Assembly (NCBI RefSeq): GCF_022899355.1
Contig: NZ_JALJCK010000011.1
Location: 124,001-188,000, forward strand
Reading direction: 5' to 3'
Length of the DNA: 64,000 bases
Source of the DNA: Shinella yambaruensis
GTDB taxonomy: Bacteria; Pseudomonadota; Alphaproteobacteria; Rhizobiales; Rhizobiaceae
Notes under the pieces: model-generated
Database searches by the model: none
Seen by the model: only the letters and a program-made list of their open reading frames with translations
Told to the model about the DNA's origin: nothing
Part shown: positions 1 through 64,000 of the stretch, one piece after another
Numbering within the stretch: the stretch's first letter is position 1
Layout of the letters: each line of letters starts with the position of its first letter
Position numbers and translations under genes: made by a program

Positions 1-786
1 ATGCTGATCATCCTCGGGCTGATCGTGCTCGCGATCTTCGCGCCGCTGCTGGCGCCGTACTCGCCCTATGTCGGCGATCTCGCCAAATCCCGCCTGCTGC
101 CGCCGGACGCTGCCCATTGGCTCGGCACGGACGACCAGGGCCGCGACATCCTCTCGCGCCTCATCTACGGCTCGCGCCTGACGCTCCAGGTCGTGGTGCT
201 GGTCGCCATCATCGCCGCGCCGCTCGGCCTTCTGGTCGGCACGGTCGCCGGTTATGCCGGCGGCTGGGTGGATGCGGTGCTGATGCGTATCACCGACATC
301 TTCCTCGCCTTCCCGAAGCTCGTTCTGGCGCTCGCCTTCGTCGCGGCGCTCGGGCCCGGCATCGGCAATGCCATCATCGCCATCGCCATCACCTCCTGGC
401 CGCCCTATGCGCGCATTGCCCGCGCCGAGACGCTGACAGTGCGCAATTCCGACTATATCTCGGCCGTGCGGCTGATGGGCGCCTCGCCCTGGCGCATCGT
501 GCTGCGCCATATCATGCCGCTCTGCATCTCCTCGCTCATCGTGCGCGTGACGCTCGACATGGCGGGCATCATCCTCACAGCGGCAGGCCTCGGCTTCCTC
601 GGCCTCGGCGCGCAGCCGCCGCTGCCGGAATGGGGCGCAATGATCGCCTCCGGCCGCCGCTTCATCCTCGACCAGTGGTGGGTGGCCGCCATGCCGGGTT
701 TCGCCATCCTCGTCGTCAGCCTCGGCTTCAACCTTCTGGGCGACGGCCTGCGCGATGCGCTGGATCCGCGCGGGAGCAGCCAATGA
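1..786 (+). CDS. ABC transporter permease, DppC/OppC type (5' end probably cut by the window)
   Basis: Inner-membrane permease of a peptide/nickel-class ABC importer. The reading frame opens at base 1 already inside the first hydrophobic segment. DppC proteins usually have a further 15-30 residues before it, so the true start is probably upstream. The motif LGTDDQGRDILSRLIYG near residue 41 is the DppC/OppC signature. The cytoplasmic EAA loop follows as VRLMGASPWRIVLRHIMP near residue 156, and four to five more hydrophobic stretches are visible. The stop overlaps the start of the next gene (ATGA), so it is translationally coupled to two ATPases. No substrate-binding gene lies in the window, so the substrate cannot be named. 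Confidence 0.9.
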   Translation: MLIILGLIVLAIFAPLLAPYSPYVGDLAKSRLLPPDAAHWLGTDDQGRDILSRLIYGSRLTLQVVVLVAIIAAPLGLLVGTVAGYAGGWVDAVLMRITDIFLAFPKLVLALAFVAALGPGIGNAIIAIAITSWPPYARIARAETLTVRNSDYISAVRLMGASPWRIVLRHIMPLCISSLIVRVTLDMAGIILTAAGLGFLGLGAQPPLPEWGAMIASGRRFILDQWWVAAMPGFAILVVSLGFNLLGDGLRDALDPRGSSQ

Positions 787-1616
787 GCACGCTTCTCGAC
801 GTCAGGGACCTGCGTGTCTCCTTCCCCACCCGCACCGGCATGGTGGAGGCGGTGCGCGGCGTTTCCTTCACCCTCGGCCGCGAGCGGCTGGGCATCGTCG
901 GCGAAAGCGGCTCGGGCAAGTCGCAGACCGGCCGCGCCATCATGGGTCTGACGCCGGAGCATGGCCGCATCTCGGCGGAGAAGCTGGAGTTCAACGGCAT
1001 CGACCTCACCAAGGCGTCGAAGGCCGAGCGGCGCGCGCTGCGCGGCAAGCGCATCGCCATGATCCTGCAGGACCCGAAATATTCGCTCAACCCGGTCATG
1101 AGCATCGGCCGCCAGATCATCGAGACGCTGCGCACGCACGAGCCGGTCGGCAGGGCGGAGGCGCGCAGGCGGGCGCTCGACATGCTGGCCGCCGTGCAGA
1201 TCCGCGACCCGGAGCGCGTCTTCGACCTCTATCCGCACGAGGTCTCGGGCGGCATGGGCCAGCGCGCCATGATCGCCATGATGCTGGTGGCCGGCCCGGA
1301 ACTTTTGATCGCCGACGAGCCGACCTCGGCGCTCGACGTGACCGTGCAACTCGACGTGCTCGGCATCCTCCATCGGCTGGTGGCCGACCGCGGCATGGGG
1401 CTGATCTTCATCTCGCACGACCTCAGGCTCGTGTCGTCCTTCTGCGACCGGGTCATCGTCATGTATGCCGGGCGCATCGTCGAGGAACTGCCGGCCTCCC
1501 GGCTTTCCGAGGCCGAGCATCCCTATACGCGGGGCCTGCTCAACTGCATGCCGAAGATCGGGGTCGACCGGCATCCCCTGCCCGTCCTCGACCGCAAGCC
1601 GGAGTGGGCGCTATGA
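783..1616 (+). CDS. ABC transporter ATP-binding protein, DppD type
   Basis: First of two ATPases powering the peptide-class importer. Walker A GESGSGKSQTGRA lies near residue 39, the Q-loop is ILQDPKYSLNP, the ABC signature is VSGGMGQRAMIAMM and Walker B is LLIADEPTSALD. At 277 residues it is shorter than classical DppD (about 320), and the C-terminal oligopeptide/Fe-S-type extension is reduced. The start at 783 overlaps the permease stop by 4 nt and gives the standard N-terminus MSTLLDVRDLRVSF. Longer in-frame readings upstream run through the permease gene and are not real. Together with the next gene it forms the usual D/F ATPase heterodimer. Confidence 0.93.
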   Translation: MSTLLDVRDLRVSFPTRTGMVEAVRGVSFTLGRERLGIVGESGSGKSQTGRAIMGLTPEHGRISAEKLEFNGIDLTKASKAERRALRGKRIAMILQDPKYSLNPVMSIGRQIIETLRTHEPVGRAEARRRALDMLAAVQIRDPERVFDLYPHEVSGGMGQRAMIAMMLVAGPELLIADEPTSALDVTVQLDVLGILHRLVADRGMGLIFISHDLRLVSSFCDRVIVMYAGRIVEELPASRLSEAEHPYTRGLLNCMPKIGVDRHPLPVLDRKPEWAL

Positions 1617-2362
1617 CGGCGGCTCTCGCCATCGACGGCCTCAGCGTCGTCTTCGACGATTTCGTTGCCCTCGAGGATGTCAGCCTCACGGTGGCGCCCG
1701 GCGAATCCTTCGGGCTCGTCGGGGAATCCGGTTCCGGCAAATCGACGCTGCTGCGGGCGGTCGCCGGGCTCGCCCCGGTTTCCGCCGGCACGATTGTCGT
1801 TGACGGCAAGATGCTCGGCGACAAGCGCGACAAGGCCTTCTATCGGCAGGTGCAGATGGTGTTCCAGGATCCCTATGGATCGCTGCACCCGCGCCAGACG
1901 GTCGACCGGCTGCTGCTGGAACCGCTCGCCATCCACGGCTTCGACGATTCGGAAAGCCGCATCGTGCGGGCGCTGGATGAGGTGGGGCTCGGCGCGAGCT
2001 TCCGCTTCCGCTATTCGCACCAGCTCTCCGGCGGCCAGCGCCAGCGCGTGGCGATCGCCCGGGCGCTGATCCTCGAACCCTCCATCCTGCTGCTCGACGA
2101 GCCGACCTCCGCGCTCGATGCCTCCGTGCAGGCCGAGGTGCTGAACCTGCTCGAGCAGGTGCGCGCGGCGCGCAAGCTCACCTTCGTCATGGTCAGCCAC
2201 GACCTTGCCGTCGTCACCCATATGTGCGACCGGCTGATGGTGATGCAGCACGGGCAGGCGGTGGAACAGCTCGCCTCCACGGACCTTGCGGCGCACCGGG
2301 TGACGCAGGACTATACGCGCAGCCTGCTCACCGCCAGCGAAGGCTTCCGCCGCAACGGCTGA
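1613..2362 (+). CDS. ABC transporter ATP-binding protein, DppF type
   Basis: Second ATPase of the peptide-class importer, 249 residues. Walker A is GESGSGKSTLLRA near residue 38. The family-typical MVFQDPYGSLHPRQTV follows the Q-loop, with signature LSGGQRQRVAIARAL and Walker B ILLLDEPTSALD. It overlaps the preceding ATPase by 4 nt (ATGA). It is last in the operon and converges on the putR gene after only six bases, with no visible terminator. Shorter than E. coli DppF, it lacks the C-terminal oligopeptide-binding extension. Confidence 0.93.
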   Translation: MTAALAIDGLSVVFDDFVALEDVSLTVAPGESFGLVGESGSGKSTLLRAVAGLAPVSAGTIVVDGKMLGDKRDKAFYRQVQMVFQDPYGSLHPRQTVDRLLLEPLAIHGFDDSESRIVRALDEVGLGASFRFRYSHQLSGGQRQRVAIARALILEPSILLLDEPTSALDASVQAEVLNLLEQVRAARKLTFVMVSHDLAVVTHMCDRLMVMQHGQAVEQLASTDLAAHRVTQDYTRSLLTASEGFRRNG

Positions 2363-2368
2363 CCGGGT

Positions 2369-2842
2369 TCAGCGCCCGCCTTCCTTGATGGATTCCATGG
2401 CGACGGAGGTCGAGGTGCTGGCGACATTCGGCAGGCTGGAGATCTTCTCGCCCAGCACCTCCCGGTAGCGGCGGATATCGGCGGTGCGGATCTTGATCAG
2501 GTAGTCGAAACGGCCGGCGATCATGTGGCACTCCTCGACCTCCTTGATCTTGCGCACCGCGCTGTTGAAAGCGTTGAGCGCCGCCTCCTTGGTGTCCGAA
2601 AGCTTCACCTCGGCGAAGGCGACATGGTCGAGCCCGAGCTTCTTCGGGTTGAGCACGGCGCGGAAGCCGTCGATATAGCCGTCGCTGATCAGGCGCTGCA
2701 GGCGCAGCGTGCAGGGCGTCTTCGAAAGCCCGACGATTTCGGACATTTCGGTGATGGAAATCCGAGCATTTTCAACGAGAAGATCGAGGATCTTGCGGTC
2801 GATCGCGTCGATTTCGCCAGGAAACGGCTTTGCCTTGGACAT
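2369..2842 (-). CDS. putR: Lrp/AsnC-family regulator, PutR
   Basis: Transcriptional regulator of 157 residues with an N-terminal winged helix (IDRKILDLLVENARIS, then the recognition helix in EIVGLSKTPCTLRLQRL) and a C-terminal RAM effector domain (GRFDYLIKIRTADIRRY). It lies divergent to putA. In Agrobacterium and Rhodobacter, PutR of this family activates putA in response to proline, and the same role is inferred here. The ATG at 2842 is preferred over the GTG at 2851 because AGGTGAG sits six bases before the ATG. The PutA next door lacks the DNA-binding domain found in E. coli PutA, which fits the need for a separate regulator. Confidence 0.9.
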   Translation of the reverse strand: MSKAKPFPGEIDAIDRKILDLLVENARISITEMSEIVGLSKTPCTLRLQRLISDGYIDGFRAVLNPKKLGLDHVAFAEVKLSDTKEAALNAFNSAVRKIKEVEECHMIAGRFDYLIKIRTADIRRYREVLGEKISSLPNVASTSTSVAMESIKEGGR

Positions 2843-2865
2843 TTGTCTCACCTAAAGCGCCAATA

Positions 2866-2900
2866 TATGGAGATAGCTCCTGTCTATACGCATATAATGG
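2866..2900 (+). promoter_or_regulatory. Probable putA promoter with dyad at -35
   Basis: A perfect TATAAT stands at 2893-2898 on the plus strand. The -35 position has no good hexamer and is instead covered by the dyad GGAGATAGCTCC (2869-2880). A strong -10 with a poor -35 overlapped by a dyad is what an activator-dependent putA promoter would look like. PutR as the activator is inferred. Confidence 0.45.
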
Positions 2901-3006
2901 TGAGAAAGTCGCACGGCAATCGACTATGTTCCGCGCCAGCGCCATGAGGCTGGAATGCATCGGCAAGCGGTGTATCCTCTCCTCGCATCCAGTGGCCGAA
3001 CCCGAG

Positions 3007-6000
3007 ATGGTGATGGAAATGGTCCAGTCTGCAAACGAACAACAAATCTCCGCTTTCGCTGACTTCGCGCCGCCGATCCGGCCGCAGGGCGAATTGCGCC
3101 AGCGCATCACCGCCGCCTACCGCACGCCGGAAGAGGACGCGGTCCGGCCGCTGCTCGAAAAGGCCACACTGCCGGCCGATGTCGCCGCGCGCATCCGCGA
3201 GACGGCACGCACGCTGATCGTCGCGCTGCGCGCCAAGCACAAGGGCTCGGGCGTCGAGGGGCTGGTGCATGAATATTCGCTCTACAGCCAGGAGGGCGTC
3301 GCGCTGATGTGCCTTGCCGAGGCGCTGCTGCGCATTCCAGACAATGCCACGCGCGACGCGCTGATCCGCGACAAGATTTCGGAAGGCGACTGGAAGTCGC
3401 ATATGGGGGGCGGCCGCTCGCTCTTCGTCAATGCCGCCACCTGGGGCCTCGTGGTCACGGGCAAGCTGACCTCCACCGTCAACGACCGCGGCCTTTCCGC
3501 CGCCCTCACGCGTCTCATCGCCCGCTGCGGCGAGCCGGTCATCCGCCGCGGCGTCGACATGGCCATGCGCATGATGGGCGAGCAGTTCGTCACCGGCGAG
3601 ACGATCGACGAGGCGCTGCGCAATTCGCGCGCCCTGGAGCGCAAGGGCTTCCGCTATTCCTACGACATGCTCGGCGAGGCGGCGACGACGGCCGCGGATG
3701 CGGAACGCTATTATCGCGACTACGAGAACGCCATCCACGCCATCGGCAAGGCCTCGGCCGGCCGCGGCATCTATGAAGGTCCCGGCATCTCGATCAAGCT
3801 GTCCGCGCTGCATCCGCGCTACGTGCGCGCCCAGGCCGAACGGGTGATGGGCGAGCTGCTGCCGAAGGTGAAGGCGCTCGCCGCCATCGCGAAGTCCTAC
3901 AATATCGGCCTCAACATCGATGCCGAGGAGGCCGACCGGCTGGAACTGTCGCTCGATCTTCTGGAAGAGCTTTGCCACGATCCGGCCCTTGCGGGCTGGG
4001 ACGGCGTCGGCTTCGTGGTGCAGGCCTATGGCAAGCGCTGCCCCTTCGTGCTCGATTTCATCATCGACCTTGCCCGCCGCTCCAACCGGCGCATCATGGT
4101 ACGCCTCGTCAAGGGCGCCTATTGGGACGCCGAGATCAAGCGCGCGCAGCTCGACGGGCTGGAAGAGTTCCCCGTCTTCACGCGCAAGATCCACACGGAT
4201 GTCTCCTACATCGCCTGCGCCCGGAAACTGCTGGCGGCGAAGGATGTGGTCTTTCCGCAGTTCGCCACGCACAACGCCCAGTCGCTCGCCATGATCTACC
4301 AGCTCGCAGGCCCGGATTTCCGCGTCGGCGACTACGAGTTCCAGTGCCTGCACGGCATGGGCGAGCCGCTCTACGACGAGGTCGTCGGCGAGGAGAAGCT
4401 GAACCGTCCGTGCCGCATCTATGCGCCGGTCGGCACGCATGAGACGCTGCTGGCCTATCTCGTCCGCCGCCTGCTGGAAAACGGTGCGAACTCCTCCTTC
4501 GTCAACCGCATCGCCGATCCCGCTATCTCGGTCGACGAGCTCATTGCCGATCCGGCCGCCGTGGTGCGCGCCATGCCGGTGCCGGGCGGCAAGCATGACA
4601 AGATCGCGCTTCCGGCGGAACTCTACGGCAAGGGTCGCCTGAACTCCGCCGGTCTCGACCTTTCCAACGAGGCGGTGCTGGCGAAGCTGGCGCAGGACCT
4701 TGCGAAGACGGCTGCCGTCGAATGGAAGGCCGCGCCCAAGATCGCCGACGGCTCCAGCGAGGGCGAGCGGCGGCCGGTGCTCAATCCGGCCGATCACAGG
4801 GACATGGTCGGCACCGTCGTCGAGACGACGGATGCGGGCGTCGCGAAGGCTGCGAGGCTTGCGCTCGAAGCGGCCCCGGCCTGGGCCGCCGTGCCGCCGC
4901 GCGAGCGCGGCGATCGGCTCGACCGCGCCGCCGACCTGATGCAGGCCGAGATCGCGACGCTGATCGGCCTTGCCATCCGCGAGGCGGGCAAATCCGCCGC
5001 CAACGCCATTGCCGAGGTGCGCGAGGCGATCGACTTCCTGCGCTACTATGCCGAACAGGCGCGGCGCACGCTCGGCGCCGGCCATGCGCCGCTCGGCCCG
5101 ATCGTCTGCATCAGCCCGTGGAACTTCCCGCTGGCGATCTTCACCGGCCAGATCGCGGCCGCGCTCGTCGCCGGCAACCCGGTGCTTGCGAAACCGGCGG
5201 AGGAAACGCCGCTGATCGCCGCCGAGGCCGTGCGCATCCTGCATGAAGCCGGCATTCCGGCCGGCGCGCTGCAATTGCTGCCCGGCGACGGCCGCGTCGG
5301 TGCCGCCCTTGTCAGTGCGCCGGAAACGGCGGGCGTCATGTTCACCGGCTCGACGGAAGTTGCCCGCCTCATCCAGAAGGAACTCTCCGGCCGTCTCTCG
5401 CCGGCCGGCAAGCCGATCCCGCTGATCGCCGAAACCGGCGGGCAGAATGCGATGATCGTCGATTCCTCGGCGCTTGCCGAACAGGTGGTGTTCGATGTCA
5501 TCGCGTCCGCCTTCGACAGCGCCGGCCAGCGCTGCTCGGCGCTGCGCGTGCTGTGCCTGCAGGAGGACGTCGCCGACCGCACGCTCACCATGCTGAAGGG
5601 CGCGCTTGCCGAACTCACGATCGGCCGCACCGACAAGCTCAATGTCGACACCGGCCCGGTCATCACCGCGGAGGCGAAGCAGACGATCGAGGCGCATATC
5701 GAGAAGATGCGCGCGCGCGGCCGCAAGATCGAGCAGGTGGCGCTGCCCGCGGAAGCTGCCCGCGGCACCTTCGTTTCGCCCACCATCATCGAGCTGCAAT
5801 CGCTTGCCGATCTGGAGCGCGAAGTGTTCGGTCCGGTCCTGCATGTCATCCGCTACAAGCGCGAGGATGTCGACCGCCTGATCGACGATATCAACGCGAC
5901 GGGCTATGGCCTCACCTTCGGCCTGCACACGCGCCTCGACGAGACGATCGCCCATGTCACCAGCCGCGTGAAGGCGGGCAATATCTACGTCAACCGCAAC

Positions 6001-6705
6001 ATTATCGGCGCCATCGTCGGCTTGCAGCCGTTCGGCGGCCGGGGGCTCTCGGGCACCGGGCCCAAGGCCGGCGGTCCGCTCTATATCGGCCGCCTCGTGC
6101 AGGTGCCGCCGGTTCCCCCGCAGCACAGCTCCGTGCATATTCAGCCGGCGGTGCTCGATTTCGCCCAATGGCTGCGCGGCAAGGGTAAGGCCGGGCTTTC
6201 CGATCAGGTCCGCGATCTCGGCAGCAATTCGGCGCTCGGGCTGGACCTCGAGCTTCCCGGCCCCGTCGGCGAAAAGAACCTCTATGCGCTCCATCCGCGC
6301 GGCCGGATCCTCCTCGCGCCGGCGACGGAAGAGGGGCTGCTCGCCCAGCTCGGCGCGGTGTTCGCCACCGGCAACAGGGCGGTGATCGACGCCGCCTCCG
6401 GTCTCCAGCCCGCGCTTGCCGGCCTTCCGGCGAGCCTTGCAGCGCTAGTCTCCTGGTCCTCCGACTGGGCGGCGGATGGTCCCTATGCGGGGGCGCTCGT
6501 CGAAGGGGACGGGGACAGGGTGATCGAGGCCGCCCGCCGTATCGCCGCGCTGCCCGGCCCGCTCGTCCTGACGCAGGCCGCCACCACGGCGGAAATCCGG
6601 GCGGGGGCGGATGCCTATTGCCTCAATTGGCTGCTCGAAGAGGTCTCGACCTCCATCAACACGGCCGCTGCCGGCGGCAATGCCAGCCTGATGAGCATCG
6701 GCTAA
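3007..6705 (+). CDS. putA: Bifunctional proline dehydrogenase / L-glutamate gamma-semialdehyde dehydrogenase
   Basis: Oxidises L-proline to glutamate in two steps, channelling the P5C/semialdehyde intermediate and passing electrons to quinone through FAD. It has about 1,232 residues. The proline dehydrogenase barrel includes MVRLVKGAYWDAEIKRAQ and VFPQFATHN. The aldehyde dehydrogenase domain has the catalytic Glu in IAETGGQNA (about residue 809) and Cys in GQRCSAL (about residue 843). A C-terminal ALDH-like trapping domain follows after about residue 1000, as in long type-B PutA. There is no N-terminal ribbon-helix-helix. The start is uncertain among ATGs at 3007, 3013 and 3019; the frame stays open upstream to 2830, but conserved sequence begins after 3019. 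It is divergent from putR. Confidence 0.96.
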   Translation: MVMEMVQSANEQQISAFADFAPPIRPQGELRQRITAAYRTPEEDAVRPLLEKATLPADVAARIRETARTLIVALRAKHKGSGVEGLVHEYSLYSQEGVALMCLAEALLRIPDNATRDALIRDKISEGDWKSHMGGGRSLFVNAATWGLVVTGKLTSTVNDRGLSAALTRLIARCGEPVIRRGVDMAMRMMGEQFVTGETIDEALRNSRALERKGFRYSYDMLGEAATTAADAERYYRDYENAIHAIGKASAGRGIYEGPGISIKLSALHPRYVRAQAERVMGELLPKVKALAAIAKSYNIGLNIDAEEADRLELSLDLLEELCHDPALAGWDGVGFVVQAYGKRCPFVLDFIIDLARRSNRRIMVRLVKGAYWDAEIKRAQLDGLEEFPVFTRKIHTDVSYIACARKLLAAKDVVFPQFATHNAQSLAMIYQLAGPDFRVGDYEFQCLHGMGEPLYDEVVGEEKLNRPCRIYAPVGTHETLLAYLVRRLLENGANSSFVNRIADPAISVDELIADPAAVVRAMPVPGGKHDKIALPAELYGKGRLNSAGLDLSNEAVLAKLAQDLAKTAAVEWKAAPKIADGSSEGERRPVLNPADHRDMVGTVVETTDAGVAKAARLALEAAPAWAAVPPRERGDRLDRAADLMQAEIATLIGLAIREAGKSAANAIAEVREAIDFLRYYAEQARRTLGAGHAPLGPIVCISPWNFPLAIFTGQIAAALVAGNPVLAKPAEETPLIAAEAVRILHEAGIPAGALQLLPGDGRVGAALVSAPETAGVMFTGSTEVARLIQKELSGRLSPAGKPIPLIAETGGQNAMIVDSSALAEQVVFDVIASAFDSAGQRCSALRVLCLQEDVADRTLTMLKGALAELTIGRTDKLNVDTGPVITAEAKQTIEAHIEKMRARGRKIEQVALPAEAARGTFVSPTIIELQSLADLEREVFGPVLHVIRYKREDVDRLIDDINATGYGLTFGLHTRLDETIAHVTSRVKAGNIYVNRNIIGAIVGLQPFGGRGLSGTGPKAGGPLYIGRLVQVPPVPPQHSSVHIQPAVLDFAQWLRGKGKAGLSDQVRDLGSNSALGLDLELPGPVGEKNLYALHPRGRILLAPATEEGLLAQLGAVFATGNRAVIDAASGLQPALAGLPASLAALVSWSSDWAADGPYAGALVEGDGDRVIEAARRIAALPGPLVLTQAATTAEIRAGADAYCLNWLLEEVSTSINTAAAGGNASLMSIG

Positions 6706-6720
6706 GGCATCCTCGAAATC

Positions 6721-6754
6721 CGGGCTGCTCCTTCGAGCGGCCCGTTTTCGTTTT
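6721..6754 (+). terminator. Rho-independent terminator after putA
   Basis: The arms CGGGCTGCTC and GAGCGGCCCG flank a CTTC loop. One T-G pair interrupts the stem, and TTTTCGTTTT follows. It lies 16 bases past the putA stop and faces the end of ubiX. Confidence 0.88.
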
Positions 6755-6758
6755 CCAG

Positions 6759-7337
6759 CTATCCGGCCCCCTCCCAGGGCTTGGCAAGGGACGGGTGCGG
6801 CATCGCCAGCAGGTCTATCGCGCGGGCGGCGAGGTGGTCGACGATGTCGGCCACGGATTGCGGGCGATGGTAGAAGGCCGGCACCGGGGGCATGACGATC
6901 GCGCCCATTTCCGTCACGGCACACATGTTGCGCAGATGGCCGAGATGGAGCGGTGTCTCGCGCGCCAGAAGGATAAGCCGGCGGCGTTCCTTCAGTTGCA
7001 CATCGGCGGCGCGGCCGATCAGCGTGTCGGTCCGGCCGGTGGCGATGGCCGACAGCGTCTGCATGGAGCAGGGGGCGACAATCATGCCGCGGACGGGGAA
7101 CGAGCCGCTGGCGACCGATGCGCCGATATCGCCTGTCGGATGATGGCGATGGACGAGCGGCAACAGGCGTTCCAGCGCGTCCGCGCCGCATTCGAGGTCC
7201 AGCGTGCGGCGCGCGGCATCGGAGACCACGAGATGGATCTCGATATCGCCGAGCGCGGCAAGGCGCTCGACGATACGCACGGCCAGCGCCGCGCCGGAAG
7301 CGCCCGTGATGCCGACGATCACCCGTTCGGGGCTCAT
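6759..7337 (-). CDS. ubiX: UbiX-family flavin prenyltransferase
   Basis: Makes prenylated FMN, the cofactor of UbiD decarboxylases, from FMN and dimethylallyl phosphate. The 192 residues open with VIVGITGASGAALAVRIVE, the flavin-binding GITGASG loop. MIVAPCSMQTLSAIATG and the C-terminal MPPVPAFYHRPQSVADIVDH are also diagnostic. The ATG at 7337 overlaps the ubiD stop (ATGA), so cofactor synthesis and decarboxylase are co-translated. The partner and the neighbouring ubiTUV suggest ubiquinone synthesis; an aromatic-acid decarboxylase role cannot be excluded. Confidence 0.94.
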   Translation of the reverse strand: MSPERVIVGITGASGAALAVRIVERLAALGDIEIHLVVSDAARRTLDLECGADALERLLPLVHRHHPTGDIGASVASGSFPVRGMIVAPCSMQTLSAIATGRTDTLIGRAADVQLKERRRLILLARETPLHLGHLRNMCAVTEMGAIVMPPVPAFYHRPQSVADIVDHLAARAIDLLAMPHPSLAKPWEGAG

Positions 7338-8845
7338 GCGACCGGCTCCGAAAGGCCGAGAAAGGCCCAGAGGCCGTCCACCTTGGCGACGACGTCGGGT
7401 GCCATGGCGAGGACCCGTCCCCATTCCCGCTCGCTCTCCGTGCCGATCTTCCGTGTCGCATCCAGCCCGAGCTTGCCGCCAAGGCCGGATTTCGGGGAAG
7501 CGAAGTCGAGATAGTCGATCGGCGTGTTTTCCACGAGCATCAGGTCGCGGCTGGCATCGAAGCGGGTGGAGAGCGCCCAGATCACGTCCGGCCAGCTTTT
7601 CACATCGATGTCGCCATCGACGGCGATGATCAGCTTGGTGTAGCTGAACTGCGGCAGCATGGACCAGAGACCCATCATCACCCGCCGCGCCTGGCCGGGA
7701 TAGCGCTTGTCGATGGAAACCACCATGGCACGGTAGGAGCAGGCTTCGGGCGGCAGCCACAGGTCGAGGATCTCCGGGAACTGGCGCTTCACCAGCGGCA
7801 CGAAGAGCGCGTTCATCGCCTCCCCCAGCCTCGACGGCTCGTCCGGCGGCCGGCCGGTATAGGTGGAGAGGTAGAGCGGGTTCTTGCGCAGGGTGATCGC
7901 CGAGAGCGTCGTGACCGGGAAGGGCTCGACGGCATTGTAATAGCCGGTGTGGTCGCCATAGGGGCCTTCGTCCGCCGTCTCGCTGGCCGAGACCGTGCCT
8001 TCCAGCACGATTTCCGCGCTGGCGGGGATGGGCAGCGGCACGGTGAGGCCACAGGCCGTCTCCTGTCGCCGGCCGTTCAGCACACCAGCAAAGCTGAGTT
8101 CGCTCATGCCGTCGGGCAGCGGCATGACGGCGGCAAGGATCGTCGCCGGATCGGCACCGATGACGACCGCGACGGGCATGTCGCGCCCGGCCGCCTGCCA
8201 GAGGCGATGGTGGCGCGCCCCGCCGCGATGGGCGAGCCAGCGCATGATGAGCCGGTCCTTGCCGAGCTTCTGCATGCGGTAGATGCCGACATTGATGTCC
8301 GCCGGATCGTCCGGCGCCCGGGTGATGACGAGCGGCCAGGTGACGAGCGGGGCGGGCTCGCCCGGCCAGCAGGTCTGGATCGGCAGGCGGTCGAGATCGG
8401 CCTCCTCGCCCTGCCAGACGGTCGCCTGGCAGGGCGCGCGGCGCCTTTCGCGCGGATGCATCGAGAGCGCGGCTTTCAGATGAGGCAGCTTCTGCCAGGC
8501 ATCGCGCAGGGAGCGCGGCGGCTGCGGGTCGCGCAGGTCCGCGAGGAAGGCGGCAAGGCGCGGCAGGCCGCCGGCCTCAAGGCCGAAACCCCATTCGATG
8601 CGCTCGCGTGTGCCGAAGAGATTGGCGAGAAGCGGGATAGGCTGGACACGGCCCGCGGCATCCACCGGCCGTTCGAAGAGCAGCGCCGGTCCGCCCTCGG
8701 CCAGCACGCGGCGGTGGATTTCCGTCACCTCGTGGACGAGCGAGACGGGCTCGGCGATGCGCACCAGCCTTTCCCGCCGCTCCAGCAGGGCGACGAAATC
8801 CTGAAGGCTCTCGAAACGGGGCGGAACGGGGGTATCGGCTTTCAT
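7334..8845 (-). CDS. ubiD: UbiD-family 3-octaprenyl-4-hydroxybenzoate decarboxylase
   Basis: prFMN-dependent decarboxylase of 503 residues, close to the usual UbiD length. It is expected to decarboxylate octaprenyl- or decaprenyl-4-hydroxybenzoate in ubiquinone synthesis. Family motifs include EGPYGDHTGYYNAVEPFP, carrying the catalytic acidic residues, and YTGRPPDEPSRLGEAMNALF. The ATG at 8845 (MKADTPVPPRF) is chosen because AAGGGTG lies a few bases upstream; the frame stays open to 8908. It is upstream of and overlapping ubiX. The FNR-type box at 8880-8893 lies close by, but no -10 element is found at the right distance on this side. Confidence 0.93.
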   Translation of the reverse strand: MKADTPVPPRFESLQDFVALLERRERLVRIAEPVSLVHEVTEIHRRVLAEGGPALLFERPVDAAGRVQPIPLLANLFGTRERIEWGFGLEAGGLPRLAAFLADLRDPQPPRSLRDAWQKLPHLKAALSMHPRERRRAPCQATVWQGEEADLDRLPIQTCWPGEPAPLVTWPLVITRAPDDPADINVGIYRMQKLGKDRLIMRWLAHRGGARHHRLWQAAGRDMPVAVVIGADPATILAAVMPLPDGMSELSFAGVLNGRRQETACGLTVPLPIPASAEIVLEGTVSASETADEGPYGDHTGYYNAVEPFPVTTLSAITLRKNPLYLSTYTGRPPDEPSRLGEAMNALFVPLVKRQFPEILDLWLPPEACSYRAMVVSIDKRYPGQARRVMMGLWSMLPQFSYTKLIIAVDGDIDVKSWPDVIWALSTRFDASRDLMLVENTPIDYLDFASPKSGLGGKLGLDATRKIGTESEREWGRVLAMAPDVVAKVDGLWAFLGLSEPVA

Positions 8846-8878
8846 GCGGCACCCTTGCAGGGGAAAAATGTTGTGGTC

Positions 8879-8918
8879 TTTGACCTGGCGCAAATTCCCG
8901 CGGTGCAAGGCTCCCTAG
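8879..8918 (+). promoter_or_regulatory. FNR/NnrR-type box and -10 element for ubiTUV
   Basis: TTGACCTGGCGCAA (8880-8893) fits TTG-N8-CAA. CTAGGG starts at 8915, its CTAG centred 30 bp from the box centre. With the box at -41.5 the transcript would start near 8928, leaving about 25 bases before ubiT. The arrangement points towards ubiT and not ubiD. Confidence 0.72.
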
Positions 8919-8952
8919 GGTCGGGTATTCGTTTCTGCCGAAGGCCAGCCGC

Positions 8953-9453
8953 ATGCTTCCCCCGCTCCTTGCAAAACCGGTCGATCTCGCGCCCCTCTGG
9001 CTGGTGGAGCGGGTGGCGCGCACCCTGTTTTCCGGCGTGCTGAAGGCCCATCCCGAGCTTTTTGAGCGGCTCGGCGATTATCGCCGCACCCGCTACGGCT
9101 TTTCGCCCGTCGATCTGCCGCTGCATTTCACCGTCGTGCCGGCCATGAAGGCGCTCACCGTCTCGCGCGGCGCGGCGCCCCCTGTCGATGCGCGGATCGA
9201 GGGGCCGCTGGTGCTGCTTCTCGGCCTGCTCGAAGGCCGCTGCGATGCCGATGCGCTGTTCTTCTCGCGCGACCTCTCGGTCACCGGCGACATGGAGGCG
9301 ATGCTGGCGCTGCGCAACGCGCTCGACGACAGCGCCATCGACCTGCCGCGCGAGCTCGGCGCACTGGCCGGCCCGCTCTCGCCGCTCATCGCCGGCACGG
9401 CGCGCTACATCCGCGGCAAGGCGCTCGAAGGAAGGGATGCGACATGGAACTGA
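8953..9453 (+). CDS. ubiT: SCP2-type lipid carrier, UbiT
   Basis: Protein of 166 residues with a sterol-carrier-2 fold. In E. coli, UbiT binds quinone intermediates and is required for ubiquinone synthesis without oxygen. Visible are an N-terminal segment around LWLVERVARTLF, then a body with LPLHFTVVPAMKALTVSRG, VLLLGLLEGRCDADALFFSRDLSVTGD and LRNALDDSAIDLP. The 'RDLSVTGDMEAMLALRNALDD' type of motif is typical of UbiT. It overlaps ubiU by 10 nt and opens the ubiTUV operon. The name rests on this operon context as well as on the fold. Confidence 0.88.
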   Translation: MLPPLLAKPVDLAPLWLVERVARTLFSGVLKAHPELFERLGDYRRTRYGFSPVDLPLHFTVVPAMKALTVSRGAAPPVDARIEGPLVLLLGLLEGRCDADALFFSRDLSVTGDMEAMLALRNALDDSAIDLPRELGALAGPLSPLIAGTARYIRGKALEGRDATWN

Positions 9454-10421
9454 TCTGCCCCGCCGGCACCCCCGCCGCCTTCCGCGAGGCGGTGGAGGCC
9501 GGTGCCGATGCCGTCTATTGCGGCTTTCGCGACGAGACCAATGCCCGCAACTTCCCGGGCCTCAACTTCAGCCGCGAGGAGCTGCGCCAGTCGATCGTGC
9601 TTGCCCGCCGCAAGAAGGTGCAGATCTTCGTCGCGCTCAACACCTTCATGCGGGCGGGCGACGAGGCGCTGTGGTATTCGGCCGCCGATGACGCGGTGGC
9701 GATGGGCGCCGATGCGCTGATCCTCGCCGATTTCGGCCTGATGGCCTATGTCGCGGAAAAATTCCCGCAGCAGCGGCTGCATGTCTCCGTCCAGGCCTCC
9801 GCCTCGAACCCGGAGGCGATCCGCTTCCTCGTCGAGGCGTTCGGGGCAAAACGCGTCGTGCTGCCGCGCGTCCTGACCGTGCAGGACATCGCCCGGCTGA
9901 CGCGGCAGATCGACTGCGAGGTCGAGGTCTTCGCCTTCGGTGGGCTCTGCGTCATGGCGGAGGGGCGCTGCTCGCTCTCCTCCTATGCAACGGGCAAGTC
10001 GCCCAACATGAACGGCGTTTGCTCGCCGGCGAGCCATGTGCGTTACCGGCAGGACGGCGCGGACCTCGTCTCCGAGCTCGGCGCTTACACCATCAACCGC
10101 TTCGGCCCCGGCGAGGCCTCCGGCTATCCGACGCTCTGCAAGGGGCGCTTCGAGATCGGCGACGTCGAGGGGTATGCCTTCGAGGATCCTGTCTCGCTCG
10201 ACGTCATCGACGAGATCGACGCGTTGCGCGCGGCCGGCGTCTCGGCGCTGAAGATCGAAGGGCGCCAGCGCGGCAAGGCCTATGTCGCCGAGGTGGTGTC
10301 GTCGCTCAAGAAGGCGCTCGTCGCCTCACCCGGCGAGCGCGCGGCCCTCGTCGCCCGGCTCCGCGCGATGAGCGAGGGCCAGCGCACGACGACGGGTGCC
10401 TATGACAAACGCTGGCGATAG
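9444..10421 (+). CDS. ubiU: U32-family protein UbiU, O2-independent ubiquinone hydroxylation
   Basis: Peptidase-U32-like Fe-S protein of 325 residues. UbiU forms a complex with UbiV that hydroxylates the ubiquinone ring without O2, with prephenate as oxygen donor in E. coli. The four [4Fe-4S] ligands known in E. coli (C169, C176, C193, C232) fall at exactly the same numbers here: FGGLC169, EGRC176, NGVC193 and TLC232. The U32 core VSVQASASNP is also present. The start at 9444 gives MELICPAGTPAAF, the normal N-terminus. It is coupled to ubiT upstream and 9 nt before ubiV. Confidence 0.95.
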   Translation: MELICPAGTPAAFREAVEAGADAVYCGFRDETNARNFPGLNFSREELRQSIVLARRKKVQIFVALNTFMRAGDEALWYSAADDAVAMGADALILADFGLMAYVAEKFPQQRLHVSVQASASNPEAIRFLVEAFGAKRVVLPRVLTVQDIARLTRQIDCEVEVFAFGGLCVMAEGRCSLSSYATGKSPNMNGVCSPASHVRYRQDGADLVSELGAYTINRFGPGEASGYPTLCKGRFEIGDVEGYAFEDPVSLDVIDEIDALRAAGVSALKIEGRQRGKAYVAEVVSSLKKALVASPGERAALVARLRAMSEGQRTTTGAYDKRWR

Positions 10422-10430
10422 GAGACGGTG

Positions 10431-11366
10431 ATGGCGACGACAGGCAAACCGGCGCTGAGCCTCGGCCCGATCTATTTCCTCTGGGACGGGCCGAAATGGC
10501 GGGACTTCTATTTCCGCATCGCCGACGAGGCGGCGGTCGAGCATGTCACGCTCGGGGAAACGGTCTGTTCCAAGCGCCAGCATTTCAGCGAGCCGCATGT
10601 CGCCGAGGTCGTCGAGCGGCTGGAGGCGGCGGGCAAGCGCGTGACGCTCTCCACGCTCGCCATGGTCACTCTGCCGCGCGAAAGCCGGCATATGCGCGAC
10701 CTGATCGCCGACAGCCTGCATCCGGTGGAGGCAAACGACCTCTCCGCGCTCGGCCTCCTCAAGGGCCGGCCGCATTCGATCGGCCCGCTGGTCAATGTCT
10801 ACAATGCCGCGACGGCCCGCACGCTTGTCGCCCGCGGTGCCGAGAACATCTGTCTGCCGCCGGAGCTGCCGGCCGGCTCCATCCGGCAGATGCTGGAGGC
10901 CATGCCGGATTTCTCCTTAGAGGTCTTCGCCTTCGGCCGCATGCCGCTCGCCATTTCCGCGCGCTGCGCCCATGCGCGCTCCAAGGGGCTGACGAAGGAC
11001 AATTGCCAGTTCGTGTGCGGCGAGGAGCCCGACGGCCTGCCGCTGCGCACGCTCGACCGCCAGTCCTTCCTCGTGCTGAACGGTGTGCAGACCCTGTCGA
11101 ACAGCTGCGTCGTGCTCGTCGATGATCTTGCGCCGCTCGTCGAAGCGGGCCTGTCGCGCGTGCGGCTCTCCCCGCAGGATTGCGACATGGTGAAGGTGGC
11201 AAGCCTCTACCGCGGGGTGCTCGATGGCAGGATCGACGGCGAGGAGGCGATCGCGGACCTGGTGAAGGTCTATCCCGGCGTGCGCTTCTCCAACGGTTTC
11301 CTGCACCGGCAGGAGGGCGCGGCCTGGGTGTCGCGCGGGCGAAACGCGGCGATGGGACGGGACTGA
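10431..11366 (+). CDS. ubiV: U32-family protein UbiV, O2-independent ubiquinone hydroxylation
   Basis: Partner of UbiU, 311 residues. It carries cysteines at C46 (GETVCSK), C179, C192 and C196. The spacing C179-x12-C192-x3-C196 equals that of E. coli UbiV (C180, C193, C197), so a [4Fe-4S] cluster is expected. The ATG at 10431 is chosen over the GTG at 10428 because GGAG at 10421-10424 is then six bases away. It is last in the ubiTUV operon and converges on the hemerythrin-like gene with only six bases between. Confidence 0.94.
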   Translation: MATTGKPALSLGPIYFLWDGPKWRDFYFRIADEAAVEHVTLGETVCSKRQHFSEPHVAEVVERLEAAGKRVTLSTLAMVTLPRESRHMRDLIADSLHPVEANDLSALGLLKGRPHSIGPLVNVYNAATARTLVARGAENICLPPELPAGSIRQMLEAMPDFSLEVFAFGRMPLAISARCAHARSKGLTKDNCQFVCGEEPDGLPLRTLDRQSFLVLNGVQTLSNSCVVLVDDLAPLVEAGLSRVRLSPQDCDMVKVASLYRGVLDGRIDGEEAIADLVKVYPGVRFSNGFLHRQEGAAWVSRGRNAAMGRD

Positions 11367-11372
11367 GGGCGG

Positions 11373-11834
11373 TCAGGCGAAGACGTCGCGCGCCTCCGCC
11401 TTGGCGGCGATGAGCGTCTCCAGGATCATCTGTTCGGAAAAGACATGGCGGCGCAGGCTTTCCTGGAAGCCGCTTATCATGCGCGACACCGTCTCGGGCG
11501 AAAGCCCGCAGCGATCGTCGGCGACAGCCTTCAGCGTCAGCGAGAGCTCCTCGGCGGCGAGCCGGTCGCAGCGGTGCTCCGCCTTCAGGCGCTCGATCGC
11601 CAGGGCGGCGAAGCAGGAGCCGGCATGCCGGTCGAAATCCGGAAAGAGCAGGCGCTCCTCCAGCTCGTGCACCGCCTTGAGGGCGGGCGGAATGGTGTCG
11701 GCGAGCGCGCGCAGTTCACCAGCGGTGCCCGGCTCGCTTGCCGTCTCCTCGAGGCGCAGGCAGAGATCGAGCAGGGCCTGGTGAAGCGTTTCCAGCCGGT
11801 CGATATCGGCGGCGTTGAGGCTCGCATCATCCAT
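11373..11834 (-). CDS. Hemerythrin-like HHE domain protein
   Basis: Helical protein of 153 residues with the scattered His/Glu pattern of hemerythrin-like domains: LETLHQALLD, VHELEERLLFPD, KAEHRCDR and LRRHVFSEQ. Such proteins bind a di-iron centre and in denitrifiers are often encoded beside nor genes, where roles in NO handling or iron-centre repair have been suggested. It follows the 51-residue membrane peptide gene by nine bases and is presumably co-transcribed with it. The exact function is not established by the sequence. Confidence 0.78.
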   Translation of the reverse strand: MDDASLNAADIDRLETLHQALLDLCLRLEETASEPGTAGELRALADTIPPALKAVHELEERLLFPDFDRHAGSCFAALAIERLKAEHRCDRLAAEELSLTLKAVADDRCGLSPETVSRMISGFQESLRRHVFSEQMILETLIAAKAEARDVFA

Positions 11835-11843
11835 CGCCGCCTC

Positions 11844-11999
11844 CTACTGGCCGAAGAAGAGCACGGCGGCGATGACCACCGAGGCGCTGACGGCGGACAG
11901 CGTTCCCGCGCCCTGCAGCACGCCCATGCGGTAGAGCATCAGGGCGAAGCCGGCGATAACCGGAGCGGCGATGAGGAGACCGAACTGTGCATCCGTCAT
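11844..11999 (-). CDS. Small membrane protein next to norE (51 aa)
   Basis: Predicted 51-residue peptide beginning MTDAQFGLLIAAPVIAGFA with two hydrophobic stretches separated by YRMGVLQGAG. The ATG at 11999 follows AAGGACC on the minus strand; the longer frame to 12083 begins in charged, unlikely sequence and overlaps the regulatory palindrome. It is divergent from norE and upstream of the hemerythrin-like gene. I do not recognise a family; its position suggests a minor component of the NO-reductase gene set. Confidence 0.65.
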   Translation of the reverse strand: MTDAQFGLLIAAPVIAGFALMLYRMGVLQGAGTLSAVSASVVIAAVLFFGQ

Positions 12000-12048
12000 G
12001 GGAAGGTCCTTTCCGTTGCCGCCATCATGCCGCGTTGGGCATCCCCGC

Positions 12049-12090
12049 TCTTTGCGCCGGCGCAAAGAAGCCCGCGGCTTCATGGGCTAG
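12049..12090 (+). promoter_or_regulatory. FNR/NnrR-type box and -10 element for norEF
   Basis: A perfect 20-bp palindrome, TCTTTGCGCCGGCGCAAAGA (12049-12068), contains TTG-N8-CAA centred at 12058.5. CTAGGG starts at 12087, its CTAG centred exactly 30 bp away. Placing the box at -41.5 puts the transcript start at about 12100, the first base of norE. A matching -10 element is not seen towards the minus-strand gene. Confidence 0.82.
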
Positions 12091-12099
12091 GGATGGGCC

Positions 12100-12660
12100 A
12101 TGGCGACGATGGACGATATGCGCACGGCGGTTGCGAAGGCGGAGAGCGGGGAGGGCGATTGCCTTCTTCTCTGGATCCTGGTGTGGAGCGAACTTTTGGC
12201 CTTCGGCGCGCTGCTCGTCGCCTTCATGGTGATGACGCTGGTGGACGTCGGAAATGCATCCTTCCTGCGCGCGCATCTCCATCCCGGCCTTGCCGCGCTC
12301 AACACGGTCCTCCTCGTCCTCAGCGGCTGGCAGGCGGCGCTGGCGGTTCGCCGCGGGGCGGATCTTTCGGGCGTTCGCCGTTCCCTCGTCCTTGCGGGCC
12401 TTCTCGGCCTTGCCTTCGCGGCGGTGAAACTCGCCGAATACGGGATGGAGGTCCGCTCCGGCATCGGCGGGGTAGGCACGCTTGCCGAACTCTATTTCCT
12501 CGTCACCGGCTTCCACCTGCTGCACGTCGTCTTCGGCGCGGCCATCCTCTTCCTCGTCGCCTGGCGCCCGTCGCGCAGCAATGTCGTGATGATCGCGACG
12601 CTCTGGCATGCGATCGACCTCGTCTGGCTCGTGATGTTCCCGATCGTCTACCTCACCTGA
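12100..12660 (+). CDS. norE: NorE-like cytochrome c oxidase subunit III family protein
   Basis: Integral membrane protein of 186 residues with about five hydrophobic segments, related to heme-copper oxidase subunit III. NorE is an accessory factor that raises NO reductase activity in Paracoccus and related denitrifiers. Recognisable are LLLWILVWSELLAFGALL near residue 21, the ELYFLVTGFHLLHVVFGA helix and a C-terminal LWHAIDLVWLVMFPIVYL, both helices carrying His. ATGs at 12100, 12109 and 12118 are all possible; the predicted transcript start coincides with the first. norF follows after seven bases. Confidence 0.87.
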   Translation: MATMDDMRTAVAKAESGEGDCLLLWILVWSELLAFGALLVAFMVMTLVDVGNASFLRAHLHPGLAALNTVLLVLSGWQAALAVRRGADLSGVRRSLVLAGLLGLAFAAVKLAEYGMEVRSGIGGVGTLAELYFLVTGFHLLHVVFGAAILFLVAWRPSRSNVVMIATLWHAIDLVWLVMFPIVYLT

Positions 12661-12667
12661 GACTGCC

Positions 12668-12943
12668 ATGACCCGACAGGCCCGCGAACAGTTCATCGCC
12701 ACCCTTGCCATGCTGCTGACGCTCGCCGTCGGCGGCGCCCTCGTCGGTGGGCTCAGCGGTGGGCTTCTGGTGCCGATCACCGCGGTACTGGTCATGGCCT
12801 ATGCCAAGGGTCGTTTCGTCATCCTCGATTTCATGGAATTGCGCGCGAGCCGCAGCGCGCTGCGGCCGGCCCTGCTTGCCTGGCCGGCGTTGCTCCTGTC
12901 GCTGGCGCTTGCCCGTTCGGTCCTCGTCGCGTTCATCGGCTGA
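12668..12943 (+). CDS. norF: NorF-like membrane protein (cytochrome oxidase subunit IV-like)
   Basis: Protein of 91 residues with three hydrophobic helices: LAMLLTLAVGGALVGGLSGG, LVPITAVLVMAYAKGRFVIL and LLAWPALLLSLALARSVLVA. The middle helix, followed by LDFMELR, is typical of the small subunit-IV-like NorF proteins that accompany norE. It is probably co-transcribed with norE and is separated from norC by 157 bases holding another regulatory box and a hairpin. Confidence 0.8.
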   Translation: MTRQAREQFIATLAMLLTLAVGGALVGGLSGGLLVPITAVLVMAYAKGRFVILDFMELRASRSALRPALLAWPALLLSLALARSVLVAFIG

Positions 12944-12956
12944 CGAACCGCCCCGC

Positions 12957-12999
12957 TCTTTGCCAATGCGCAAAGAAGGCTTTTTCCCTCCCGCTAGAA
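12957..12999 (+). promoter_or_regulatory. FNR/NnrR-type box and -10 element for norCBQD
   Basis: TTGCCAATGCGCAA (12960-12973) lies within TCTTTGCCAATGCGCAAAGA. CTAGAA starts at 12994, its CTAG centred 29 bp from the box. The predicted transcript start is near 13008, giving a leader of about 93 bases before norC. Confidence 0.8.
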
Positions 13000-13015
13000 C
13001 AGGGACGTCCCGCAG

Positions 13016-13038
13016 TGCCGGCGAGGGGCTCGCCGGCA
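13016..13038 (+). other. Perfect hairpin in the norC 5' leader
   Basis: TGCCGGCGAG and CTCGCCGGCA form a perfect 10-bp stem around a GGG loop. It lies in the predicted leader between the nor promoter and the norC ATG, without a following U-run, so it looks like an mRNA structural element and not a terminator. A second palindrome, GGGACGTCCC, is at 13002-13011. Confidence 0.6.
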
Positions 13039-13100
13039 GAAAGTCGGCGGGGGTTTTTCGCCGGAGCCATGGAGTTTCCGGCAAGGGAAAGGACCATGGG

Positions 13101-13553
13101 ATGGCAGAGCGCCTTACCAAGACCGGGGCCCGCAACGTCTTCTATGGCGGGTCCATCTTCTTCTTCACGATCTTCGTCGGGCTGACCGCCCATTCCCATT
13201 ACTACATGCGCACGACCGCCACCGACGAGACGACGCTGACCGACAGCGTCGCGCGCGGCAAGCATGTCTGGGAGAAGAACGCCTGTATCAACTGCCACAC
13301 GCTGCTGGGCGAAGGCGCCTATTTCGCGCCCGAGCTCGGCAATGTGTGGAAGCGCTATGGCGGGGCAGACGACCCGGAAGGCGCGCGCGAGGCTTTCAAG
13401 GCCTGGATGGCGGCGCAGCCGAGCGGAGCGGAGGGCCGGCGGCAGATGCCCCAGTTCAACCTCACCGAACAGGAACTCAACGATCTCGCCGATTTCCTCG
13501 AATGGACGAGCAGGATCAACACCCAGAACTGGCCGCCGAACGATGCCGGCTGA
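13101..13553 (+). CDS. norC: Nitric oxide reductase cytochrome c subunit
   Basis: Membrane-anchored c-type cytochrome of 150 residues that passes electrons to NorB during reduction of NO to N2O. One N-terminal anchor helix (FYGGSIFFFTIFVGLTAH) precedes a periplasmic domain with a single heme c site, C62-I-N-C65-H66. The axial Met is likely in RRQMPQF. The ATG at 13101 follows GGGAAAGGA; an open frame upstream is not conserved. It is the first gene of norCBQD. Confidence 0.96.
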   Translation: MAERLTKTGARNVFYGGSIFFFTIFVGLTAHSHYYMRTTATDETTLTDSVARGKHVWEKNACINCHTLLGEGAYFAPELGNVWKRYGGADDPEGAREAFKAWMAAQPSGAEGRRQMPQFNLTEQELNDLADFLEWTSRINTQNWPPNDAG

Positions 13554-13637
13554 AGCCTTTCCGTTCTTACGCAATTCCGGACGCAAAACCGCGTCGCACT
13601 TTTACTGGAATTGCTCCCGGCGTTCAGGAGACAAGAG

Positions 13638-14984
13638 ATGAAATATCAAACGCAAAAGGTCGCCATGCTGTATTTCTACGGCGCGCTCGGCCTGTTCCTC
13701 GCCCAGGTGGCTTTCGGCGTCCTCGCCGGCACGATCTACGTGCTGCCGAACGTGCTCTCCGAGCTGCTGCCCTTCAACATCGTGCGCATGATCCACACCA
13801 ATGCGCTCGTCGTCTGGTTGCTCATGGGCTTCATGGGCGCCACCTACTACATGATTCCGGAGGAGACCGAGACGGAGCTTTACAGTCCTAGACTCGCCGT
13901 CCTGCAGTTCTGGATGTTCTTCGTGGCGGCGGGCCTGACGGTCGTCGGCTACATGTTCCGCATCCATGAGGGCCGCGAATTCCTCGAGCAGACCTTCATC
14001 GCCAAGGTCGGCATCGTCGTCGTCGTCCTGATGTTCCTCTTCAACATCACCATGACCGCGCTGAAGGGCCGCAAGACCACGGTCATCAACATCCTGCTGT
14101 TCGGCCTGTGGGGCCTCGCGCTCTTCTTCCTCTTCGCCTTCTACAACCCGGTCAACCTGGCGCTCGACAAGATGTATTGGTGGTACGTCATCCACCTGTG
14201 GGTCGAGGGCGTCTGGGAGCTGATCATGGCCTCGGTGCTCGCCTTCCTGATGATCAAGCTCAACGGCATCGACCGCGAGGTCGTGGAAAAGTGGCTCTAT
14301 GTCATCGTCGGCCTCGCGCTCTTCTCGGGCATCCTCGGTACGGGCCACCACTATTACTGGATCGGTGCGCCGGGCTACTGGCAGTGGATCGGCTCATTGT
14401 TCTCGACGCTGGAAGTGGCGCCCTTCTTCACCATGGTCATCTTCACCTTCGTCATGACCTGGAAGGCCGGCCGCAACCACCCGAACAAGGCGGCGCTCCT
14501 CTGGTCGATCGGCTGCTCGGTCATGGCCTTCTTCGGCGCCGGCGTCTGGGGCTTCCTGCACACGCTGTCGTCGGTCAACTACTATACCCACGGCACGCAG
14601 GTCACCGCCGCGCACGGGCACCTCGCCTTCTTCGGCGCCTATGTGATGCTGAACCTTGCCATGATGGCCTATGCGATCCCGGAAATCCGCGGCCGCGCGC
14701 CGTTCAACCAGTGGCTCTCCATCGCCAGCTTCTGGATCATGTGCACGGCCATGTCGGTGATGACCTTCGCGCTGACCTTCGCCGGCGTCGTGCAGGTCCA
14801 CCTGCAGCGCGTGCTCGGCGAGGGCTTCATGGACGTCCAGGACCAGCTCGCGCTGTTCTACTGGGTGCGCCTCGGCTCGGGCGTCGTCGTGCTCGTCTCG
14901 GCGCTGATGTTCATCTGGGCGGTGCTCGTGCCCGGCCGCGAGCGTAGCGACAGCCTCACCCGGATGGTCCAGCCGGCCGAGTGA
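13638..14984 (+). CDS. norB: Nitric oxide reductase catalytic subunit (cNOR type)
   Basis: Heme b/b3 and non-heme FeB subunit of 448 residues that reduces 2 NO to N2O at the periplasmic side. About twelve hydrophobic helices are present. Metal-ligand regions include IVRMIHTNALVVWLLM, HLWVEGVWELIMASVLAF (His plus the FeB-region Glu), GTGHHYYWIGAP and VTAAHGHLAFFGAY. It lacks the N-terminal extension of quinol-using qNOR, in line with the separate NorC. The ATG at 13638 follows CAGGAGAC. It is transcribed with norC, norQ and norD. Confidence 0.97.
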   Translation: MKYQTQKVAMLYFYGALGLFLAQVAFGVLAGTIYVLPNVLSELLPFNIVRMIHTNALVVWLLMGFMGATYYMIPEETETELYSPRLAVLQFWMFFVAAGLTVVGYMFRIHEGREFLEQTFIAKVGIVVVVLMFLFNITMTALKGRKTTVINILLFGLWGLALFFLFAFYNPVNLALDKMYWWYVIHLWVEGVWELIMASVLAFLMIKLNGIDREVVEKWLYVIVGLALFSGILGTGHHYYWIGAPGYWQWIGSLFSTLEVAPFFTMVIFTFVMTWKAGRNHPNKAALLWSIGCSVMAFFGAGVWGFLHTLSSVNYYTHGTQVTAAHGHLAFFGAYVMLNLAMMAYAIPEIRGRAPFNQWLSIASFWIMCTAMSVMTFALTFAGVVQVHLQRVLGEGFMDVQDQLALFYWVRLGSGVVVLVSALMFIWAVLVPGRERSDSLTRMVQPAE

Positions 14985-14990
14985 GCGCTG

Positions 14991-15018
14991 GCCGGCCCCG
15001 TCATCCCGCGGGGCCGGC
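14991..15018 (+). other. Intercistronic hairpin between norB and norQ
   Basis: GCCGGCCCCG and CGGGGCCGGC form a perfect 10-bp stem with an 8-base loop just past the norB stop. It is followed by ACCTTCTTTC, not a true U-run. It probably stabilises norCB mRNA or attenuates norQD, giving more structural than chaperone protein. Confidence 0.6.
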
Positions 15019-15049
15019 ACCTTCTTTCGACAGTTTCTTGGAGATCAGA

Positions 15050-15862
15050 ATGAACGTCCTGCTCAAGGATACGCCCCGTCCCGTTCCGGATATCCCGGCC
15101 TACAGCCCCTCCGGCAACGAATGCGCACTGTTCGAGACGGCCTGGACGCGCCAGCTCCCGCTGCTCCTGAAGGGGCCGACCGGCTGCGGCAAGACCCGTT
15201 TCGTCAGCCACATGGCGGCAAGGCTCGGTCTGCCGCTCTCCACCGTCTCCTGCCATGACGATCTTTCGGCTGCCGACCTCACCGGCCGTTACCTCTTGAA
15301 GGGCGGTGATACGGTCTGGGTGGACGGGCCCCTGACCCGCACGGTGCGCCAGGGCGGCGTGTGTTATCTCGACGAGATCGTCGAGGCGCGCAAGGACGTC
15401 GCCGTCGTGCTGCATCCGCTCACCGACGACCGGCGTATCCTGCCGCTGGAGCGCACCGGCGAGGTGCTGGAAGCGCCATCCGGCTTCATGCTCGTCGTCT
15501 CCTACAATCCCGGCTACCAGAACCTCCTGAAGGCGCTGAAGCCCTCCACCCGCCAGCGCTTCGTCGCCATCGAGTTCGATTTCCTGCCGAAGCCCCAGGA
15601 AATCGCCGTCGTCGCCACGGAAAGCGGGCTGGACGAGGCGCAGGTCGCGCCGCTCGTCGCGCTGGCACACCGGTTGAGGGCGCTCAAGGGGCACGACCTG
15701 GAAGAGGGTGTCTCCACCCGCCTCCTCGTCTACTGCGCCTGCCTCATCGACAGCGGCATGACCATGCGCGAGGCGGTGCGGGCGGCGATGATCGAGCCGC
15801 TGACCGACGAACCGGATGTCCGGGCCGCCCTTCTCGAAATCGCCGACGCGATGATCCGCTGA
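15050..15862 (+). CDS. norQ: NorQ, MoxR-type AAA+ chaperone of NO reductase
   Basis: Cytoplasmic AAA+ ATPase of 270 residues that works with NorD to insert the non-heme iron of NorB. Walker A is GPTGCGKTR at residues 42-50, Walker B is GVCYLDEIVEAR, and the sensor region is LVVSYNPGYQN. The ATG at 15050 (MNVLLKDTPRP) follows TTGGAGAT; upstream frame sequence is not conserved. It is in the same operon as norB, after a hairpin, and nine bases before norD. Confidence 0.95.
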   Translation: MNVLLKDTPRPVPDIPAYSPSGNECALFETAWTRQLPLLLKGPTGCGKTRFVSHMAARLGLPLSTVSCHDDLSAADLTGRYLLKGGDTVWVDGPLTRTVRQGGVCYLDEIVEARKDVAVVLHPLTDDRRILPLERTGEVLEAPSGFMLVVSYNPGYQNLLKALKPSTRQRFVAIEFDFLPKPQEIAVVATESGLDEAQVAPLVALAHRLRALKGHDLEEGVSTRLLVYCACLIDSGMTMREAVRAAMIEPLTDEPDVRAALLEIADAMIR

Positions 15863-15871
15863 GGAACCGCC

Positions 15872-17770
15872 ATGCTGGATTTCCTGGAGCTTGAGGAAAC
15901 GGTCGGCCGGGCCTGGCACCGGCTCGTCGGCAATACCGGCACCTGGCCGCGCCATCCGGAGCATGCCGTGCGGCTGGAGGATGTCCGGCCGGTGCTCGCC
16001 GTCTGCTTCCGCGGCTTCGGCGGCGAGGGCGCGGTGCAGATCGCGCCCGCCCGCGGGCGCACCTCGGCGCATCGCCTCCGGCTGCGCCAGCGCATGGGGC
16101 TCGGCGAGGAGAAGCTGGTGCAGCCCGGCCGTGACCATGCGACGCTGATGCTGCCCGCCGCGATCGACCTCTTCGCCGATCGCGGCCTCAACCGGGACCT
16201 TTATGTCTGGCTCGCGGCGACGATGGCGGTGATGCCGCTCGATCCGATTGTGGAGGGCGATCCGCTCCAGCGCGACCTTGCCATTCTCCAGCGGGCGGAG
16301 GCGACGGTAAAGGCGGTGCTTTCGGCCTTTCCGGGGCTTGCGCGGCGTTACCGGCGGCTTTCGGCCGCCACGCTTTCGGTGCGCCGCAGCCGGCCGCTTC
16401 CCTCCGTCGAGCGGCATGTGGAGAACCGCATCCTCAGCCTCCTGAGGAAGGGCGCCGGCCTTGCGGACGAGACGCTGCCGGTCATCTTCCCGCACCGGGC
16501 GCCGGCCGGCTATCTGCCGATGCTGCCGGTGCCGCTGTGGCCGGATGCGCTCCTGCGCGAGGAAGGCGAGGGGCGCGGCGAGGAGGACCAGCCGGCGGCG
16601 GGCGGCACGCCCGAGACCCCGGAGACCAGCCGCCATGTCGCGCTGCGCGAAAAGGCCGAGAACCGCAAGAACGAGCGCAGCCCCTTCATTCTCAACCGCT
16701 TCGAAAAGATCCTCGCCATGGCGGAGATGGTCAATGTCGACCGCCCCGGCGACGACAGCGACGACCACGATTCGAGCGCCGCCGACGAACTGGACGACAT
16801 GACGCTCGGCGAGCGCAAGGGCCGCCCGTCCGCCCGTTTCCATTTCGATCTCGACCTGCCGCCGGAGGCGCTCGACCGAACGCGGCTGACCGGCGAGCAC
16901 ACCTATCCCGAATGGGATTTCCGCATCGGCACCTATCTGCCCGACCATTGCCGGGTGCTCGCCTCGCCGGCGCCGGACATGGCCGCCGTGCCCGAGGCCG
17001 ATGCCGACACGAAGAGCCTGATCCGCCGCGTGCGCCGGCAGTTCGAAGTGCTGCGGCCGCGCCATGAAATGCTGCGCGCGCAGCTCGACGGGGCGGAGCT
17101 GGACCTCGATGCCGTGGTGCGCGCCCGCAGCGACCTTGCCGCCGGCGGGCAGGGCAGCGACCGTATCCACCTGATGAGCCGGCCGCAGGCGCACGACCTT
17201 GCCGTCACCATTCTGGTCGACGTCTCGCTTTCGACGGACGCCTGGTTCGACAACCGCCGGGTGCTCGATGTGGAGAAGGAGGCGCTGCTGGTGCTGGCGC
17301 ATGGACTTGCGGCCTGCGGCGACAGCCACTCGATCCTCACCTTCACCTCGCGGCGGCGCTCCTGGGTGCGGGTCGAGACGGTGAAGGATTTCGGCGAGAC
17401 GATGAACCATGCCGTGGAAGCGCGTATCGCGGCGCTGAAGCCGGGTTTCTACACCCGCATCGGCCCGGCGATCCGCCATGCGGCGGCAAGGCTGCGCGAG
17501 CAGCCGAACCGGCGAAAGCTCCTCCTGCTGCTCACCGACGGCAAGCCGAACGACGTCGACCACTATGAGGGCCGCTTCGCTCTGGAGGACAGCCGCCGGG
17601 CGGTGAACGAGGCGCGGCGCACCGGCGTCAGCGTGTTCGGGGTGACGGTCGACCGGGAGGCGCAGGCCTATGTGCCGGCCATCTTCGGCCGCAACGGCTA
17701 TGCCATCGTCAGCAATATCGCTCGGCTGCCTGCGGCGCTGCCGGCGATCTATCGCGGTCTTGTCGGATAG
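15872..17770 (+). CDS. norD: NorD, VWA-domain activation protein of NO reductase
   Basis: Protein of 632 residues, normal for NorD, with a C-terminal von Willebrand A domain starting near residue 445. The MIDAS motif is DVSLS in TILVDVSLSTDAWF, and LLLLTDGKPNDVDHYEG follows. It partners NorQ in maturing NO reductase. The acidic linker near residues 290-310 (DDSDDHDSSAADELDD) is typical. It is last in the nor operon and closed by a strong terminator. Confidence 0.95.
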   Translation: MLDFLELEETVGRAWHRLVGNTGTWPRHPEHAVRLEDVRPVLAVCFRGFGGEGAVQIAPARGRTSAHRLRLRQRMGLGEEKLVQPGRDHATLMLPAAIDLFADRGLNRDLYVWLAATMAVMPLDPIVEGDPLQRDLAILQRAEATVKAVLSAFPGLARRYRRLSAATLSVRRSRPLPSVERHVENRILSLLRKGAGLADETLPVIFPHRAPAGYLPMLPVPLWPDALLREEGEGRGEEDQPAAGGTPETPETSRHVALREKAENRKNERSPFILNRFEKILAMAEMVNVDRPGDDSDDHDSSAADELDDMTLGERKGRPSARFHFDLDLPPEALDRTRLTGEHTYPEWDFRIGTYLPDHCRVLASPAPDMAAVPEADADTKSLIRRVRRQFEVLRPRHEMLRAQLDGAELDLDAVVRARSDLAAGGQGSDRIHLMSRPQAHDLAVTILVDVSLSTDAWFDNRRVLDVEKEALLVLAHGLAACGDSHSILTFTSRRRSWVRVETVKDFGETMNHAVEARIAALKPGFYTRIGPAIRHAAARLREQPNRRKLLLLLTDGKPNDVDHYEGRFALEDSRRAVNEARRTGVSVFGVTVDREAQAYVPAIFGRNGYAIVSNIARLPAALPAIYRGLVG

Positions 17771-17791
17771 AGGCGCAAGATCTGCGAGGAA

Positions 17792-17827
17792 GGGCCCGGC
17801 ATGCCGCACCATGCCGGGCCCTTTTTT
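17792..17827. terminator. Bidirectional terminator between norD and hemN
   Basis: A perfect 12-bp stem, GGGCCCGGCATG with CATGCCGGGCCC around CCGCAC, is followed by TTTTTT. It ends norD on the plus strand and can also serve hemN on the minus strand. Confidence 0.93.
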
Positions 17828-17837
17828 CGTTTGGGTT

Positions 17838-19190
17838 TCAGGCCGCCTTGCTGTGCGTGCGGGCCGACTGGTCGATATAGGCGTCGAAGGCGGCGGCGAC
17901 CGCGCGGATGATGAAGCGGTGGTCCTGCCGCACCGTGACGGTGCCGCCGCGAATGTCGATCGCGCCATCCTCCGCAAGCGCCGCCAGCTTGGCATTGCCG
18001 TTAAGAAGCGGGGCCGCATCGAAGCCGTGCCGCGCGGCGATGCTCGTCACGTCGACGCGGAAATCGCACATCAGGCGCTCGATGATCTCGGCGCGCAACC
18101 GGTCCTCCGCCGTGAGCCGGTAGCCCTTGGCGGTGGCGAGGCGGCCGGAGGCGATGCGCTGGGCATAGAGGCCGGGCGGCACCTCGTTCTGCACGTAGCC
18201 TTCCGCCGTGCGGCCGATCGACGAGGCGCCGAAGCCGATCAGCGTGGTGCAGGCATCCGTCGTATAGCCCTGGAAATTGCGGCGCAGCCGGCCCTGCCGG
18301 GCGGCAACGGCGAGGTCGTCTTCCGGCAGGGCATAATGGTCGAGGCCGATGCGCACATAACCGGCGGCGGCAAGCGTTGCGGCGATCGCCTCGGCCTGTG
18401 CGCTGCGTCGGGCCGCGTCGGGCAGCGCCCGCTCGTCGATCAGCCGCTGGTGCTTCTTGAAGGAGGGGATGTGGGCATAGCCGAAGACGGCGAAACGCTC
18501 CGGCCGCATGCGGATCGCCGCCTGCGCGGTCGCGATGCAGGAAGCGACCGTCTGGTGCGGCAGGCCGTAGATGAGGTCGAAATTGATGCCGCTGATCCCG
18601 GCCTTGCGCAGCCCGGCGGCGGCCTCGGCCGTCTGCGCCTCGCTCTGGATGCGGTTGATCGCCTTCTGCACGACGGGATCGAAGCTCTGCACGCCGAGGC
18701 TCGCACGGGTGACGCCCGCTGCGCCGAGCGCGACCGCCATCTCGGCGGAGAGGGTGCGCGGGTCGATCTCGACGGCGATCTCCGCGCCGCCGGCAAAGGC
18801 GAAGCGGGCGCGCAGGAGGCCGATCAGGTCGCGGAACTCTTCCGGCTGCATGATGGTGGGCGTGCCGCCGCCGAAATGCACATGGCGGATGGTCGGCCGG
18901 CCGCTGATCGTCCCGGAGACGAGGTCGATCTCTTTTCGAAGCATGTCGATATAGTCGAGGATCGGCTCGTCGCGCTGGGTGATTGTCGTGTGGCAGCCGC
19001 AGTACCAGCACATGGAGCGGCAGAAGGGAATGTGCAGGTAGAGCGAGGCATCGGTGCCGGGCCTGATAGCGGCAAGCCAGTCGCCATAGGTGCCGGTGCC
19101 GACGGTCGGCGAAAAGCCCGGCGCCGTCGGATAGCTCGTATAGCGCGGCAGCCGTGCCTCGCCGTATTTTTCGATCAGGGCCTGTTGCAT
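17838..19190 (-). CDS. hemN: Oxygen-independent coproporphyrinogen III dehydrogenase
   Basis: Radical-SAM enzyme of 450 residues that converts coproporphyrinogen III to protoporphyrinogen IX without O2, so heme can be made during denitrification. The cluster motif is C57-x3-C61-x2-C64-x-C66 in PFCRSMCWYCGCH, the true HemN pattern. VHFGGGTPTIM and GLPHQTV are further family motifs. The ATG at 19190 gives MQQALIEKYGEARLPRYTSY; 34 upstream frame codons are not conserved. An FNR-type box and CTAG element lie upstream in the right geometry. Confidence 0.96.
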   Translation of the reverse strand: MQQALIEKYGEARLPRYTSYPTAPGFSPTVGTGTYGDWLAAIRPGTDASLYLHIPFCRSMCWYCGCHTTITQRDEPILDYIDMLRKEIDLVSGTISGRPTIRHVHFGGGTPTIMQPEEFRDLIGLLRARFAFAGGAEIAVEIDPRTLSAEMAVALGAAGVTRASLGVQSFDPVVQKAINRIQSEAQTAEAAAGLRKAGISGINFDLIYGLPHQTVASCIATAQAAIRMRPERFAVFGYAHIPSFKKHQRLIDERALPDAARRSAQAEAIAATLAAAGYVRIGLDHYALPEDDLAVAARQGRLRRNFQGYTTDACTTLIGFGASSIGRTAEGYVQNEVPPGLYAQRIASGRLATAKGYRLTAEDRLRAEIIERLMCDFRVDVTSIAARHGFDAAPLLNGNAKLAALAEDGAIDIRGGTVTVRQDHRFIIRAVAAAFDAYIDQSARTHSKAA

Positions 19191-19228
19191 GGCGCATTCC
19201 TTTGTCCAAGTGGATGAATGGGAGGAGC

Positions 19229-19267
19229 CTAGGGGCCGGGCCGGAGTGCTTCTTTGCGAAAAGCCAA
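19229..19267 (-). promoter_or_regulatory. FNR/NnrR-type box and -10 element for hemN
   Basis: The box at 19254-19267 reads TTGCGAAAAGCCAA on the plus strand, fitting TTG-N8-CAA. CTAG at 19229-19232 is centred 30 bp away in the hemN direction. Predicted start is near 19219, 29 bases before the hemN ATG. Confidence 0.72.
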
Positions 19268-19303
19268 GCAGTGGGACGTCGCGGCCGCGCATTTCCGGAA
19301 TTG

Positions 19304-19343
19304 TTTGCGCAACGTCAAAGTGGCGGGCAGGTCGCGGGGTTAG
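19304..19343 (+). promoter_or_regulatory. FNR/NnrR-type box and -10-like element for the DUF2249 group
   Basis: TTGCGCAACGTCAA (19305-19318) fits TTG-N8-CAA. TTAG at 19340-19343 is centred 30 bp downstream, a weaker version of the CTAG element in the sister promoters. It faces the gene at 19418. Confidence 0.55.
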
Positions 19344-19417
19344 CGTCGGCTGGTTCCGGTCGGTCGGGCCGTGCCTTCCGGAACGGGTTCGGAGCGGCTG
19401 GGACGGAACAGAAAACC

Positions 19418-19696
19418 ATGTCAGACGACCAGGCCAAGTCTTCCATCGATGTCCGCACCATTGCCCCGCGCGAGCGTCATCCGCGCATTTTCGGCATGCT
19501 CGGCGCGCTGCTTCCCGGTAAATCGATGCTGATCACCAGCGACCACGATCCGCGGCCATTGCACTACCAGCTCGAGACGAATTTCCCGGGCCAGTTCGGC
19601 TGGGACTATCTCGAACAGGGACCGGAGGTCTGGCGCGTCGAGATCGACCGGATCGAGGACCGCAGCTGCGATTGCTGCTGCGGCTCGGACCACTAG
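19418..19696 (+). CDS. DUF2249 protein with Cys-rich C-terminus
   Basis: Protein of 92 residues with a DUF2249 fold: DVRTIAPRERHPRIFGMLGA, then PLHYQLETNFPGQFGWDYLEQGP, then WRVEIDR. It ends in a cysteine cluster (SCDCCCGSDH) that could bind a metal. DUF2249 proteins are frequent in denitrification gene groups, but their biochemical role is not known to me. The ATG at 19418 is the first that gives conserved sequence. It is presumably co-transcribed with the next three genes (spacings of 33, 3 and 4 bases). Confidence 0.8.
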   Translation: MSDDQAKSSIDVRTIAPRERHPRIFGMLGALLPGKSMLITSDHDPRPLHYQLETNFPGQFGWDYLEQGPEVWRVEIDRIEDRSCDCCCGSDH

Positions 19697-19729
19697 GCGG
19701 CAGACGGCACACGGCGAAGGGGAAACCTT

Positions 19730-21082
19730 ATGCAGGGCGCGACGCTCTCCCGCTGGACCATGTCCTATTTCGCCCTGGCCTGTCTGATGCTCGTCGCAGG
19801 ACAGGGCCTGATGCTGGCGGGCTACGGCTATCCGGCCGTCGCCGTCAGCGCGCCGGAAACCCTGGTGCTCGTCCATATCCTTGCGATCGGCTGGCTGAGC
19901 CTCCTGATGGCGGGGGCGCTCCTGCAGTTCGTGCCGGTGCTGATCGCCCGTCCGTTGGTCGGCGGGCGGTTCGCGGCGCCTGCCTTGCTGCTCATCGTTG
20001 CCGGGCTCGGCGCGCTGGTCGGCGGCTTCGTGGCGCTGTCCGGCGCCATCGACCTGCCACTCGCGCTCCTGCCCCTCGGGGGCGGATTGCTGCTGGCCGG
20101 TTTCGTCCTCCTCGCCGCCGTCCTCGCCGCCACGCTTCTCGCGGCGCGGCCCCTTCCGCTACCGGCGCGCTTCGTCGCCGTCGGGCTGTCGGCGCTCGTC
20201 GGCGCGGCCCTTGTCGGTTTCGCTTTCACGCTTGCCCTTTCCGGCACCAGCGACAATCTGTTGCTTGTCCGGCTCGTCGCCGACGGCGTGGATTTGCATG
20301 CGGCGCTGGGCCTTGGCGGCTGGCTGAGCGTCACCGCGCTCGGTGTCAGTTACCGGCTGCTCGCCATGTTCCTGCTGGCGCCCGAGGCGGAGCGGCCGAC
20401 GAGCCGCATAGTCTGGTGGGCGGCGAGCCTTGCCATTGGTCTTGTCGCCGCTTGCATTCCGGTTGTCCTTCTCGCCGCCTCCGGTGTGACGGCGCTCTTT
20501 GCTGCGGCCTTCCTTCTGACGCTCGCCGCGGTGCTGCTCTATGGCGGCGACGTCGTGCATCTCTACCGCTCGCGCAAGCGCAAGCAGGCGGAGCTGAACA
20601 TCCGGGCGACGTTCGCTGCCTTTGGCGCACTTCTATTGTCCGTCGCCCTGCTCAATCTGCCTGGCGTCCGTGCGGGCGAGGGCCTTGCGGCGGTCGTCTA
20701 CCTTTTTGTCTTCGGCTGGCTGACGGGGCTGGGGCTTGCCCAGCTTTACAAGATCGTCGCCTTCCTGACATGGTTGGAGGCCTATGGGCCGGTGCTCGGC
20801 CGCGCGCCGGTGCCGCGCGTGCAAGATCTGGTCGATGAAGGACGCGGGCGTGTCCTGTTCTGGTTCTATTACGGCGCGGTGGCGGCGGCCACGCTCGCGC
20901 TTTTCGCGGAGGCTTCCGGCGTTTTTCGCGCGGCGGTCCTCGTGCAGCTGGCCGCGACGCTGGGGTTGATAGGAGAACTCATCCGCGCGCGCCGGCTTTG
21001 CATCGTGCCGAAAGCGCTGCGGGCGCCGGTCGGCATGGTGCGCCCCCATCTCTTCCTGCCTACATTTGTTTCAAGGAGATAA
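19730..21082 (+). CDS. Polytopic membrane protein of the denitrification cluster
   Basis: Protein of 450 residues with about twelve hydrophobic segments and a heme-copper-oxidase- or NnrS-like feel. Conserved-looking His residues sit within helices: LVLVHILAIGWLSLLMAGAL near residue 46 and VDLHAALGLGGWLSVTALG near residue 187. DUF2249 genes lie on both sides, which suggests a role in NO or nitrite metabolism or heme handling. I cannot assign a named function. The start follows GAAGGGGAAACCTT. Confidence 0.75.
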   Translation: MQGATLSRWTMSYFALACLMLVAGQGLMLAGYGYPAVAVSAPETLVLVHILAIGWLSLLMAGALLQFVPVLIARPLVGGRFAAPALLLIVAGLGALVGGFVALSGAIDLPLALLPLGGGLLLAGFVLLAAVLAATLLAARPLPLPARFVAVGLSALVGAALVGFAFTLALSGTSDNLLLVRLVADGVDLHAALGLGGWLSVTALGVSYRLLAMFLLAPEAERPTSRIVWWAASLAIGLVAACIPVVLLAASGVTALFAAAFLLTLAAVLLYGGDVVHLYRSRKRKQAELNIRATFAAFGALLLSVALLNLPGVRAGEGLAAVVYLFVFGWLTGLGLAQLYKIVAFLTWLEAYGPVLGRAPVPRVQDLVDEGRGRVLFWFYYGAVAAATLALFAEASGVFRAAVLVQLAATLGLIGELIRARRLCIVPKALRAPVGMVRPHLFLPTFVSRR

Positions 21083-21085
21083 CCG

Positions 21086-21619
21086 ATGTCCGACGCCTCA
21101 AACGCCATCGCCCCCAAGATTCTCGACGTGCGGCCGATCCTGGAAAGTGGCGGCGAGCCGTTCCAGGCGATCATGGAGGCGGTGCAGTCGCTCGGCCCCG
21201 GGCAGGGGCTCCGGCTCTTCGCCACCTTCCGACCCCAGCCGCTGTTCCGCGTCATGGCGAGTCGCGGCTTCGACCATGAGGCCCATGAGATCGAGGGCGG
21301 CGACTGGGAGGTCCTCTTCACGCCGCAGCAGGTGGTGGCACCCGTCGAAACCTCCGACAATGCGGATCGCCCTGAGACCTGGCCGGATCCCTCGCTTCAT
21401 CTCGATCTAAGCGACCTCGATCCGCCCGAGCCGATGGTCCGCATCCTTGCGGCGGCCGAGACGCTCGGGCCGGGCGAGGTCCTCTTCGCGGTTCTTTCCC
21501 GCGAGCCGCTGTTCCTGTTCCCCGAACTGACGAAGCGCGGCCACCAGTGGGCCGGCAATTTCGACGAGACGGGTTCGGCCTACCGCATCCTCGTGCGGAC
21601 CGGCCGGGCAAAGGCGTGA
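21086..21619 (+). CDS. Tandem DUF2249 protein
   Basis: Protein of 177 residues made of two DUF2249 repeats. Repeat 1 is KILDVRPIL to GGDWEVLFTP, with LGPGQGLRLFATFRPQPLFR. Repeat 2 is LDLSDLDPPEPMVRILAAAE to SAYRILVRTGR, with LGPGEVLFAVLSREPLFLFP. The two LGPG(Q/E) strand motifs make the duplication clear. It starts three bases after the membrane protein stop, with AAGGAG before the ATG, and sits just before the MIP18-like gene. Confidence 0.85.
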   Translation: MSDASNAIAPKILDVRPILESGGEPFQAIMEAVQSLGPGQGLRLFATFRPQPLFRVMASRGFDHEAHEIEGGDWEVLFTPQQVVAPVETSDNADRPETWPDPSLHLDLSDLDPPEPMVRILAAAETLGPGEVLFAVLSREPLFLFPELTKRGHQWAGNFDETGSAYRILVRTGRAKA

Positions 21620-21623
21620 TCCG

Positions 21624-21923
21624 ATGGACGAGGACGAGAAGGCTGCGCTGACCGAGGCCATCCGCAATGCCCTGCGCATGATCATCGACCCGGAGATCGG
21701 CCGCAACATCGTCGATCTCGGCCTGATCTACGAGATCGCGGTGGAGGAGGGCGGCATCGCGCGCATCGCCATGACGACGACGACGCGGGGCTGCCCGGCG
21801 AGCGACTACCTCAAGGATGCCGTGAGCAACTGCGTCTGGTATGTGCCGGGCGTCGAATATGCCGAGGTGCGGCTGACCTACGAGCCGCCCTGGACGCCGG
21901 AGATGATGGCGGTGGAAGGCTAG
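21624..21923 (+). CDS. MIP18/DUF59-family metal-sulfur cluster assembly factor
   Basis: Protein of 99 residues with the DUF59 core: IIDPEIGRNIVDLGLIYEI, then RIAMTTTTRGCPASDYLKDA. The RGCPASDY loop carries the conserved Cys used by Fe-S carrier proteins of this family (PaaD, SufT, MIP18). It is last in the DUF2249 group. Delivery or repair of Fe-S centres exposed to NO is a reasonable inference, not shown by the sequence. Confidence 0.87.
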   Translation: MDEDEKAALTEAIRNALRMIIDPEIGRNIVDLGLIYEIAVEEGGIARIAMTTTTRGCPASDYLKDAVSNCVWYVPGVEYAEVRLTYEPPWTPEMMAVEG

Positions 21924-21928
21924 GCAGA

Positions 21929-21958
21929 AAACGGCCCGGAACTGCTTCCGGGCCGTTT
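21929..21958. terminator. Bidirectional terminator between the DUF59 gene and nnrS
   Basis: A perfect 13-bp inverted repeat, AAACGGCCCGGAA and TTCCGGGCCGTTT around CTGC, lies between two converging genes. The A- and T-rich ends give U-tracts in both directions. Confidence 0.92.
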
Positions 21959-21963
21959 CGCGT

Positions 21964-23178
21964 TCAGAGCGGTGCGCGGTGCTTGCGCGCGAGGATCGGC
22001 GCATATTCCAGGCAGAAGAGCCCAAAGGCCGCGATCCAGAGAAGCCCGGAAGCGGCGTAGACGAGGTGGCTCGCCTCGGGAAAGACCTCGCCGAGCGGGC
22101 GGATGAGCGCGCAGAGGATCAGTGCGCCATAGGCGGTGACGGTGAGGCGCGAGGCCTGCAATGGGCGGCCGGTATGGCCGAGGCTCGCCCGTGTCATGAC
22201 GGCCAGCATCATGCAGGCGATGGCGCCGACCGAGAGAAGATGCAGCACGGAGCGCTCCTCCAGAAAACCGAGCGCGCTGAGGGCGATGGACGCGAGGCCG
22301 AGCGGCACGAAGGCATAGGCGACGTGGAGGACGACGAGCAGCTTTTCCGGCCGCGTCGTCCAGCCACGCCAGCGGTGGAGGCGGATGCAGTGCAGGAGGG
22401 CGGCGGCCAGGCCGAGGCCGGCGGTGCCGGGGTGCTCGGGCGCGAGCGTCCAGGCGGTGAGCGCGCCGACGCCGGCAAGGATGGCGACCATGTCGAAGCG
22501 GTTGTAGGGCACGGGAAAATCCGTGCGGCCGGACTTGTTGAGCCAGTTGCGGGTGAAGCTCGGCAGGATGCGGCCGCCGACGATCATCACCAGCACGACA
22601 TAGGCGGCGACGGCAAGGCGGATCGCCATGTGGTCGTGCTCGCCGCCGATGGCCGCCACATGGAAGATGCTGTTGGCGACCGACAAGGCGAGGAGGCCGC
22701 CGAGTACCTTCAGGTCCTTCCACTTGCGCCCCGCCACGACCTCGCGCGTGCAGATGGCAAGCAGCGCCGGCAGGAAGAGCCCGTCGATGACGGCCGCCGC
22801 GGTCACGCCGATCGTGTCTGGCACGAGCAGTGCGATACGTCCGGCGCACCAGAGTGCAAACAGCGCGAAGAGCGGCCAGCCGGAGACGGGCAGGCGCCCG
22901 GTCCAGTTCGGCACCGCCGTCAGCAGGAAACCGGCGAGCACGGCGGAGGCGAAGCCGAACAGCATCTCATGGGCGTGCCAGTTGGGCGCGCCGTAATCGC
23001 CCCCAAGCTCGATATGCCCGGTGATCGCTGCGATCCACAATGTCATGGCGGCGACCGCCCACAGGCCGGCGCCGAGGAAGAACGGCCGGAAGCCATAGGA
23101 AAACAACACCGGGCCGGTGCGGGAAAGGCCGCGGGGAACGGCGCGGCTGATGCGCGTTGCGGGTTGGCTTGCGCTCAT
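21964..23178 (-). CDS. nnrS: NnrS family heme-copper membrane protein
   Basis: Polytopic protein of 404 residues with about twelve helices. NnrS is a heme- and copper-containing membrane protein linked to NO stress relief in denitrifiers. Family motifs are [15 protein letters not shown] near residue 27, [20 protein letters not shown] near residue 66, NIxH-type [14 protein letters not shown], and [17 protein letters not shown]. It lies divergent to nirK. The box at 23237-23250 with CTAG at 23212-23215 faces this gene. Confidence 0.95.
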
Positions 23179-23211
23179 TTGGATCTGCTCCTTCGCATTT
23201 GTCAGCTCTTT

Positions 23212-23250
23212 CTAGGGCACCCGCGGGGCTCTTTCTTTGCGAGATGGCAA
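23212..23250 (-). promoter_or_regulatory. FNR/NnrR-type box and -10 element for nnrS
   Basis: The box is TTGCGAGATGGCAA (23237-23250, plus-strand reading) within TCTTTGCGAGATGGCAAAGA. CTAG at 23212-23215 is centred 30 bp away on the nnrS side and reads CTAGAA on the minus strand. Predicted start is near 23202. Confidence 0.8.
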
Positions 23251-23298
23251 AGAGCAAATCAGCATCTGCCAAAATGCCGCAGCGGCCGGAAAGACCTG

Positions 23299-23340
23299 TT
23301 TGTCCCATCACAAAGAGGCCGGCGCGAATGCTCCTAGAAC
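23299..23340 (+). promoter_or_regulatory. FNR/NnrR-type box and -10 element for nirK
   Basis: TTGTCCCATCACAA (23300-23313) fits TTG-N8-CAA, although its inner half-sites are less symmetric. CTAGAACAG starts at 23334, its CTAG centred 29 bp from the box. The same nine bases and the same spacing occur before norC. Predicted start is near 23348, 43 bases before nirK. Confidence 0.75.
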
Positions 23341-23390
23341 AGAGAGGACCGGGCGATACACCGCTCCGTCCTTTCAAAAGGAGAGAAACA

Positions 23391-24533
23391 ATGACCGAGC
23401 AGTTTCAGATGACACGCCGCACAATCCTGGGCGGAGCCGCCTTTGCCGGCGTCCTGACGCCGATCATTGCGGCGTCGATGGCGCGAGCGGAAGGCGGCGC
23501 CATCGAGACAAATGCAGTCGCAACGGCGGCCGACATCGCCAAGCTGGAACGCGTGAAGGTCGAGCTGGTCAAGCCGCCCTTCGTTCACGCCCACACCCAG
23601 AAGGCCGAAGGCGGACCGAAAGTCTACGAATTCACCATGACGATCGAGGAAAAGAAGATGATCCTCGACGACAAGGGCACCGAGGTCCATGCGATGACCT
23701 TCGACGGCTCGGTTCCGGGGCCCCTGATGGTCGTGCACCAGAACGACTATGTCGAGCTGACGCTGATCAACCCCGACACCAACGAATTGCAGCACAATAT
23801 CGACTTCCACTCGGCAACGGGTGCGCTCGGCGGCGGCGCGCTGACCGTGGTCAATCCCGGTGAACGCACGGTGCTGCGCTTCAAGGCCACCAAGGCCGGC
23901 GTCTTCGTCTACCACTGCGCACCTCCCGGAATGGTGCCCTGGCACGTCACCTCGGGCATGAACGGCGCCATCATGGTGCTGCCGCGCGAGGGCCTGACGG
24001 ACGGGCACGGCAAGGAGCTGACCTATGACCGGGTCTACTATGTCGGCGAGCAGGACTTTTACGTGCCGCGCGACGCCGAAGGGAACTACAAGAAGTATGA
24101 GAGCGTCGGCGAATCGTATGCCGATACGCTCGAAGTCATGCGCACGCTGACCCCGAGCCACATCGTCTTCAACGGCGCCGTCGGGGCGCTGACCGGCGAC
24201 AATGCCCTGCAGGCCAAGGTGGGCGAGAAAGTGCTGATCGTGCACTCGCAGGCCAACCGCGATACCAGGCCGCACCTGATCGGCGGGCATGGCGATTATG
24301 TCTGGGCGACCGGCAAGTTCCGCAACGTGCCGGACGTCGACCAGGAGACCTGGTTCATCCCGGGCGGCACGGCGGGCGCTGCCTTCTACACCTTCGAGCA
24401 GCCCGGCATCTACGCCTATGTCAACCACAACCTGATCGAGGCCTTCGAACTGGGCGCCGCCGCGCACTTCACGGTCACCGGCGAGTGGAACGACGACCTG
24501 ATGACCTCGGTCACGCCGCCGAGCGGTGCCTGA
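23391..24533 (+). CDS. nirK: Copper-containing nitrite reductase
   Basis: Periplasmic trimeric enzyme reducing nitrite to NO, 380 residues. A Tat-type signal ([15 protein letters not shown]) leads to cleavage near ARA-EGG, residue 34. Type-1 copper ligands are H135, C176, H185 and M190; type-2 ligands H140 and H175 plus a later His; D138 is the catalytic Asp. The block [16 protein letters not shown] carries four of these. The ATG follows AAAAGGAGAGAAACA. nirV is downstream after two hairpins; expression is probably from the box at 23300-23313. Confidence 0.98.
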
Positions 24534-24547
24534 CACCCTGTGCTGCC

Positions 24548-24601
24548 GGCATGCCCGTTCGTGAGGGCGGGCGTGCCAATGCGGGCCGCCGCCGGCGGCC
24601 C
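24548..24601 (+). other. Tandem hairpins between nirK and nirV
   Basis: Stem 1 is GGCATGCCCG with CGGGCGTGCC (24548-24557 and 24568-24577). Stem 2 is GGGCCGCC with GGCGGCCC (24583-24590 and 24594-24601, loop GCC). No U-run follows. They probably protect the 3' end of abundant nirK mRNA and set a lower nirV level. Confidence 0.6.
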
Positions 24602-24666
24602 GGTCCGAAAGCGGCGCCCGTCCCGGACGCCGAACGATCGTCCGGGCGATGCGCAAGGAGGCCGTC

Positions 24667-25581
24667 ATGGCTGCACTGACTTCGAAACCCGCCACTACCT
24701 GGACATCGCTCGCCCTTCCCGCGCTGCTCCTCGCCGCGCTTGCCGGCGGTATCGCGGTGAAGACGGACCTTATCGGCGCTACGCCTGCCGGTCCCGTGCT
24801 GGACGAGCCGATGACGGTGGAGATCGCGCCGCGCCGTTTTGAATACCGCGAGAGCGGCGAATTCTTCCGCAACGGCTTTGCCGTGGACGGGCCGGTCAAG
24901 ACGGTCACCGTGCGGCGCCCGCTCACCATCATGAAATATCAGGTGAGCGCGGCCGACTACCGGCGCTGCGTCGCAGACGGCGCCTGCGCGCCGGCCGAAC
25001 CCGGCTTCGTGCCGGCGGAAGCGGCCACGGCGCCGGCGACGGGCGTCAGCTATGACGATGCGATGGCCTATGCCGGCTGGCTGAGCGCCCGCACCGGCGA
25101 GATCTGGACCCTGCCGCGTGACGAGGATCTCGCCTTCGCCGCCGGCACGCGCTTTCCCGACGATGCGCTCGGCGTCGACATCAACAGCACCAATCCGGCC
25201 GAGCGCTGGCTTGCGGACTATCGCCGCGAGGCGGCGCGCAAGGCCTCGCGCGATCCCGTTCCCCAGCCGCTCGGCCGCTTCGGCGAAAACGAGTTCGGCC
25301 TTGCCGATTTCGCCGGCAATGTCTGGGAATGGACCGCGACCTGCCACCGGCGCGTCAATCTCGACAAGGCGGGCCGGGTGGTGAACGACGTGTCGTCGTG
25401 CGGCATCTACATTGCCAGCGGCAAGCATCGGGCCGCGATGAGCTCGTTCGTGCGCAACCCGAAGGGCGGCGGCTGCGCCGTCGGCGTGCCGCCGGACAAT
25501 GTCGGCTTCCGCCTCGTCAAGGACACGCGCTGGTATGCGCCCCTGCTCGTCGCCTTGAAGGAAAAGGGGTTTTCTTTCTGA
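24667..25581 (+). CDS. nirV: NirV, formylglycine-generating-enzyme-like protein
   Basis: Protein of 304 residues with an N-terminal hydrophobic segment (SLALPALLLAALAGGIAV) and an FGE-sulfatase/SUMF1-type domain. Visible motifs are MKYQVSAADYRRCVADGACA, VSYDDAMAYAGWLSARTGE, DFAGNVWEWTATC and VGFRLVKD. NirV regularly follows nirK in rhizobia; its biochemical role is uncertain, although some NirV proteins are needed for full NirK activity. The ATG at 24667 follows AAGGAGG; the ATG at 24649 lies before that site and is rejected. Confidence 0.93.
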   Translation: MAALTSKPATTWTSLALPALLLAALAGGIAVKTDLIGATPAGPVLDEPMTVEIAPRRFEYRESGEFFRNGFAVDGPVKTVTVRRPLTIMKYQVSAADYRRCVADGACAPAEPGFVPAEAATAPATGVSYDDAMAYAGWLSARTGEIWTLPRDEDLAFAAGTRFPDDALGVDINSTNPAERWLADYRREAARKASRDPVPQPLGRFGENEFGLADFAGNVWEWTATCHRRVNLDKAGRVVNDVSSCGIYIASGKHRAAMSSFVRNPKGGGCAVGVPPDNVGFRLVKDTRWYAPLLVALKEKGFSF

Positions 25582-25656
25582 CGGGGATGTTCAAACTTTC
25601 AGGTGGCGGCATGGCGTGATAGAAGCCGGTAGCTTTCACGCGAGAGGGATTTGGCT

Positions 25657-26352
25657 GTGAAGATCGACCGGACCGTCGTCCGCTCGCTTGCCCTGTTCGA
25701 CAGGATGAGCGACGAGGACCTCGACAGGCTGCTGACCCATGCGACGGCGCGCCGCGTGGCACAGGGCGACGCCGTCTTCGAACAGGGCCAGCAGGCGTCG
25801 AGCTTCTTCCTCCTGCTGCACGGCCGGCTGAAGGTGACGCAGGTGACGGAAGACGGCCAGCAGATCATCGTTCGCGTCGTGCATCCCGGCGACCTCTTCG
25901 GCTTTGCCAAGGCGCTGCAGCGCACGGACTATCCGGGCACCGCGCGGGCGGCGACGGAAAGCGTCATCCTCGGCTGGCCGACGGATCTCTGGCCGCATTT
26001 CGTCGAGCAGAACCCCCGCCTTGCCGTCACGGCCATGCAGACGATCGGCCAGCGGCTGGAAGAGGCCCATACCCGTATCCGCGAGATGTCCACGCAGGAG
26101 GTGGAGCGCCGGGTGGCGCATGCCGTGCTTCGCCTGTCCCAGCAGGCCGGGCGGAAGGAAGAGGCCGGTATCCGCATCGACTTCCCGATCTCGCGGCAGG
26201 ATATCGCCGAGATGACCGGCACGACGCTGCACACGGTCTCGCGCATTCTCAGCGCCTGGGAGGCGCGCGGCCTCGTCGAGGGCGGGCGGCAGAAACTGCT
26301 GATCCGCGACATGGCAGGACTTTCGGCGCTCGCCGAGGGCGCGCGCGAATAG
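25657..26352 (+). CDS. nnrR: Crp/Fnr-family regulator, NnrR type
   Basis: Regulator of 231 residues. It has a cyclic-nucleotide-like sensor domain (FLLLHGRLKVTQVTEDGQQI, VHPGDLFGFA), a long dimer helix, and a winged helix with ISRQDIAEMTGTTLHTVSRI. The TLHTVSRILSAWE recognition helix is typical of NnrR. There is no cysteine anywhere, so it cannot bind the Fe-S cluster of FNR or FixK-like oxygen sensors; NO sensing as in NnrR/DNR is likely. A GTG start at 25657 is chosen because GAGAGGGA lies eight bases before it; TTG at 25651 is too close. It is the likely owner of the TTG-N8-CAA boxes in this window. Confidence 0.9.
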   Translation: MKIDRTVVRSLALFDRMSDEDLDRLLTHATARRVAQGDAVFEQGQQASSFFLLLHGRLKVTQVTEDGQQIIVRVVHPGDLFGFAKALQRTDYPGTARAATESVILGWPTDLWPHFVEQNPRLAVTAMQTIGQRLEEAHTRIREMSTQEVERRVAHAVLRLSQQAGRKEEAGIRIDFPISRQDIAEMTGTTLHTVSRILSAWEARGLVEGGRQKLLIRDMAGLSALAEGARE

Positions 26353-26376
26353 GCGCCACTTGCGGGCGCGCTTCTC

Positions 26377-29300
26377 CTAGCCCAGGGTCCGCATGACGTC
26401 GGCGAAGGTTTCCTCGAGCACGGCGATCAGGTGGTCGGCGTCCCGCTTCGAGAAGATCATCGGCGGGCGCATCTTCAGGACGTTGTCATGCGGCCCTTCC
26501 GTTCCCATCAGCACGCCGCGGCGGCGGGCACCGTTGGAAACGGCGCGGGCGAACTCGGTGGCGGGCGCCTTCGTCCTGCGGTCGGTGACGAGCTCGATGC
26601 CGAGGAAGAGGCCGAGGCCGCGCACGTCGCCGATCACGTCGTATCGCGCCTGCATGGCGCGGAAGGCGTCCATCAGATAATTGCCGATGGCCAGCGCATT
26701 GCCGCGCAGGTCTTCACCTTCGATGACATCGAGCACGGCAAGGCCGACGGCGCAGGAAACCGGGTTTCCGCCGAAGGTGTTGAAATATTCCATGCCGTTG
26801 TTGAAGCTGTCGGTCACCGCGCGGGTCGTCACTACCGCGGCCATGGGATGGCCATCGCCGATCGGCTTGCCCATGGTGACGATATCGGGCACGACGCCCT
26901 GCGTCTCGAAGGCCCACCAATGGCTGCCGACGCGGCCGAAGCCGACCTGAACCTCGTCGGCGATGCACACGCCGCCTGCCGCGCGCACCAGCCGGTAGAC
27001 CTCCTTGAGGTAGCCTTCCGGCAGGAAGACCTGGCCGGCGACGCTCGGAATGGATTCGGCGATGAAGAAGCCGGGGCCTTCGCCCCTGGCCTGCATGCCG
27101 GCGATCAGTTCCGCGACGCTTTCGGCAAAGCGCTTGCCGTGCTCCTCGACCGGCCAGTCGTCGGGCGCGCGGTAGCTGTCCGGAACGGCCGCGACATGGA
27201 CATGGGGCTTCGGCCCCTTGCCGCCTTTGCGACGGAACTTGTAGGGGCTGATGTCGATCAGCTCCTGCGTCGTGCCGTGATAGGACCAGTCGAGCGTGAT
27301 GGCGTTCTCGCGGCCGGTATGTGCCCGCATCAGCCTGAGCGCCAGGCCGTTGGCTTCCGATCCGCTGTTGACGAAGCCGGCGACCGTCAGCTCCTTCGGC
27401 AGCGTCGCCGTCAGGCGCTCGGCATAGGCGACGATGTTGTCGTGCAGGTAGCGGGTGTTGGTGTTGAGCGTTTCCGCCTGCTTCGCCATCGCCTCCACCA
27501 CGACCGGATGGGCGTGGCCGATGTGGCAGACATTGTTGAAGCAGTCGAGATAGGCCCGACCGCTGTCGTCGATCAGGAAGACGCCTTCGCCGCGCACGAA
27601 CTTGATCGGATTGTCGTAGGAGATGGAAAGGTTCGGCAGGAGCAGCTCGCGCCTGAGCTTGACGATCTCCTCATGCGAGCGGCCGTGGCGTTCGTAGAAC
27701 TCCCCGGCGATGCCGGCAAAGGTGCTGGCATCGGGGAAAAGCTCCGCCCAGACGTCGAGATAGCGGGCCTCGCCGACGCCGAGGATCTCGGTGGCGGAGA
27801 GATTGGTGTCGGTGGAGAGCTGGAGATGGAGATGCGGCGCCCAACCACCGTTTTCCGTGGGTAGGCCCATCTCGCCGACGAGCGTGCCGGCTTCCAGCCG
27901 TTCGCCGGCCTTCAGGCGGCCCGTCGCCTCATGGGCGAGATGGCCCCAGAGGCTGACGAAGGGCGGGCAGCCTTCCGGCTCGTGGCGCAGTGCGATCAGG
28001 CAGCCGTAGCCGAGCGGCTCCTTCTCGATCTCGACGCTGACGACGGTCGCCGGCAGCGGCGTGAAGACCTTCGTGCCGGCGGCCATGAAGAGGTCGAGGC
28101 CGAGATGGCGGGTGCGGCGCGTCTTCTCGATGAAGCGCGAGACGAACATCTCGCCGGCATAGACGGTGCGCTCCTCGCCGAAGGGACCGATGCCGAGTTC
28201 GATGCCGTTCTCGCGGCAATGGGCCTCCCAGATCGCCTGGGCCGCGTCCGGCTGCCCGGCGGCGGACGTGACGGTCATCGGGTGGGCCGGGTCGCCATAG
28301 GGGACAAGGGCTGCCGGATAGGCCGCGGCCGGGCGCTCCAGCAGGGGGGCGAGCGCCTTGCGGTTCCTCGCGATCCAGCCGGCGACAGCGCGGGCGCCCG
28401 GCGCGGCCTCGAAGCCGCAGGCCTTGCGCAGGATGGCGGTGGCGAAACGCGGGTTCATGCGGTCGAGCTTGCGCAGCAGCGTCCAGGCCGGGCGCTCGCT
28501 GATGGCGAGATACGGGTTGTCCTGCGTGTGGCTGCGGCGCGAGGCGGAGATCGTCACGGACGTGACGAGGCGGATGGCGATGAGGTCGTAGAGGAGATCG
28601 ACCTCCTCTTCCTGCAGCGGATATTCGGCATGAAAACCGCTGGCAATCGCGGCGGCCGCGCCGATCGGGTCGGCATGGTCGAGGCCGGCATAGGCGGCGG
28701 CGATGGCGACCTCGGCGATGACGGGCGCATGCAGCGCATCGCCGAAATCGATCAGGCCGGAGATCCGGTCGGCATCGCCATTGTCGACGAGCACGTTCCA
28801 GTCGTTGGCGTCGTTGTGGATCACCGCGGCGCGCAGCATCGCCAGGCGCGGGGCGATGGCGGCGAAACGCGTAAGGAAGCGTTCGAGCAGCGCCCGGTCC
28901 TCGGCGGCGGCGACATGCTGCAGGCGCCCGGCGGAGCGGCCGGCATGGCGGATGTCCCAGTCGAGATCGCGCAGGGCGCCCGGATGCATGAAGCCCTTCA
29001 GCGCCGCATCGAAACGGCCGAGCATGCGGCCGAGGGCGTGGAGCGCGGCATCGCTGCGTTCCGTCTCGGCGAGCGGCCTGCCCTCGACCCAGCTGACCAG
29101 CCGGATGCGATGGCGCACGCCATGCGGCCCGGTGGTGGAGGCAAGGCTCGCGCCGGACAGCGCCGGGCGGATATGCGGCACCGGCAGGTCGCCGGCATGG
29201 GCGCCGAGATGGGCGAGCAGCGCCGTCTGGAAGTCGCTCTCGACCTCCGGTTCCGCAGCGTTGACGATCTTCAGGATGAAGGTCCCCTCCGCCGTCTCCA

Positions 29301-29427
29301 CCTTGAAATTCTGGTCCCGTTCGCTGGCCAGCGGCGAAAGCGTGCCGGAAAGGCCGTAATGCTCGGCAAGCAGCGCAGCGGCAGCGTCGATGGAGAAATC
29401 CGGGATCGTCTTCAGCATGTCGTTCAT
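26377..29427 (-). CDS. Fusion: APH-type kinase, LytM/M23-like domain, class-III PLP enzyme
   Basis: Single chain of about 1,016 residues. Residues about 15-330 form an aminoglycoside-phosphotransferase-like kinase with [15 protein letters not shown] (catalytic loop) and GLIDFGDAL, the pattern of hydroxylysine/choline-type small-molecule kinases. Residues about 420-560 form a LytM/M23 barrel with both zinc motifs kept (HLGLD and PHLHLQL). Residues about 590-1010 are a class-III aminotransferase fold with [11 protein letters not shown] carrying the PLP Lys. Kinase plus this PLP family recalls hydroxylysine kinase with its phospho-lyase, or ethanolamine-phosphate phospho-lyase. Likely job: phosphorylate an amino alcohol, then eliminate phosphate and ammonia. 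The ATG at 29427 or 29433 follows GGAACGAGG. It is divergent from an Lrp regulator. Confidence 0.85.
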
Positions 29428-29478
29428 GGTCATCCTCGTTCCTGTCGGAAGAGTTGCATGGACGGCGCGGCGGCGCAT

Positions 29479-29504
29479 CCGGCATTATGCCGGTTGTGCC
29501 GGCA
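29479..29504. promoter_or_regulatory. Overlapping palindromes, probable operator of the Lrp-type regulator
   Basis: Three alternating half-sites, CCGGCA, TGCCGG and CCGGCA, make two overlapping palindromes: CCGGCATTATGCCGG (29479-29493) and TGCCGG-TTGTG-CCGGCA (29488-29504). They sit between the divergent fusion gene and lrp-like gene, where an Lrp/AsnC octamer or dimer would bind. Confidence 0.65.
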
Positions 29505-29553
29505 CTCTGTTTATAATAACCGTCATCTTGTCGGCGTGTTGTTAGGAGGGGCC

Positions 29554-29988
29554 ATGCAGGATACAGACGCCATCGATCGCACGATCCTCAGCATCCTCTC
29601 ACGCGAAGCGCGCATTCCGATGAAGTCGCTGGCGGGACGGATCGGTCTTTCGCGCAGCGCCACCACCGAGCGTGTCGGCCGGCTGGAAAAGGCGGGCATC
29701 ATCCGCGGCTACCGGGCGGATATCGGCCAGCTCGACGACGGGCAGATCCAGGCCTTCCTGCTCGTCACCCTCAAGCGCACGCCCTCCATCGGCGTGCTCG
29801 ACCGCCTCGCCGGCTTTTCCGCAGTGCGGAAGGTCTCCTCGGTCAGCGGCCAGCTCGATCTCGTGGTGGAGGTGGAGGTCGGCTCGATCAATGCGCTCAA
29901 CGAATTGCGCAACGAGGTCTCGACCATGGACAATGTCGAGGATCTGACGACCTCCATCGTGCTCCGGCGTGATATCGAGCGGAGCTGA
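29554..29988 (+). CDS. Lrp/AsnC-family regulator
   Basis: Regulator of 144 residues. The N-terminal HTH is IDRTILSILSREARIPMKSL followed by AGRIGLSRSATTERVGRLEK, and the RAM effector domain contains FLLVTLKR, GQLDLVVEVEV and LRNEVSTMDNVEDLTTSIVL. It starts after GGAGGGGCC and is divergent from the kinase/lyase fusion. It most likely controls that gene in response to its amino-acid or amino-alcohol substrate, through the palindromes at 29479-29504. Confidence 0.9.
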   Translation: MQDTDAIDRTILSILSREARIPMKSLAGRIGLSRSATTERVGRLEKAGIIRGYRADIGQLDDGQIQAFLLVTLKRTPSIGVLDRLAGFSAVRKVSSVSGQLDLVVEVEVGSINALNELRNEVSTMDNVEDLTTSIVLRRDIERS

Positions 29989-29999
29989 TCCCGGAGTGC

Positions 30000-30045
30000 C
30001 TGGCTGCCGCATGCGTGCGGCTCCAGCGGCGGACTGTTTTCTTTC
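30000..30045 (+). terminator. Probable terminator after the Lrp-type gene
   Basis: A bulged stem, CTGG...GCCGCA with TGCGGC...CCAG around TGCG (30000-30026), is followed by a looser T-rich stretch CTGTTTTCTTTC. The stem is strong but the U-tract is offset, so this is a moderate call. Confidence 0.45.
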
Positions 30046-30104
30046 AACCCTCCGTCGCCTATGAATCAGGCGACCCGAAAGCTTAGATCCAGCAAGGAAA
30101 CCAG

Positions 30105-30944
30105 GTGGACGTACATCCTCAACCGCCGCTGATCGCGCGAATCCGCTCGCATGCGCCAACGATGACCCGCGCCCTGGAGCGGGTCGCCGCCTTCGTGCTT
30201 GCCGATCCGCAATCCGTTCTCTTCAAGAGCATAACGGAGCTTGCCGAAGAGGCACAGTCCTCCGAGGCGAGCGTCATCCGCTTCTGCCGCGAGCTCGGCT
30301 ACCCCGGCTTCCAGAACTTCAAGCTGGCCCTGGCGCATGAGCTTGCGACCTTGCAGCAGCCCGTCGCCACGGCGACGCCTGGGGACGTCGTGCAGGAACT
30401 CGTCGATACGGCGCGCATCGCGCTCGACGAGACGCAGCGCCTGCTCGACCGCAAGGTCATTGCGGACGTGTCGTCGTTGCTGCTGTCCGCCCGCCATGTC
30501 GAGATCTTCGGCGTGGCGGCCTCCGCCATCACGGCGCAATATCTCGAATACAAGCTCGCCCGGCTCGGCATTTCCGCCCATATTGCCCGGGATTCGCATC
30601 TTGCCACCATGGCCTCGGCGACCGCGGCGGCCGCCGACCTCTATATCCTCGTCTCCACCTCCGGCTCGACCATCGACACGCTGCGCGTGGCGGAGAATGC
30701 CCATGCACGGGGCGCGCGCATCGTCGGCATCACCAACCGGACGAAGAGCCCGCTCGCGGCGATCTGCGATTTCGTGCTGCTCGCCTCTTCGCCGGAAACG
30801 CCGCTGACCGGGGGAGCCTTCCAGTCGAAGATCAGCCAGCTCCTGATCGTCGATGCCATCGCCAGCACCATCACCAAGCTCGATCCGGCACGGCTGGAGA
30901 CGATCAAGGACACGGCGGAGAGCGTCAGCGACCGCAACATCTGA
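30105..30944 (+). CDS. RpiR-family regulator (HTH plus SIS domain)
   Basis: Regulator of 279 residues. The N-terminal HTH_6 domain has VAAFVLADPQSVLFKSITEL and SEASVIRFCRELGYPGFQNF. The C-terminal SIS domain has VEIFGVAASAITAQYLEYKL and YILVSTSGSTIDTLRVAENA, which binds phosphosugars. The start is a GTG (30105) after AAGGAAA. It is immediately upstream of nanE and probably controls the amino-sugar locus, with an amino-sugar phosphate as effector. The palindromes at 30956-30976 are its likely operator. Confidence 0.9.
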   Translation: MDVHPQPPLIARIRSHAPTMTRALERVAAFVLADPQSVLFKSITELAEEAQSSEASVIRFCRELGYPGFQNFKLALAHELATLQQPVATATPGDVVQELVDTARIALDETQRLLDRKVIADVSSLLLSARHVEIFGVAASAITAQYLEYKLARLGISAHIARDSHLATMASATAAAADLYILVSTSGSTIDTLRVAENAHARGARIVGITNRTKSPLAAICDFVLLASSPETPLTGGAFQSKISQLLIVDAIASTITKLDPARLETIKDTAESVSDRNI

Positions 30945-30955
30945 AGATAAGTTTT

Positions 30956-30976
30956 GAAGATAATCTTCATATGAAG
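30956..30976. promoter_or_regulatory. Overlapping palindromes, probable RpiR operator before nanE
   Basis: GAAGATAATCTTC (30956-30968) and CTTCATATGAAG (30965-30976) share one CTTC arm, and a further GAAGATAA lies at 30943-30950. The region between rpiR stop and nanE start is unusually AT-rich for this genome. Confidence 0.6.
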
Positions 30977-31040
30977 AAAATTATTGACGATTTCCATCAA
31001 AGACCGTAACGTCCCTTCCATTCAGGGAGATGCGGTGTTC

Positions 31041-31706
31041 ATGGACATCATGGAAACAATGCGGGGCCGGCTCGTCGTGTCCTGCCAGGCGGCGGAAACG
31101 AGCCCGCTCCATGCCACGGAGCATATCGTGGCGCTCGCCCGGGCGGCGGCTCTCGGCGGTGCGGCGGGCGTGAGGATCGAGGGCGTGCGCAACGTGCAGG
31201 CCGTTCGCGGCGCCATCGACCTGCCGATCATCGGCATCACGAAGATCGCCCAGCCGGGCTCGGACGTCTACATCACGCCCTCGCTGGAAGACGTGCGCAG
31301 CCTTGTGGCCGCGGGCGCCGATGTCATCGCCTTCGATGCCACCGACCGGCCGCGCCCCGTGCCGGTTGCGGATATCGTGTCGGAGATTACGCGGCTGGGG
31401 AAGGCTGGCATGGCCGATGTCAGCACGCTCGCGGAGGCCCGGCAGGCCATTGCCGCCGGTGCGGATTTCGTCGGCACCACGCTTTCCGGCTACACGCCCT
31501 ATACCGCAGGCACGGCCGCCCCGGATTTCGCGCTGATGGGCGACCTTGCGCAGGCCGGTATTGCCTTCGTCGCCGAAGGGCGCATCTGGGAGCCGGAGCA
31601 GGCGCGGCGCGCGCTCACGCTCGGCGCGGCCTTCGTCGTCGTCGGCTCGGCAATCACCCGGCCCGACGAGATCACCCGGCGCTTTGCTGACGCGCTTGCC
31701 GGCTGA
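31041..31706 (+). CDS. nanE: N-acylmannosamine-6-phosphate 2-epimerase, NanE family
   Basis: TIM-barrel epimerase of 221 residues interconverting ManNAc-6-P and GlcNAc-6-P. Family blocks are RLVVSCQAAE, GGAAGVRIEGVRNVQAVR, PIIGITKI (catalytic Lys), DVYITPSLEDV, FDATDRPRP, MADVSTLAEA, GTTLSGYTPYT and FVAEGRI (catalytic Glu). The ATG at 31041 is chosen; GTG at 31035 is also possible, and a TTG-initiated longer frame is not conserved. It is first of a catabolic run with an oxidoreductase, an ABC transporter and a ROK kinase. No sialic-acid lyase gene (nanA) is present in the window. Confidence 0.92.
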   Translation: MDIMETMRGRLVVSCQAAETSPLHATEHIVALARAAALGGAAGVRIEGVRNVQAVRGAIDLPIIGITKIAQPGSDVYITPSLEDVRSLVAAGADVIAFDATDRPRPVPVADIVSEITRLGKAGMADVSTLAEARQAIAAGADFVGTTLSGYTPYTAGTAAPDFALMGDLAQAGIAFVAEGRIWEPEQARRALTLGAAFVVVGSAITRPDEITRRFADALAG

Positions 31707-31731
31707 CGGCCCCGATATTTTGGAGGATGAC

Positions 31732-32745
31732 ATGATCAAGACAGCAAAAGTGGCCGTCATCGGCGCCGGGTTCATGGGCTCGATGCATGCCTCGATCTTC
31801 GCCAGCGATCCGCGGGCGGAGCTGGTGGCCATCGTCGACCGCGACCGCGCCCGGGCGCAGGCTGTGGCCGACGGGCTCGGCGGCGGCGTCCGCGTCTATG
31901 GCTCGCATGAGGAGCTGCTTTCGGCCGAGACGCTCGACCTCGTCAGCATCTGCACGCCGGATCACCTGCACCTCGAGCCCGCGCTGGCGATCGCCGCAAA
32001 GGGCGTCAACCTCTTCATCGAGAAGCCGATCGCCTCGACGCTGGAGGATGGCCGGCGGATCGTTGACGCCTGCAAGGCGGCGAATGTGAAGCTCGGCGTC
32101 GGTTACCTCCTGCGTTTCGATCCGCGCTACTACAAGGCGCGCGAGCTGATCGAGACCGGCAGGATCGGCACGCCGATCCATGTCTATGCAAGGCGCAACA
32201 GTGCCCGCACGGAAGGACCGAAGCGGTATGCCGGCACCCTGCCTCTCGCCATGCACGTCACGGTGCACGATGTCGACATGGTGCTCTGGATGCTCAAGGG
32301 CCAGACGCCGGTCACCGCCTATGCGCAGCAGACCGAGATCCTGCTCGGCGAAATGGGCACGCAGGACACGATCGCCGGCGTCGTGCGCTTTTCCGGCGGC
32401 ACGGTGGTGACGTTCGAAAGCGCCTGGTCGCTGCCGGCGGGCGCGCGCCACATGATCGACGCACGCCTTGAAATGATCGGCACGGAAGGCTCCTTCGAGG
32501 TGCAGTGCGGCGACAGCGGCCTCTACTTCGCCGACAACCAGGCCTCGCGCGAGATCGACACCCAGCATTGGCCGGAGATCGGCGGCAGGGTCGGCGGGGA
32601 TCTCCGCCTCCAGCTCTCCAGCGTGCTCGAATGGATCGGCGGCGCCGAATGCCAGGTCGCGACCGGTGAGGAGGCGCTCCTGTCGCTGGAGTTGACGCAG
32701 GCGCTCGTGCGCTCGGCCGATACCGGCGAGGTGCAGCGGTTCTGA
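31732..32745 (+). CDS. Gfo/Idh/MocA-family oxidoreductase
   Basis: NAD(P)-dependent sugar oxidoreductase of 337 residues. The Rossmann motif is VAVIGAGFMGSMHASIFA near residue 6, the family motif is FIEKPIAST near residue 94, and the C-terminal domain has the catalytic-region HVTVHDVDMVLWML. It lies 25 bases after nanE with TTGGAGGATGAC before its ATG. Members act on sugars, inositols and anhydro-sialic acid (NanY); the substrate here is open, but the setting suggests an N-acylated amino sugar or derivative. Confidence 0.88.
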   Translation: MIKTAKVAVIGAGFMGSMHASIFASDPRAELVAIVDRDRARAQAVADGLGGGVRVYGSHEELLSAETLDLVSICTPDHLHLEPALAIAAKGVNLFIEKPIASTLEDGRRIVDACKAANVKLGVGYLLRFDPRYYKARELIETGRIGTPIHVYARRNSARTEGPKRYAGTLPLAMHVTVHDVDMVLWMLKGQTPVTAYAQQTEILLGEMGTQDTIAGVVRFSGGTVVTFESAWSLPAGARHMIDARLEMIGTEGSFEVQCGDSGLYFADNQASREIDTQHWPEIGGRVGGDLRLQLSSVLEWIGGAECQVATGEEALLSLELTQALVRSADTGEVQRF

Positions 32746-32838
32746 ACGCGACAGAAATTCAGGGAGATACAGCGCGTCTCGGCGCTGCGAAGTGCGACTG
32801 ACGGCTCATCGACGAGCGACATTCAAAAGGGGAACGAC

Positions 32839-34131
32839 ATGAAAAGACGTCACTTCATTGCATTTGCGCTTGCACTGTCCTCGTCCGTGGCCGCATCGGC
32901 CTTCGCGCAGGATGCGGACCAGCCCTACAAGGGAACCCGTCTCGCCGTGCTGATGGAAGGCCATCCGACGACGGACGGCATCCAGGCGCTGCTGCCGGAA
33001 TTCACCGCGGCGACCGGCATCGAGGTCGAACTCGAAGTGGTGCCGGAATCCGACATCACGGCAAAGATGCTGCTGGAATTTTCCTCCGGCTCCGGCCGCT
33101 ACGACGTGGTCCAGAACAACATCATCTACATTCCGGGTTTCCTGAAGGCCGGCTACATCGCGCCGCTCGACGAGCTCGCGGGCAAGTTCCCCGCGGACTA
33201 CGACAAGGCGGACTTCGTGCCGGGCTATCTCAACACCAACATCGTCGACGGCAAGCTCTACGGCCTGCCGGTCTATGGCGAAAGCACCTTCCTGATGTAC
33301 CGGAAGGACCTGTTCGAAGAATACGGCATCGCTCCTCCCAAGAGCTTTGGCGAGGTGACGGCGGCCGCGAAGACGATCAAGGAAAAGTCGAACGGCGCGG
33401 TCGCCGGCATCACCATGCGCGGCGCGCAGGGCATCCAGAACGTCTATGTCTGGGCCGGTTGGCTGTGGGGCTATGGCGGCGAGTTCATCACGGCGGACGG
33501 CAAGTCGGCGCTCGGCACGGACGAGGCCGCCGCCTCGCTCGACGCCTTTGCCAGCGTGCTGCGCGACTATGGACCGGTCGGCGTCGCCAATTTCGGCTGG
33601 GAGGAGAACCGCGTGCTCTTCCAGCAGGGCAAGGCCGGCATGACGATGGACGCCACCGTCAACGGCGCGTTCAACGAGGACCCGTCCATCTCGTCCGTCG
33701 TCGGCAAGGTCGGCTATGTGCCGGTGCCGGTCGAGACCGACACGCTGAAGGGCGGCTCCTCCTCGCTCGCCGTGCACAGCCTCTACATTTCCGAGGCCTC
33801 GCAGAACAAGGAGGCGGCCTGGCTCTTCGCTTCCTGGGCGACGGCCAAGGAACAGCAGATCAAGTCCTTCGCCCTCGCGCCGAATTCCGGCGTGACCTCG
33901 CTCGCCGCGCTGAATTCGGAGGAGTTCGCCAAGCGCTACGGCGCCTTCAAGGACGCCATGCTCGCCTCCATCAATGCCGGCAATCCGCAATACCTGCCGA
34001 CCGTCGAGGCCGCCAACGAGGTCATCAACAATGCCGGCATCGCCGTCTCGAAGGTGCTGGCCGGCACGGCATCGGCCAAGGATGCGCTCGCCGAGGCCAA
34101 TGCGGCGAACGACGCCGCGCTCAGCCGTTGA
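32839..34131 (+). CDS. Family-1 sugar ABC transporter, substrate-binding protein
   Basis: Periplasmic binding protein of 430 residues with a Sec signal peptide (MKRRHFIAFALALSSSVAAS, cleavage after AFA near residue 23). The mature part has the family-1 fold: FTAATGIEVELEVVPESD near residue 55, GLPVYGESTFLMYRKDLFEE near residue 142 and GKAGMTMDATVNGAF. It is first of an SBP-permease-permease-ATPase set. Ligand inferred from neighbours: an amino sugar or its derivative. Confidence 0.92.
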   Translation: MKRRHFIAFALALSSSVAASAFAQDADQPYKGTRLAVLMEGHPTTDGIQALLPEFTAATGIEVELEVVPESDITAKMLLEFSSGSGRYDVVQNNIIYIPGFLKAGYIAPLDELAGKFPADYDKADFVPGYLNTNIVDGKLYGLPVYGESTFLMYRKDLFEEYGIAPPKSFGEVTAAAKTIKEKSNGAVAGITMRGAQGIQNVYVWAGWLWGYGGEFITADGKSALGTDEAAASLDAFASVLRDYGPVGVANFGWEENRVLFQQGKAGMTMDATVNGAFNEDPSISSVVGKVGYVPVPVETDTLKGGSSSLAVHSLYISEASQNKEAAWLFASWATAKEQQIKSFALAPNSGVTSLAALNSEEFAKRYGAFKDAMLASINAGNPQYLPTVEAANEVINNAGIAVSKVLAGTASAKDALAEANAANDAALSR

Positions 34132-34139
34132 GAACAAGC

Positions 34140-34165
34140 GCCATGCCCGGTTCGCCGGGCATGGC
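34140..34165 (+). other. UUCG-capped hairpin after the binding-protein gene
   Basis: An 11-bp perfect stem, GCCATGCCCGG and CCGGGCATGGC, closes the very stable TTCG tetraloop just past the SBP stop. No U-run follows. It most likely blocks 3' decay so that binding protein exceeds permease. Confidence 0.72.
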
Positions 34166-34187
34166 CGGCCTTGCGGGGAGCGGCGCC

Positions 34188-35057
34188 ATGAAGGATGCGA
34201 CCACCTATTTCTACCGTCCGATCGTCCTTCTGTTCGGCTCGGTCTCGGTCATCCTGACCGTCTATGTGCTGTGGCTGACGCTGCACAATATCAGCCTGCT
34301 TCGCCCGGGGCAGGAGAGCTTCATCGGCTTCGACAACTATGTCCGGCTGCTGTTCGACGGCCGCGCCATCAATGCGCTCGGGCGCACGGTGCTGTTCACC
34401 GTCGCGGCGACGGTCATCGAAGTGGCGCTGGGTCTTGCGATCTCGCTTCTGGTGGATCGCGAATTCCTCGGCAAGCGCATCGTGCGCGGCATCCTGCTGG
34501 TGCCGATCGTCATGACGCCCGTCGTGGTGGGCCTCACCTGGCGCTTCCTGCTCGATCCTTCCAACGGCATGATGAACTACCTGCTCTCCACCATCGGCCT
34601 CGGCCCGGTCGACTGGCTCGGCAATCCGAATGTTGCGCTCTTCTCGCTGCTGATGGCCGATATCTGGCAATGGACGCCCTTCGTGGTGCTGCTCACCATG
34701 GCCTCGCTCGAATCCCTGCCGGGCGACCCGCAGAACGCCGCCCGCGTCGATGGCGCGCGGGAATGGCAGGTGCTCTGGTTCATCACGCTGCCGGCGCTGA
34801 AGCGGGCGCTCATGGTTGTCGCGCTCATCCGTGCCATCGATGCGGTGAAAGCCTTCGACATCTTCTACATCATGACCCGCGGCGGGCCGGCGCTGTCGAC
34901 GGAGACGCTCAACCTCTACGGCTACATCTCCGCCTTTACCAATTTCGACATCTCCTATTCACTGACCATCGCCCTGGTGCTGACCATCCTCACCAATGTC
35001 GCGCTGCTCCTGCTCTACAACCTCGCCTTCAAGGCGCCCAAGCAAGGAGAGACCTGA
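34188..35057 (+). CDS. Sugar ABC transporter permease (MalF/UgpA type)
   Basis: Inner-membrane permease of 289 residues with six hydrophobic segments. The EAA loop is LPGDPQNAARVDGAREWQVL, and the C-terminus has FDIFYIMTRGGPALSTETLN, both typical of MalF/UgpA proteins. The ATG at 34188 follows GGGGAGCGGC and the hairpin. Its stop overlaps the next start by one base (TGATG). Confidence 0.93.
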   Translation: MKDATTYFYRPIVLLFGSVSVILTVYVLWLTLHNISLLRPGQESFIGFDNYVRLLFDGRAINALGRTVLFTVAATVIEVALGLAISLLVDREFLGKRIVRGILLVPIVMTPVVVGLTWRFLLDPSNGMMNYLLSTIGLGPVDWLGNPNVALFSLLMADIWQWTPFVVLLTMASLESLPGDPQNAARVDGAREWQVLWFITLPALKRALMVVALIRAIDAVKAFDIFYIMTRGGPALSTETLNLYGYISAFTNFDISYSLTIALVLTILTNVALLLLYNLAFKAPKQGET

Positions 35058-35866
35058 TGCGCCGGATCGTGCTCTGGGTTGCGCTCGCCGTTCTTCTTCT
35101 CTGCGTGCTGTTTCCGCTCTACTGGGTGATCGCGACTTCGCTGAAGACCCAGCGCGACGCCTTCGCCATGCCGCCGGTCTGGCTGTTCGCGCCGACCTTC
35201 GAGAACTACGCCAAGGTGCTGAACAACGGCGTCTTCATCCGTGCCTTCTTCAACAGCGTCGTCATTTCGCTTTCGGCGAGCGTGATCTCGGTCGGCGTCG
35301 GCGCGCTGGTCGCCTATGGGCTGGTGGCGCAGGACGAGCCGACCAAGCGGCAGAACGAGAAGTTCATCCTGAGCCTTCGCATCGCGCCGCCGCTGATCTT
35401 CATCATCCCGACCTATTTCCTGGCGGCGCAGATGAAGCTGCTCAACAACCACTGGATCGTCATCGGCGTCTATGCCTTCGTCAACATCCCCTTCGCAATC
35501 TCGTTGCTCATCACCTTCTTCGAGGATATTCCGCGGGAACTGAGGGATGCGGCGAAGGTTGACGGCGCGCGTGAATTCACCATCTTCCGCGAGATCTTCC
35601 TGCCGGTGGCACTCGGCGGCATCGTCGCCACCTTCATCCTGTGCGTGCTCTTCACCTGGAACGAATTCTTCATCGCGCTTGTCCTGACGGGGCGCGATAC
35701 GCAGACCCTGCCGGTCAGCATCACCTCGTTCCTCACCTTCCAAGGCGTGCAATGGGGGCCGCTGACGGCGGCGGCGGCGCTGGTCATGCTGCCGATGCTG
35801 GTGCTCGGCATGCTGGTCCAGGGCAAGGTGGTGCGCGGCATGTCGCTCGGTAGCATCAAGGGATAG
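35057..35866 (+). CDS. Sugar ABC transporter permease (MalG/UgpE type)
   Basis: Second permease, 269 residues with six hydrophobic segments. Motifs are FPLYWVIATSLKTQRDAF near the N-terminus, the EAA loop IPRELRDAAKVDGAREFTIF, and FTWNEFFIALVLTGRDTQTL. AAGGAGAG lies before the ATG within the previous gene. It is translationally coupled to the MalF-like gene and four bases before the ATPase gene. Confidence 0.93.
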   Translation: MRRIVLWVALAVLLLCVLFPLYWVIATSLKTQRDAFAMPPVWLFAPTFENYAKVLNNGVFIRAFFNSVVISLSASVISVGVGALVAYGLVAQDEPTKRQNEKFILSLRIAPPLIFIIPTYFLAAQMKLLNNHWIVIGVYAFVNIPFAISLLITFFEDIPRELRDAAKVDGAREFTIFREIFLPVALGGIVATFILCVLFTWNEFFIALVLTGRDTQTLPVSITSFLTFQGVQWGPLTAAAALVMLPMLVLGMLVQGKVVRGMSLGSIKG

Positions 35867-35870
35867 AACG

Positions 35871-36965
35871 ATGACGGGAACAGACACAATGAAGCGATCC
35901 CTGCTGCTGAAGAGCATCTGCAAATCCTATGGCAGCGTCAGCGTGCTGAAGGGCATCGACATCGAGGTGCAGGAGGGCGATTTCGTCGTGCTGCTCGGCC
36001 CCTCGGGCTGCGGAAAATCGACCCTCCTGCACGCCATCGCCGGCCTGCACCCGATCGACGGCGGCCTGATCGAGATCGAGGGCCGCGATGTGACGGCGGT
36101 GCCGACGCGCGAGCGGGACATCGCCATGGTGTTCCAGTCCTATGCGCTCTACCCGAACATGACGGTGCGGCAGAACATCGCCTTCCCGCTGCGCATGCGC
36201 AGCGCCAGCGCGGCGGAAAAGGAGACGAAGGTCGCCGAGGTGGCGCGACTCCTGCAGATCGAACCGCTCCTGGAGCGGAAGCCGCGCGAGCTCTCCGGCG
36301 GCCAGCGCCAGCGCGTGGCGATCGGCCGGGCGCTGGTCCGCGCGCCGAAAATCTTCCTGTTCGACGAGCCGCTCTCCAATCTCGACGCCACCCTGCGCGT
36401 CGAGACGCGGGCGGAGATCAAGCAGCTGCACGAGCGCATCCGCAAGACGATGATCTACGTCACCCATGACCAGATCGAGGCGATGACGCTGGCCACGAAG
36501 ATCGTCGTGATGAACAAGGGCGAGGTACAGCAGATCGGCAGTCCCTACGAGATCTATCACCGTCCCGCCAATCTCTTCGTGGCGAAGTTCGTCGGCTCGC
36601 CCGCCATGCATTTCGTGCCTGGCGACCTGGTGCTTGCGAATGGCAGGCCGGCCTTCGACGACCGGAAGGGCTGGTCGCTGCCGCTTGCCCTGCCGGAAGG
36701 AACCGTGGCGAAGGGCGACGTCCTGCTCGGCATCCGGCCGGAACATATCCGCCTTGCGCGCGAGGGGCAGCCGGCTATCGAGGCGCGCGTCGAGATGGTG
36801 GAATCCACCGGGCCGGAGGACAATGTGACGCTGTCGCTTCACGGTCATTCGCTGGTCGCCCGCATGGAGACCGGGAGCGTCGCCCAGGGGTCCGTCGTGC
36901 CGGTCACGATTGCGGCGGAAAAGGTTTCGGTCTTCGACGCGGCCGCCGGGCGGCTGATTGGCTAG
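35871..36965 (+). CDS. Sugar ABC transporter ATPase (UgpC/MsmK type)
   Basis: ATPase of 364 residues. Walker A is GPSGCGKSTLLHA near residue 44, signature LSGGQRQRVAIGRAL, Walker B IFLFDEPLSNLD, and H-loop YVTHDQIEAMTLA. The C-terminal TOBE/MOP domain (GIRPEHIRLAREG) places it with the MalK/UgpC group. It is the last core transporter gene; the ROK kinase gene follows after 47 bases. Confidence 0.95.
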   Translation: MTGTDTMKRSLLLKSICKSYGSVSVLKGIDIEVQEGDFVVLLGPSGCGKSTLLHAIAGLHPIDGGLIEIEGRDVTAVPTRERDIAMVFQSYALYPNMTVRQNIAFPLRMRSASAAEKETKVAEVARLLQIEPLLERKPRELSGGQRQRVAIGRALVRAPKIFLFDEPLSNLDATLRVETRAEIKQLHERIRKTMIYVTHDQIEAMTLATKIVVMNKGEVQQIGSPYEIYHRPANLFVAKFVGSPAMHFVPGDLVLANGRPAFDDRKGWSLPLALPEGTVAKGDVLLGIRPEHIRLAREGQPAIEARVEMVESTGPEDNVTLSLHGHSLVARMETGSVAQGSVVPVTIAAEKVSVFDAAAGRLIG

Positions 36966-37012
36966 GGCGGTTTCAGCACAAATGCGCAACGGCTTCGGGT
37001 GAAGCCGGAAAG

Positions 37013-37882
37013 ATGAGCATGACGGACGACAAGGCAATCCTCGCGGTCGATATCGGCGGCACCAAGACGCTGGTCGCGCTCGTTCGTGCATCCGGCGTGG
37101 TGGGCGAGGTGACGGTTCCCACCAGGCGGGAGGATGGACCGGATCGCTGGCTGGAGGCGGCCCTTGTCGCGGCAGGGCCCTGGCGCGGGCGGTTTTCCGG
37201 CATCGGCCTTGCCGTCACGGGCTTCGTGCGGGATGGCCGGTGGTCGGCGATGAATCCGGCGACCCTCGGTATCCCGCCGGATTATCCGCTCGTTTCGCGG
37301 GTCGAGGCGCTGTTTTCCCGCCCTGCCATCGCCGTCAACGATGCGCAGGCCGCCGCCTGGGGCGAACATGCGCTCGGGGCGGGGCAGGGCGAGGATCTCG
37401 TCTTCCTGACCATTTCCACCGGCATCGGCGGCGGCATCGTGCTGAACGGCCGTCTGCGGGAGGGGCTCGCCGGGCATTTCGGACTGACGACCGAAGGCGA
37501 GGATGGCGACCTTCTTGAGGATCGCGTCTCCGGGCGCTGGATGGCGGCCGAAGCCCGGCGTCACGGACAGGCGGCGGATGCGCGGCAGGTTTTTGCCAGC
37601 GCCGCAATGGGGGAAGCATGGGCGATGGATATCGTTGCGGCCTCCGCGCGGCGCGTCGCGCGCCTGTGCCGCAACATCCAGTTGGCGCTCGATCCGCCGC
37701 GCATCGTTCTCGGCGGCGGCATCGGCCTTGCGGAAGGGGTCATCGACCGGGTGCGTGCGCTGATGCCGCCGCTCGGCCCCGTTGCGCCGGTGCCGGTCTG
37801 CCGCGCCGAACTCGGCGTTCGGGCCGGTATCCTCGGGGTCGCGGATATGGCCCGTATCGCATTTTCGGGCGCGGGTCGCTAA
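37013..37882 (+). CDS. ROK-family sugar kinase lacking the zinc motif
   Basis: Kinase of 289 residues. The N-terminal phosphate loop is AVDIGGTKTLVAL, the catalytic-Asp region is VNDAQAAAWGEHALG and the second ATP motif is ISTGIGGGIVLNG. The usual ROK zinc cluster CxCGxxGCxE is absent; the equivalent stretch reads GHFGLTTEGEDGDLLEDRVS. With nanE beside it, N-acetylmannosamine kinase (NanK) is the best guess, not proven. ATG at 37013 or 37019 both fit; the second has better ribosome-site spacing. Confidence 0.82.
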   Translation: MSMTDDKAILAVDIGGTKTLVALVRASGVVGEVTVPTRREDGPDRWLEAALVAAGPWRGRFSGIGLAVTGFVRDGRWSAMNPATLGIPPDYPLVSRVEALFSRPAIAVNDAQAAAWGEHALGAGQGEDLVFLTISTGIGGGIVLNGRLREGLAGHFGLTTEGEDGDLLEDRVSGRWMAAEARRHGQAADARQVFASAAMGEAWAMDIVAASARRVARLCRNIQLALDPPRIVLGGGIGLAEGVIDRVRALMPPLGPVAPVPVCRAELGVRAGILGVADMARIAFSGAGR

Positions 37883-37913
37883 GACCGGTCGCCGACAGAA
37901 GGAGAAACCGACC

Positions 37914-39050
37914 ATGGTGGTTCGCAAGGCCGCAGCGGCAGACCTGCCGTTCATCATCGACGCCTATCGCCTCGCCTTCGCCTTCGACGAGGCGTGCACC
38001 CGCCGCTATGTCGAGATGACGGGCCTCGATTGTTTCCGTGTCCTTGAGAGCGACGGGCAGCCGGCCGCGGTCTGGGCGGTCATTTCCTGCGGCCACTGGT
38101 TCGGCGGCCGGGTGGTTCCTGCGGCCAACATCGCCCATGTCGCCATCCAGCCGGAGTTTCGCGGCAGCGGCCTTGCCGCCGGCATCCTGGATCTCTCCTG
38201 CGAGGACGCCCGCAAGGGCGGGGCGCTGCTCGCCAGCCTTTTCGCCTCGACGCGGCCGGTCTATCGCCGCTCCGGCTTCAACCTTGCGGGTCACGAGATG
38301 ATCTACGAGGCCGAGACGTCGGAATTCTACAAGATCCGGCAGGACATCCGCTGCCGCCGTGTATCGCTTGGCGAGGCGCGCGCCGTGCTCGAGCCCATCT
38401 ACCGGCGTGCCTGCCGCCCGCAGTCCGGCCTGCTGGACCGCCACGATGCCCACTGGAATGCCCGCCTCGACGAGACGGCGAGCATCCCCTCGGTCTTCGT
38501 CTTCGACGAGGATACAGCTTACGTGGTAATCGACACGTCGGACGAGAACGTCCTTGATGTTCGCGACTGGGCCGCGCTGAACGGCGCGGCGGCCCGGCAG
38601 ATCCTGAAATTCATCGGCACCTTCTCGACGGTCTATCGCAAGGTGCGCTGGCACGGCGCCCCGCAGGATGCCCTCATCTTCGCCATGCCGGACAAGGGCT
38701 GGTCGCTGGTCCACCAGGAGGAGTTTCTGCTGCGTGTGCTGGAGCCGGCGGCCGCGCTGACGGCGCGCGGCTATGCCTGTGATGAAGGCGAGTTGACGCT
38801 GGCGATAGAGGGGGCGGAACGTCAGGTCCTGCATCTTGCCCTTCGCGATGGCACAGCGCATTGCACGGCCGATGGCGATGGAGGGCCGGTCCTGACGATC
38901 GAGGAGGCCCAGTTCCCCAGCCTGTTCTCCGGTTTCCGTCCGGCCAGTTTCCTGCAAAGGGCCGGTCATGCCGATGGCACGGCGGAAGCTGTTGCCCTTG
39001 CCGACCGCATCTTCGCCGGCCCGCCGCCATGGGTTGCCGAACACTTCTGA
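37914..39050 (+). CDS. Eis-like GNAT acetyltransferase
   Basis: Protein of 378 residues with an N-terminal GNAT domain (IAHVAIQPEFRGSGLAAGIL is the acetyl-CoA loop, near residue 78), a second degenerate acetyltransferase-like part, and a C-terminal SCP2-like domain, the architecture of Eis-family N-acetyltransferases. It follows the ROK kinase by 31 bases with AAGGAGAAACC before its ATG. In this locus it may N-acetylate an amino sugar; aminoglycoside modification is the known activity of mycobacterial Eis but should not be assumed. Confidence 0.8.
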   Translation: MVVRKAAAADLPFIIDAYRLAFAFDEACTRRYVEMTGLDCFRVLESDGQPAAVWAVISCGHWFGGRVVPAANIAHVAIQPEFRGSGLAAGILDLSCEDARKGGALLASLFASTRPVYRRSGFNLAGHEMIYEAETSEFYKIRQDIRCRRVSLGEARAVLEPIYRRACRPQSGLLDRHDAHWNARLDETASIPSVFVFDEDTAYVVIDTSDENVLDVRDWAALNGAAARQILKFIGTFSTVYRKVRWHGAPQDALIFAMPDKGWSLVHQEEFLLRVLEPAAALTARGYACDEGELTLAIEGAERQVLHLALRDGTAHCTADGDGGPVLTIEEAQFPSLFSGFRPASFLQRAGHADGTAEAVALADRIFAGPPPWVAEHF

Positions 39051-39137
39051 CGACCGGCCGCTCGCGGTTGGAAAGCATGTCGGGCCGACGAACGGGCTTG
39101 CGGCCGACCTGTTCTTCCTCGGAGAACCTGCTCTGGG

Positions 39138-39818
39138 TCAGGCCTTGCCGAACAGGGCCATGAGATCGACGCTGTCGGAGGTCTTGGCGCCGGCTTCCAG
39201 ATGGTCCTGGATGTGGCGGAGGTGCAGCGTCATCATCCAGGCCGCCTTTTCCGCATCCCGCGTGTGGAGGGCGCCGACAATGGCGGCGTGGTCGTCGTCA
39301 CGACAATTGCTGACGCCGGGCGCGCCGAAAAGGCCGATGATCAGCGAGGTGCGGGTCACCAGTTCCTTCATCGTGCGGATGAGGATGGCATTGCCGGCGA
39401 TCTGCGCCAGCAAGGTGTGGAACTGGCCGGACAGGCGGATCGCGTCGTGGCGATGGCGCTCCTTGTGTGCCACATATTCCATTTCCAGATGGCGGGTCAG
39501 CGCCGCGATGTCCGCCTCGCTCGCACGCTGGACGGCGAGGCGGGCGATGTTCGGCTCCAGCGCGAGGCGGGCCTCGAAGACCTCACGGGCCTGCTCGGGC
39601 GTCGGCGAGGCGACGAAGGCGCCGCGATTGGCATGCAGCTCCACGACCTCGCGGCTCGCCAGCAGCAGCAGGCTGCGGCGAATGCGCATGCGCCCGACGC
39701 CGAAGGCTTCGCATAGCGCCGATTCGGAAAGCTTCGTGCCCGGCGGCAATCTCTGTTCGATGACCGCTTCGAAAATGCGATCGACGATATCGCTCTCGTC
39801 GACCTCCTCCGCTTCCAT
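39138..39818 (-). CDS. GntR-family regulator (FCD domain)
   Basis: Regulator of 226 residues. The winged helix has IVDRIFEAVIEQRLPPGTKL and CEAFGVGRMRIRRSLLLLA; the FCD effector domain has VFEARLALEPNIARLAV, RLSGQFHTLLAQIAGN and a metal-type His in HAAIVGALHTRD. The ATG at 39818 follows AGGGAAAATC; 38 upstream frame codons are not conserved. It is divergent from the Liv-type ABC operon and probably controls it, through the dyad at 39899-39910. Confidence 0.9.
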   Translation of the reverse strand: MEAEEVDESDIVDRIFEAVIEQRLPPGTKLSESALCEAFGVGRMRIRRSLLLLASREVVELHANRGAFVASPTPEQAREVFEARLALEPNIARLAVQRASEADIAALTRHLEMEYVAHKERHRHDAIRLSGQFHTLLAQIAGNAILIRTMKELVTRTSLIIGLFGAPGVSNCRDDDHAAIVGALHTRDAEKAAWMMTLHLRHIQDHLEAGAKTSDSVDLMALFGKA

Positions 39819-39898
39819 CAGATTTTCCCTGCCTACATCAACCACCGAACTCACCCTGACATGCGCAGTCTGTTGCACAGCCTCTAAATAAGGCTGAT

Positions 39899-39910
39899 TT
39901 GGTTGACCAA
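39899..39910. promoter_or_regulatory. Possible GntR operator before the Liv-type operon
   Basis: TTGGT-TG-ACCAA resembles the TGGT/ACCA dyads bound by FadR-type GntR proteins. It lies between the GntR gene and the binding-protein gene. Confidence 0.45.
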
Positions 39911-40072
39911 CAAGCGCCGATTTCGTCGACACCGCTCAACACGTCTTGTTCACAACCACTTGACAAGATCGTTAACAATGCGCTCAATGCCTCTGCCAAG
40001 GCCGATTGGCGCCGCACCTTGCGGCCCATGCGCCTATCAAAAACAGATCAATGGCCCAGAGGAAGAACAATC

Positions 40073-41260
40073 ATGCACAAGCGCACATTCCTGAAAGTTT
40101 CCGCTCTTGCCGCAGCGACCATGCTGTCGTTGCCGCTGATGGCCTATGCGCAGAACGCCACGCTGAAGATCGGCTTCGTCGGCGTCACCTCCGGCCCCGC
40201 AGCGGCCTGGGGCATTTCCAACCAGCGCTCGATGGAGGCGCGCGCGGCCTGGCTGAACGAGCTCGGCGGCGTGACGATCGGCGACAAGACCTACAATATC
40301 GAGATCGTGCCCTTCGACGACCAGAAGGACCCCAAGCGTGCCATCGCCGGCATGGAGAAGATGGCGCAGGACGGCGTGCACTATGTCGTCGGCCCGAACG
40401 TCGATGACGGCGCGGCCGCGGTCCGCCCGGTCGCCGAGCAGAACGGCATCATGTATTTCCCCTACGCCTTCCCGAAGGAGCTCTACACGCCGCCGGCGTC
40501 CAACGCGATCCTCGGCATGGTGGCGAACTACCAGTCGGGCCCGGCCATCTACAAATATCTCATGGAAAACAAGGGTGTGAAGAAGGTCGCCTTCGTCGCG
40601 GCCAACGAATCCGACCCGCTCAGCCAGCGTGAATCCGGCATTGCGGCGGCGCAGGCGCTCGGCCTCGAGGTGGTTTCCGGAAACGTGACCTACCAGGTGG
40701 ACACCACCGACTTCACGCCGGTGCTGCTGCCGGTCATCCAGGCCTCGCCCGATCTGCTCGTGCTTTCGGGCGTCTCGCCGGCCAATGCGCCGCAGCTCAT
40801 CCGCTCGGCGCGCGAACTCGGCTATACCGGCCTCATCTCCACGGAAACGGCGCAGGATGCGACCGTGCTTGCCGAAGGGGCGGGCGAGCTTGCCGAGGGC
40901 TTCATCTCGGTCGGCGGCGCATCGACGCCGGAGCTTGCCAGCGACGCGATGAACGAATTCGTCGAGCGCTACACGAAGATGTTCGGCGAATACAATGACG
41001 AGTCCAACACCAAGGTCTATGCGCTCGAATATATCATCGAGACGCTGAAGGCGAACCCGGCGGCGATCGACAATGTCGAGGAGTACAAGAAGACCATGGA
41101 CACGTTCGAGGCCGCCAACCCCTTCATGAAGGGCGACGCCAAGCTCAAATATGTCGGCACGACCTCCTTCGGCCAGAAGCGCCAGGTCTCGGTGCCGCTC
41201 GTCGTGAACGAGTACAAGGGCGGCAAGTTCGAGACGCTGTTCGTCGGCCAGGTCGACTGA
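40073..41260 (+). CDS. Branched-chain-amino-acid/amide-type ABC binding protein
   Basis: Periplasmic type-I binding protein of 395 residues with a signal peptide (MHKRTFLKVSALAAATMLSL, cleavage near AYA-QNA). Body motifs are KIGFVGVTSGPAAAWGIS, KDPKRAIAGMEKMAQDGVHY and VGPNVDDGAAAVRPVAEQNG. Liv-type receptors of this sort bind amino acids, amides, urea or hydantoin-like compounds. It is separated from the first permease gene by a hairpin. Ligand unknown; the racemase at the operon end hints at an amino-acid derivative. Confidence 0.9.
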   Translation: MHKRTFLKVSALAAATMLSLPLMAYAQNATLKIGFVGVTSGPAAAWGISNQRSMEARAAWLNELGGVTIGDKTYNIEIVPFDDQKDPKRAIAGMEKMAQDGVHYVVGPNVDDGAAAVRPVAEQNGIMYFPYAFPKELYTPPASNAILGMVANYQSGPAIYKYLMENKGVKKVAFVAANESDPLSQRESGIAAAQALGLEVVSGNVTYQVDTTDFTPVLLPVIQASPDLLVLSGVSPANAPQLIRSARELGYTGLISTETAQDATVLAEGAGELAEGFISVGGASTPELASDAMNEFVERYTKMFGEYNDESNTKVYALEYIIETLKANPAAIDNVEEYKKTMDTFEAANPFMKGDAKLKYVGTTSFGQKRQVSVPLVVNEYKGGKFETLFVGQVD

Positions 41261-41287
41261 TCGGAGCCTAGGCACTTTCAAGATGGG

Positions 41288-41326
41288 GACCCGGACGGCG
41301 CCAAGTCGTCGGGCCGGGTCTCTCTT
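41288..41326 (+). other. Attenuator-like hairpin after the Liv-type binding protein
   Basis: GACCCGG (41288-41294) pairs with CCGGGTC (41314-41320), with further pairing inside the loop, and is followed by TCTCTTTG. It lies between the binding-protein and permease genes and probably lowers read-through. Confidence 0.55.
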
Positions 41327-41357
41327 TGCCTGAACCTTCTTCCATTGGAGGCTCACG

Positions 41358-42227
41358 ATGGAACAGATAATCGCCAATGGTCTCTACCTCGGGGCGCAAT
41401 ATGCGTTGATCGCCCTCGGGCTGACGCTGATCTTCTCGCTGATGAACGTCTTGAACTTCGCCCACGGGCAGATGTACGTCTTCGGCGGCTTCGTCACCTA
41501 TACCGTCGTCGTCCAGCTCGGCCTGCCGTTCATCGTCGGCCTCTTCGCCTCGGCGATCGTCCTTGCGGTCATGGGCGCGGCGATCGAGAAATTCCTCTTT
41601 GCGCCGGTCGTCCGCCGCTCCAAGCGCGATGAATCGACCATGCTGCTCGCCGCGGGCGTCGCCTTCTTCCTCGATGCCGTCATCCTCTTGTTCTTCGGGG
41701 AAAAGCAGCGCGGCGTGCCGAAGATCGTCAACGGCGTCTTCAACTGGGACATGCGCATCATCATGCCCTATGACCGCATCCTGATCGGCGTGCTCGCCAT
41801 CCTGCTCATCGTGGCCTTCATCGCCTTCATGAACTACTCCAAGACCGGGCGCGCCATGCGGGCGCTCGCGCAGGACAAGATGGCCGCCCAGCTGATGGGC
41901 GTGAACGTCGCCCGCTATTCGATGATCGGCTTTGCGCTCGGCGCGATGCTGGCCGGCCTCGTCGGCGGCCTGCTCGTCACCATCACCGGCGTCAATCTCG
42001 GCATGGGCGGCCCGACCTCGATCAAGGCCTTCCTGATGATCATGATCGGCGGCGCGGGCGTGATTTCCGGGGCGATCGCCGGCGGTTTCATCCTCGGCAT
42101 GATGGAGAGCGTCGGTCTCACCGTGCTCTCGGCCTATGGCGACATCACCTATCTCGTGATCTTCGCCTCGCTGATGGTGTTCCTGGCCGTCCGCCCGCAG
42201 GGGCTGATGGGCAAGCCGTGGGGTTGA
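41358..42227 (+). CDS. LivH-type ABC permease
   Basis: Inner-membrane permease of 289 residues with about eight hydrophobic segments. It opens with the LivH-type IIANGLYLGAQYALIALGLT and LIFSLMNVLNFAHGQMYVFG; the EAA-like loop is MRALAQDKMAAQLMGVNVAR. GGAGG lies nine bases before the ATG. First of four core transporter genes with spacings of a few bases. Confidence 0.94.
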   Translation: MEQIIANGLYLGAQYALIALGLTLIFSLMNVLNFAHGQMYVFGGFVTYTVVVQLGLPFIVGLFASAIVLAVMGAAIEKFLFAPVVRRSKRDESTMLLAAGVAFFLDAVILLFFGEKQRGVPKIVNGVFNWDMRIIMPYDRILIGVLAILLIVAFIAFMNYSKTGRAMRALAQDKMAAQLMGVNVARYSMIGFALGAMLAGLVGGLLVTITGVNLGMGGPTSIKAFLMIMIGGAGVISGAIAGGFILGMMESVGLTVLSAYGDITYLVIFASLMVFLAVRPQGLMGKPWG

Positions 42228-42231
42228 GATC

Positions 42232-43203
42232 ATGGACACGAAAAAACTGCTCGGCTTCGCCGTCTTCCTTCTCGCCGTCTTCGTGCTCGTGCCGCTGTTC
42301 ATCGGCGCCACCGGTCGCGTCGATTTCTTCTATACGCTGACCTCGGTCGCGCTCCTCTCCGTCGGGGCGGCCGGCGTCTGGCTCACCTTCTATATCGGCC
42401 GCATCAATATCGGCCAGGGCGCCTATGCGCTTGTGGGCGGCTATGTGTCGGCCATCCTGGTCACGCAAGCCGGCGTCTCCTTCTGGCTGACGCTGCCGCT
42501 GGCCGGCCTCTTCTGCGCCGCCATCTCGGTGGTGATCGGCTTGCCGATCCTGCGTCTTCGCGGCGTCTACTTCGCCATGGTGACGCTGGTGCTGACGGAG
42601 GTCGCGCGCCTTTCCGCGCTCGCCTTGCCGGTCACCAACGGTGCCAAGGGCATCACCTCGATCCCGCTGCCGGGCGAGCTTTCCTTCTTCGGCCTGACGA
42701 TCATCCCGGCCTTCGGCTCGCTCTCCAATCCGCGCATCGGCTTCTACATGATGGCCGTCGTGCTGATGGTCGTCACCTATCTGGTGCTCTGGCGCATCGT
42801 GAACTCGCGGCTCGGGCATCTGTGCCGCAGCCTCCAGCAGAACGAGGAGCTTTCGGCCTCGATCGGCGTCAACACCGCCTATCTCAGGGTGCTCGCCTAT
42901 GCGATCTCCTCGTTCTTCGGCGGTATTGCCGGGGCCATGTTCGCCTCCATCGCCCAGTCGATCTATCCGTCCTCCTTCGTGGTCGCCGACAGTGTGAACT
43001 TCATGCTCTACTGCTTCCTCGGCGGCCTCGGCTATGTCTTCGGCCCGATGCTCGGCACGCTGCTGCTCTATTTCGGCTGGGACCTCCTGTCGATCGCCAA
43101 GCAATACCAGCTCCTCGTCTATTCCGGCGTCATGATCCTGCTCATGCTCGTCCTGCCGAACGGGGTTCTCAGCCTTCTCGACAAGAAGGAGGGTCGCGCA
43201 TGA
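42232..43203 (+). CDS. LivM-type ABC permease
   Basis: Second permease, 323 residues, about ten hydrophobic segments. Family motifs are FYIGRINIGQGAYALVGGYV, LRLRGVYFAMVTLVLTEVAR and the loop LGHLCRSLQQNEELSASIGV. It starts four bases after the livH-type stop and overlaps the next ATPase gene by 4 nt. Confidence 0.94.
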   Translation: MDTKKLLGFAVFLLAVFVLVPLFIGATGRVDFFYTLTSVALLSVGAAGVWLTFYIGRINIGQGAYALVGGYVSAILVTQAGVSFWLTLPLAGLFCAAISVVIGLPILRLRGVYFAMVTLVLTEVARLSALALPVTNGAKGITSIPLPGELSFFGLTIIPAFGSLSNPRIGFYMMAVVLMVVTYLVLWRIVNSRLGHLCRSLQQNEELSASIGVNTAYLRVLAYAISSFFGGIAGAMFASIAQSIYPSSFVVADSVNFMLYCFLGGLGYVFGPMLGTLLLYFGWDLLSIAKQYQLLVYSGVMILLMLVLPNGVLSLLDKKEGRA

Positions 43204-43982
43204 GCACCATCCTGCAGATCAAGAACATCACCAAGCGCTATGGCGGCCTGACGGCGGTCAACGACGTCTCCTTCGACGTCAACAAGGGCGAGATCCTCTC
43301 GGTGATCGGCCCGAACGGCGCGGGAAAATCGACGCTGTTCAAGCTGATCTCCTCCTTCGTGCCGGCGACCAGCGGGGAGGTGCTCTTCAACGGGGAGCGC
43401 ATCTCCAGCCTCGCCCCGCACAAGGTGGCCCGCATGGGCGTCGTGCGCACCTTCCAGGAAACGACGATCTTCCGCTCCATGACGGTGCGCGAGAACATCA
43501 TCGTCTCCCATCACCTGCGCTCGAGGGCGAGCCTCTTCGGCTTCTTCCTCGGCACGAAGCAGGCGAAGGACGACGAGGCGGCGTTCGCGGCCTCGGCGGA
43601 CGACATCGTCGATTTCCTCGGCCTCCAGGCCATCCGCAACGAGCTCGCCTCCAACCTGCCGCAGGGGCATCTGCGCGCGCTCGGCATGGCCATCGGCCTT
43701 GCCACCGATCCGAAGGTCATCCTGCTCGACGAACCCTTCGCCGGCATGAACCATGACGAGACGATGAAGATGGTCGGCCTCGTGCGGCGCCTGCGCGATG
43801 AGCGCGGCGTCACCGTGCTTCTCGTCGAGCACGACATGCCCGCTGTGATGAAGATCAGCGACCGCATCGTGTGCATCAACTTCGGCCAGAAGCTGGCCGA
43901 GGGCACCCCCCAGGAAATCCGCGAGAACGAGAAGGTGATCGAAGCCTATCTCGGCTCCGAAGATGCGGCGATCGGGATGTAA
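43200..43982 (+). CDS. LivG-type ABC ATPase
   Basis: ATPase of 260 residues. Walker A is GPNGAGKSTLFKLI near residue 38, the Liv-type Q-loop is VRTFQETTIFRSMTVRENI, and Walker B is VILLDEPFAGMN. The signature stretch reads NLPQGHLRALGMAIGLA in place of LSxGQ, a common LivG variation. The C-terminus GTPQEIRENEKVIEAYLG is LivG-typical. ATGA overlap with livM. Confidence 0.94.
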   Translation: MSTILQIKNITKRYGGLTAVNDVSFDVNKGEILSVIGPNGAGKSTLFKLISSFVPATSGEVLFNGERISSLAPHKVARMGVVRTFQETTIFRSMTVRENIIVSHHLRSRASLFGFFLGTKQAKDDEAAFAASADDIVDFLGLQAIRNELASNLPQGHLRALGMAIGLATDPKVILLDEPFAGMNHDETMKMVGLVRRLRDERGVTVLLVEHDMPAVMKISDRIVCINFGQKLAEGTPQEIRENEKVIEAYLGSEDAAIGM

Positions 43983-43985
43983 GCC

Positions 43986-44708
43986 ATGACGAAGATATTG
44001 AGCGTTGAGAATATCGAACTCTACTACGACCACATCTATGCGCTGAAGGGCGTCTCCATCGATGTGGACGAGGGCGAAACCGTCGCGCTGATCGGCGCGA
44101 ACGGGGCGGGCAAATCCTCGATCCTTCGGGCGATCACGGGGCTCCGGCCGGTCAAGTCCGGCCAGATCTTCTACCAGGGCCAGCGCCTCGACGGCACCCC
44201 CGCGTCCGATGTGGTGCGCAAGGGCATTTCCATGGTGCCCGAGGGCCGCCGCGCCTTTCCGCTGATGTCGGTGAAGGACAACCTTCTGATGGGGGCTTTC
44301 ACCCGCACCGACAAGGCGGAGATCGAACAGACGCTGGAGAACGTGCTGACGCGTTTCCCGCGCCTGCGCGAACGTTATCACCAGCAGGCGAACACCATGT
44401 CCGGCGGCGAGCAGCAGATGATGGTGATCGGCCGCGCGCTGATGGCCCGCCCGAAGCTGCTGCTGCTGGACGAGCCGTCGCTCGGCATCGCGCCGAAGCT
44501 GGTGCAGGACATCGCCCGCGCCATCGTCGCCATCAGCCGCGACGAGAAGGTCTCCATCCTCCTCGTCGAGCAGAACAGCCGCATGGCGCTGTCCATCTCC
44601 AATCGCGCCTATGCGCTTTCCACCGGGTCGATCGCGCTGTCGGGCAATTCCAGGGACCTGATGAACGACGACCGCATCAAGGCTGCCTATCTCGGAGGCG
44701 AACTCTGA
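43986..44708 (+). CDS. LivF-type ABC ATPase
   Basis: ATPase of 240 residues. Walker A is GANGAGKSSILRAI, the LivF motif SMVPEGRRAFPLMSVKDNL follows, signature is MSGGEQQMMVIGRAL, Walker B is LLLLDEPSLGIAPKL. It starts three bases after the LivG-type stop. The racemase-family gene follows after one base, so that enzyme is firmly part of the operon. Confidence 0.95.
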   Translation: MTKILSVENIELYYDHIYALKGVSIDVDEGETVALIGANGAGKSSILRAITGLRPVKSGQIFYQGQRLDGTPASDVVRKGISMVPEGRRAFPLMSVKDNLLMGAFTRTDKAEIEQTLENVLTRFPRLRERYHQQANTMSGGEQQMMVIGRALMARPKLLLLDEPSLGIAPKLVQDIARAIVAISRDEKVSILLVEQNSRMALSISNRAYALSTGSIALSGNSRDLMNDDRIKAAYLGGEL

Positions 44709-44709
44709 C

Positions 44710-45423
44710 ATGAAAATCCTCGTCATCAACCCCAACACCACAGCATCGATGACGGACCATATCGGCAAGGCGGCGCGCGGCGCCGCCTCTGCCGGAACCG
44801 AGATCGTCGCCGTCAACCCGGTGAAGGGGCCGGTCTCGATCGAAGGCTATTTCGACGAGGCGATGAGCCTTGCCGGCCTGCTCGGTGTCATCAAGGACAA
44901 TCCGGATTGCGATGCCGTCGTCATCGCCTGTTTCGACGATACCGGGCTCGATGCGGCGCGCTGCCTCACCGATCGGCCGGTGATCGGCATCGGCGAGGCG
45001 GCCTATCACTTCGCCTCGATGATCTCGAACAAGTTCTCGGTGGTCACGACGCTCGCCCGCTCGGTGCCGGCGCTTGAGCACAATCTCTCGCGCTACGGCC
45101 TTTCGGCTCGTTGCGCCCGTGTACGCTCCTCGGAAGTGGCGGTGCTGGAACTGGAGCAGCCGGGCTCCAATGCGCGCCAGAAGATCAGCGCCGAAATCGG
45201 TCTTGCCGTCGCCGAGGATCGCGCGGAGGCGATCGTGCTCGGCTGCGCCGGCATGGCGAGCCTTGCGAACGATCTTGCCGGCGAGCATGGTCTGCCGGTG
45301 CTCGACGGCGTCACCTGCGCGGTCAGGCTGGCCGAGGCCATGGCCGGCCTCAACCTGCGTACATCCCGCCTCGGCGGTTACGCCCCGCCGCCGCCGAGCA
45401 AGCTCCGGGCGGCGCTCGGTTAG
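44710..45423 (+). CDS. Asp/Glu/hydantoin racemase family protein
   Basis: Enzyme of 237 residues. It opens with KILVINPNTTASMTDHIGK, as hydantoin and allantoin racemases do. Two catalytic cysteines sit in DAVVIACFDDTGLDAAR and AIVLGCAGMASLANDL, both positioned for two-base racemisation. It is coupled to a Liv-type importer, so the imported compound is probably a hydantoin, allantoin or another 5-substituted amide whose enantiomers need interconversion. No hydantoinase or carbamoylase lies nearby. Confidence 0.87.
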   Translation: MKILVINPNTTASMTDHIGKAARGAASAGTEIVAVNPVKGPVSIEGYFDEAMSLAGLLGVIKDNPDCDAVVIACFDDTGLDAARCLTDRPVIGIGEAAYHFASMISNKFSVVTTLARSVPALEHNLSRYGLSARCARVRSSEVAVLELEQPGSNARQKISAEIGLAVAEDRAEAIVLGCAGMASLANDLAGEHGLPVLDGVTCAVRLAEAMAGLNLRTSRLGGYAPPPPSKLRAALG

Positions 45424-45437
45424 CTCTTTCCTACAAA

Positions 45438-45470
45438 AGAGCGGAACGCGGCCGGGCCGCATTCCGCTTT
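45438..45470. terminator. Bidirectional terminator between the racemase gene and eryI
   Basis: AAAGAGCGGAA and TTCCGCTTT flank a GC-rich inner stem (GCGGC with GCCGC). A-rich and T-rich ends give U-tracts in both directions, between two converging operons. Confidence 0.85.
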
Positions 45471-45480
45471 CGCGCTCGGC

Positions 45481-45939
45481 TTACTTGCCGGCGTTGTACT
45501 TGGCGTCGACCTCGTTGATCGCCTGGACATTGCCGGCCGAGCGACCGTTCTCGTCGAAGGTCTGGGCGAGGAAGGCGTCGGCGATGGACTTTGCCAGTTC
45601 CGAGCCGATGACGCGCGCGCCCATGGTGATGATCTGGGCGTTGTTGGACAGCGCGGCGCGCTCGGCCGAATAGGTGTCGTGCGTCAGTGCGGCGCGGATG
45701 CCGGGCACCTTGTTGGCCGAGATGCAGACGCCGATGCCGGTGCCGCAGACGAGGATCGCGCGGTCGTAGTCGCCGGCGATGACGGCGGAGGCGACGCGGT
45801 CGGAGAGGTTGGCGTAAAATGCGTCCGGGCCGGCATCGGTGCGCGAGATCTCGTGCACCTCATGGCGGTCCTTCAGGTGATCGGCGAGAATCTTGGCGAG
45901 GCCTTCGCCCGCGCTGTCACCGGCAATTGCGAGTTTCAT
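45481..45939 (-). CDS. eryI: RpiB-type isomerase EryI (D-erythrulose-4-P to D-erythrose-4-P)
   Basis: RpiB/LacAB isomerase of 152 residues. Motifs are [20 protein letters not shown] at the start, [20 protein letters not shown] (active-site Cys) and [20 protein letters not shown]. In Brucella the paralogue EryI performs the last erythritol step, giving D-erythrose 4-phosphate for the pentose phosphate pathway. The ATG at 45939 follows AAAGGAGACTTCC; longer readings are not conserved. It follows eryH by 13 bases and is last in eryRHI. Confidence 0.93.
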
Positions 45940-45952
45940 GGGAAGTCTCCTT

Positions 45953-46717
45953 TCAGATGGTGGCGGCGCAACGCGCCAGGATGTCGAGATAGCCTTCAAC
46001 CTTCCAGGCTGAGCGACCGACGAAGAGCCCGTCGATATTGGGGCAGGCGATCAGTTCCTCGCAGTTCTCAGGGTTGACCGAGCCGCCGTAGAGGCAGGGA
46101 ATGCGGCGGCCGAGGACTTTTTCCGCGACCTCGGCGATCTCGGCATGGCGGGCATCCGCATAGTCCGCGCTTGCCGGGATGCCCTTTTCACCGATCGCCC
46201 AGACGGGCTCGTAGGCGAGCAGGATGTCCGCCTGCTTCTGCGTGGTGTCGAGCCGCGAGAGCGCGCCGCGCACCTGCTGGGCGAGAACCTCGGTCGCATG
46301 GCCGCCTTCGCGGTCGGCGAGCGTTTCGCCGATGCAGATCAGCGGTACGAGGCCGTGGCGCACGGCAGCTTCGGTCTTCAGGCCGACCGTCTCGTCCGTT
46401 TCGCCGAAATGCTCGCGGCGCTCGGAATGGCCGAGCTCGACGAGATCGAGATTGCAGTCCTTCAGCATCACCGGCGAAATCTCGCCGGTCCAGGCGCCTT
46501 CGTCTGCCCAGTGCATGTTCTGCGCGCCGACCTTCACCGAGGTGCCGGCAAGGAGCGCCTTGACCTCGCGCACGGCGGTGAAGGGCGGGACGACGAAACG
46601 CTGGATGCGGGGTTCGCGGCCGCTATCGGCGGCTTTCAGCCCCTCGGCGAAAACCGTTGCCTCCGCCAGCGTCTTGTTCATCTTCCAGCTCGTGCCGACC
46701 CAGAATGTGCGGCTCAT
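45953..46717 (-). CDS. eryH: Triose-phosphate-isomerase-like EryH (L-erythrulose-1-P isomerase)
   Basis: TIM-barrel isomerase of 254 residues with the full catalytic set: Lys in GTSWKMNKT, His in [14 protein letters not shown] and Glu in [11 protein letters not shown]; the phosphate loop is LYGGSVN. In Brucella this TpiA paralogue (EryH) converts L-erythrulose 1-phosphate to D-erythrulose 4-phosphate. Placement between eryR and eryI supports that role over glycolysis. Its ATG overlaps the eryR stop by 4 nt. Confidence 0.92.
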
Positions 46718-47496
46718 GACGTCGTCTCCTTTGCGATCCTGATCGTCGTCCGGCCGCCAAGTTCCGCGGCGGTGTCGTGCGGCAGGGGTTTGTCTGAAAT
46801 GACCGTGTCGAATTCGGCAAGGTCGGCGAGCACGTGCAGCGCCGTGTGGCCGAAGCGGCGGCTGTTGATCAGCAGGCATTTCTGCCGGCTCGCCGCCATC
46901 ATCGCCCGCTTGGCCCGCACCACGGCCTCGTCCATGTGATAGGAGAGGCGCCCCGAGGCGGCCGGGGCCGAGACGAAGGCGATGTCGGCGCGCAGCCGCG
47001 ACAGCGCCTCTTCCGTCACGATGCCGAAATAGGCGTTGAACTTCGCCGAGAAGACGCCGCCGAGGCCGATCAGCGTCACGCCGGAAATGCCCTTGGCGCG
47101 TTCCAGGATGGCGGCGTTGTTGGTGATGAGGGTGATCGGCTTCTTCGCGCACAAAACGTCGCCGAGCACCGAGGCCATCGAGCCGTCGTTGATCATCACC
47201 GTCATGCCCGGCTCGACCAGTTCCGCGGCAGCCTCGGCCAGCGCCCGCTTGACGTCGGCCTCCTGCAGTTCGCGGAAGCGGAAATCGCTTTCGAACTGGG
47301 TGCCGGCATCGATCGTCGCACCGCCGCGCACTTTCCGAAGCACGCCTGCTCGTTCCAAATCGTCGAGGTCGCGGTGGATGGTCATCTTGGAGACGCCGAA
47401 GCGTGCCGCGACGTCGTCGAGTTCGACGGCCCGGCTTTCGACCAGAAGATTGATGATCTCCTGCCTGCGCTCTTCTCGTTTCACGGCGTTCTCCAT
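46714..47496 (-). CDS. eryR: DeoR-family regulator EryR
   Basis: Regulator of 260 residues with a DeoR HTH (RREERRQEIINLLVESRAVE-type start, then DVAARFGVSKMTIHRDLDDL) and a sugar-phosphate-binding isomerase-like domain (TVMINDGSMASVLGDVL, ITLITNNAAIL, GLGGVFSAKFNAYFG). It heads the eryR-eryH-eryI run. A 21-bp inverted repeat at 47543-47563, just upstream, is the likely operator. Confidence 0.92.
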   Translation of the reverse strand: MENAVKREERRQEIINLLVESRAVELDDVAARFGVSKMTIHRDLDDLERAGVLRKVRGGATIDAGTQFESDFRFRELQEADVKRALAEAAAELVEPGMTVMINDGSMASVLGDVLCAKKPITLITNNAAILERAKGISGVTLIGLGGVFSAKFNAYFGIVTEEALSRLRADIAFVSAPAASGRLSYHMDEAVVRAKRAMMAASRQKCLLINSRRFGHTALHVLADLAEFDTVISDKPLPHDTAAELGGRTTIRIAKETTS

Positions 47497-47530
47497 CTCA
47501 CGCTGCGGTCAGGCCTATAACATCCTTTCG

Positions 47531-47563
47531 CACATAATATAACACAAAATATGTGATTTTGTG
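47531..47563. promoter_or_regulatory. Inverted repeats upstream of eryR
   Basis: CACAAAA-TATGTGA-TTTTGTG (47543-47563) is a perfect 7-7-7 inverted repeat. CACATA (47531-47536) with TATGTG (47550-47555) forms an overlapping dyad. ATATAACACA (47537-47546) recurs before DUF2291-eryEFG at 53188-53197. It sits in the 73-base gap between eryD and eryR and is strongly AT-rich. Confidence 0.6.
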
Positions 47564-47569
47564 ATTTTT

Positions 47570-48514
47570 CTATGTCGAGCTCTGCAGAAGCTGCCGCGCC
47601 GTCCGCTCGTCCGTGATGAGTCCGTGAAGGGTGTGGCTGTGAAGCACGGCGCGGATGGCCTCGGTCTTCACCGGCCCGCCGGCAATCGCGACGATCCGGT
47701 CCCCGCCCGCTTCCGAGAACGAGGCGGCAAGGGTCCGGGCGGTCACGGCGGTTTCGAGGATGCGCCCCTTGGCGTCGAAGAAATGGCCGAGCAGTTCGCC
47801 GACGCCGCCGAGCGCGACGATCTCCTCCAGTTCGTCGGGCTGCAACATGCCCGAGGTTACGAGGTGGGCCTGGTTGTCGACGGTGCCGATGCCGACGACC
47901 TTGAGATCGGCGCTGCGGGCGAGGTTGAACACCTCGCTGACGCCGCGCTGCGAGAGCAGCACTTCCCGGTCCTCCTCGGTGTTGGCGAAGAACGGCACCG
48001 GCATCACATAGGCCTGGGTGCCCGTCTTGGCCGCCAGGCGATGCATGACGTCGTAGGGGTTGGCGGCGTAGTTGCGGGTGAGGCCGCCGAGCAGCGAAAC
48101 GAAGCGCGTGCCGCTGGCGCTGATCCGCGGCAGATGATGCACGGCCGCCGAGAGCGTGCGGCCGTGGCCGAAGCCGATGACGGCGGCTTCGCCGCGTTCG
48201 ATTTCGCGCCGAAGGAAATCCGCGCCGATATGGCCGAGCGTGGTCAGGGCCAGCGGATCGTCGTCGACATCGGGTGCGACCTCGCAATAGTCGAGCCCGT
48301 AACGGGTGGAAAGATCGAGCTCGAGCTGGACGCATTCGGCGATCTCGCCGTCGATGCTGACCTTCACCACGCCCTCGGCGACGGCGCGGGCGATCAGCCG
48401 GTGCGCCTTCACCGAGGGAATGCCGAGCCTTTTCGCCACAGCGGACTGGGTGAACCCGCCGACATAGTGCAGCCAGGCGGCGCGGACGGCGAGGGAGTCT
48501 TCAATGTCGGTCAT
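47570..48514 (-). CDS. eryD: SorC/DeoR-type regulator EryD
   Basis: Regulator of 314 residues. A short N-terminal HTH (VAKRLGIPSVKAHRLIARAV) is followed by the SorC sugar-binding domain with IGFGHGRTLSAAVHHLPRIS, FVSLLGGLTRNYAANPYDVM, VVGIGTVDNQAHLVTSGMLQ and VAIAGGPVKTEAIRAVL. In Brucella, EryD represses eryABCD and is released by erythritol. Here it is last in the same gene order after eryC (gap 72 bases). Confidence 0.93.
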   Translation of the reverse strand: MTDIEDSLAVRAAWLHYVGGFTQSAVAKRLGIPSVKAHRLIARAVAEGVVKVSIDGEIAECVQLELDLSTRYGLDYCEVAPDVDDDPLALTTLGHIGADFLRREIERGEAAVIGFGHGRTLSAAVHHLPRISASGTRFVSLLGGLTRNYAANPYDVMHRLAAKTGTQAYVMPVPFFANTEEDREVLLSQRGVSEVFNLARSADLKVVGIGTVDNQAHLVTSGMLQPDELEEIVALGGVGELLGHFFDAKGRILETAVTARTLAASFSEAGGDRIVAIAGGPVKTEAIRAVLHSHTLHGLITDERTARQLLQSST

Positions 48515-48586
48515 CGGCGATGTCCTGTCCTGCTTTCAACCGGAAGCGGTCTTCAGGCCCAGTCTTAGCAAGCGGCCTCGGGATGG

Positions 48587-49522
48587 TCAGCCCAGCTTCA
48601 GGTCCGATGCACCGGTATCGATGTGAGGAGCCCAGAAGGCGATGCTTTCTGCGATCTGCGGAATGACCTCGCGGTCGTTCGGCTCGCGCTCCTTGAAGGA
48701 AAGTTCGAGGCAGATCTCGTTGTCGACGGCGCCGCCCTCGGCGAAGGCCTGCAACAGCGGCTCTGGCTGGATGCGGCCCCTGGCGTTGAATTCGGAGGTG
48801 AAGGGCCGGTGGCCGCCCTTGTCCATCAGGCTCTGCTTGATGTGGATGATCGGGGACACCTTCGGCACCGCGCGCGCCCAGGCATAGGGGTCGAAATCGT
48901 CGGGATTGTCGGAGGTGACGTCGCCATGGTCGATATCGGCCATCATCCACATGGGGATCGCCATATTTGCCGCGGTGAGCCGGTCCTGCAGCGACAGGCA
49001 GGCCTCGATCGTCTCACCGAATTCGCGACCGACGCTCATCGGTTCCCAGAAGACATAGGAAAGGCCGGCGCCTTTTGCGTGCTCGGCGACCTCAGCCCAA
49101 CAGTCGATGGCGATGTCGATCAGCTCTGCGCGGCGAGCCGGATCGTCGAAATCCCGATAGGTGAAGATGGCGAACTGGGTGCCGACGGCGGCGCCGCCGA
49201 GATCGCCGATGATATCGGCAAAGGTCTTGAACCAGTCGACATAGTAGCGCCGCACCTCCGCATCGGGATGGCCGAAATGGTTGAGGCGGCCGTAGGGGCC
49301 GGTCATGCCCGAGGTGACGCGCACGCCGGTGCGCTGGAGCGCCTTGTCCATCTGCCGCGTCAGCCGGCGGATCGTCGCGGTGTTCCAGCTCGGATTGATG
49401 AATTCATGGGTGAGCTGGAGGTCGCGCAGGCGCAGTTTTCGCGCGACGGTGTCGATCAGGTCGTCGGGATCGGCGAAGCGGTTGACCAGCGGATTGGTGT
49501 TGAGCGAGAGCGTCAGCGGCAT
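48587..49522 (-). CDS. eryC: EryC, sugar-phosphate isomerase/epimerase
   Basis: Xylose-isomerase-like TIM barrel of 311 residues. In Brucella, EryC converts 3-keto-L-erythrose 4-phosphate to L-erythrulose 1-phosphate. Metal- and substrate-site acids and histidines appear in GLSYVFWEPMSVGREFGE, MADIDHGDVTSDNPDDFDPY, VSPIIHIKQSLMDKGGHRPF and CLELSFKERE. The ATG at 49522 follows the eryB stop by eight bases; an upstream frame extension is not conserved. Confidence 0.93.
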   Translation of the reverse strand: MPLTLSLNTNPLVNRFADPDDLIDTVARKLRLRDLQLTHEFINPSWNTATIRRLTRQMDKALQRTGVRVTSGMTGPYGRLNHFGHPDAEVRRYYVDWFKTFADIIGDLGGAAVGTQFAIFTYRDFDDPARRAELIDIAIDCWAEVAEHAKGAGLSYVFWEPMSVGREFGETIEACLSLQDRLTAANMAIPMWMMADIDHGDVTSDNPDDFDPYAWARAVPKVSPIIHIKQSLMDKGGHRPFTSEFNARGRIQPEPLLQAFAEGGAVDNEICLELSFKEREPNDREVIPQIAESIAFWAPHIDTGASDLKLG

Positions 49523-49530
49523 AACGGTCC

Positions 49531-51042
49531 TCAGGCGGCGGCGAGGCGGGCGGTGTCGAACCAGACGGCGAAGGCCGCGCGCTTGGCTTCGGTCAGGTGC
49601 AGGTAGTGCTTGGTGCGGCGATAGAGGATGTCTTCCGCCGTCTCGGCCCATTCGCTGGCGACGAGATAGCGGGCCTCGGCCTCATAGAATTGCCCGCCGA
49701 AATGCCGGCCGAGGCTGTCCAGATTGCTTGCGCCGGCGACGACGTTTTTCGTGCGCGTGCCGTAGAGGCGGCCGTAGTGGTGCACCAGCTTGCGCGGCAT
49801 CCAGGGATAGGTGTCGCAGAGGGTGTTGGCGAAGGTCTCGTAATCGGCGTTCGGCATGTCGCCGCCCGGTAGCGGGGCCTTTTCCGTCCAGTCGTCGCCC
49901 ATGTTCGGGAAGATGGGCCTGAGGCGCTGCATGCCGCGTTCGGCAAGCTCGCGGAAGGTGGTGATCTTGCCGCCGAAGACGTTGAGCAGCGGCGCGCCGC
50001 CCGTCTCGTCGAGATCGAAGACATAGTCGCGGGTGACGGCGGAGGGATTGCCCTTGCCGTCGTCGAACAGCGGACGCACACCGGAAAAGCTATGCAGCAC
50101 ATCCTGCCGGCGCAGCTTTTCCTTGAAATAGCGGTTCACCGCCTTGAGCAGGTAGTCGATTTCGCTCTCGTCGGCAGAGACATCCTCGGCGCGGCCCTCA
50201 TAGGCGATGTCGGTGGTGCCGATCAGCGCCTTGTCGCCCTCATAGGGGTTGATGAAGATGACGCGCTTGTCATGGTTCTGCACGAGATAGGCGTTCGCGC
50301 CGGCCCAGAATTTCGGAACGATGATGTGGCTGCCCTTGACGAGGCGCACGTTGCGCGTGGAGTTGGAGCCGGCGACGCGGTTGATGACGTCGGAAACCCA
50401 GGGGCCGGCGCAGTTGACCACGCATCTGGCGCGGAAGGTGCGGGTCTCGCCGGTCAGGCTGTTCTTCGTCGTCACGGTCCAGGCGCCGTTTTCGCGGCGG
50501 GCGGAGATCGCGGGCGAGCGGGTCAGCACCACGGCGCCCTTTTCCGCCGCGCCGACGGCGTTGAGCGTGACGAGCCGGGCGTCGTCCACCCAGCAGTCGG
50601 AATATTCGAAGCCACGCGTATACTGGTCGAGGATCGGCGTGCCTTCGGGGTCGCGTCTCAGGTCCAGCGTGCGCGTGCCCGGCAGTTTCTTGCGGCCGCC
50701 GAGATGGTCGTAGAGGAAGAGGCCGAGACGCACGAGCCAGGCGGGGCGATCCTCGGGACTGTGCGGCAGCACGAAACGCATGGGCCAGATGATGTGCGGG
50801 GCGGCGTTGAGCAGCACCTCGCGCTCGATCAGCGCCTCGCGCACCAGGCGGAATTCGTAATATTCGAGATAGCGCAGACCCCCGTGCACCAGCTTGCCGG
50901 AGCGCGAGGAGGTGCCCTCGGCGAGATCGCCCTTTTCGCAGAGCACGACCTTCAGCCCGCGGCCGGCCGCGTCACGGGCGATGCCGGCGCCGTTGATGCC
51001 GCCGCCGATCACGAAGAGGTCGATATGCTCGGGTTCGTTCAT
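49531..51042 (-). CDS. eryB: EryB, GlpD-like erythritol-4-phosphate dehydrogenase
   Basis: FAD-dependent dehydrogenase of 503 residues, homologous to glycerol-3-phosphate dehydrogenase. The FAD-binding motif is DLFVIGGGINGAGIARDAAG near residue 8; KLVHGGLRYLEYYEFRLV and INPYEGDKALIGTTDIAYEG are GlpD-type. It oxidises L-erythritol 4-phosphate and passes electrons to the quinone pool. The ATG at 51042 follows AAGGAGACTGAG. It lies 44 bases after eryA and directly before eryC. Confidence 0.94.
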   Translation of the reverse strand: MNEPEHIDLFVIGGGINGAGIARDAAGRGLKVVLCEKGDLAEGTSSRSGKLVHGGLRYLEYYEFRLVREALIEREVLLNAAPHIIWPMRFVLPHSPEDRPAWLVRLGLFLYDHLGGRKKLPGTRTLDLRRDPEGTPILDQYTRGFEYSDCWVDDARLVTLNAVGAAEKGAVVLTRSPAISARRENGAWTVTTKNSLTGETRTFRARCVVNCAGPWVSDVINRVAGSNSTRNVRLVKGSHIIVPKFWAGANAYLVQNHDKRVIFINPYEGDKALIGTTDIAYEGRAEDVSADESEIDYLLKAVNRYFKEKLRRQDVLHSFSGVRPLFDDGKGNPSAVTRDYVFDLDETGGAPLLNVFGGKITTFRELAERGMQRLRPIFPNMGDDWTEKAPLPGGDMPNADYETFANTLCDTYPWMPRKLVHHYGRLYGTRTKNVVAGASNLDSLGRHFGGQFYEAEARYLVASEWAETAEDILYRRTKHYLHLTEAKRAAFAVWFDTARLAAA

Positions 51043-51086
51043 CTCAGTCTCCTTCGGCGCCCCGCGGGAAGGCGCGATCGTTTTCC

Positions 51087-52637
51087 TCAATGCGCAGCCA
51101 GGATGTCCCAGGCGGGAGCGATGCCCCGGCGCACATCCGAATAGGCGGCGAAGAGGCGCGTCATGCGTTCGGTGCCTTGCGGCGCCGGCGGTTCGGCCGT
51201 GCCAAGCTCGGGCGTCACCCAGTCGGCGATGCAATCGTCCATGGTGCGGTAGGCTCCGATGGCGACGGCGGCCATCATCGAAGCGCCGGCGGCGCCGGCC
51301 TCCTCCCGGCTGCTGACCCGCACCGGCGCGCCCAGCGCCGCGGCGAGCGTGCCGCGCAGCGCCACGGAGCGTGCTGCGCCGCCGCTGATGCGCAGTTCCG
51401 GCGGCAGGGCGCCCATGGCGGCGTAACAATCGCGCGTCGCCATGCCGAGGCCCTCGACGACGGCGCGCACGAGATCCGGGTAGCGATGGCGGCTGGCAAG
51501 GCCGGTGAAATTGGCGCGTGCCCGGGCGTTGACGAAGGGGCCGCGCTCGCCGGCCTCGGAAATATAGGGATGATAGAGGATGTTGCCGGGCCTGCTTTCG
51601 GCAAACCAGGGGTCGATCCGGGTGATCATCTCGTCAAGGCCGACGGGGATGCCGAATTCGCCGAGCAGGTCCACGCCGAGTTGCAGCAGCCAGTCGAGAT
51701 TGATCGTCGCGCCCATGTTGGTCTGGACCTGGGTGACGATGCCGGGGATCGGCAGGGTGATGACATAGCCGGTGCGCTCGGCGTTGAGCACCACGTCGCC
51801 GACGGGCTTTGCCAGCAGATGCACGCCGGTCGAACCGATGGCGGAGCAGGCGGCGTTGCGGCCTTCGCTGCGCACGCCTGCTCCGAGCGCCGTCATGACC
51901 ATGTCGACATAACCGAGGCAGACGGGCGTGCCGGCCACGAGGCCGGAGGCGGCGGCCGCTTCGGCCGTCAGCGGATGTACGGTCTGCGTGCCCTCGATGA
52001 CCTCCGGCAGCAGGCTGCGGCGATGGGTGAGGCCGAGGGCGGCGAGCACGTCATCGTCATAGCGGCGGGTGCGGAAATTGCCGAAGGTGAAGCTCACCTC
52101 GGACGGGTCGGTGGCGCGGATGCCGGTGAGGTTGAGGTAGAGCCAGTCCTTGCAGTGCATGGCCGTTTCGGCTTCGGCGAGCAGCTCCGGGAAATACTGG
52201 TCCATATGGGCAAGCTGCGTGCCCTGCTGGCAGGTGTTGAGGCCGGTGCCTGTCGCCGAAAAGCGTACGCGGTCGGCGTCCGCAGCGGCCAGCCGCTCGA
52301 CGGTCGGTGCGGCGCGGGCGTCGAGCCAGAGCCACGCGTCGCCGGCCGGCCGGTTTTCCGCGCCGACGAGCCAGGTGCCGTCGCCCTGGCCGGTGACGGC
52401 GATGGCGGCGGTGCGCTTGGCGAGGCCTTCGACCTTTTCGGCCAGGCCGCGCAGGGCGCGCGTGCAGTCGAGCCAGGTCTGGTCGAGCGACTGGGTGACG
52501 GCGCCGTCTTCGCCGGTCCTGTAGGTGTTGCGCACGGAAGCGCTGGCGATCTGGCGGCCCGCAAGCGTGAAGGCGACGGCCTTCATCACGGAGGTGCCGG
52601 CGTCGATGCCGATGATCAGGTCAGCCGCTTCAACCAT
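51087..52637 (-). CDS. eryA: EryA, FGGY-family erythritol kinase
   Basis: Carbohydrate kinase of 516 residues that makes L-erythritol 4-phosphate from erythritol and ATP. The N-terminal phosphate loop is LIIGIDAGTSVMKAVAFTLA, substrate region AWLWLDARAAPTVERL, ATP-site motifs GSTGVHLLAKP and LRISGGAARSVALRGTLAAA. First gene of eryABCD, facing a 773-base regulatory gap. The ATG at 52637 gives MVEAADLIIG; longer frame upstream is not conserved. Confidence 0.94.
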   Translation of the reverse strand: MVEAADLIIGIDAGTSVMKAVAFTLAGRQIASASVRNTYRTGEDGAVTQSLDQTWLDCTRALRGLAEKVEGLAKRTAAIAVTGQGDGTWLVGAENRPAGDAWLWLDARAAPTVERLAAADADRVRFSATGTGLNTCQQGTQLAHMDQYFPELLAEAETAMHCKDWLYLNLTGIRATDPSEVSFTFGNFRTRRYDDDVLAALGLTHRRSLLPEVIEGTQTVHPLTAEAAAASGLVAGTPVCLGYVDMVMTALGAGVRSEGRNAACSAIGSTGVHLLAKPVGDVVLNAERTGYVITLPIPGIVTQVQTNMGATINLDWLLQLGVDLLGEFGIPVGLDEMITRIDPWFAESRPGNILYHPYISEAGERGPFVNARARANFTGLASRHRYPDLVRAVVEGLGMATRDCYAAMGALPPELRISGGAARSVALRGTLAAALGAPVRVSSREEAGAAGASMMAAVAIGAYRTMDDCIADWVTPELGTAEPPAPQGTERMTRLFAAYSDVRRGIAPAWDILAAH

Positions 52638-53410
52638 GGCATGCACCCGCGGATCCCGCGACAGCCCGTGCCGCTTCGCCTGACCCGAAACAGAGCATTC
52701 GATCCTCCCGATAGTCTCTTCGGCCTTAATGCGTGGTTTTCGGATCAGGACCTGCCCGTCCGTACGGAATTTACCACGAACCTCCCGAATGTCGCCATGG
52801 AACATACCACAAAGTTATCATGTGTCTCGTAAAATTTTTCGAGCATCGAATTTTTTTTCAGATATTATAGGCGATAAGCATGTTCACGGGCGGCGGGCGG
52901 CTTTTGCAGCTCGTCCGCCGCTACCTTTCCCGTGCCATGGTGCCGGCATGCGGTCGCTGCCGTGTAGTCGGCGCTTGTACTTCAATTTATGCTCAGTTTA
53001 ATCAATGGTTTGATTGACTATCAATGCCGCCTGCCTGTTTGTGCCGGAGGCCGCCCGGCAGCAGCGCTTCCTTCGTTCTGTCCTCTCTTGCAGGGGTGAT
53101 TTCTTGAGTGTGGGCGTGGCGGAAGGAGATGCAGTGGGCAAAAAGGCCGATTGACAGGTTGTGTTAATTTAACATATACATTGCGACATATAACACATTT
53201 ATACCGCAACTGCGAAAATGTGTGCACTGCAGCGCGAAGCCGGTGAGGAGACTGGCGGGCGCCGTTCATGGGAGGATGTCATGACCCTTTTTGCTCGGAA
53301 GAGAGCGCAGCCCGATGGCCGCAGCGCATATGCAGACGCGCGTGCGCCATCGGCGCCGTGCCGGAGCGCCCGCTAAAAACTTCCTTCGTTCAATCGCAAG
53401 GCCCATCGAC
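52638..53410. promoter_or_regulatory. 773-base regulatory gap between eryA and DUF2291-eryEFG
   Basis: The longest gene-free stretch here, and far more AT-rich than its surroundings. It holds a minus-strand TATAAT (complement of ATTATA, 52864-52869) towards eryA, T-runs near 52851-52858, and a strong plus-strand promoter at 53151-53180. A minus-strand frame at 53021-53269 has no recognisable product and is not called. A small RNA or CRP-type site could be hidden here but none is clear. Confidence 0.6.
53151..53197 (+). promoter_or_regulatory. Promoter and operator of DUF2291-eryEFG
   Basis: TTGACA (53151-53156) and TATACA (53175-53180) are 18 bases apart, a sigma-70-like pair. The spacer carries the palindrome TGTTAATTTAACA (53162-53174). 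GTGTTA (53161-53166) is also inverted at 53191-53196 (TAACAC), within ATATAACACA shared with the eryR upstream region. This fits repression by EryD or EryR. Confidence 0.65.
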
Positions 53411-54057
53411 ATGACTGACGCCACGCAATCGAAATCGCCCCAGCCCGCGCGAAACGTCCGTTGGATCGGTGTCGCCGCCGCCGCGGTGCTGGTCGGCGCC
53501 ATGATCTTCGACACGAAGATCGTGCGCATCGGCTCGGAAAACGACGTTCAGGTGCAAAGATTCTCGGCCGAGGCTTTCGGCGCCGAGCAGTTCCCGATGA
53601 TCAAGCAGAGCGTCGAGACGCGCGCTGTCGATGCCGTTGAGCTGGCGCAGGCGATCGCCGCCGACAGGAAGGCGGCCGGCGAGAAATACGGCGTTGCGAC
53701 CTCGGTCGGGCCGGTGATCCCGGTCAAGTTCACCGGCACCGTCGGCGAACGCAAGGCGAACTACAATGTCGTCGCCGTTGAGGGCCTGCCGGCCGAGCTG
53801 ACCCTGCGCGTGCAGACCGGGCCGGCGCTGAACGGCACGGACCTGCGCGATGCGACCGGCCAGATCGAATTCGGCCAGTTCAAGAACCAGATCGAATACC
53901 AGGACGCGGGTTCCGCCATCAACAACGAGGTTAAGAAGGTCGTGCTCACCGGCATCGATCCGGCGGCGCTCACCGGCAAGACCGTCTCGGTGATCGGCGT
54001 CTTCAAGCTGGTCAATCCGAAGAGCTGGATCGTCACGCCCGTGAGGCTCGACGTCCA

Positions 54058-54061
<4 letters not shown>
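53411..54061 (+). CDS. DUF2291 protein of the erythritol transporter operon
   Basis: Protein of 216 residues with one N-terminal membrane anchor (WIGVAAAAVLVGAMIFDTKI, near residue 17) and a periplasmic domain. Conserved stretch: LRVQTGPALNGTDLRDATGQ then FGQFKNQIEYQ. The second DUF2291 protein in this window (62816-63454) has RVSIGPAIRGTAIRDS and FNEFKNQIEWA, so the family core is clear. It overlaps the ATPase gene by 4 nt. Its job in the transporter is not known to me. ATG 53411 is chosen as the first giving the anchor; longer readings are Arg-rich. Confidence 0.85.
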
Positions 54062-55594
<1,533 letters not shown>

Positions 55595-55596
<2 letters not shown>

Positions 55597-55685
55597 AGCG
55601 ATCCCGGTTCACCGGAATTGCTCTGGGTTGTTGTTTTTATCGCATTCTCCGACGCCGAAGCGATGCTTCGGCTGGAAATGCACTA
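55595..55685. repeat. Rhizobial palindromic intergenic element (RIME-like)
   Basis: Two hairpins fill the eryE-eryF gap. AGAGCGATCCCGG-TTCA-CCGGAATTGCTCT spans 55595-55624 with mismatches. The second, GCATTCTCCGACGCCGAAGC with GCTTCGGCTGGAAATGC, spans 55642-55681. The 'CACCGGAAT' and 'GACGCCGAAGCG' blocks are known to me from repeated intergenic mosaics of Rhizobiaceae. The eryE stop codon lies inside the first arm. Confidence 0.7.
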
Positions 55686-55699
55686 GGAGCGCTGAAGCA

Positions 55700-56740
55700 A
55701 TGTCAGTCACACCTGCAATCGACACAAAGGCAGCGGCCGGCAGCGGCAAGCGCAAGAAGGGCTTCGTCGAGCTCCTGTTCGAAGGCCGCGCCTTCTTCGC
55801 GCTGATCGCCATCGTCGTCGTCTTCTCGCTGATGTCGCCGAACTATTTCACGGTCAGCAACTTCCTCATCATGGCCTCGCATGTGGCGATCTTCGGCCTG
55901 CTCGCCATCGGCATGCTGCTCGTCATCCTCAATGGCGGCATCGATCTTTCGGTCGGCTCGACGCTCGGGCTTGCCGGGGTCGTCGCGGGCTTTCTCATGC
56001 AGGGCGTGACTCTGCCGCAGCTTGGCGTCATCCTCTATCCCTCGGTCTGGGTCGTGGTGGTGTTGACCTGCCTGCTCGGCGCGGTGGTCGGGGCGGTCAA
56101 TGGCGTGCTGATCGCCTATCTGCGCGTGCCCGCCTTCGTCGCGACGCTCGGCGTGCTCTATGTCGCCCGCGGCATCGCGCTCCTGATGACCAACGGCCTC
56201 ACCTACAATAATCTCGGCGGCCGCCCGGAGCTCGGCAATACCGGTTTCGACTGGCTCGGCTTCAATCGCCTTGCCGGCGTGCCGATCGGCGTCCTCGTCC
56301 TGCTCGTCTTCGCGATCATCTGCCACATCCTCCTGACGCGCACGGCCTTCGGCCGCTGGCTCTATGCTTCCGGCGGCAACGAGCGGGCGGCAGAGCTTTC
56401 GGGCGTGCCGGTCAAGCGGGTCAAGATCACCGTCTATGTGCTCTCCGGCGTCTGCGCGGCCGTCGCGGGCCTGGTGCTTTCCTCGCAGCTCACCTCGGCC
56501 GGACCGACGGCGGGCACGACCTACGAACTGACGGCGATCGCCGCCGTGGTCATCGGCGGGGCGGCGCTGACGGGCGGACGCGGCACGGTCATCGGCACCA
56601 TGCTCGGCGCCTTCGTCATCGGCTTCCTGTCGGACGGCCTCGTGATCATCGGCGTCTCGGCCTACTGGCAGACGGTCTTCACCGGCGCCGTGATCGTCAC
56701 CGCCGTTCTGTTGAACAGCATCAAATACGGTCGCCGCTAA
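55700..56740 (+). CDS. eryF: EryF, ribose-type ABC transporter permease
   Basis: Permease of 346 residues (RbsC class) with about nine hydrophobic segments. Motifs are LLVILNGGIDLSVGSTLGLA, VGAVNGVLIAYLRVPAFVAT, LYASGGNERAAELSGVPVKR (cytoplasmic loop) and AAVVIGGAALTGGRGTVIGT. The ATG at 55700 follows AGGAGCGC, directly after the mosaic element. Between eryE and the binding-protein gene. Confidence 0.93.
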   Translation: MSVTPAIDTKAAAGSGKRKKGFVELLFEGRAFFALIAIVVVFSLMSPNYFTVSNFLIMASHVAIFGLLAIGMLLVILNGGIDLSVGSTLGLAGVVAGFLMQGVTLPQLGVILYPSVWVVVVLTCLLGAVVGAVNGVLIAYLRVPAFVATLGVLYVARGIALLMTNGLTYNNLGGRPELGNTGFDWLGFNRLAGVPIGVLVLLVFAIICHILLTRTAFGRWLYASGGNERAAELSGVPVKRVKITVYVLSGVCAAVAGLVLSSQLTSAGPTAGTTYELTAIAAVVIGGAALTGGRGTVIGTMLGAFVIGFLSDGLVIIGVSAYWQTVFTGAVIVTAVLLNSIKYGRR

Positions 56741-56857
56741 GGTAAGCGGCGACTGACAGGAACTGACTGCGGCCGGGAGAGGCGGACCATCGAGCGCCCG
56801 GCAGCAGAAAGTATTGCCGAAATCGGCGCAACCGGACTCAACAAAGGGAGTGAGACC

Positions 56858-57805
56858 ATGTTCAAAAAAGGTATGCGTGTACTCTTCGCAGCAACCGCCG
56901 TCGTGCCGTTGCTCTTCAGCTCCGCCTTCGCCGAAGGCCTGATGACGATCATCGTCAACGATCCGTCCAACCCCTACTGGTTCACGGAAGGCGAAGTCGC
57001 CAAGGCGACGGCGGAAAAGCTCGGCTATACCGCGAATGTCGGCGCCCACAAGGGGGACACCAACACCGAAAGCAACCTGATCGACACCGCGATCACCAAC
57101 AAGTCGGTCGCAATCATCCTCGATCCGGCCAATGCCGACGGTTCGGTCGGCGCGGTCAAGAAGGCCGTCGCCGCGGGCATTCCGGTCATCCTCGTCAATG
57201 CCGAGATCAACCAGGAAGGCCTTGCCAAGGCGCAGCTCGTCTCGAACAACGCCCAGGGCGCGGCCCTCGGTGCGCAGCAATGGGTCGAGGCGGTCGGCGA
57301 CAAGGGTAAATATGCCGAGCTCTTCGGCAATCCGGCCGACAACAATGCCGCGACGCGCTCGAACGGCTACGAGACCGTGCTGACGCAGTATCCGGACCTC
57401 GAAAAGGCCGCCAAGGAAGTCGCCGACTGGGACCGCACCAAGGGTCACGCCAAGATGCAGTCCATGCTGCAGGCGAATCCGGATATCATCGGCGTCATCA
57501 GCGGCAATGACGAAATGGCGCTCGGTGCCATCGCGGCTCTGAAAGAGGCCGGCAAGCTGGAGCAGGTCAAGGTCGGCGGCTTCGACGGTTCGCCGGATGC
57601 GGTTGCCGCCATCAAGGCGGGCGAGTTGCAGTACACGGTTCTCCAGCCGGTCGCCGTCTTCTCCGAAGAGGCCGTCAAGCAGGCGGACAACGTGATCAAG
57701 AACGGTAGCACGGGTGCGGCGAGCGAGAAGCAGCTCTTCGATTGCCTGCTGATCACCAAGGACAATGTCGACAAGTACACCGCTCCCTTCGTTCTGAGCG
57801 AGTAA
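56858..57805 (+). CDS. eryG: EryG, ribose-type periplasmic binding protein
   Basis: Periplasmic binding protein of 315 residues with signal peptide MFKKGMRVLFAATAVVPLLF and cleavage near AFA-EGL. Body: MTIIVNDPSNPYWFTEGEVA, DTNTESNLIDTAITNKSVAI, NNAQGAALGAQQWVEAVGDK and ISGNDEMALGAIAALKEAGK, typical of the RbsB class. Ligand inferred from the locus: erythritol. AAAGGGAG precedes the ATG; a terminator follows the stop. Confidence 0.93.
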   Translation: MFKKGMRVLFAATAVVPLLFSSAFAEGLMTIIVNDPSNPYWFTEGEVAKATAEKLGYTANVGAHKGDTNTESNLIDTAITNKSVAIILDPANADGSVGAVKKAVAAGIPVILVNAEINQEGLAKAQLVSNNAQGAALGAQQWVEAVGDKGKYAELFGNPADNNAATRSNGYETVLTQYPDLEKAAKEVADWDRTKGHAKMQSMLQANPDIIGVISGNDEMALGAIAALKEAGKLEQVKVGGFDGSPDAVAAIKAGELQYTVLQPVAVFSEEAVKQADNVIKNGSTGAASEKQLFDCLLITKDNVDKYTAPFVLSE

Positions 57806-57815
57806 TCGGCGCGGG

Positions 57816-57842
57816 GAGCGCCCCTGCGGGCGCTCTCCTTTC
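57816..57842 (+). terminator. Terminator after eryG
   Basis: GAGCGCCC and GGGCGCTC around CTGC are followed by TCCTTTC. The stem is perfect; the U-tract is short, so some read-through to the DeoR gene is possible. Confidence 0.7.
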
Positions 57843-57889
57843 GCATCCCGGCGAGGCCCGGGGTCAGCTTGGCATTTCCCTTGCCGCCC

Positions 57890-57903
57890 GATACGAGATA
57901 CGA
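57890..57903. repeat. Tandem 7-bp repeat before the DeoR gene
   Basis: GATACGAGATACGA is an exact direct duplication of GATACGA, 34 bases upstream of the GTG start at 57937. DeoR-type proteins often bind direct repeats, so an autoregulatory site is possible. Confidence 0.4.
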
Positions 57904-57936
57904 AACGCTATCCTCGAAATATTGGCAGGGTCTCCG

Positions 57937-58776
57937 GTGAACAAGAAAGTCGACGTCAAGGATTTGCTTTCGGAAGAGCTGCCGAGCGACAGCCGGCATG
58001 CGCGCCAGCTGGTGCGCCGGCAGATGATCGCCGAGACGGTCATCGCCGAAGGCTCCATCCGCATCGAGGACCTGACCGAGCGCTTCGGCATCAGCCTGAT
58101 GACGGCGCACCGCGATGTCGACGAACTCGTCAGCCGCGGCCTGTTCCGCAAGACGCGCGGCATCGTTTCCGCCGCGCCGACCAGCCTCATCGAATCCTCC
58201 GACGTCTACCGGGCAACGAAACAAGCCAAGGAGAAGAAGGCGATCGCCCGTGCCGCCATGCGCTTCGTCGAGCCGGGACAGGCCATCTTTCTCGACGACG
58301 CCACCACCGTGCACGAGATGACCGCCTTCCTGCCGGCCAAGGTTCCGCTGACGGTCATCACCAATTCGCTCGTGCTCATCAACGAGTTGAAGGACGTCAA
58401 CGACGTCAACCTCATCTGTCTCGGCGGCCAGTTCTACAATTGGTGCAATGCCTTCATGGGGCACATCACCACCAACGAGATCCGGCGCCTGAGGGCCGAT
58501 ACCGTCTTCATGTCGCTCTCGGCCATCGTCGATGACGTGGTCTATCACCAGTCGCCGGAGACGGTGGAGACAAAACGGGCCATGTTCGAGAGTTCCACCA
58601 AGCGTGTGCTCCTGGCCGATCACACCAAGTTCGAGCGGCGTGCGCTGCACCACTTTGCCGGGCTGCAGGAATTCGACGCCGTGATCGTCGACGAGGATAT
58701 CCCCATCTCGCATCTCTCGCGCATGCGCTCGAAGGGCATCAACGTCATCGTGGCGGATGCCGAGCGTTCCGCCTGA
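57937..58776 (+). CDS. DeoR-family regulator
   Basis: Regulator of 279 residues. The HTH lies near residue 25-60 (MIAETVIAEGSIRIEDLTER, FGISLMTAHRDVDELVSRG). The effector domain has IFLDDATTVHEMTAFLPAKV, LTVITNSLVLINEL, LGGQFYNWCNAFMGH and VLLADHTKFERRALHHFA. A GTG start at 57937 follows GGCAGGG; no ATG fits. It sits between eryG and the DAK-type kinase gene and probably controls the second polyol unit. Confidence 0.88.
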   Translation: MNKKVDVKDLLSEELPSDSRHARQLVRRQMIAETVIAEGSIRIEDLTERFGISLMTAHRDVDELVSRGLFRKTRGIVSAAPTSLIESSDVYRATKQAKEKKAIARAAMRFVEPGQAIFLDDATTVHEMTAFLPAKVPLTVITNSLVLINELKDVNDVNLICLGGQFYNWCNAFMGHITTNEIRRLRADTVFMSLSAIVDDVVYHQSPETVETKRAMFESSTKRVLLADHTKFERRALHHFAGLQEFDAVIVDEDIPISHLSRMRSKGINVIVADAERSA

Positions 58777-58847
58777 CCCCTTTGCTCTTTTCTCCCTTCG
58801 ACCAATATTGCATCTTCGCGGCGTGATTGCCTGCGGGGAGGACCGGT

Positions 58848-60548
58848 ATGACGAAGATTGTCGATGATCCCGAAACCTTTGCCTCGGCGGCGCTGGCGGG
58901 TTTCTCTCGGGTCTACGGACGTTACGTGCGGCTGGTGAAGGGTGGTGTGGTGCGCGCCGCCGCGGTGCCGCGCGGAAAGGTTTCGGTCATCGTCGGCGGC
59001 GGATCCGGACATTATCCCGCCTTTGCCGGCTATGTCGGGCCGGGCATGGCGGACGCGGCCGTGGCGGGTGAGATCTTCGCCTCGCCCTCGACGGCAGCGG
59101 TCGCCCGGGTTTGCCGCAAGGCGGACTTTGGCGGCGGCATCCTGCTCGGCTTCGGCAATTATGCCGGCGATGTGCTCAATTTCGGCGTTGCGGCAGAGCG
59201 GTTGAGGGCGGAAGGCATCGACGTGCGCATCGTCGCCGTGACGGACGACGTGGCGAGCGCGCCGGCGGATAGGCACCTGCAAAGGCGCGGCATCGCCGGC
59301 GATTTCCTCGTCTTCAAGGTGGCCGGCGCGGCGGCGGAGGCGGGGCTGTCCCTCGACGAGGTCGAGCGCGTGACGCGGCTCGCCAATGCGCGCACCTTCT
59401 CGTTCGGCGTCGCCTTCGGCGGCTGCACGCTGCCGGGTGCGACGGCGCCGCTCTTCACCGTGCCCAAGGGCATGATGGCGCTCGGCCTCGGCATCCATGG
59501 CGAGCCCGGCATCCGCGATACGCAGATCGTTCCGGCGGGCGACCTTGCAACGCTGCTGGTGGATACGGTGCTCGCCGAGCGTCCGGCCGGCGCGCGCCGC
59601 GCCGCCGTGCTGCTCAACGGCCTCGGCGCCACCAAGTATGAGGAACTGTTCGTGCTCTGGGGCGCGGTCGAGGGGCGGCTTGCGGCGGCCGGGGTCGATC
59701 TTGTCGCGCCCGAGGCCGGCGAATATGTCACCAGCCTCGACATGCAGGGCTGCTCGCTGACGGTGATGTGGCTCGACGAGGAACTGGAGCGCTTTTGGCT
59801 TGCGCCCTGCGATACGCCGGTCTTCCGACGCGGCGAGGGTTTTCAAACGCAGCCCGCCGCACTCGTGGAGGATGCCGCGGACGAGGCGCCGGCCGTCGGC
59901 CCGGCTTCCGGCGCCTCGCGCGAGAGTGCCCGCTGCCTTGCCGGCATTCTCGACGCCATGGTTTCGGCGCTGGAGGAGGCGGAGGCCGAACTCGGCCGGA
60001 TCGATGCCTTTGCCGGCGATGGAGACCATGGCCAGGGCATGCGGCGCGGCGCGGCCGCCGCGCGGGACGCCATGCATCAGGCCATGGCGCGCGGCGCCGG
60101 TGCGAAAACAGCGCTGGCCGTCGCCGGTGATGCCTGGGCGGATCGGGCCGGCGGAACCTCCGGTGCGATCTGGGGCCTGCTGCTGCGGTCGTGGAGTTCC
60201 GCCTTCTCCGACGAGAAGGCCTTGCTGGAGGCCGATATCGTGCGGGGCGCGCGCCTGGCGCTCGATGACGTGATGCGTCTTGGCGGGGCGAAACCGGGCG
60301 ACAAGACCCTCGTCGATGCCTTCGTACCCTTCGTCGCGGCGCTCGAAACGGCGAGGGCGGACGGCTTGTCCCTGAAGGACGCCTGGCGGAAGGCGAGCGT
60401 CACCTGCGAAGAGGCGGCCCAGGCCACCGCGCCGCTCTCGCCGCGGCTCGGCCGGGCGCGTCCGCTTGCCGAGCGCAGCATCGGTCATCCGGATGCCGGC
60501 GCCGTCTCGCTGGCCCTGGTCGCAAGGACGATCGCCAGCCGGCTTTGA
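58848..60548 (+). CDS. Dihydroxyacetone-kinase-family protein (DhaK-DhaL fusion)
   Basis: ATP-dependent ketose kinase of 566 residues. The DhaK half has VSVIVGGGSGHYPAFAGYVG near residue 44 and the substrate-linking His in LGLGIHGEPGI near residue 218. The DhaL half, from about residue 360, has the Mg-ADP motif IDAFAGDGDHGQGMRRGA and DRAGGTSGAIWGLLLRSW. In Mycobacterium smegmatis this fold phosphorylates D- and L-erythrulose. Here a tetrulose or branched ketose is more likely than dihydroxyacetone given the neighbours. The ATG follows GGGGAGGACC; a strong terminator follows. Confidence 0.88.
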   Translation: MTKIVDDPETFASAALAGFSRVYGRYVRLVKGGVVRAAAVPRGKVSVIVGGGSGHYPAFAGYVGPGMADAAVAGEIFASPSTAAVARVCRKADFGGGILLGFGNYAGDVLNFGVAAERLRAEGIDVRIVAVTDDVASAPADRHLQRRGIAGDFLVFKVAGAAAEAGLSLDEVERVTRLANARTFSFGVAFGGCTLPGATAPLFTVPKGMMALGLGIHGEPGIRDTQIVPAGDLATLLVDTVLAERPAGARRAAVLLNGLGATKYEELFVLWGAVEGRLAAAGVDLVAPEAGEYVTSLDMQGCSLTVMWLDEELERFWLAPCDTPVFRRGEGFQTQPAALVEDAADEAPAVGPASGASRESARCLAGILDAMVSALEEAEAELGRIDAFAGDGDHGQGMRRGAAAARDAMHQAMARGAGAKTALAVAGDAWADRAGGTSGAIWGLLLRSWSSAFSDEKALLEADIVRGARLALDDVMRLGGAKPGDKTLVDAFVPFVAALETARADGLSLKDAWRKASVTCEEAAQATAPLSPRLGRARPLAERSIGHPDAGAVSLALVARTIASRL

Positions 60549-60872
60549 CGGGTTTCATCGCACGTCCTTTCCTTAAGGGGGCGCGATATCAACATTCCTG
60601 CTGTGACATTGAGCCGAACGGCGCGTGCGTTCGGCTTTTTTCGTTTGTCGTTCCGGCAGCGAAGTCTCTGTATTTTCAATAGTATGCCTTGGCCGGTTCG
60701 ACGTAGCGTCGAAGTGATGCCGTGTTATGTTCGTCGTGATATCACATATTCTAAGAGATAATCATTGACATATTATACCAGTTCGGAAATATAGGCCTGC
60801 GCCGGGTGCCCGGCGGAGGAAATTTCGGCCGGGCGACATGGAATCCGGCTGCCGCATTCAGGGAGGTCTTCG
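60549..60872. promoter_or_regulatory. 324-base gap before the ApnO-like gene
   Basis: Contains the terminator at 60612-60641, then an AT-rich stretch with GTGTTA (60722-60727), the palindrome GTGATATCAC (60736-60745), and TTGACA (60765-60770) with AATATA 17 bases on (60788-60793). A promoter for the dehydrogenase-transporter run is likely here. GGGAGG precedes the next ATG. Confidence 0.5.
60612..60641 (+). terminator. Terminator after the DAK-type kinase gene
   Basis: AGCCGAACG and CGTTCGGCT form a perfect 9-bp stem around GCGCGTG, followed by a run of T to 60641. A classical rho-independent terminator. Confidence 0.9.
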
Positions 60873-61700
60873 ATGACATCGATCGCGCTGTTCGGTGCCG
60901 GTGGCAAAATGGGCTATCGGCTTGCCAAGAATCTCAAGGGCTCGCGCTTCGATGTCCGCCACATCGAGGTGAGCGACGCCGGCCGGGCGCGGCTTGCCGA
61001 CGATCTCGGCCTTTCCTGCGTTTCCGCCGATGAGGGCCTCGAAGGCGCCGACGTCGTCATCCTCGCGGTTCCCGATACGGCGATCGGCAAGGTCGCGGCC
61101 GGCATCGTCGACAAGCTGAAGCCGGGCACGATGGTCGTCGTGCTCGATGCGGCCGCGCCCTTCGCCGGCCACCTGCCGGAGCGCGCGGACCTCACCTATT
61201 TCGTTACGCATCCCTGCCATCCGCCGATCTTCAACGACGAGACGGACCCGGCCGCCAAGCGCGACTTCTTCGGCGGCATCGCTGCCAAGCAGCACATCGT
61301 GTCCGCGCTGATGCAGGGACCGGAAGAGACCTATGCGCTCGGCGAGGAGATCGCCAAGGTCATCTGGGCGCCGGTCATGCGCTCGCACCGTGTCACCGTC
61401 GAGCAGATGGCGCTGCTGGAGCCCGGCCTTTCCGAAACGGTCTGCGCCTCGCTGCTCGTCGTGATGCGCGAGGCGATGGACGAGTGCGTCCGGCGCGGCG
61501 TCGCCAAGGAGGCCGCCCGCGACTTCCTGCTCGGCCACATGAACGTGCTCGGCGCGGTCATCTTCGAAGAAACGCCCGGCGTCTTCTCCGACGCCTGCAA
61601 CAAGGCGATCGAGTTCGGCAAGCCCGTGCTGATGAAGGACGACTGGAAGCGCGTCTTCGAGCCTGCGGAAATCGCGGCCAGCATCCGGCGCATCACCTGA
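60873..61700 (+). CDS. NAD-dependent dehydrogenase, D-apionate oxidoisomerase (ApnO)-like
   Basis: Protein of 275 residues with an N-terminal Rossmann motif (SIALFGAGGKMGYRLAKNLK) and a helical C-terminal domain of the phosphogluconate-dehydrogenase-like type (VTVEQMALLEPGLSETVCAS, LLGHMNVLGAVIFEETPGVF). THPCHPPIFNDETDPAAKRD is distinctive. From memory it closely resembles rhizobial ApnO, which oxidises and rearranges D-apionate to 3-oxo-isoapionate. The usual partner enzymes (OiaK, OiaT, OiaC, ApnL) are not in the window, so the substrate is provisional. Confidence 0.75.
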   Translation: MTSIALFGAGGKMGYRLAKNLKGSRFDVRHIEVSDAGRARLADDLGLSCVSADEGLEGADVVILAVPDTAIGKVAAGIVDKLKPGTMVVVLDAAAPFAGHLPERADLTYFVTHPCHPPIFNDETDPAAKRDFFGGIAAKQHIVSALMQGPEETYALGEEIAKVIWAPVMRSHRVTVEQMALLEPGLSETVCASLLVVMREAMDECVRRGVAKEAARDFLLGHMNVLGAVIFEETPGVFSDACNKAIEFGKPVLMKDDWKRVFEPAEIAASIRRIT

Positions 61701-61726
61701 TGCCCGGCGGGTTCGCCCGCCGATGA

Positions 61727-62746
<1,020 letters not shown>

Positions 62747-62761
62747 TCCTCCCCGCGAGGG

Positions 62762-62794
62762 TGCGAGGCGGGGTGCGGTCCCGCCTCGCATTTC
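62762..62794 (+). other. Hairpin after the second ribose-type binding-protein gene
   Basis: TGCGAGGCGGG and CCCGCCTCGCA form a perfect 11-bp stem around GTGCGGT, followed by TTTCTGTT. It can act as a partial terminator, giving more binding protein than transporter. Confidence 0.75.
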
Positions 62795-62815
62795 TGTTCA
62801 TGACGGAGAATGCGA

Positions 62816-63454
62816 ATGCTGAGGTTTCAGGCTGCCTTTCCGGTCCTGCTTGCTGGCGCGCTGGCGCTCGGCGGCTGCAAATTCGTCAAGACCGAGGACG
62901 AGCGGAAGCAGGCGGCGGCCGGCGCCTTCAATCCGGACAAGCTGGTCGCCGATATCTGGGACACCAGGGTCGTGCCCTATATCGAGGAGCGCGCCGGCCC
63001 GTTCCAGGAGGTTTCCGCCCTTGCGGCGAGCGATCTGAATGCCGCGGCTGAAAAATACGGCCACAAGGAAAAGCAGGGCAACGCGCCCTGGACCTTTGCG
63101 GCGAGGATCGACGGCGTGATCGTCGCCGAGGAGACGAAGTCGCGCGCGGCCTATGTCGACGTGGATGTTAACGGCGACAGGCAAGCGGATGTGCGTGTCT
63201 CGATCGGCCCGGCCATTCGCGGCACGGCGATCCGCGACAGCCTGAAATTCGTGAATTTCAACGAGTTCAAGAACCAGATCGAATGGGCTCAGTACGGCAA
63301 GTCGTTCAACACCCATGTCAACGGCCTGCTTTTGGAAAAGCTGCCGCGGGAAAACCTGACGGGCAGGACGATCAAGGCGACCGGCGCCTATCCGCTGCCG
63401 GCCAAGGGCCAGTTGCCGCAATTCGTGCCCGTCACGATCACCGTCGGGGGCTGA
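62816..63454 (+). CDS. DUF2291 lipoprotein of the second polyol transporter
   Basis: Protein of 212 residues with a lipoprotein signal: hydrophobic AAFPVLLAGALALGG then lipobox LGGC near residue 21. The periplasmic domain keeps the DUF2291 core (RVSIGPAIRGTAIRDS, then NFNEFKNQIEWAQYG) seen in the erythritol-locus copy. An ATG at 62810 is also in frame; 62816 is preferred since CGGAGA is then eight bases away. One base separates it from the ATPase start. Role not known; placement between binding protein and ATPase suggests a transporter component. Confidence 0.85.
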   Translation: MLRFQAAFPVLLAGALALGGCKFVKTEDERKQAAAGAFNPDKLVADIWDTRVVPYIEERAGPFQEVSALAASDLNAAAEKYGHKEKQGNAPWTFAARIDGVIVAEETKSRAAYVDVDVNGDRQADVRVSIGPAIRGTAIRDSLKFVNFNEFKNQIEWAQYGKSFNTHVNGLLLEKLPRENLTGRTIKATGAYPLPAKGQLPQFVPVTITVGG

Positions 63455-63455
63455 G

Positions 63456-64000
63456 ATGAGTGGCATCGACGACGGCGACGTCATTCTGGAACTCAAGGAT
63501 ATCACCAAGGCCTATTCCGGCATCGTGGCGCTGAAGAAGGCGGACCTGAAGCTGCGGCGCGGCGCGGTCAACGTGCTCGTCGGCGAGAACGGCGCCGGCA
63601 AGTCGACGATGATGCGTATCATCGCCGGCGTGGAGCGGCCGACGCTCGGCGAAATCTGGATGGACGGCGAGCGCATCCATTTGAACAGCCCCGCCGACGC
63701 GGTGCGCCACGGCATCGGCATCGTCTTCCAGGAACTGAACCTGTTCGGCAACCTCTCCGTTGCCGAGAACATCTTTGCGACGCGTGAGATCACAAGAGGC
63801 CTTCGCGGCATCGACCACAAGGCGCAGGTGGAGAAGGCCAACGAGTTCCTGAACCGTCTCGAAGCCGGCATTTCCGCCGATACGCTGGCGGAAGACCTGC
63901 CGATCGGCCAGCAGCAGCTCGTCGAGATCGCGCGCGCCGTCTCGCTCGACACGCGCATCCTCATCATGGACGAACCGACCTCGGCGCTCAGCGCGGCGGA
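63456..64000 (+). CDS. Ribose-type ABC transporter ATPase (3' end beyond window)
   Basis: N-terminal 181 residues of an RbsA-class duplicated ATPase. Walker A is GENGAGKSTMMRIIAGVERP, Q-loop VFQELNLFGNLSVAENIF, signature-region DLPIGQQQLVEIARAVS and Walker B ILIMDEPTSALS, where the window ends. It is a paralogue of EryE. The permease gene is expected just outside. Confidence 0.92.
   Translation, partial: MSGIDDGDVILELKDITKAYSGIVALKKADLKLRRGAVNVLVGENGAGKSTMMRIIAGVERPTLGEIWMDGERIHLNSPADAVRHGIGIVFQELNLFGNLSVAENIFATREITRGLRGIDHKAQVEKANEFLNRLEAGISADTLAEDLPIGQQQLVEIARAVSLDTRILIMDEPTSALSAA

Follow-up and report, generated by a model that had tools for sequence, protein, structure and literature searches.

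A shared box-to-CTAG geometry at seven probable class II promoters in the denitrification block of Shinella yambaruensis

The denitrification block of Shinella yambaruensis raises the question of whether a palindromic TTG-N8-CAA box, repeatedly paired with a CTAG word, marks one set of activator-dependent promoters and, if so, which regulator and which −10 element they employ. Within the window (the whole 64,000-nucleotide stretch analysed here), such a box is accompanied by CTAG at six of seven denitrification-block promoters and by TTAG at the other, the centres lying 29 or 30 bp apart in the direction of the gene. All seven boxes had been claimed in the initial annotation, and all were found again at the same positions: the CTAG centre is at +30 for ubiT and norE, +29 for norC and nirK, and −30 for hemN and nnrS, and the TTAG centre is at +30 for the DUF2249 gene. 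Escherichia coli FNR activates class II promoters from a box centred at −41.5 ± 1, overlapping the −35 region, and the features can be read in the same way:

8880..8893, + strand: NnrR-type box, ubiT promoter, TTGACCTGGCGCAA (pattern search)
8915..8918, + strand: predicted −10 CTAG, ubiT, 30 bp from box; predicted start 8928, 25-nt leader, ATG 8953
12052..12065, + strand: NnrR-type box, norE promoter, TTGCGCCGGCGCAA; AGA outward on both flanks
12087..12090, + strand: predicted −10 CTAG, norE, 30 bp from box; predicted start 12100, the A of the norE ATG
12960..12973, + strand: NnrR-type box, norC promoter, TTGCCAATGCGCAA (pattern search)
12994..12997, + strand: predicted −10 CTAG, norC, 29 bp from box; predicted start 13007, ATG 13101
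19254..19267, − strand: NnrR-type box, hemN promoter (pattern search)
19229..19232, − strand: predicted −10 CTAG, hemN, 30 bp from box; predicted start 19219
19305..19318, + strand: NnrR-type box, DUF2249-gene promoter (pattern search)
19340..19343, + strand: predicted −10 TTAG, DUF2249 gene, 30 bp from box; predicted start 19353, ATG 19418
23237..23250, − strand: NnrR-type box, nnrS promoter (pattern search)
23212..23215, − strand: predicted −10 CTAG, nnrS, 30 bp from box; predicted start 23202, ATG 23178
23300..23313, + strand: NnrR-type box, nirK promoter, TTGTCCCATCACAA (pattern search)
23334..23337, + strand: predicted −10 CTAG, nirK, 29 bp from box; predicted start 23347, ATG 23391
25657..26352, + strand: CRP/FNR-family regulator, likely NnrR; cNMP-binding fold and Crp helix-turn-helix, recognition helix TLHTVSR

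UbiT, HemN and NirK, like UbiU and UbiV, score above the NCBIfam cut-offs; the NnrS and DUF2249 proteins were identified by Pfam, NorC has a cytochrome c domain match and NorE (12100..12660, + strand) matches the COX3 family. The norB product matched only cytochrome oxidase models, all below cut-off; the names norB, norE and norC are ones that we assume from general knowledge and gene order.

A four-letter word could fall beside a box by accident, or be carried there by a repeat, and the genome does contain a dispersed repeat that mimics the box and has a CTAG further downstream. This repeat sequence, however, is in none of the seven window boxes, and the six box-CTAG pairs of the window compare with a mean of 0.027 and a maximum of 1 in 300 first-order Markov sequences. 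CTAG itself occurs 16 times in the window against 55 expected from its trinucleotides, with six of the 16 at 29 or 30 bp from a box; the other six of the 13 window boxes have no CTAG within 60 bp. Moreover, in 80 related NorB-bearing loci (non-independent samples), the 1433 oriented boxes have CTAG 109 times at 30 bp, 47 times at 29 bp and 1.16 times per other offset, so that its position is kept at exactly two offsets. We regard an origin of the CTAG words by chance or as a repeat by-product as exceedingly improbable.

A search of the whole genome (6.87 Mb) found seven pairs at 30 bp and eight at 29 bp, six of these 15 inside the window. Twenty other offsets combined gave 20 matches, about one per control offset, and eight or nine of these, by reading, are the one dispersed repeat. 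These offsets served as the control because the reversed pattern reads GATC for CTAG and is not counted as a CTAG control; its matches numbered 18, 2 and 145 in the three genome searches (the two for spacings of 30 or 29 bp, then the 20 other offsets). In this genome-wide scan, which had been proposed as a check, the 29 and 30 bp spacings are enriched over other offsets, but they are not exclusive to the NnrR regulon. The pair also occurs at an FnrL-like gene, at a universal stress protein gene, at a site some 490 bp ahead of a phosphoketolase gene and at other FixK/FNR-type sites. Two of the 15 look accidental: one is on contig C13, and one lies within a different open reading frame, 136 bp ahead of ccmE. 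Hence the regularity does not give "both the regulon and the direction" of every promoter, as had been suggested; direction is readable from the −10, but the pair alone does not define the NnrR regulon. Nor is seven a closed number: all seven box and −10 pairs exist, but they form a lower bound, since nosR, outside the window, has an eighth predicted promoter with a spacing of 29 bp (NosR scores 810 bits against a model cut-off of 1000), and the box of norE may in relatives control the hemerythrin operon as well. Around the napA start and upstream of it, 3.2 kb in all, there is one box, and no TA follows it at 29 or 30 bp in the napA direction.

The class II interpretation is well supported by comparison. 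Among 374 promoters of the related loci, chosen solely by a TA at 29 or 30 bp (−12/−11), C is found at −13 with a frequency of.66 (.25 background before TA) and G at −10 with.64 (.25 background after TA); T at −10, as in GCTATA, has a frequency of.13, and T at −7 reaches.37. The predicted +1 is a purine in.70 overall, an excess that agrees with the predicted starts but is uneven, with a range by gene from.49 (norE) to.82 (the DUF2249 gene). The G−10 bias is weaker at norE (.54) and hemN (.53), and the nirK promoters of relatives do not show it (12 of 56). The norC spacing is nearly fixed, at 29 bp in 70 of the 72 norC promoters with TA at 29 or 30 bp, and all 47 ubiT-bearing sequences have a box within 350 bp upstream. 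We therefore consider it very probable, from sequence comparison, that the seven are class II promoters of one NO/anaerobic regulon, with NnrR the most likely activator. A CRP/FNR-family dimer, most likely the product of 25657–26352, would bind TTG-N8-CAA at −41.5 (ubiT, norE, hemN, the DUF2249 gene and nnrS) or −40.5 (norC and nirK), overlap or replace the −35 element and place sigma-70 RNA polymerase on a −10 core of C−13, T−12, A−11 and G−10 (T−13 at the DUF2249 gene). The G for T at −10 and the poor T−7 would give weak basal firing, and hence activator dependence.

How foreign is this −10 element? The initial annotation set CTAG against the usual TATAAT. The G at −10 is indeed unusual, but the gap from the local norm is smaller than stated: in the available parts of two studies, the Bradyrhizobium japonicum RpoD-like −10 is GCTATA, with T at −10 (PMC4842269), and more than 60% of alphaproteobacterial sigma-70 −10 elements are without T−7, the distance from the end of the −10 to the start being most often 6 bp (PMC8407463). 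Since the alphaproteobacterial −10 reads GCTATA, mostly without T−7, it is mainly G−10 that stands out, and, judged by its letters, CTAG is a −10 of the alphaproteobacterial kind in which G takes the place of the usual T, not a foreign element. The contrast with housekeeping promoters rests on this published consensus, because our generic control (TTGAC, CTTGAC, TTGACA, TTGCCA or TTGAA followed 15–19 bp on by six YTAN words, in the 80 loci) showed no promoter signal.

The CTA common to CTAG and GCTATA also invites the idea that CTAG is a −10 word in general use by sigma-70 in this order and unconnected with FNR-family activation. Outside the window, 19 matches in this genome with CTA at 29 or 30 bp divide into six CTAG, eight CTAT, four CTAC and one CTAA (part of this being chance, as the reversed control of one of these searches had 15 matches), and an exact FixK2-type box, taken with the −10 disregarded, was read in 50 places, of which 15 have TA at 29 or 30 bp, in six cases as CTAG. 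The T at −10 of the published consensus argues against this idea, as does the excess of CTAT over CTAG at strict TTGATN4ATCAA boxes in 41 genomes, unlike NnrR-type boxes (from reading a list in which many rows are orthologues), and we find it doubtful. We think it slightly less likely still that the architecture is as described but that FixK/FnrN, responding to oxygen, is the main activator rather than NO-responsive NnrR, or that both share the boxes. The FnrL-like gene's own promoter and FixK/FNR-type boxes elsewhere in the genome do have the same box-CTAG geometry, and FixK2 and NnrR have common targets in Bradyrhizobium diazoefficiens (PMC6710368, in the part available). Against this, the FixK/FnrN-type half-site TTGAT occurs in none of the 14 half-sites, whereas TTGCG, which matches the NnrR consensus, occurs in seven, and the candidate NnrR gene lies in the block itself, adjoining nirK and nirV.

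NnrR accordingly remains our preferred activator, the name being a likely one given by locus, fold and helix; an NnrR model was absent from the NCBIfam matches of this protein. An [LIV]HTVSR helix is present in 31 of 34 tblastn matches to the regulator, which reads LHTVSR where this genome's FnrL-like protein reads IETVSR. The published consensus, ctTTGcgnnnncgCAAag, found upstream of nir, nor, nos and nnrS (Rodionov et al. 2005, PMC1274295, main text), fits the boxes and their flanking AGA: TTG and CAA occur in all seven and at least one TTGCG half-site in six. The window promoters precede nir, nor, nnrS and NO-linked genes, as in the NnrR regulon, with nos elsewhere in the genome. Six of the seven boxes have a flanking AGA on one or both sides, five of them on the gene side; the DUF2249-gene box has none, and the ubiT box has its AGA on the side away from the gene. 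AGA was rejected as a mark of promoter direction: at ubiT it faces the ubiD side. Of 41 distinct boxes preceding ubiD, 35 have an AGA that points to ubiD, and none of those 35 has CTAN, TTAN or ATAN at 29 or 30 bp on that side. A family-wide scan with the AGA-extended pattern matched 30 of 121 genomes; the pattern is weak outside denitrifiers, with 45 matches listed against 30 for the reversed (GATC) control.

The type of switch is already known. In the accessible portions of the literature, Sphingopyxis Fnr boxes lie mostly at −40.5 to −42.5, overlapping the −35, with ubiT as a target at −40.5 (PMC7713065); the Shinella promoters, with predicted starts, differ in a CTAG rather than TATAAT-like −10 core. 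The NnrR regulon (PMC1274295) has the same ctTTGcgnnnncgCAAag box and an FNR-family NO-responsive activator, to which Shinella would add the −10 geometry and three genes, ubiT, hemN and the DUF2249 gene; the main text of that paper contains no CTAG, and its available passages give no −10 word or box-to-start spacing. For the Bradyrhizobium FixK2 promoters (PMC5582078, PMC6710368, both in part), the likeness is a 14-bp palindrome with a B. diazoefficiens nosR start (TSS1) 40.5 bp from its axis; a second nosR start lies at 67.5 bp, and one box can serve the divergent nnrS/nnrR. Their box, TTGA/C-N6-T/GCAA, is unlike those of Shinella, and B. japonicum norC P1 is reported to start 45 bp downstream of the FixK2 box, not 40.5 (PMC4064962, as excerpted); this distance and the second nosR start speak against the class II reading. 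A search of 297 genomes of the order with the exact nosR box of B. diazoefficiens, TTGATCCAGCGCAA, listed 81 places. In the 50 that were read, no NosR was recognised among the printed open reading frame beginnings, judged without a family search, and several places had no printed frame.

What look like new details are the shared CTAG and the predicted start of norE on its own ATG. Perhaps Hyphomicrobiales FNR-type promoters have their own −10, CTAG, its G−10 selected as a signal of activator dependence, together with a spacing set gene by gene (29 bp at norC and nosR, 30 bp at accessory genes), and perhaps NO switches a leaderless norE message that does without the usual route of ribosome loading; this is a tentative proposal. 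With the geometry itself, one can read from sequence where denitrification and anaerobic promoters lie, which way they point and where they probably start in GC-rich alphaproteobacteria, whose −10 elements are not easily seen: for B. diazoefficiens nosR, the section available reports no conserved −10 (PMC5582078). That G−10 keeps promoters silent without activator is a testable idea.

A second testable idea is leaderless translation, under NO, of norE, a nitric oxide reductase accessory gene. Because the predicted start falls on the A of the ATG at 12100, the norE message should be leaderless. Of 62 promoter-called sequences (80 have the gene), 30 place the norE ATG no more than 1 nt from the predicted start, and a Shine-Dalgarno word (AGGA, GGAG or GAGG 5–15 nt upstream, in the DNA) is found in three of these 30 (L040, L046 and L049) and not in the window. 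B. japonicum leaderless mRNAs (PMC4842269, in part) have the start codon at the transcript start, as is predicted for norE; their motif is TGnTA, whereas the norE −10 is CTAG without TGn, in an activator-type promoter. A leaderless hemN (7 of 47) was set aside, since all seven also have an in-frame ATG further on, preceded by a Shine-Dalgarno word.

The denitrification block of the window consists of the following (norB, norF, norQ, norD and nirV are presumed identities, assigned from position):

ubiT-ubiU-ubiV and a hemerythrin gene
norE-norF-norC-norB-norQ-norD
hemN, two DUF2249 genes, nnrS, nirK, nirV and a CRP/FNR regulator gene
19730-21082, + strand, a 450-aa protein between the DUF2249 genes

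The window and Shinella granuli DSM 18401 have the same NorB protein (100% identity) and pair in the norB DNA tree (96% identity). The 450-aa protein had no family match in Pfam or NCBIfam; of 81 sequences searched by tblastn (window counted), 47 have a match to it.

The initial annotation placed seven TTG-N8-CAA boxes, each with a CTAG (TTAG once) at a fixed distance, before ubiT, norE, norC, hemN, a DUF2249 gene, nnrS and nirK, and re-mapping bore out every position. These are seven of the 13 such boxes in the window, with YTAG centred 29 or 30 bp from the box centre; the remaining six have no CTAG inside 60 bp. CTAG is scarce here, with 16 copies in 64 kb. Six of them belong to box-CTAG pairs, whereas 300 first-order Markov sequences gave a mean of 0.027 pairs and a maximum of 1. 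Five of the seven boxes carry AGA on the gene side; at ubiT it lies on the opposite side and at the DUF2249 gene on neither.

The arrangement is conserved in 80 NorB-bearing loci, the best 80 of 440 relatives. Of the 1433 distinct, oriented boxes taken from them, 109 have the centre of a CTAG 30 bp away and 47 have it 29 bp away, against an average of 1.16 at any other offset.

Words among the 1433 boxes: count at 30, at 29, per other offset
CTAT: 47, 25, 2.56
TTAG: 42, 16, 1.10
CTAA: 28, 15, 0.86
ATAG: 23, 23, 2.38
CTAC: 17, 9, 1.75

TA by gene (80 loci plus window; distinct boxes within 350 bp upstream, misses including boxes of divergent neighbours): count at 30, at 29, boxes
ubiT: 38, 7, 48
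norE: 55, 10, 93
norC: 2, 70, 81
hemN: 37, 8, 103
DUF2249 gene: 60, 2, 120
nnrS: 28, 1, 83
nirK: 22, 34, 108 (split between both spacings)

The norC spacing of 29 is kept in Agrobacterium, Aminobacter/Mesorhizobium, Brucella/Ochrobactrum, Shinella, Sinorhizobium/Ensifer and other Rhizobium-like loci; both Bosea loci have 30. The second strong word in these boxes is AGAA immediately behind the box (231 against 9.8), part of the NnrR consensus ctTTGcgnnnncgCAAag in the accessible part of PMC1274295. AGAA does not indicate direction.

With CTAG placed at -13 to -10, 374 promoters selected solely for TA have C-13 at.66, G-10 at.64, A-9 at.46, T-7 at.37 and a purine at +1 at.70; the background is G.25 and T.34 after TA, and C.25 before it. 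By gene, G-10 is.87 for ubiT,.83 norC,.82 DUF2249,.66 nnrS,.54 norE,.53 hemN and.21 nirK, which in relatives therefore stands outside the G-10 rule; the +1 purine is.49 for norE,.56 for ubiT and.67-.82 elsewhere. Given these frequencies, the lack of T-7 in >60% of published alphaproteobacterial promoters (PMC8407463) and GCTATA among B. japonicum RpoD-like motifs (PMC4842269), both as described in the accessible parts of those papers, the CTAG element reads as a putative alphaproteobacterial -10 carrying G at -10.

Among the papers listed by a search of non-subscription literature, none deals with a CTAG -10 element of the NnrR regulon or with a leaderless norE. Two papers came up for NnrR together with CTAG, one of them the IscB structure paper PMC9640706. 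CTAG is absent from the main texts of PMC1274295, PMC6710368, PMC5582078, PMC3616915 and PMC4842269, and in PMC9549626, the second paper with both words, it is the gene ctaG.

The genome-wide scan proposed in the initial annotation found the box-CTAG pair 15 times at 29/30 in the 6.87-Mb genome, against 20 matches over 20 control offsets, of which 8 or 9 are, by reading of the matches, one repeat. Nine of the 15 lie outside the window:

nosR, box at contig position C32:282440, CTAG at 29 (NosR model 810 bits, cut-off 1000), followed by nosZ
an FnrL-like gene (222 bits, cut-off 300)
a DUF465 gene
a universal stress protein gene
a LysE-like gene (below the Pfam cut-off)
a phasin-like gene (below the Pfam cut-off)
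a site on contig C10, followed by a short ORF and, ~490 bp from the site, by a phosphoketolase gene
136 bp upstream of ccmE, within another ORF
contig C13, before an ORF without family match

TTGM-N6-KCAA boxes with CTA alone matched 23 times and the reversed control 15 times, which makes many of the 23 chance matches. Strict TTGATN4ATCAA with YTAD at 29/30 occurs in 37 of 41 genomes (reversed control 3 in total); behind these boxes CTAG is, by reading of the matches, rarer than CTAT. A dispersed repeat of the genome (TTGCGTNAAAACAAAGAG..., as in sequences L024, L027 and L031) imitates a box plus AGA and was a source of false matches. A pseudoazurin gene (locus L020, G000:C2:220612) has the box TTGATTAAAGTCAA with CTAC at 30.

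The recognition helix of the window regulator is TLHTVSR, [LIV]HTVSR being kept in 31 of its 34 tblastn matches; the FnrL-like protein of the same genome has TIETVSR. Helix residues at that place in CRP/FNR proteins are tied to half-site bases in the accessible part of PMC1274295, and the E-to-H change may be relevant here.

If CTAG occupies -13 to -10, norE transcription is predicted to start at 12100, on the A of its ATG. Among 80 sequences with norE (window included), a promoter was called in 62. In 30 of these an in-frame ATG lies no more than 1 nt from the predicted start; 23 have a leader containing a Shine-Dalgarno-like word, and nine show neither pattern. Only three of the 30 putative leaderless genes, which are spread over Brucellaceae, Phyllobacteriaceae and Rhizobiaceae, have such a word 5-15 nt upstream in the DNA. 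Mapped on the norB tree, the 53 classed sequences (the nine left out) need three changes of start type, two forced by well-supported branches. In the same survey an ATG at the predicted start was found in none of the ubiT, nnrS, nirK or norC promoters, in 1/61 for the DUF2249 gene and in 7/47 for hemN, where all seven have an alternative start.

Across the 80 loci and the window, 34 boxes have YTA at 29/30 on both flanks, and 22 of them are assigned by position to the stretch between norE and the hemerythrin gene. In the direction of hemerythrin, CTAN, TTAN or ATAN stands at 29/30 in 18 of 61 distinct boxes. The window norE box has GCATGATGG, without TA, on that side. A 51-aa membrane-like ORF (11844-11999, - strand; no NCBIfam match) lies immediately upstream of the hemerythrin gene, oriented away from the norE box. 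The palindromic norE-hemerythrin two-sided box, assigned by position, occurs in Sinorhizobium/Ensifer, Agrobacterium and some others (locus and position L051:8393, L055:8452, L058:8439 and others). In Rhizobium-like loci (L087:20992, L094:20994 and six others) a second two-sided box, with YTA at 29/30 both ways, lies ~10 kb downstream of norB.
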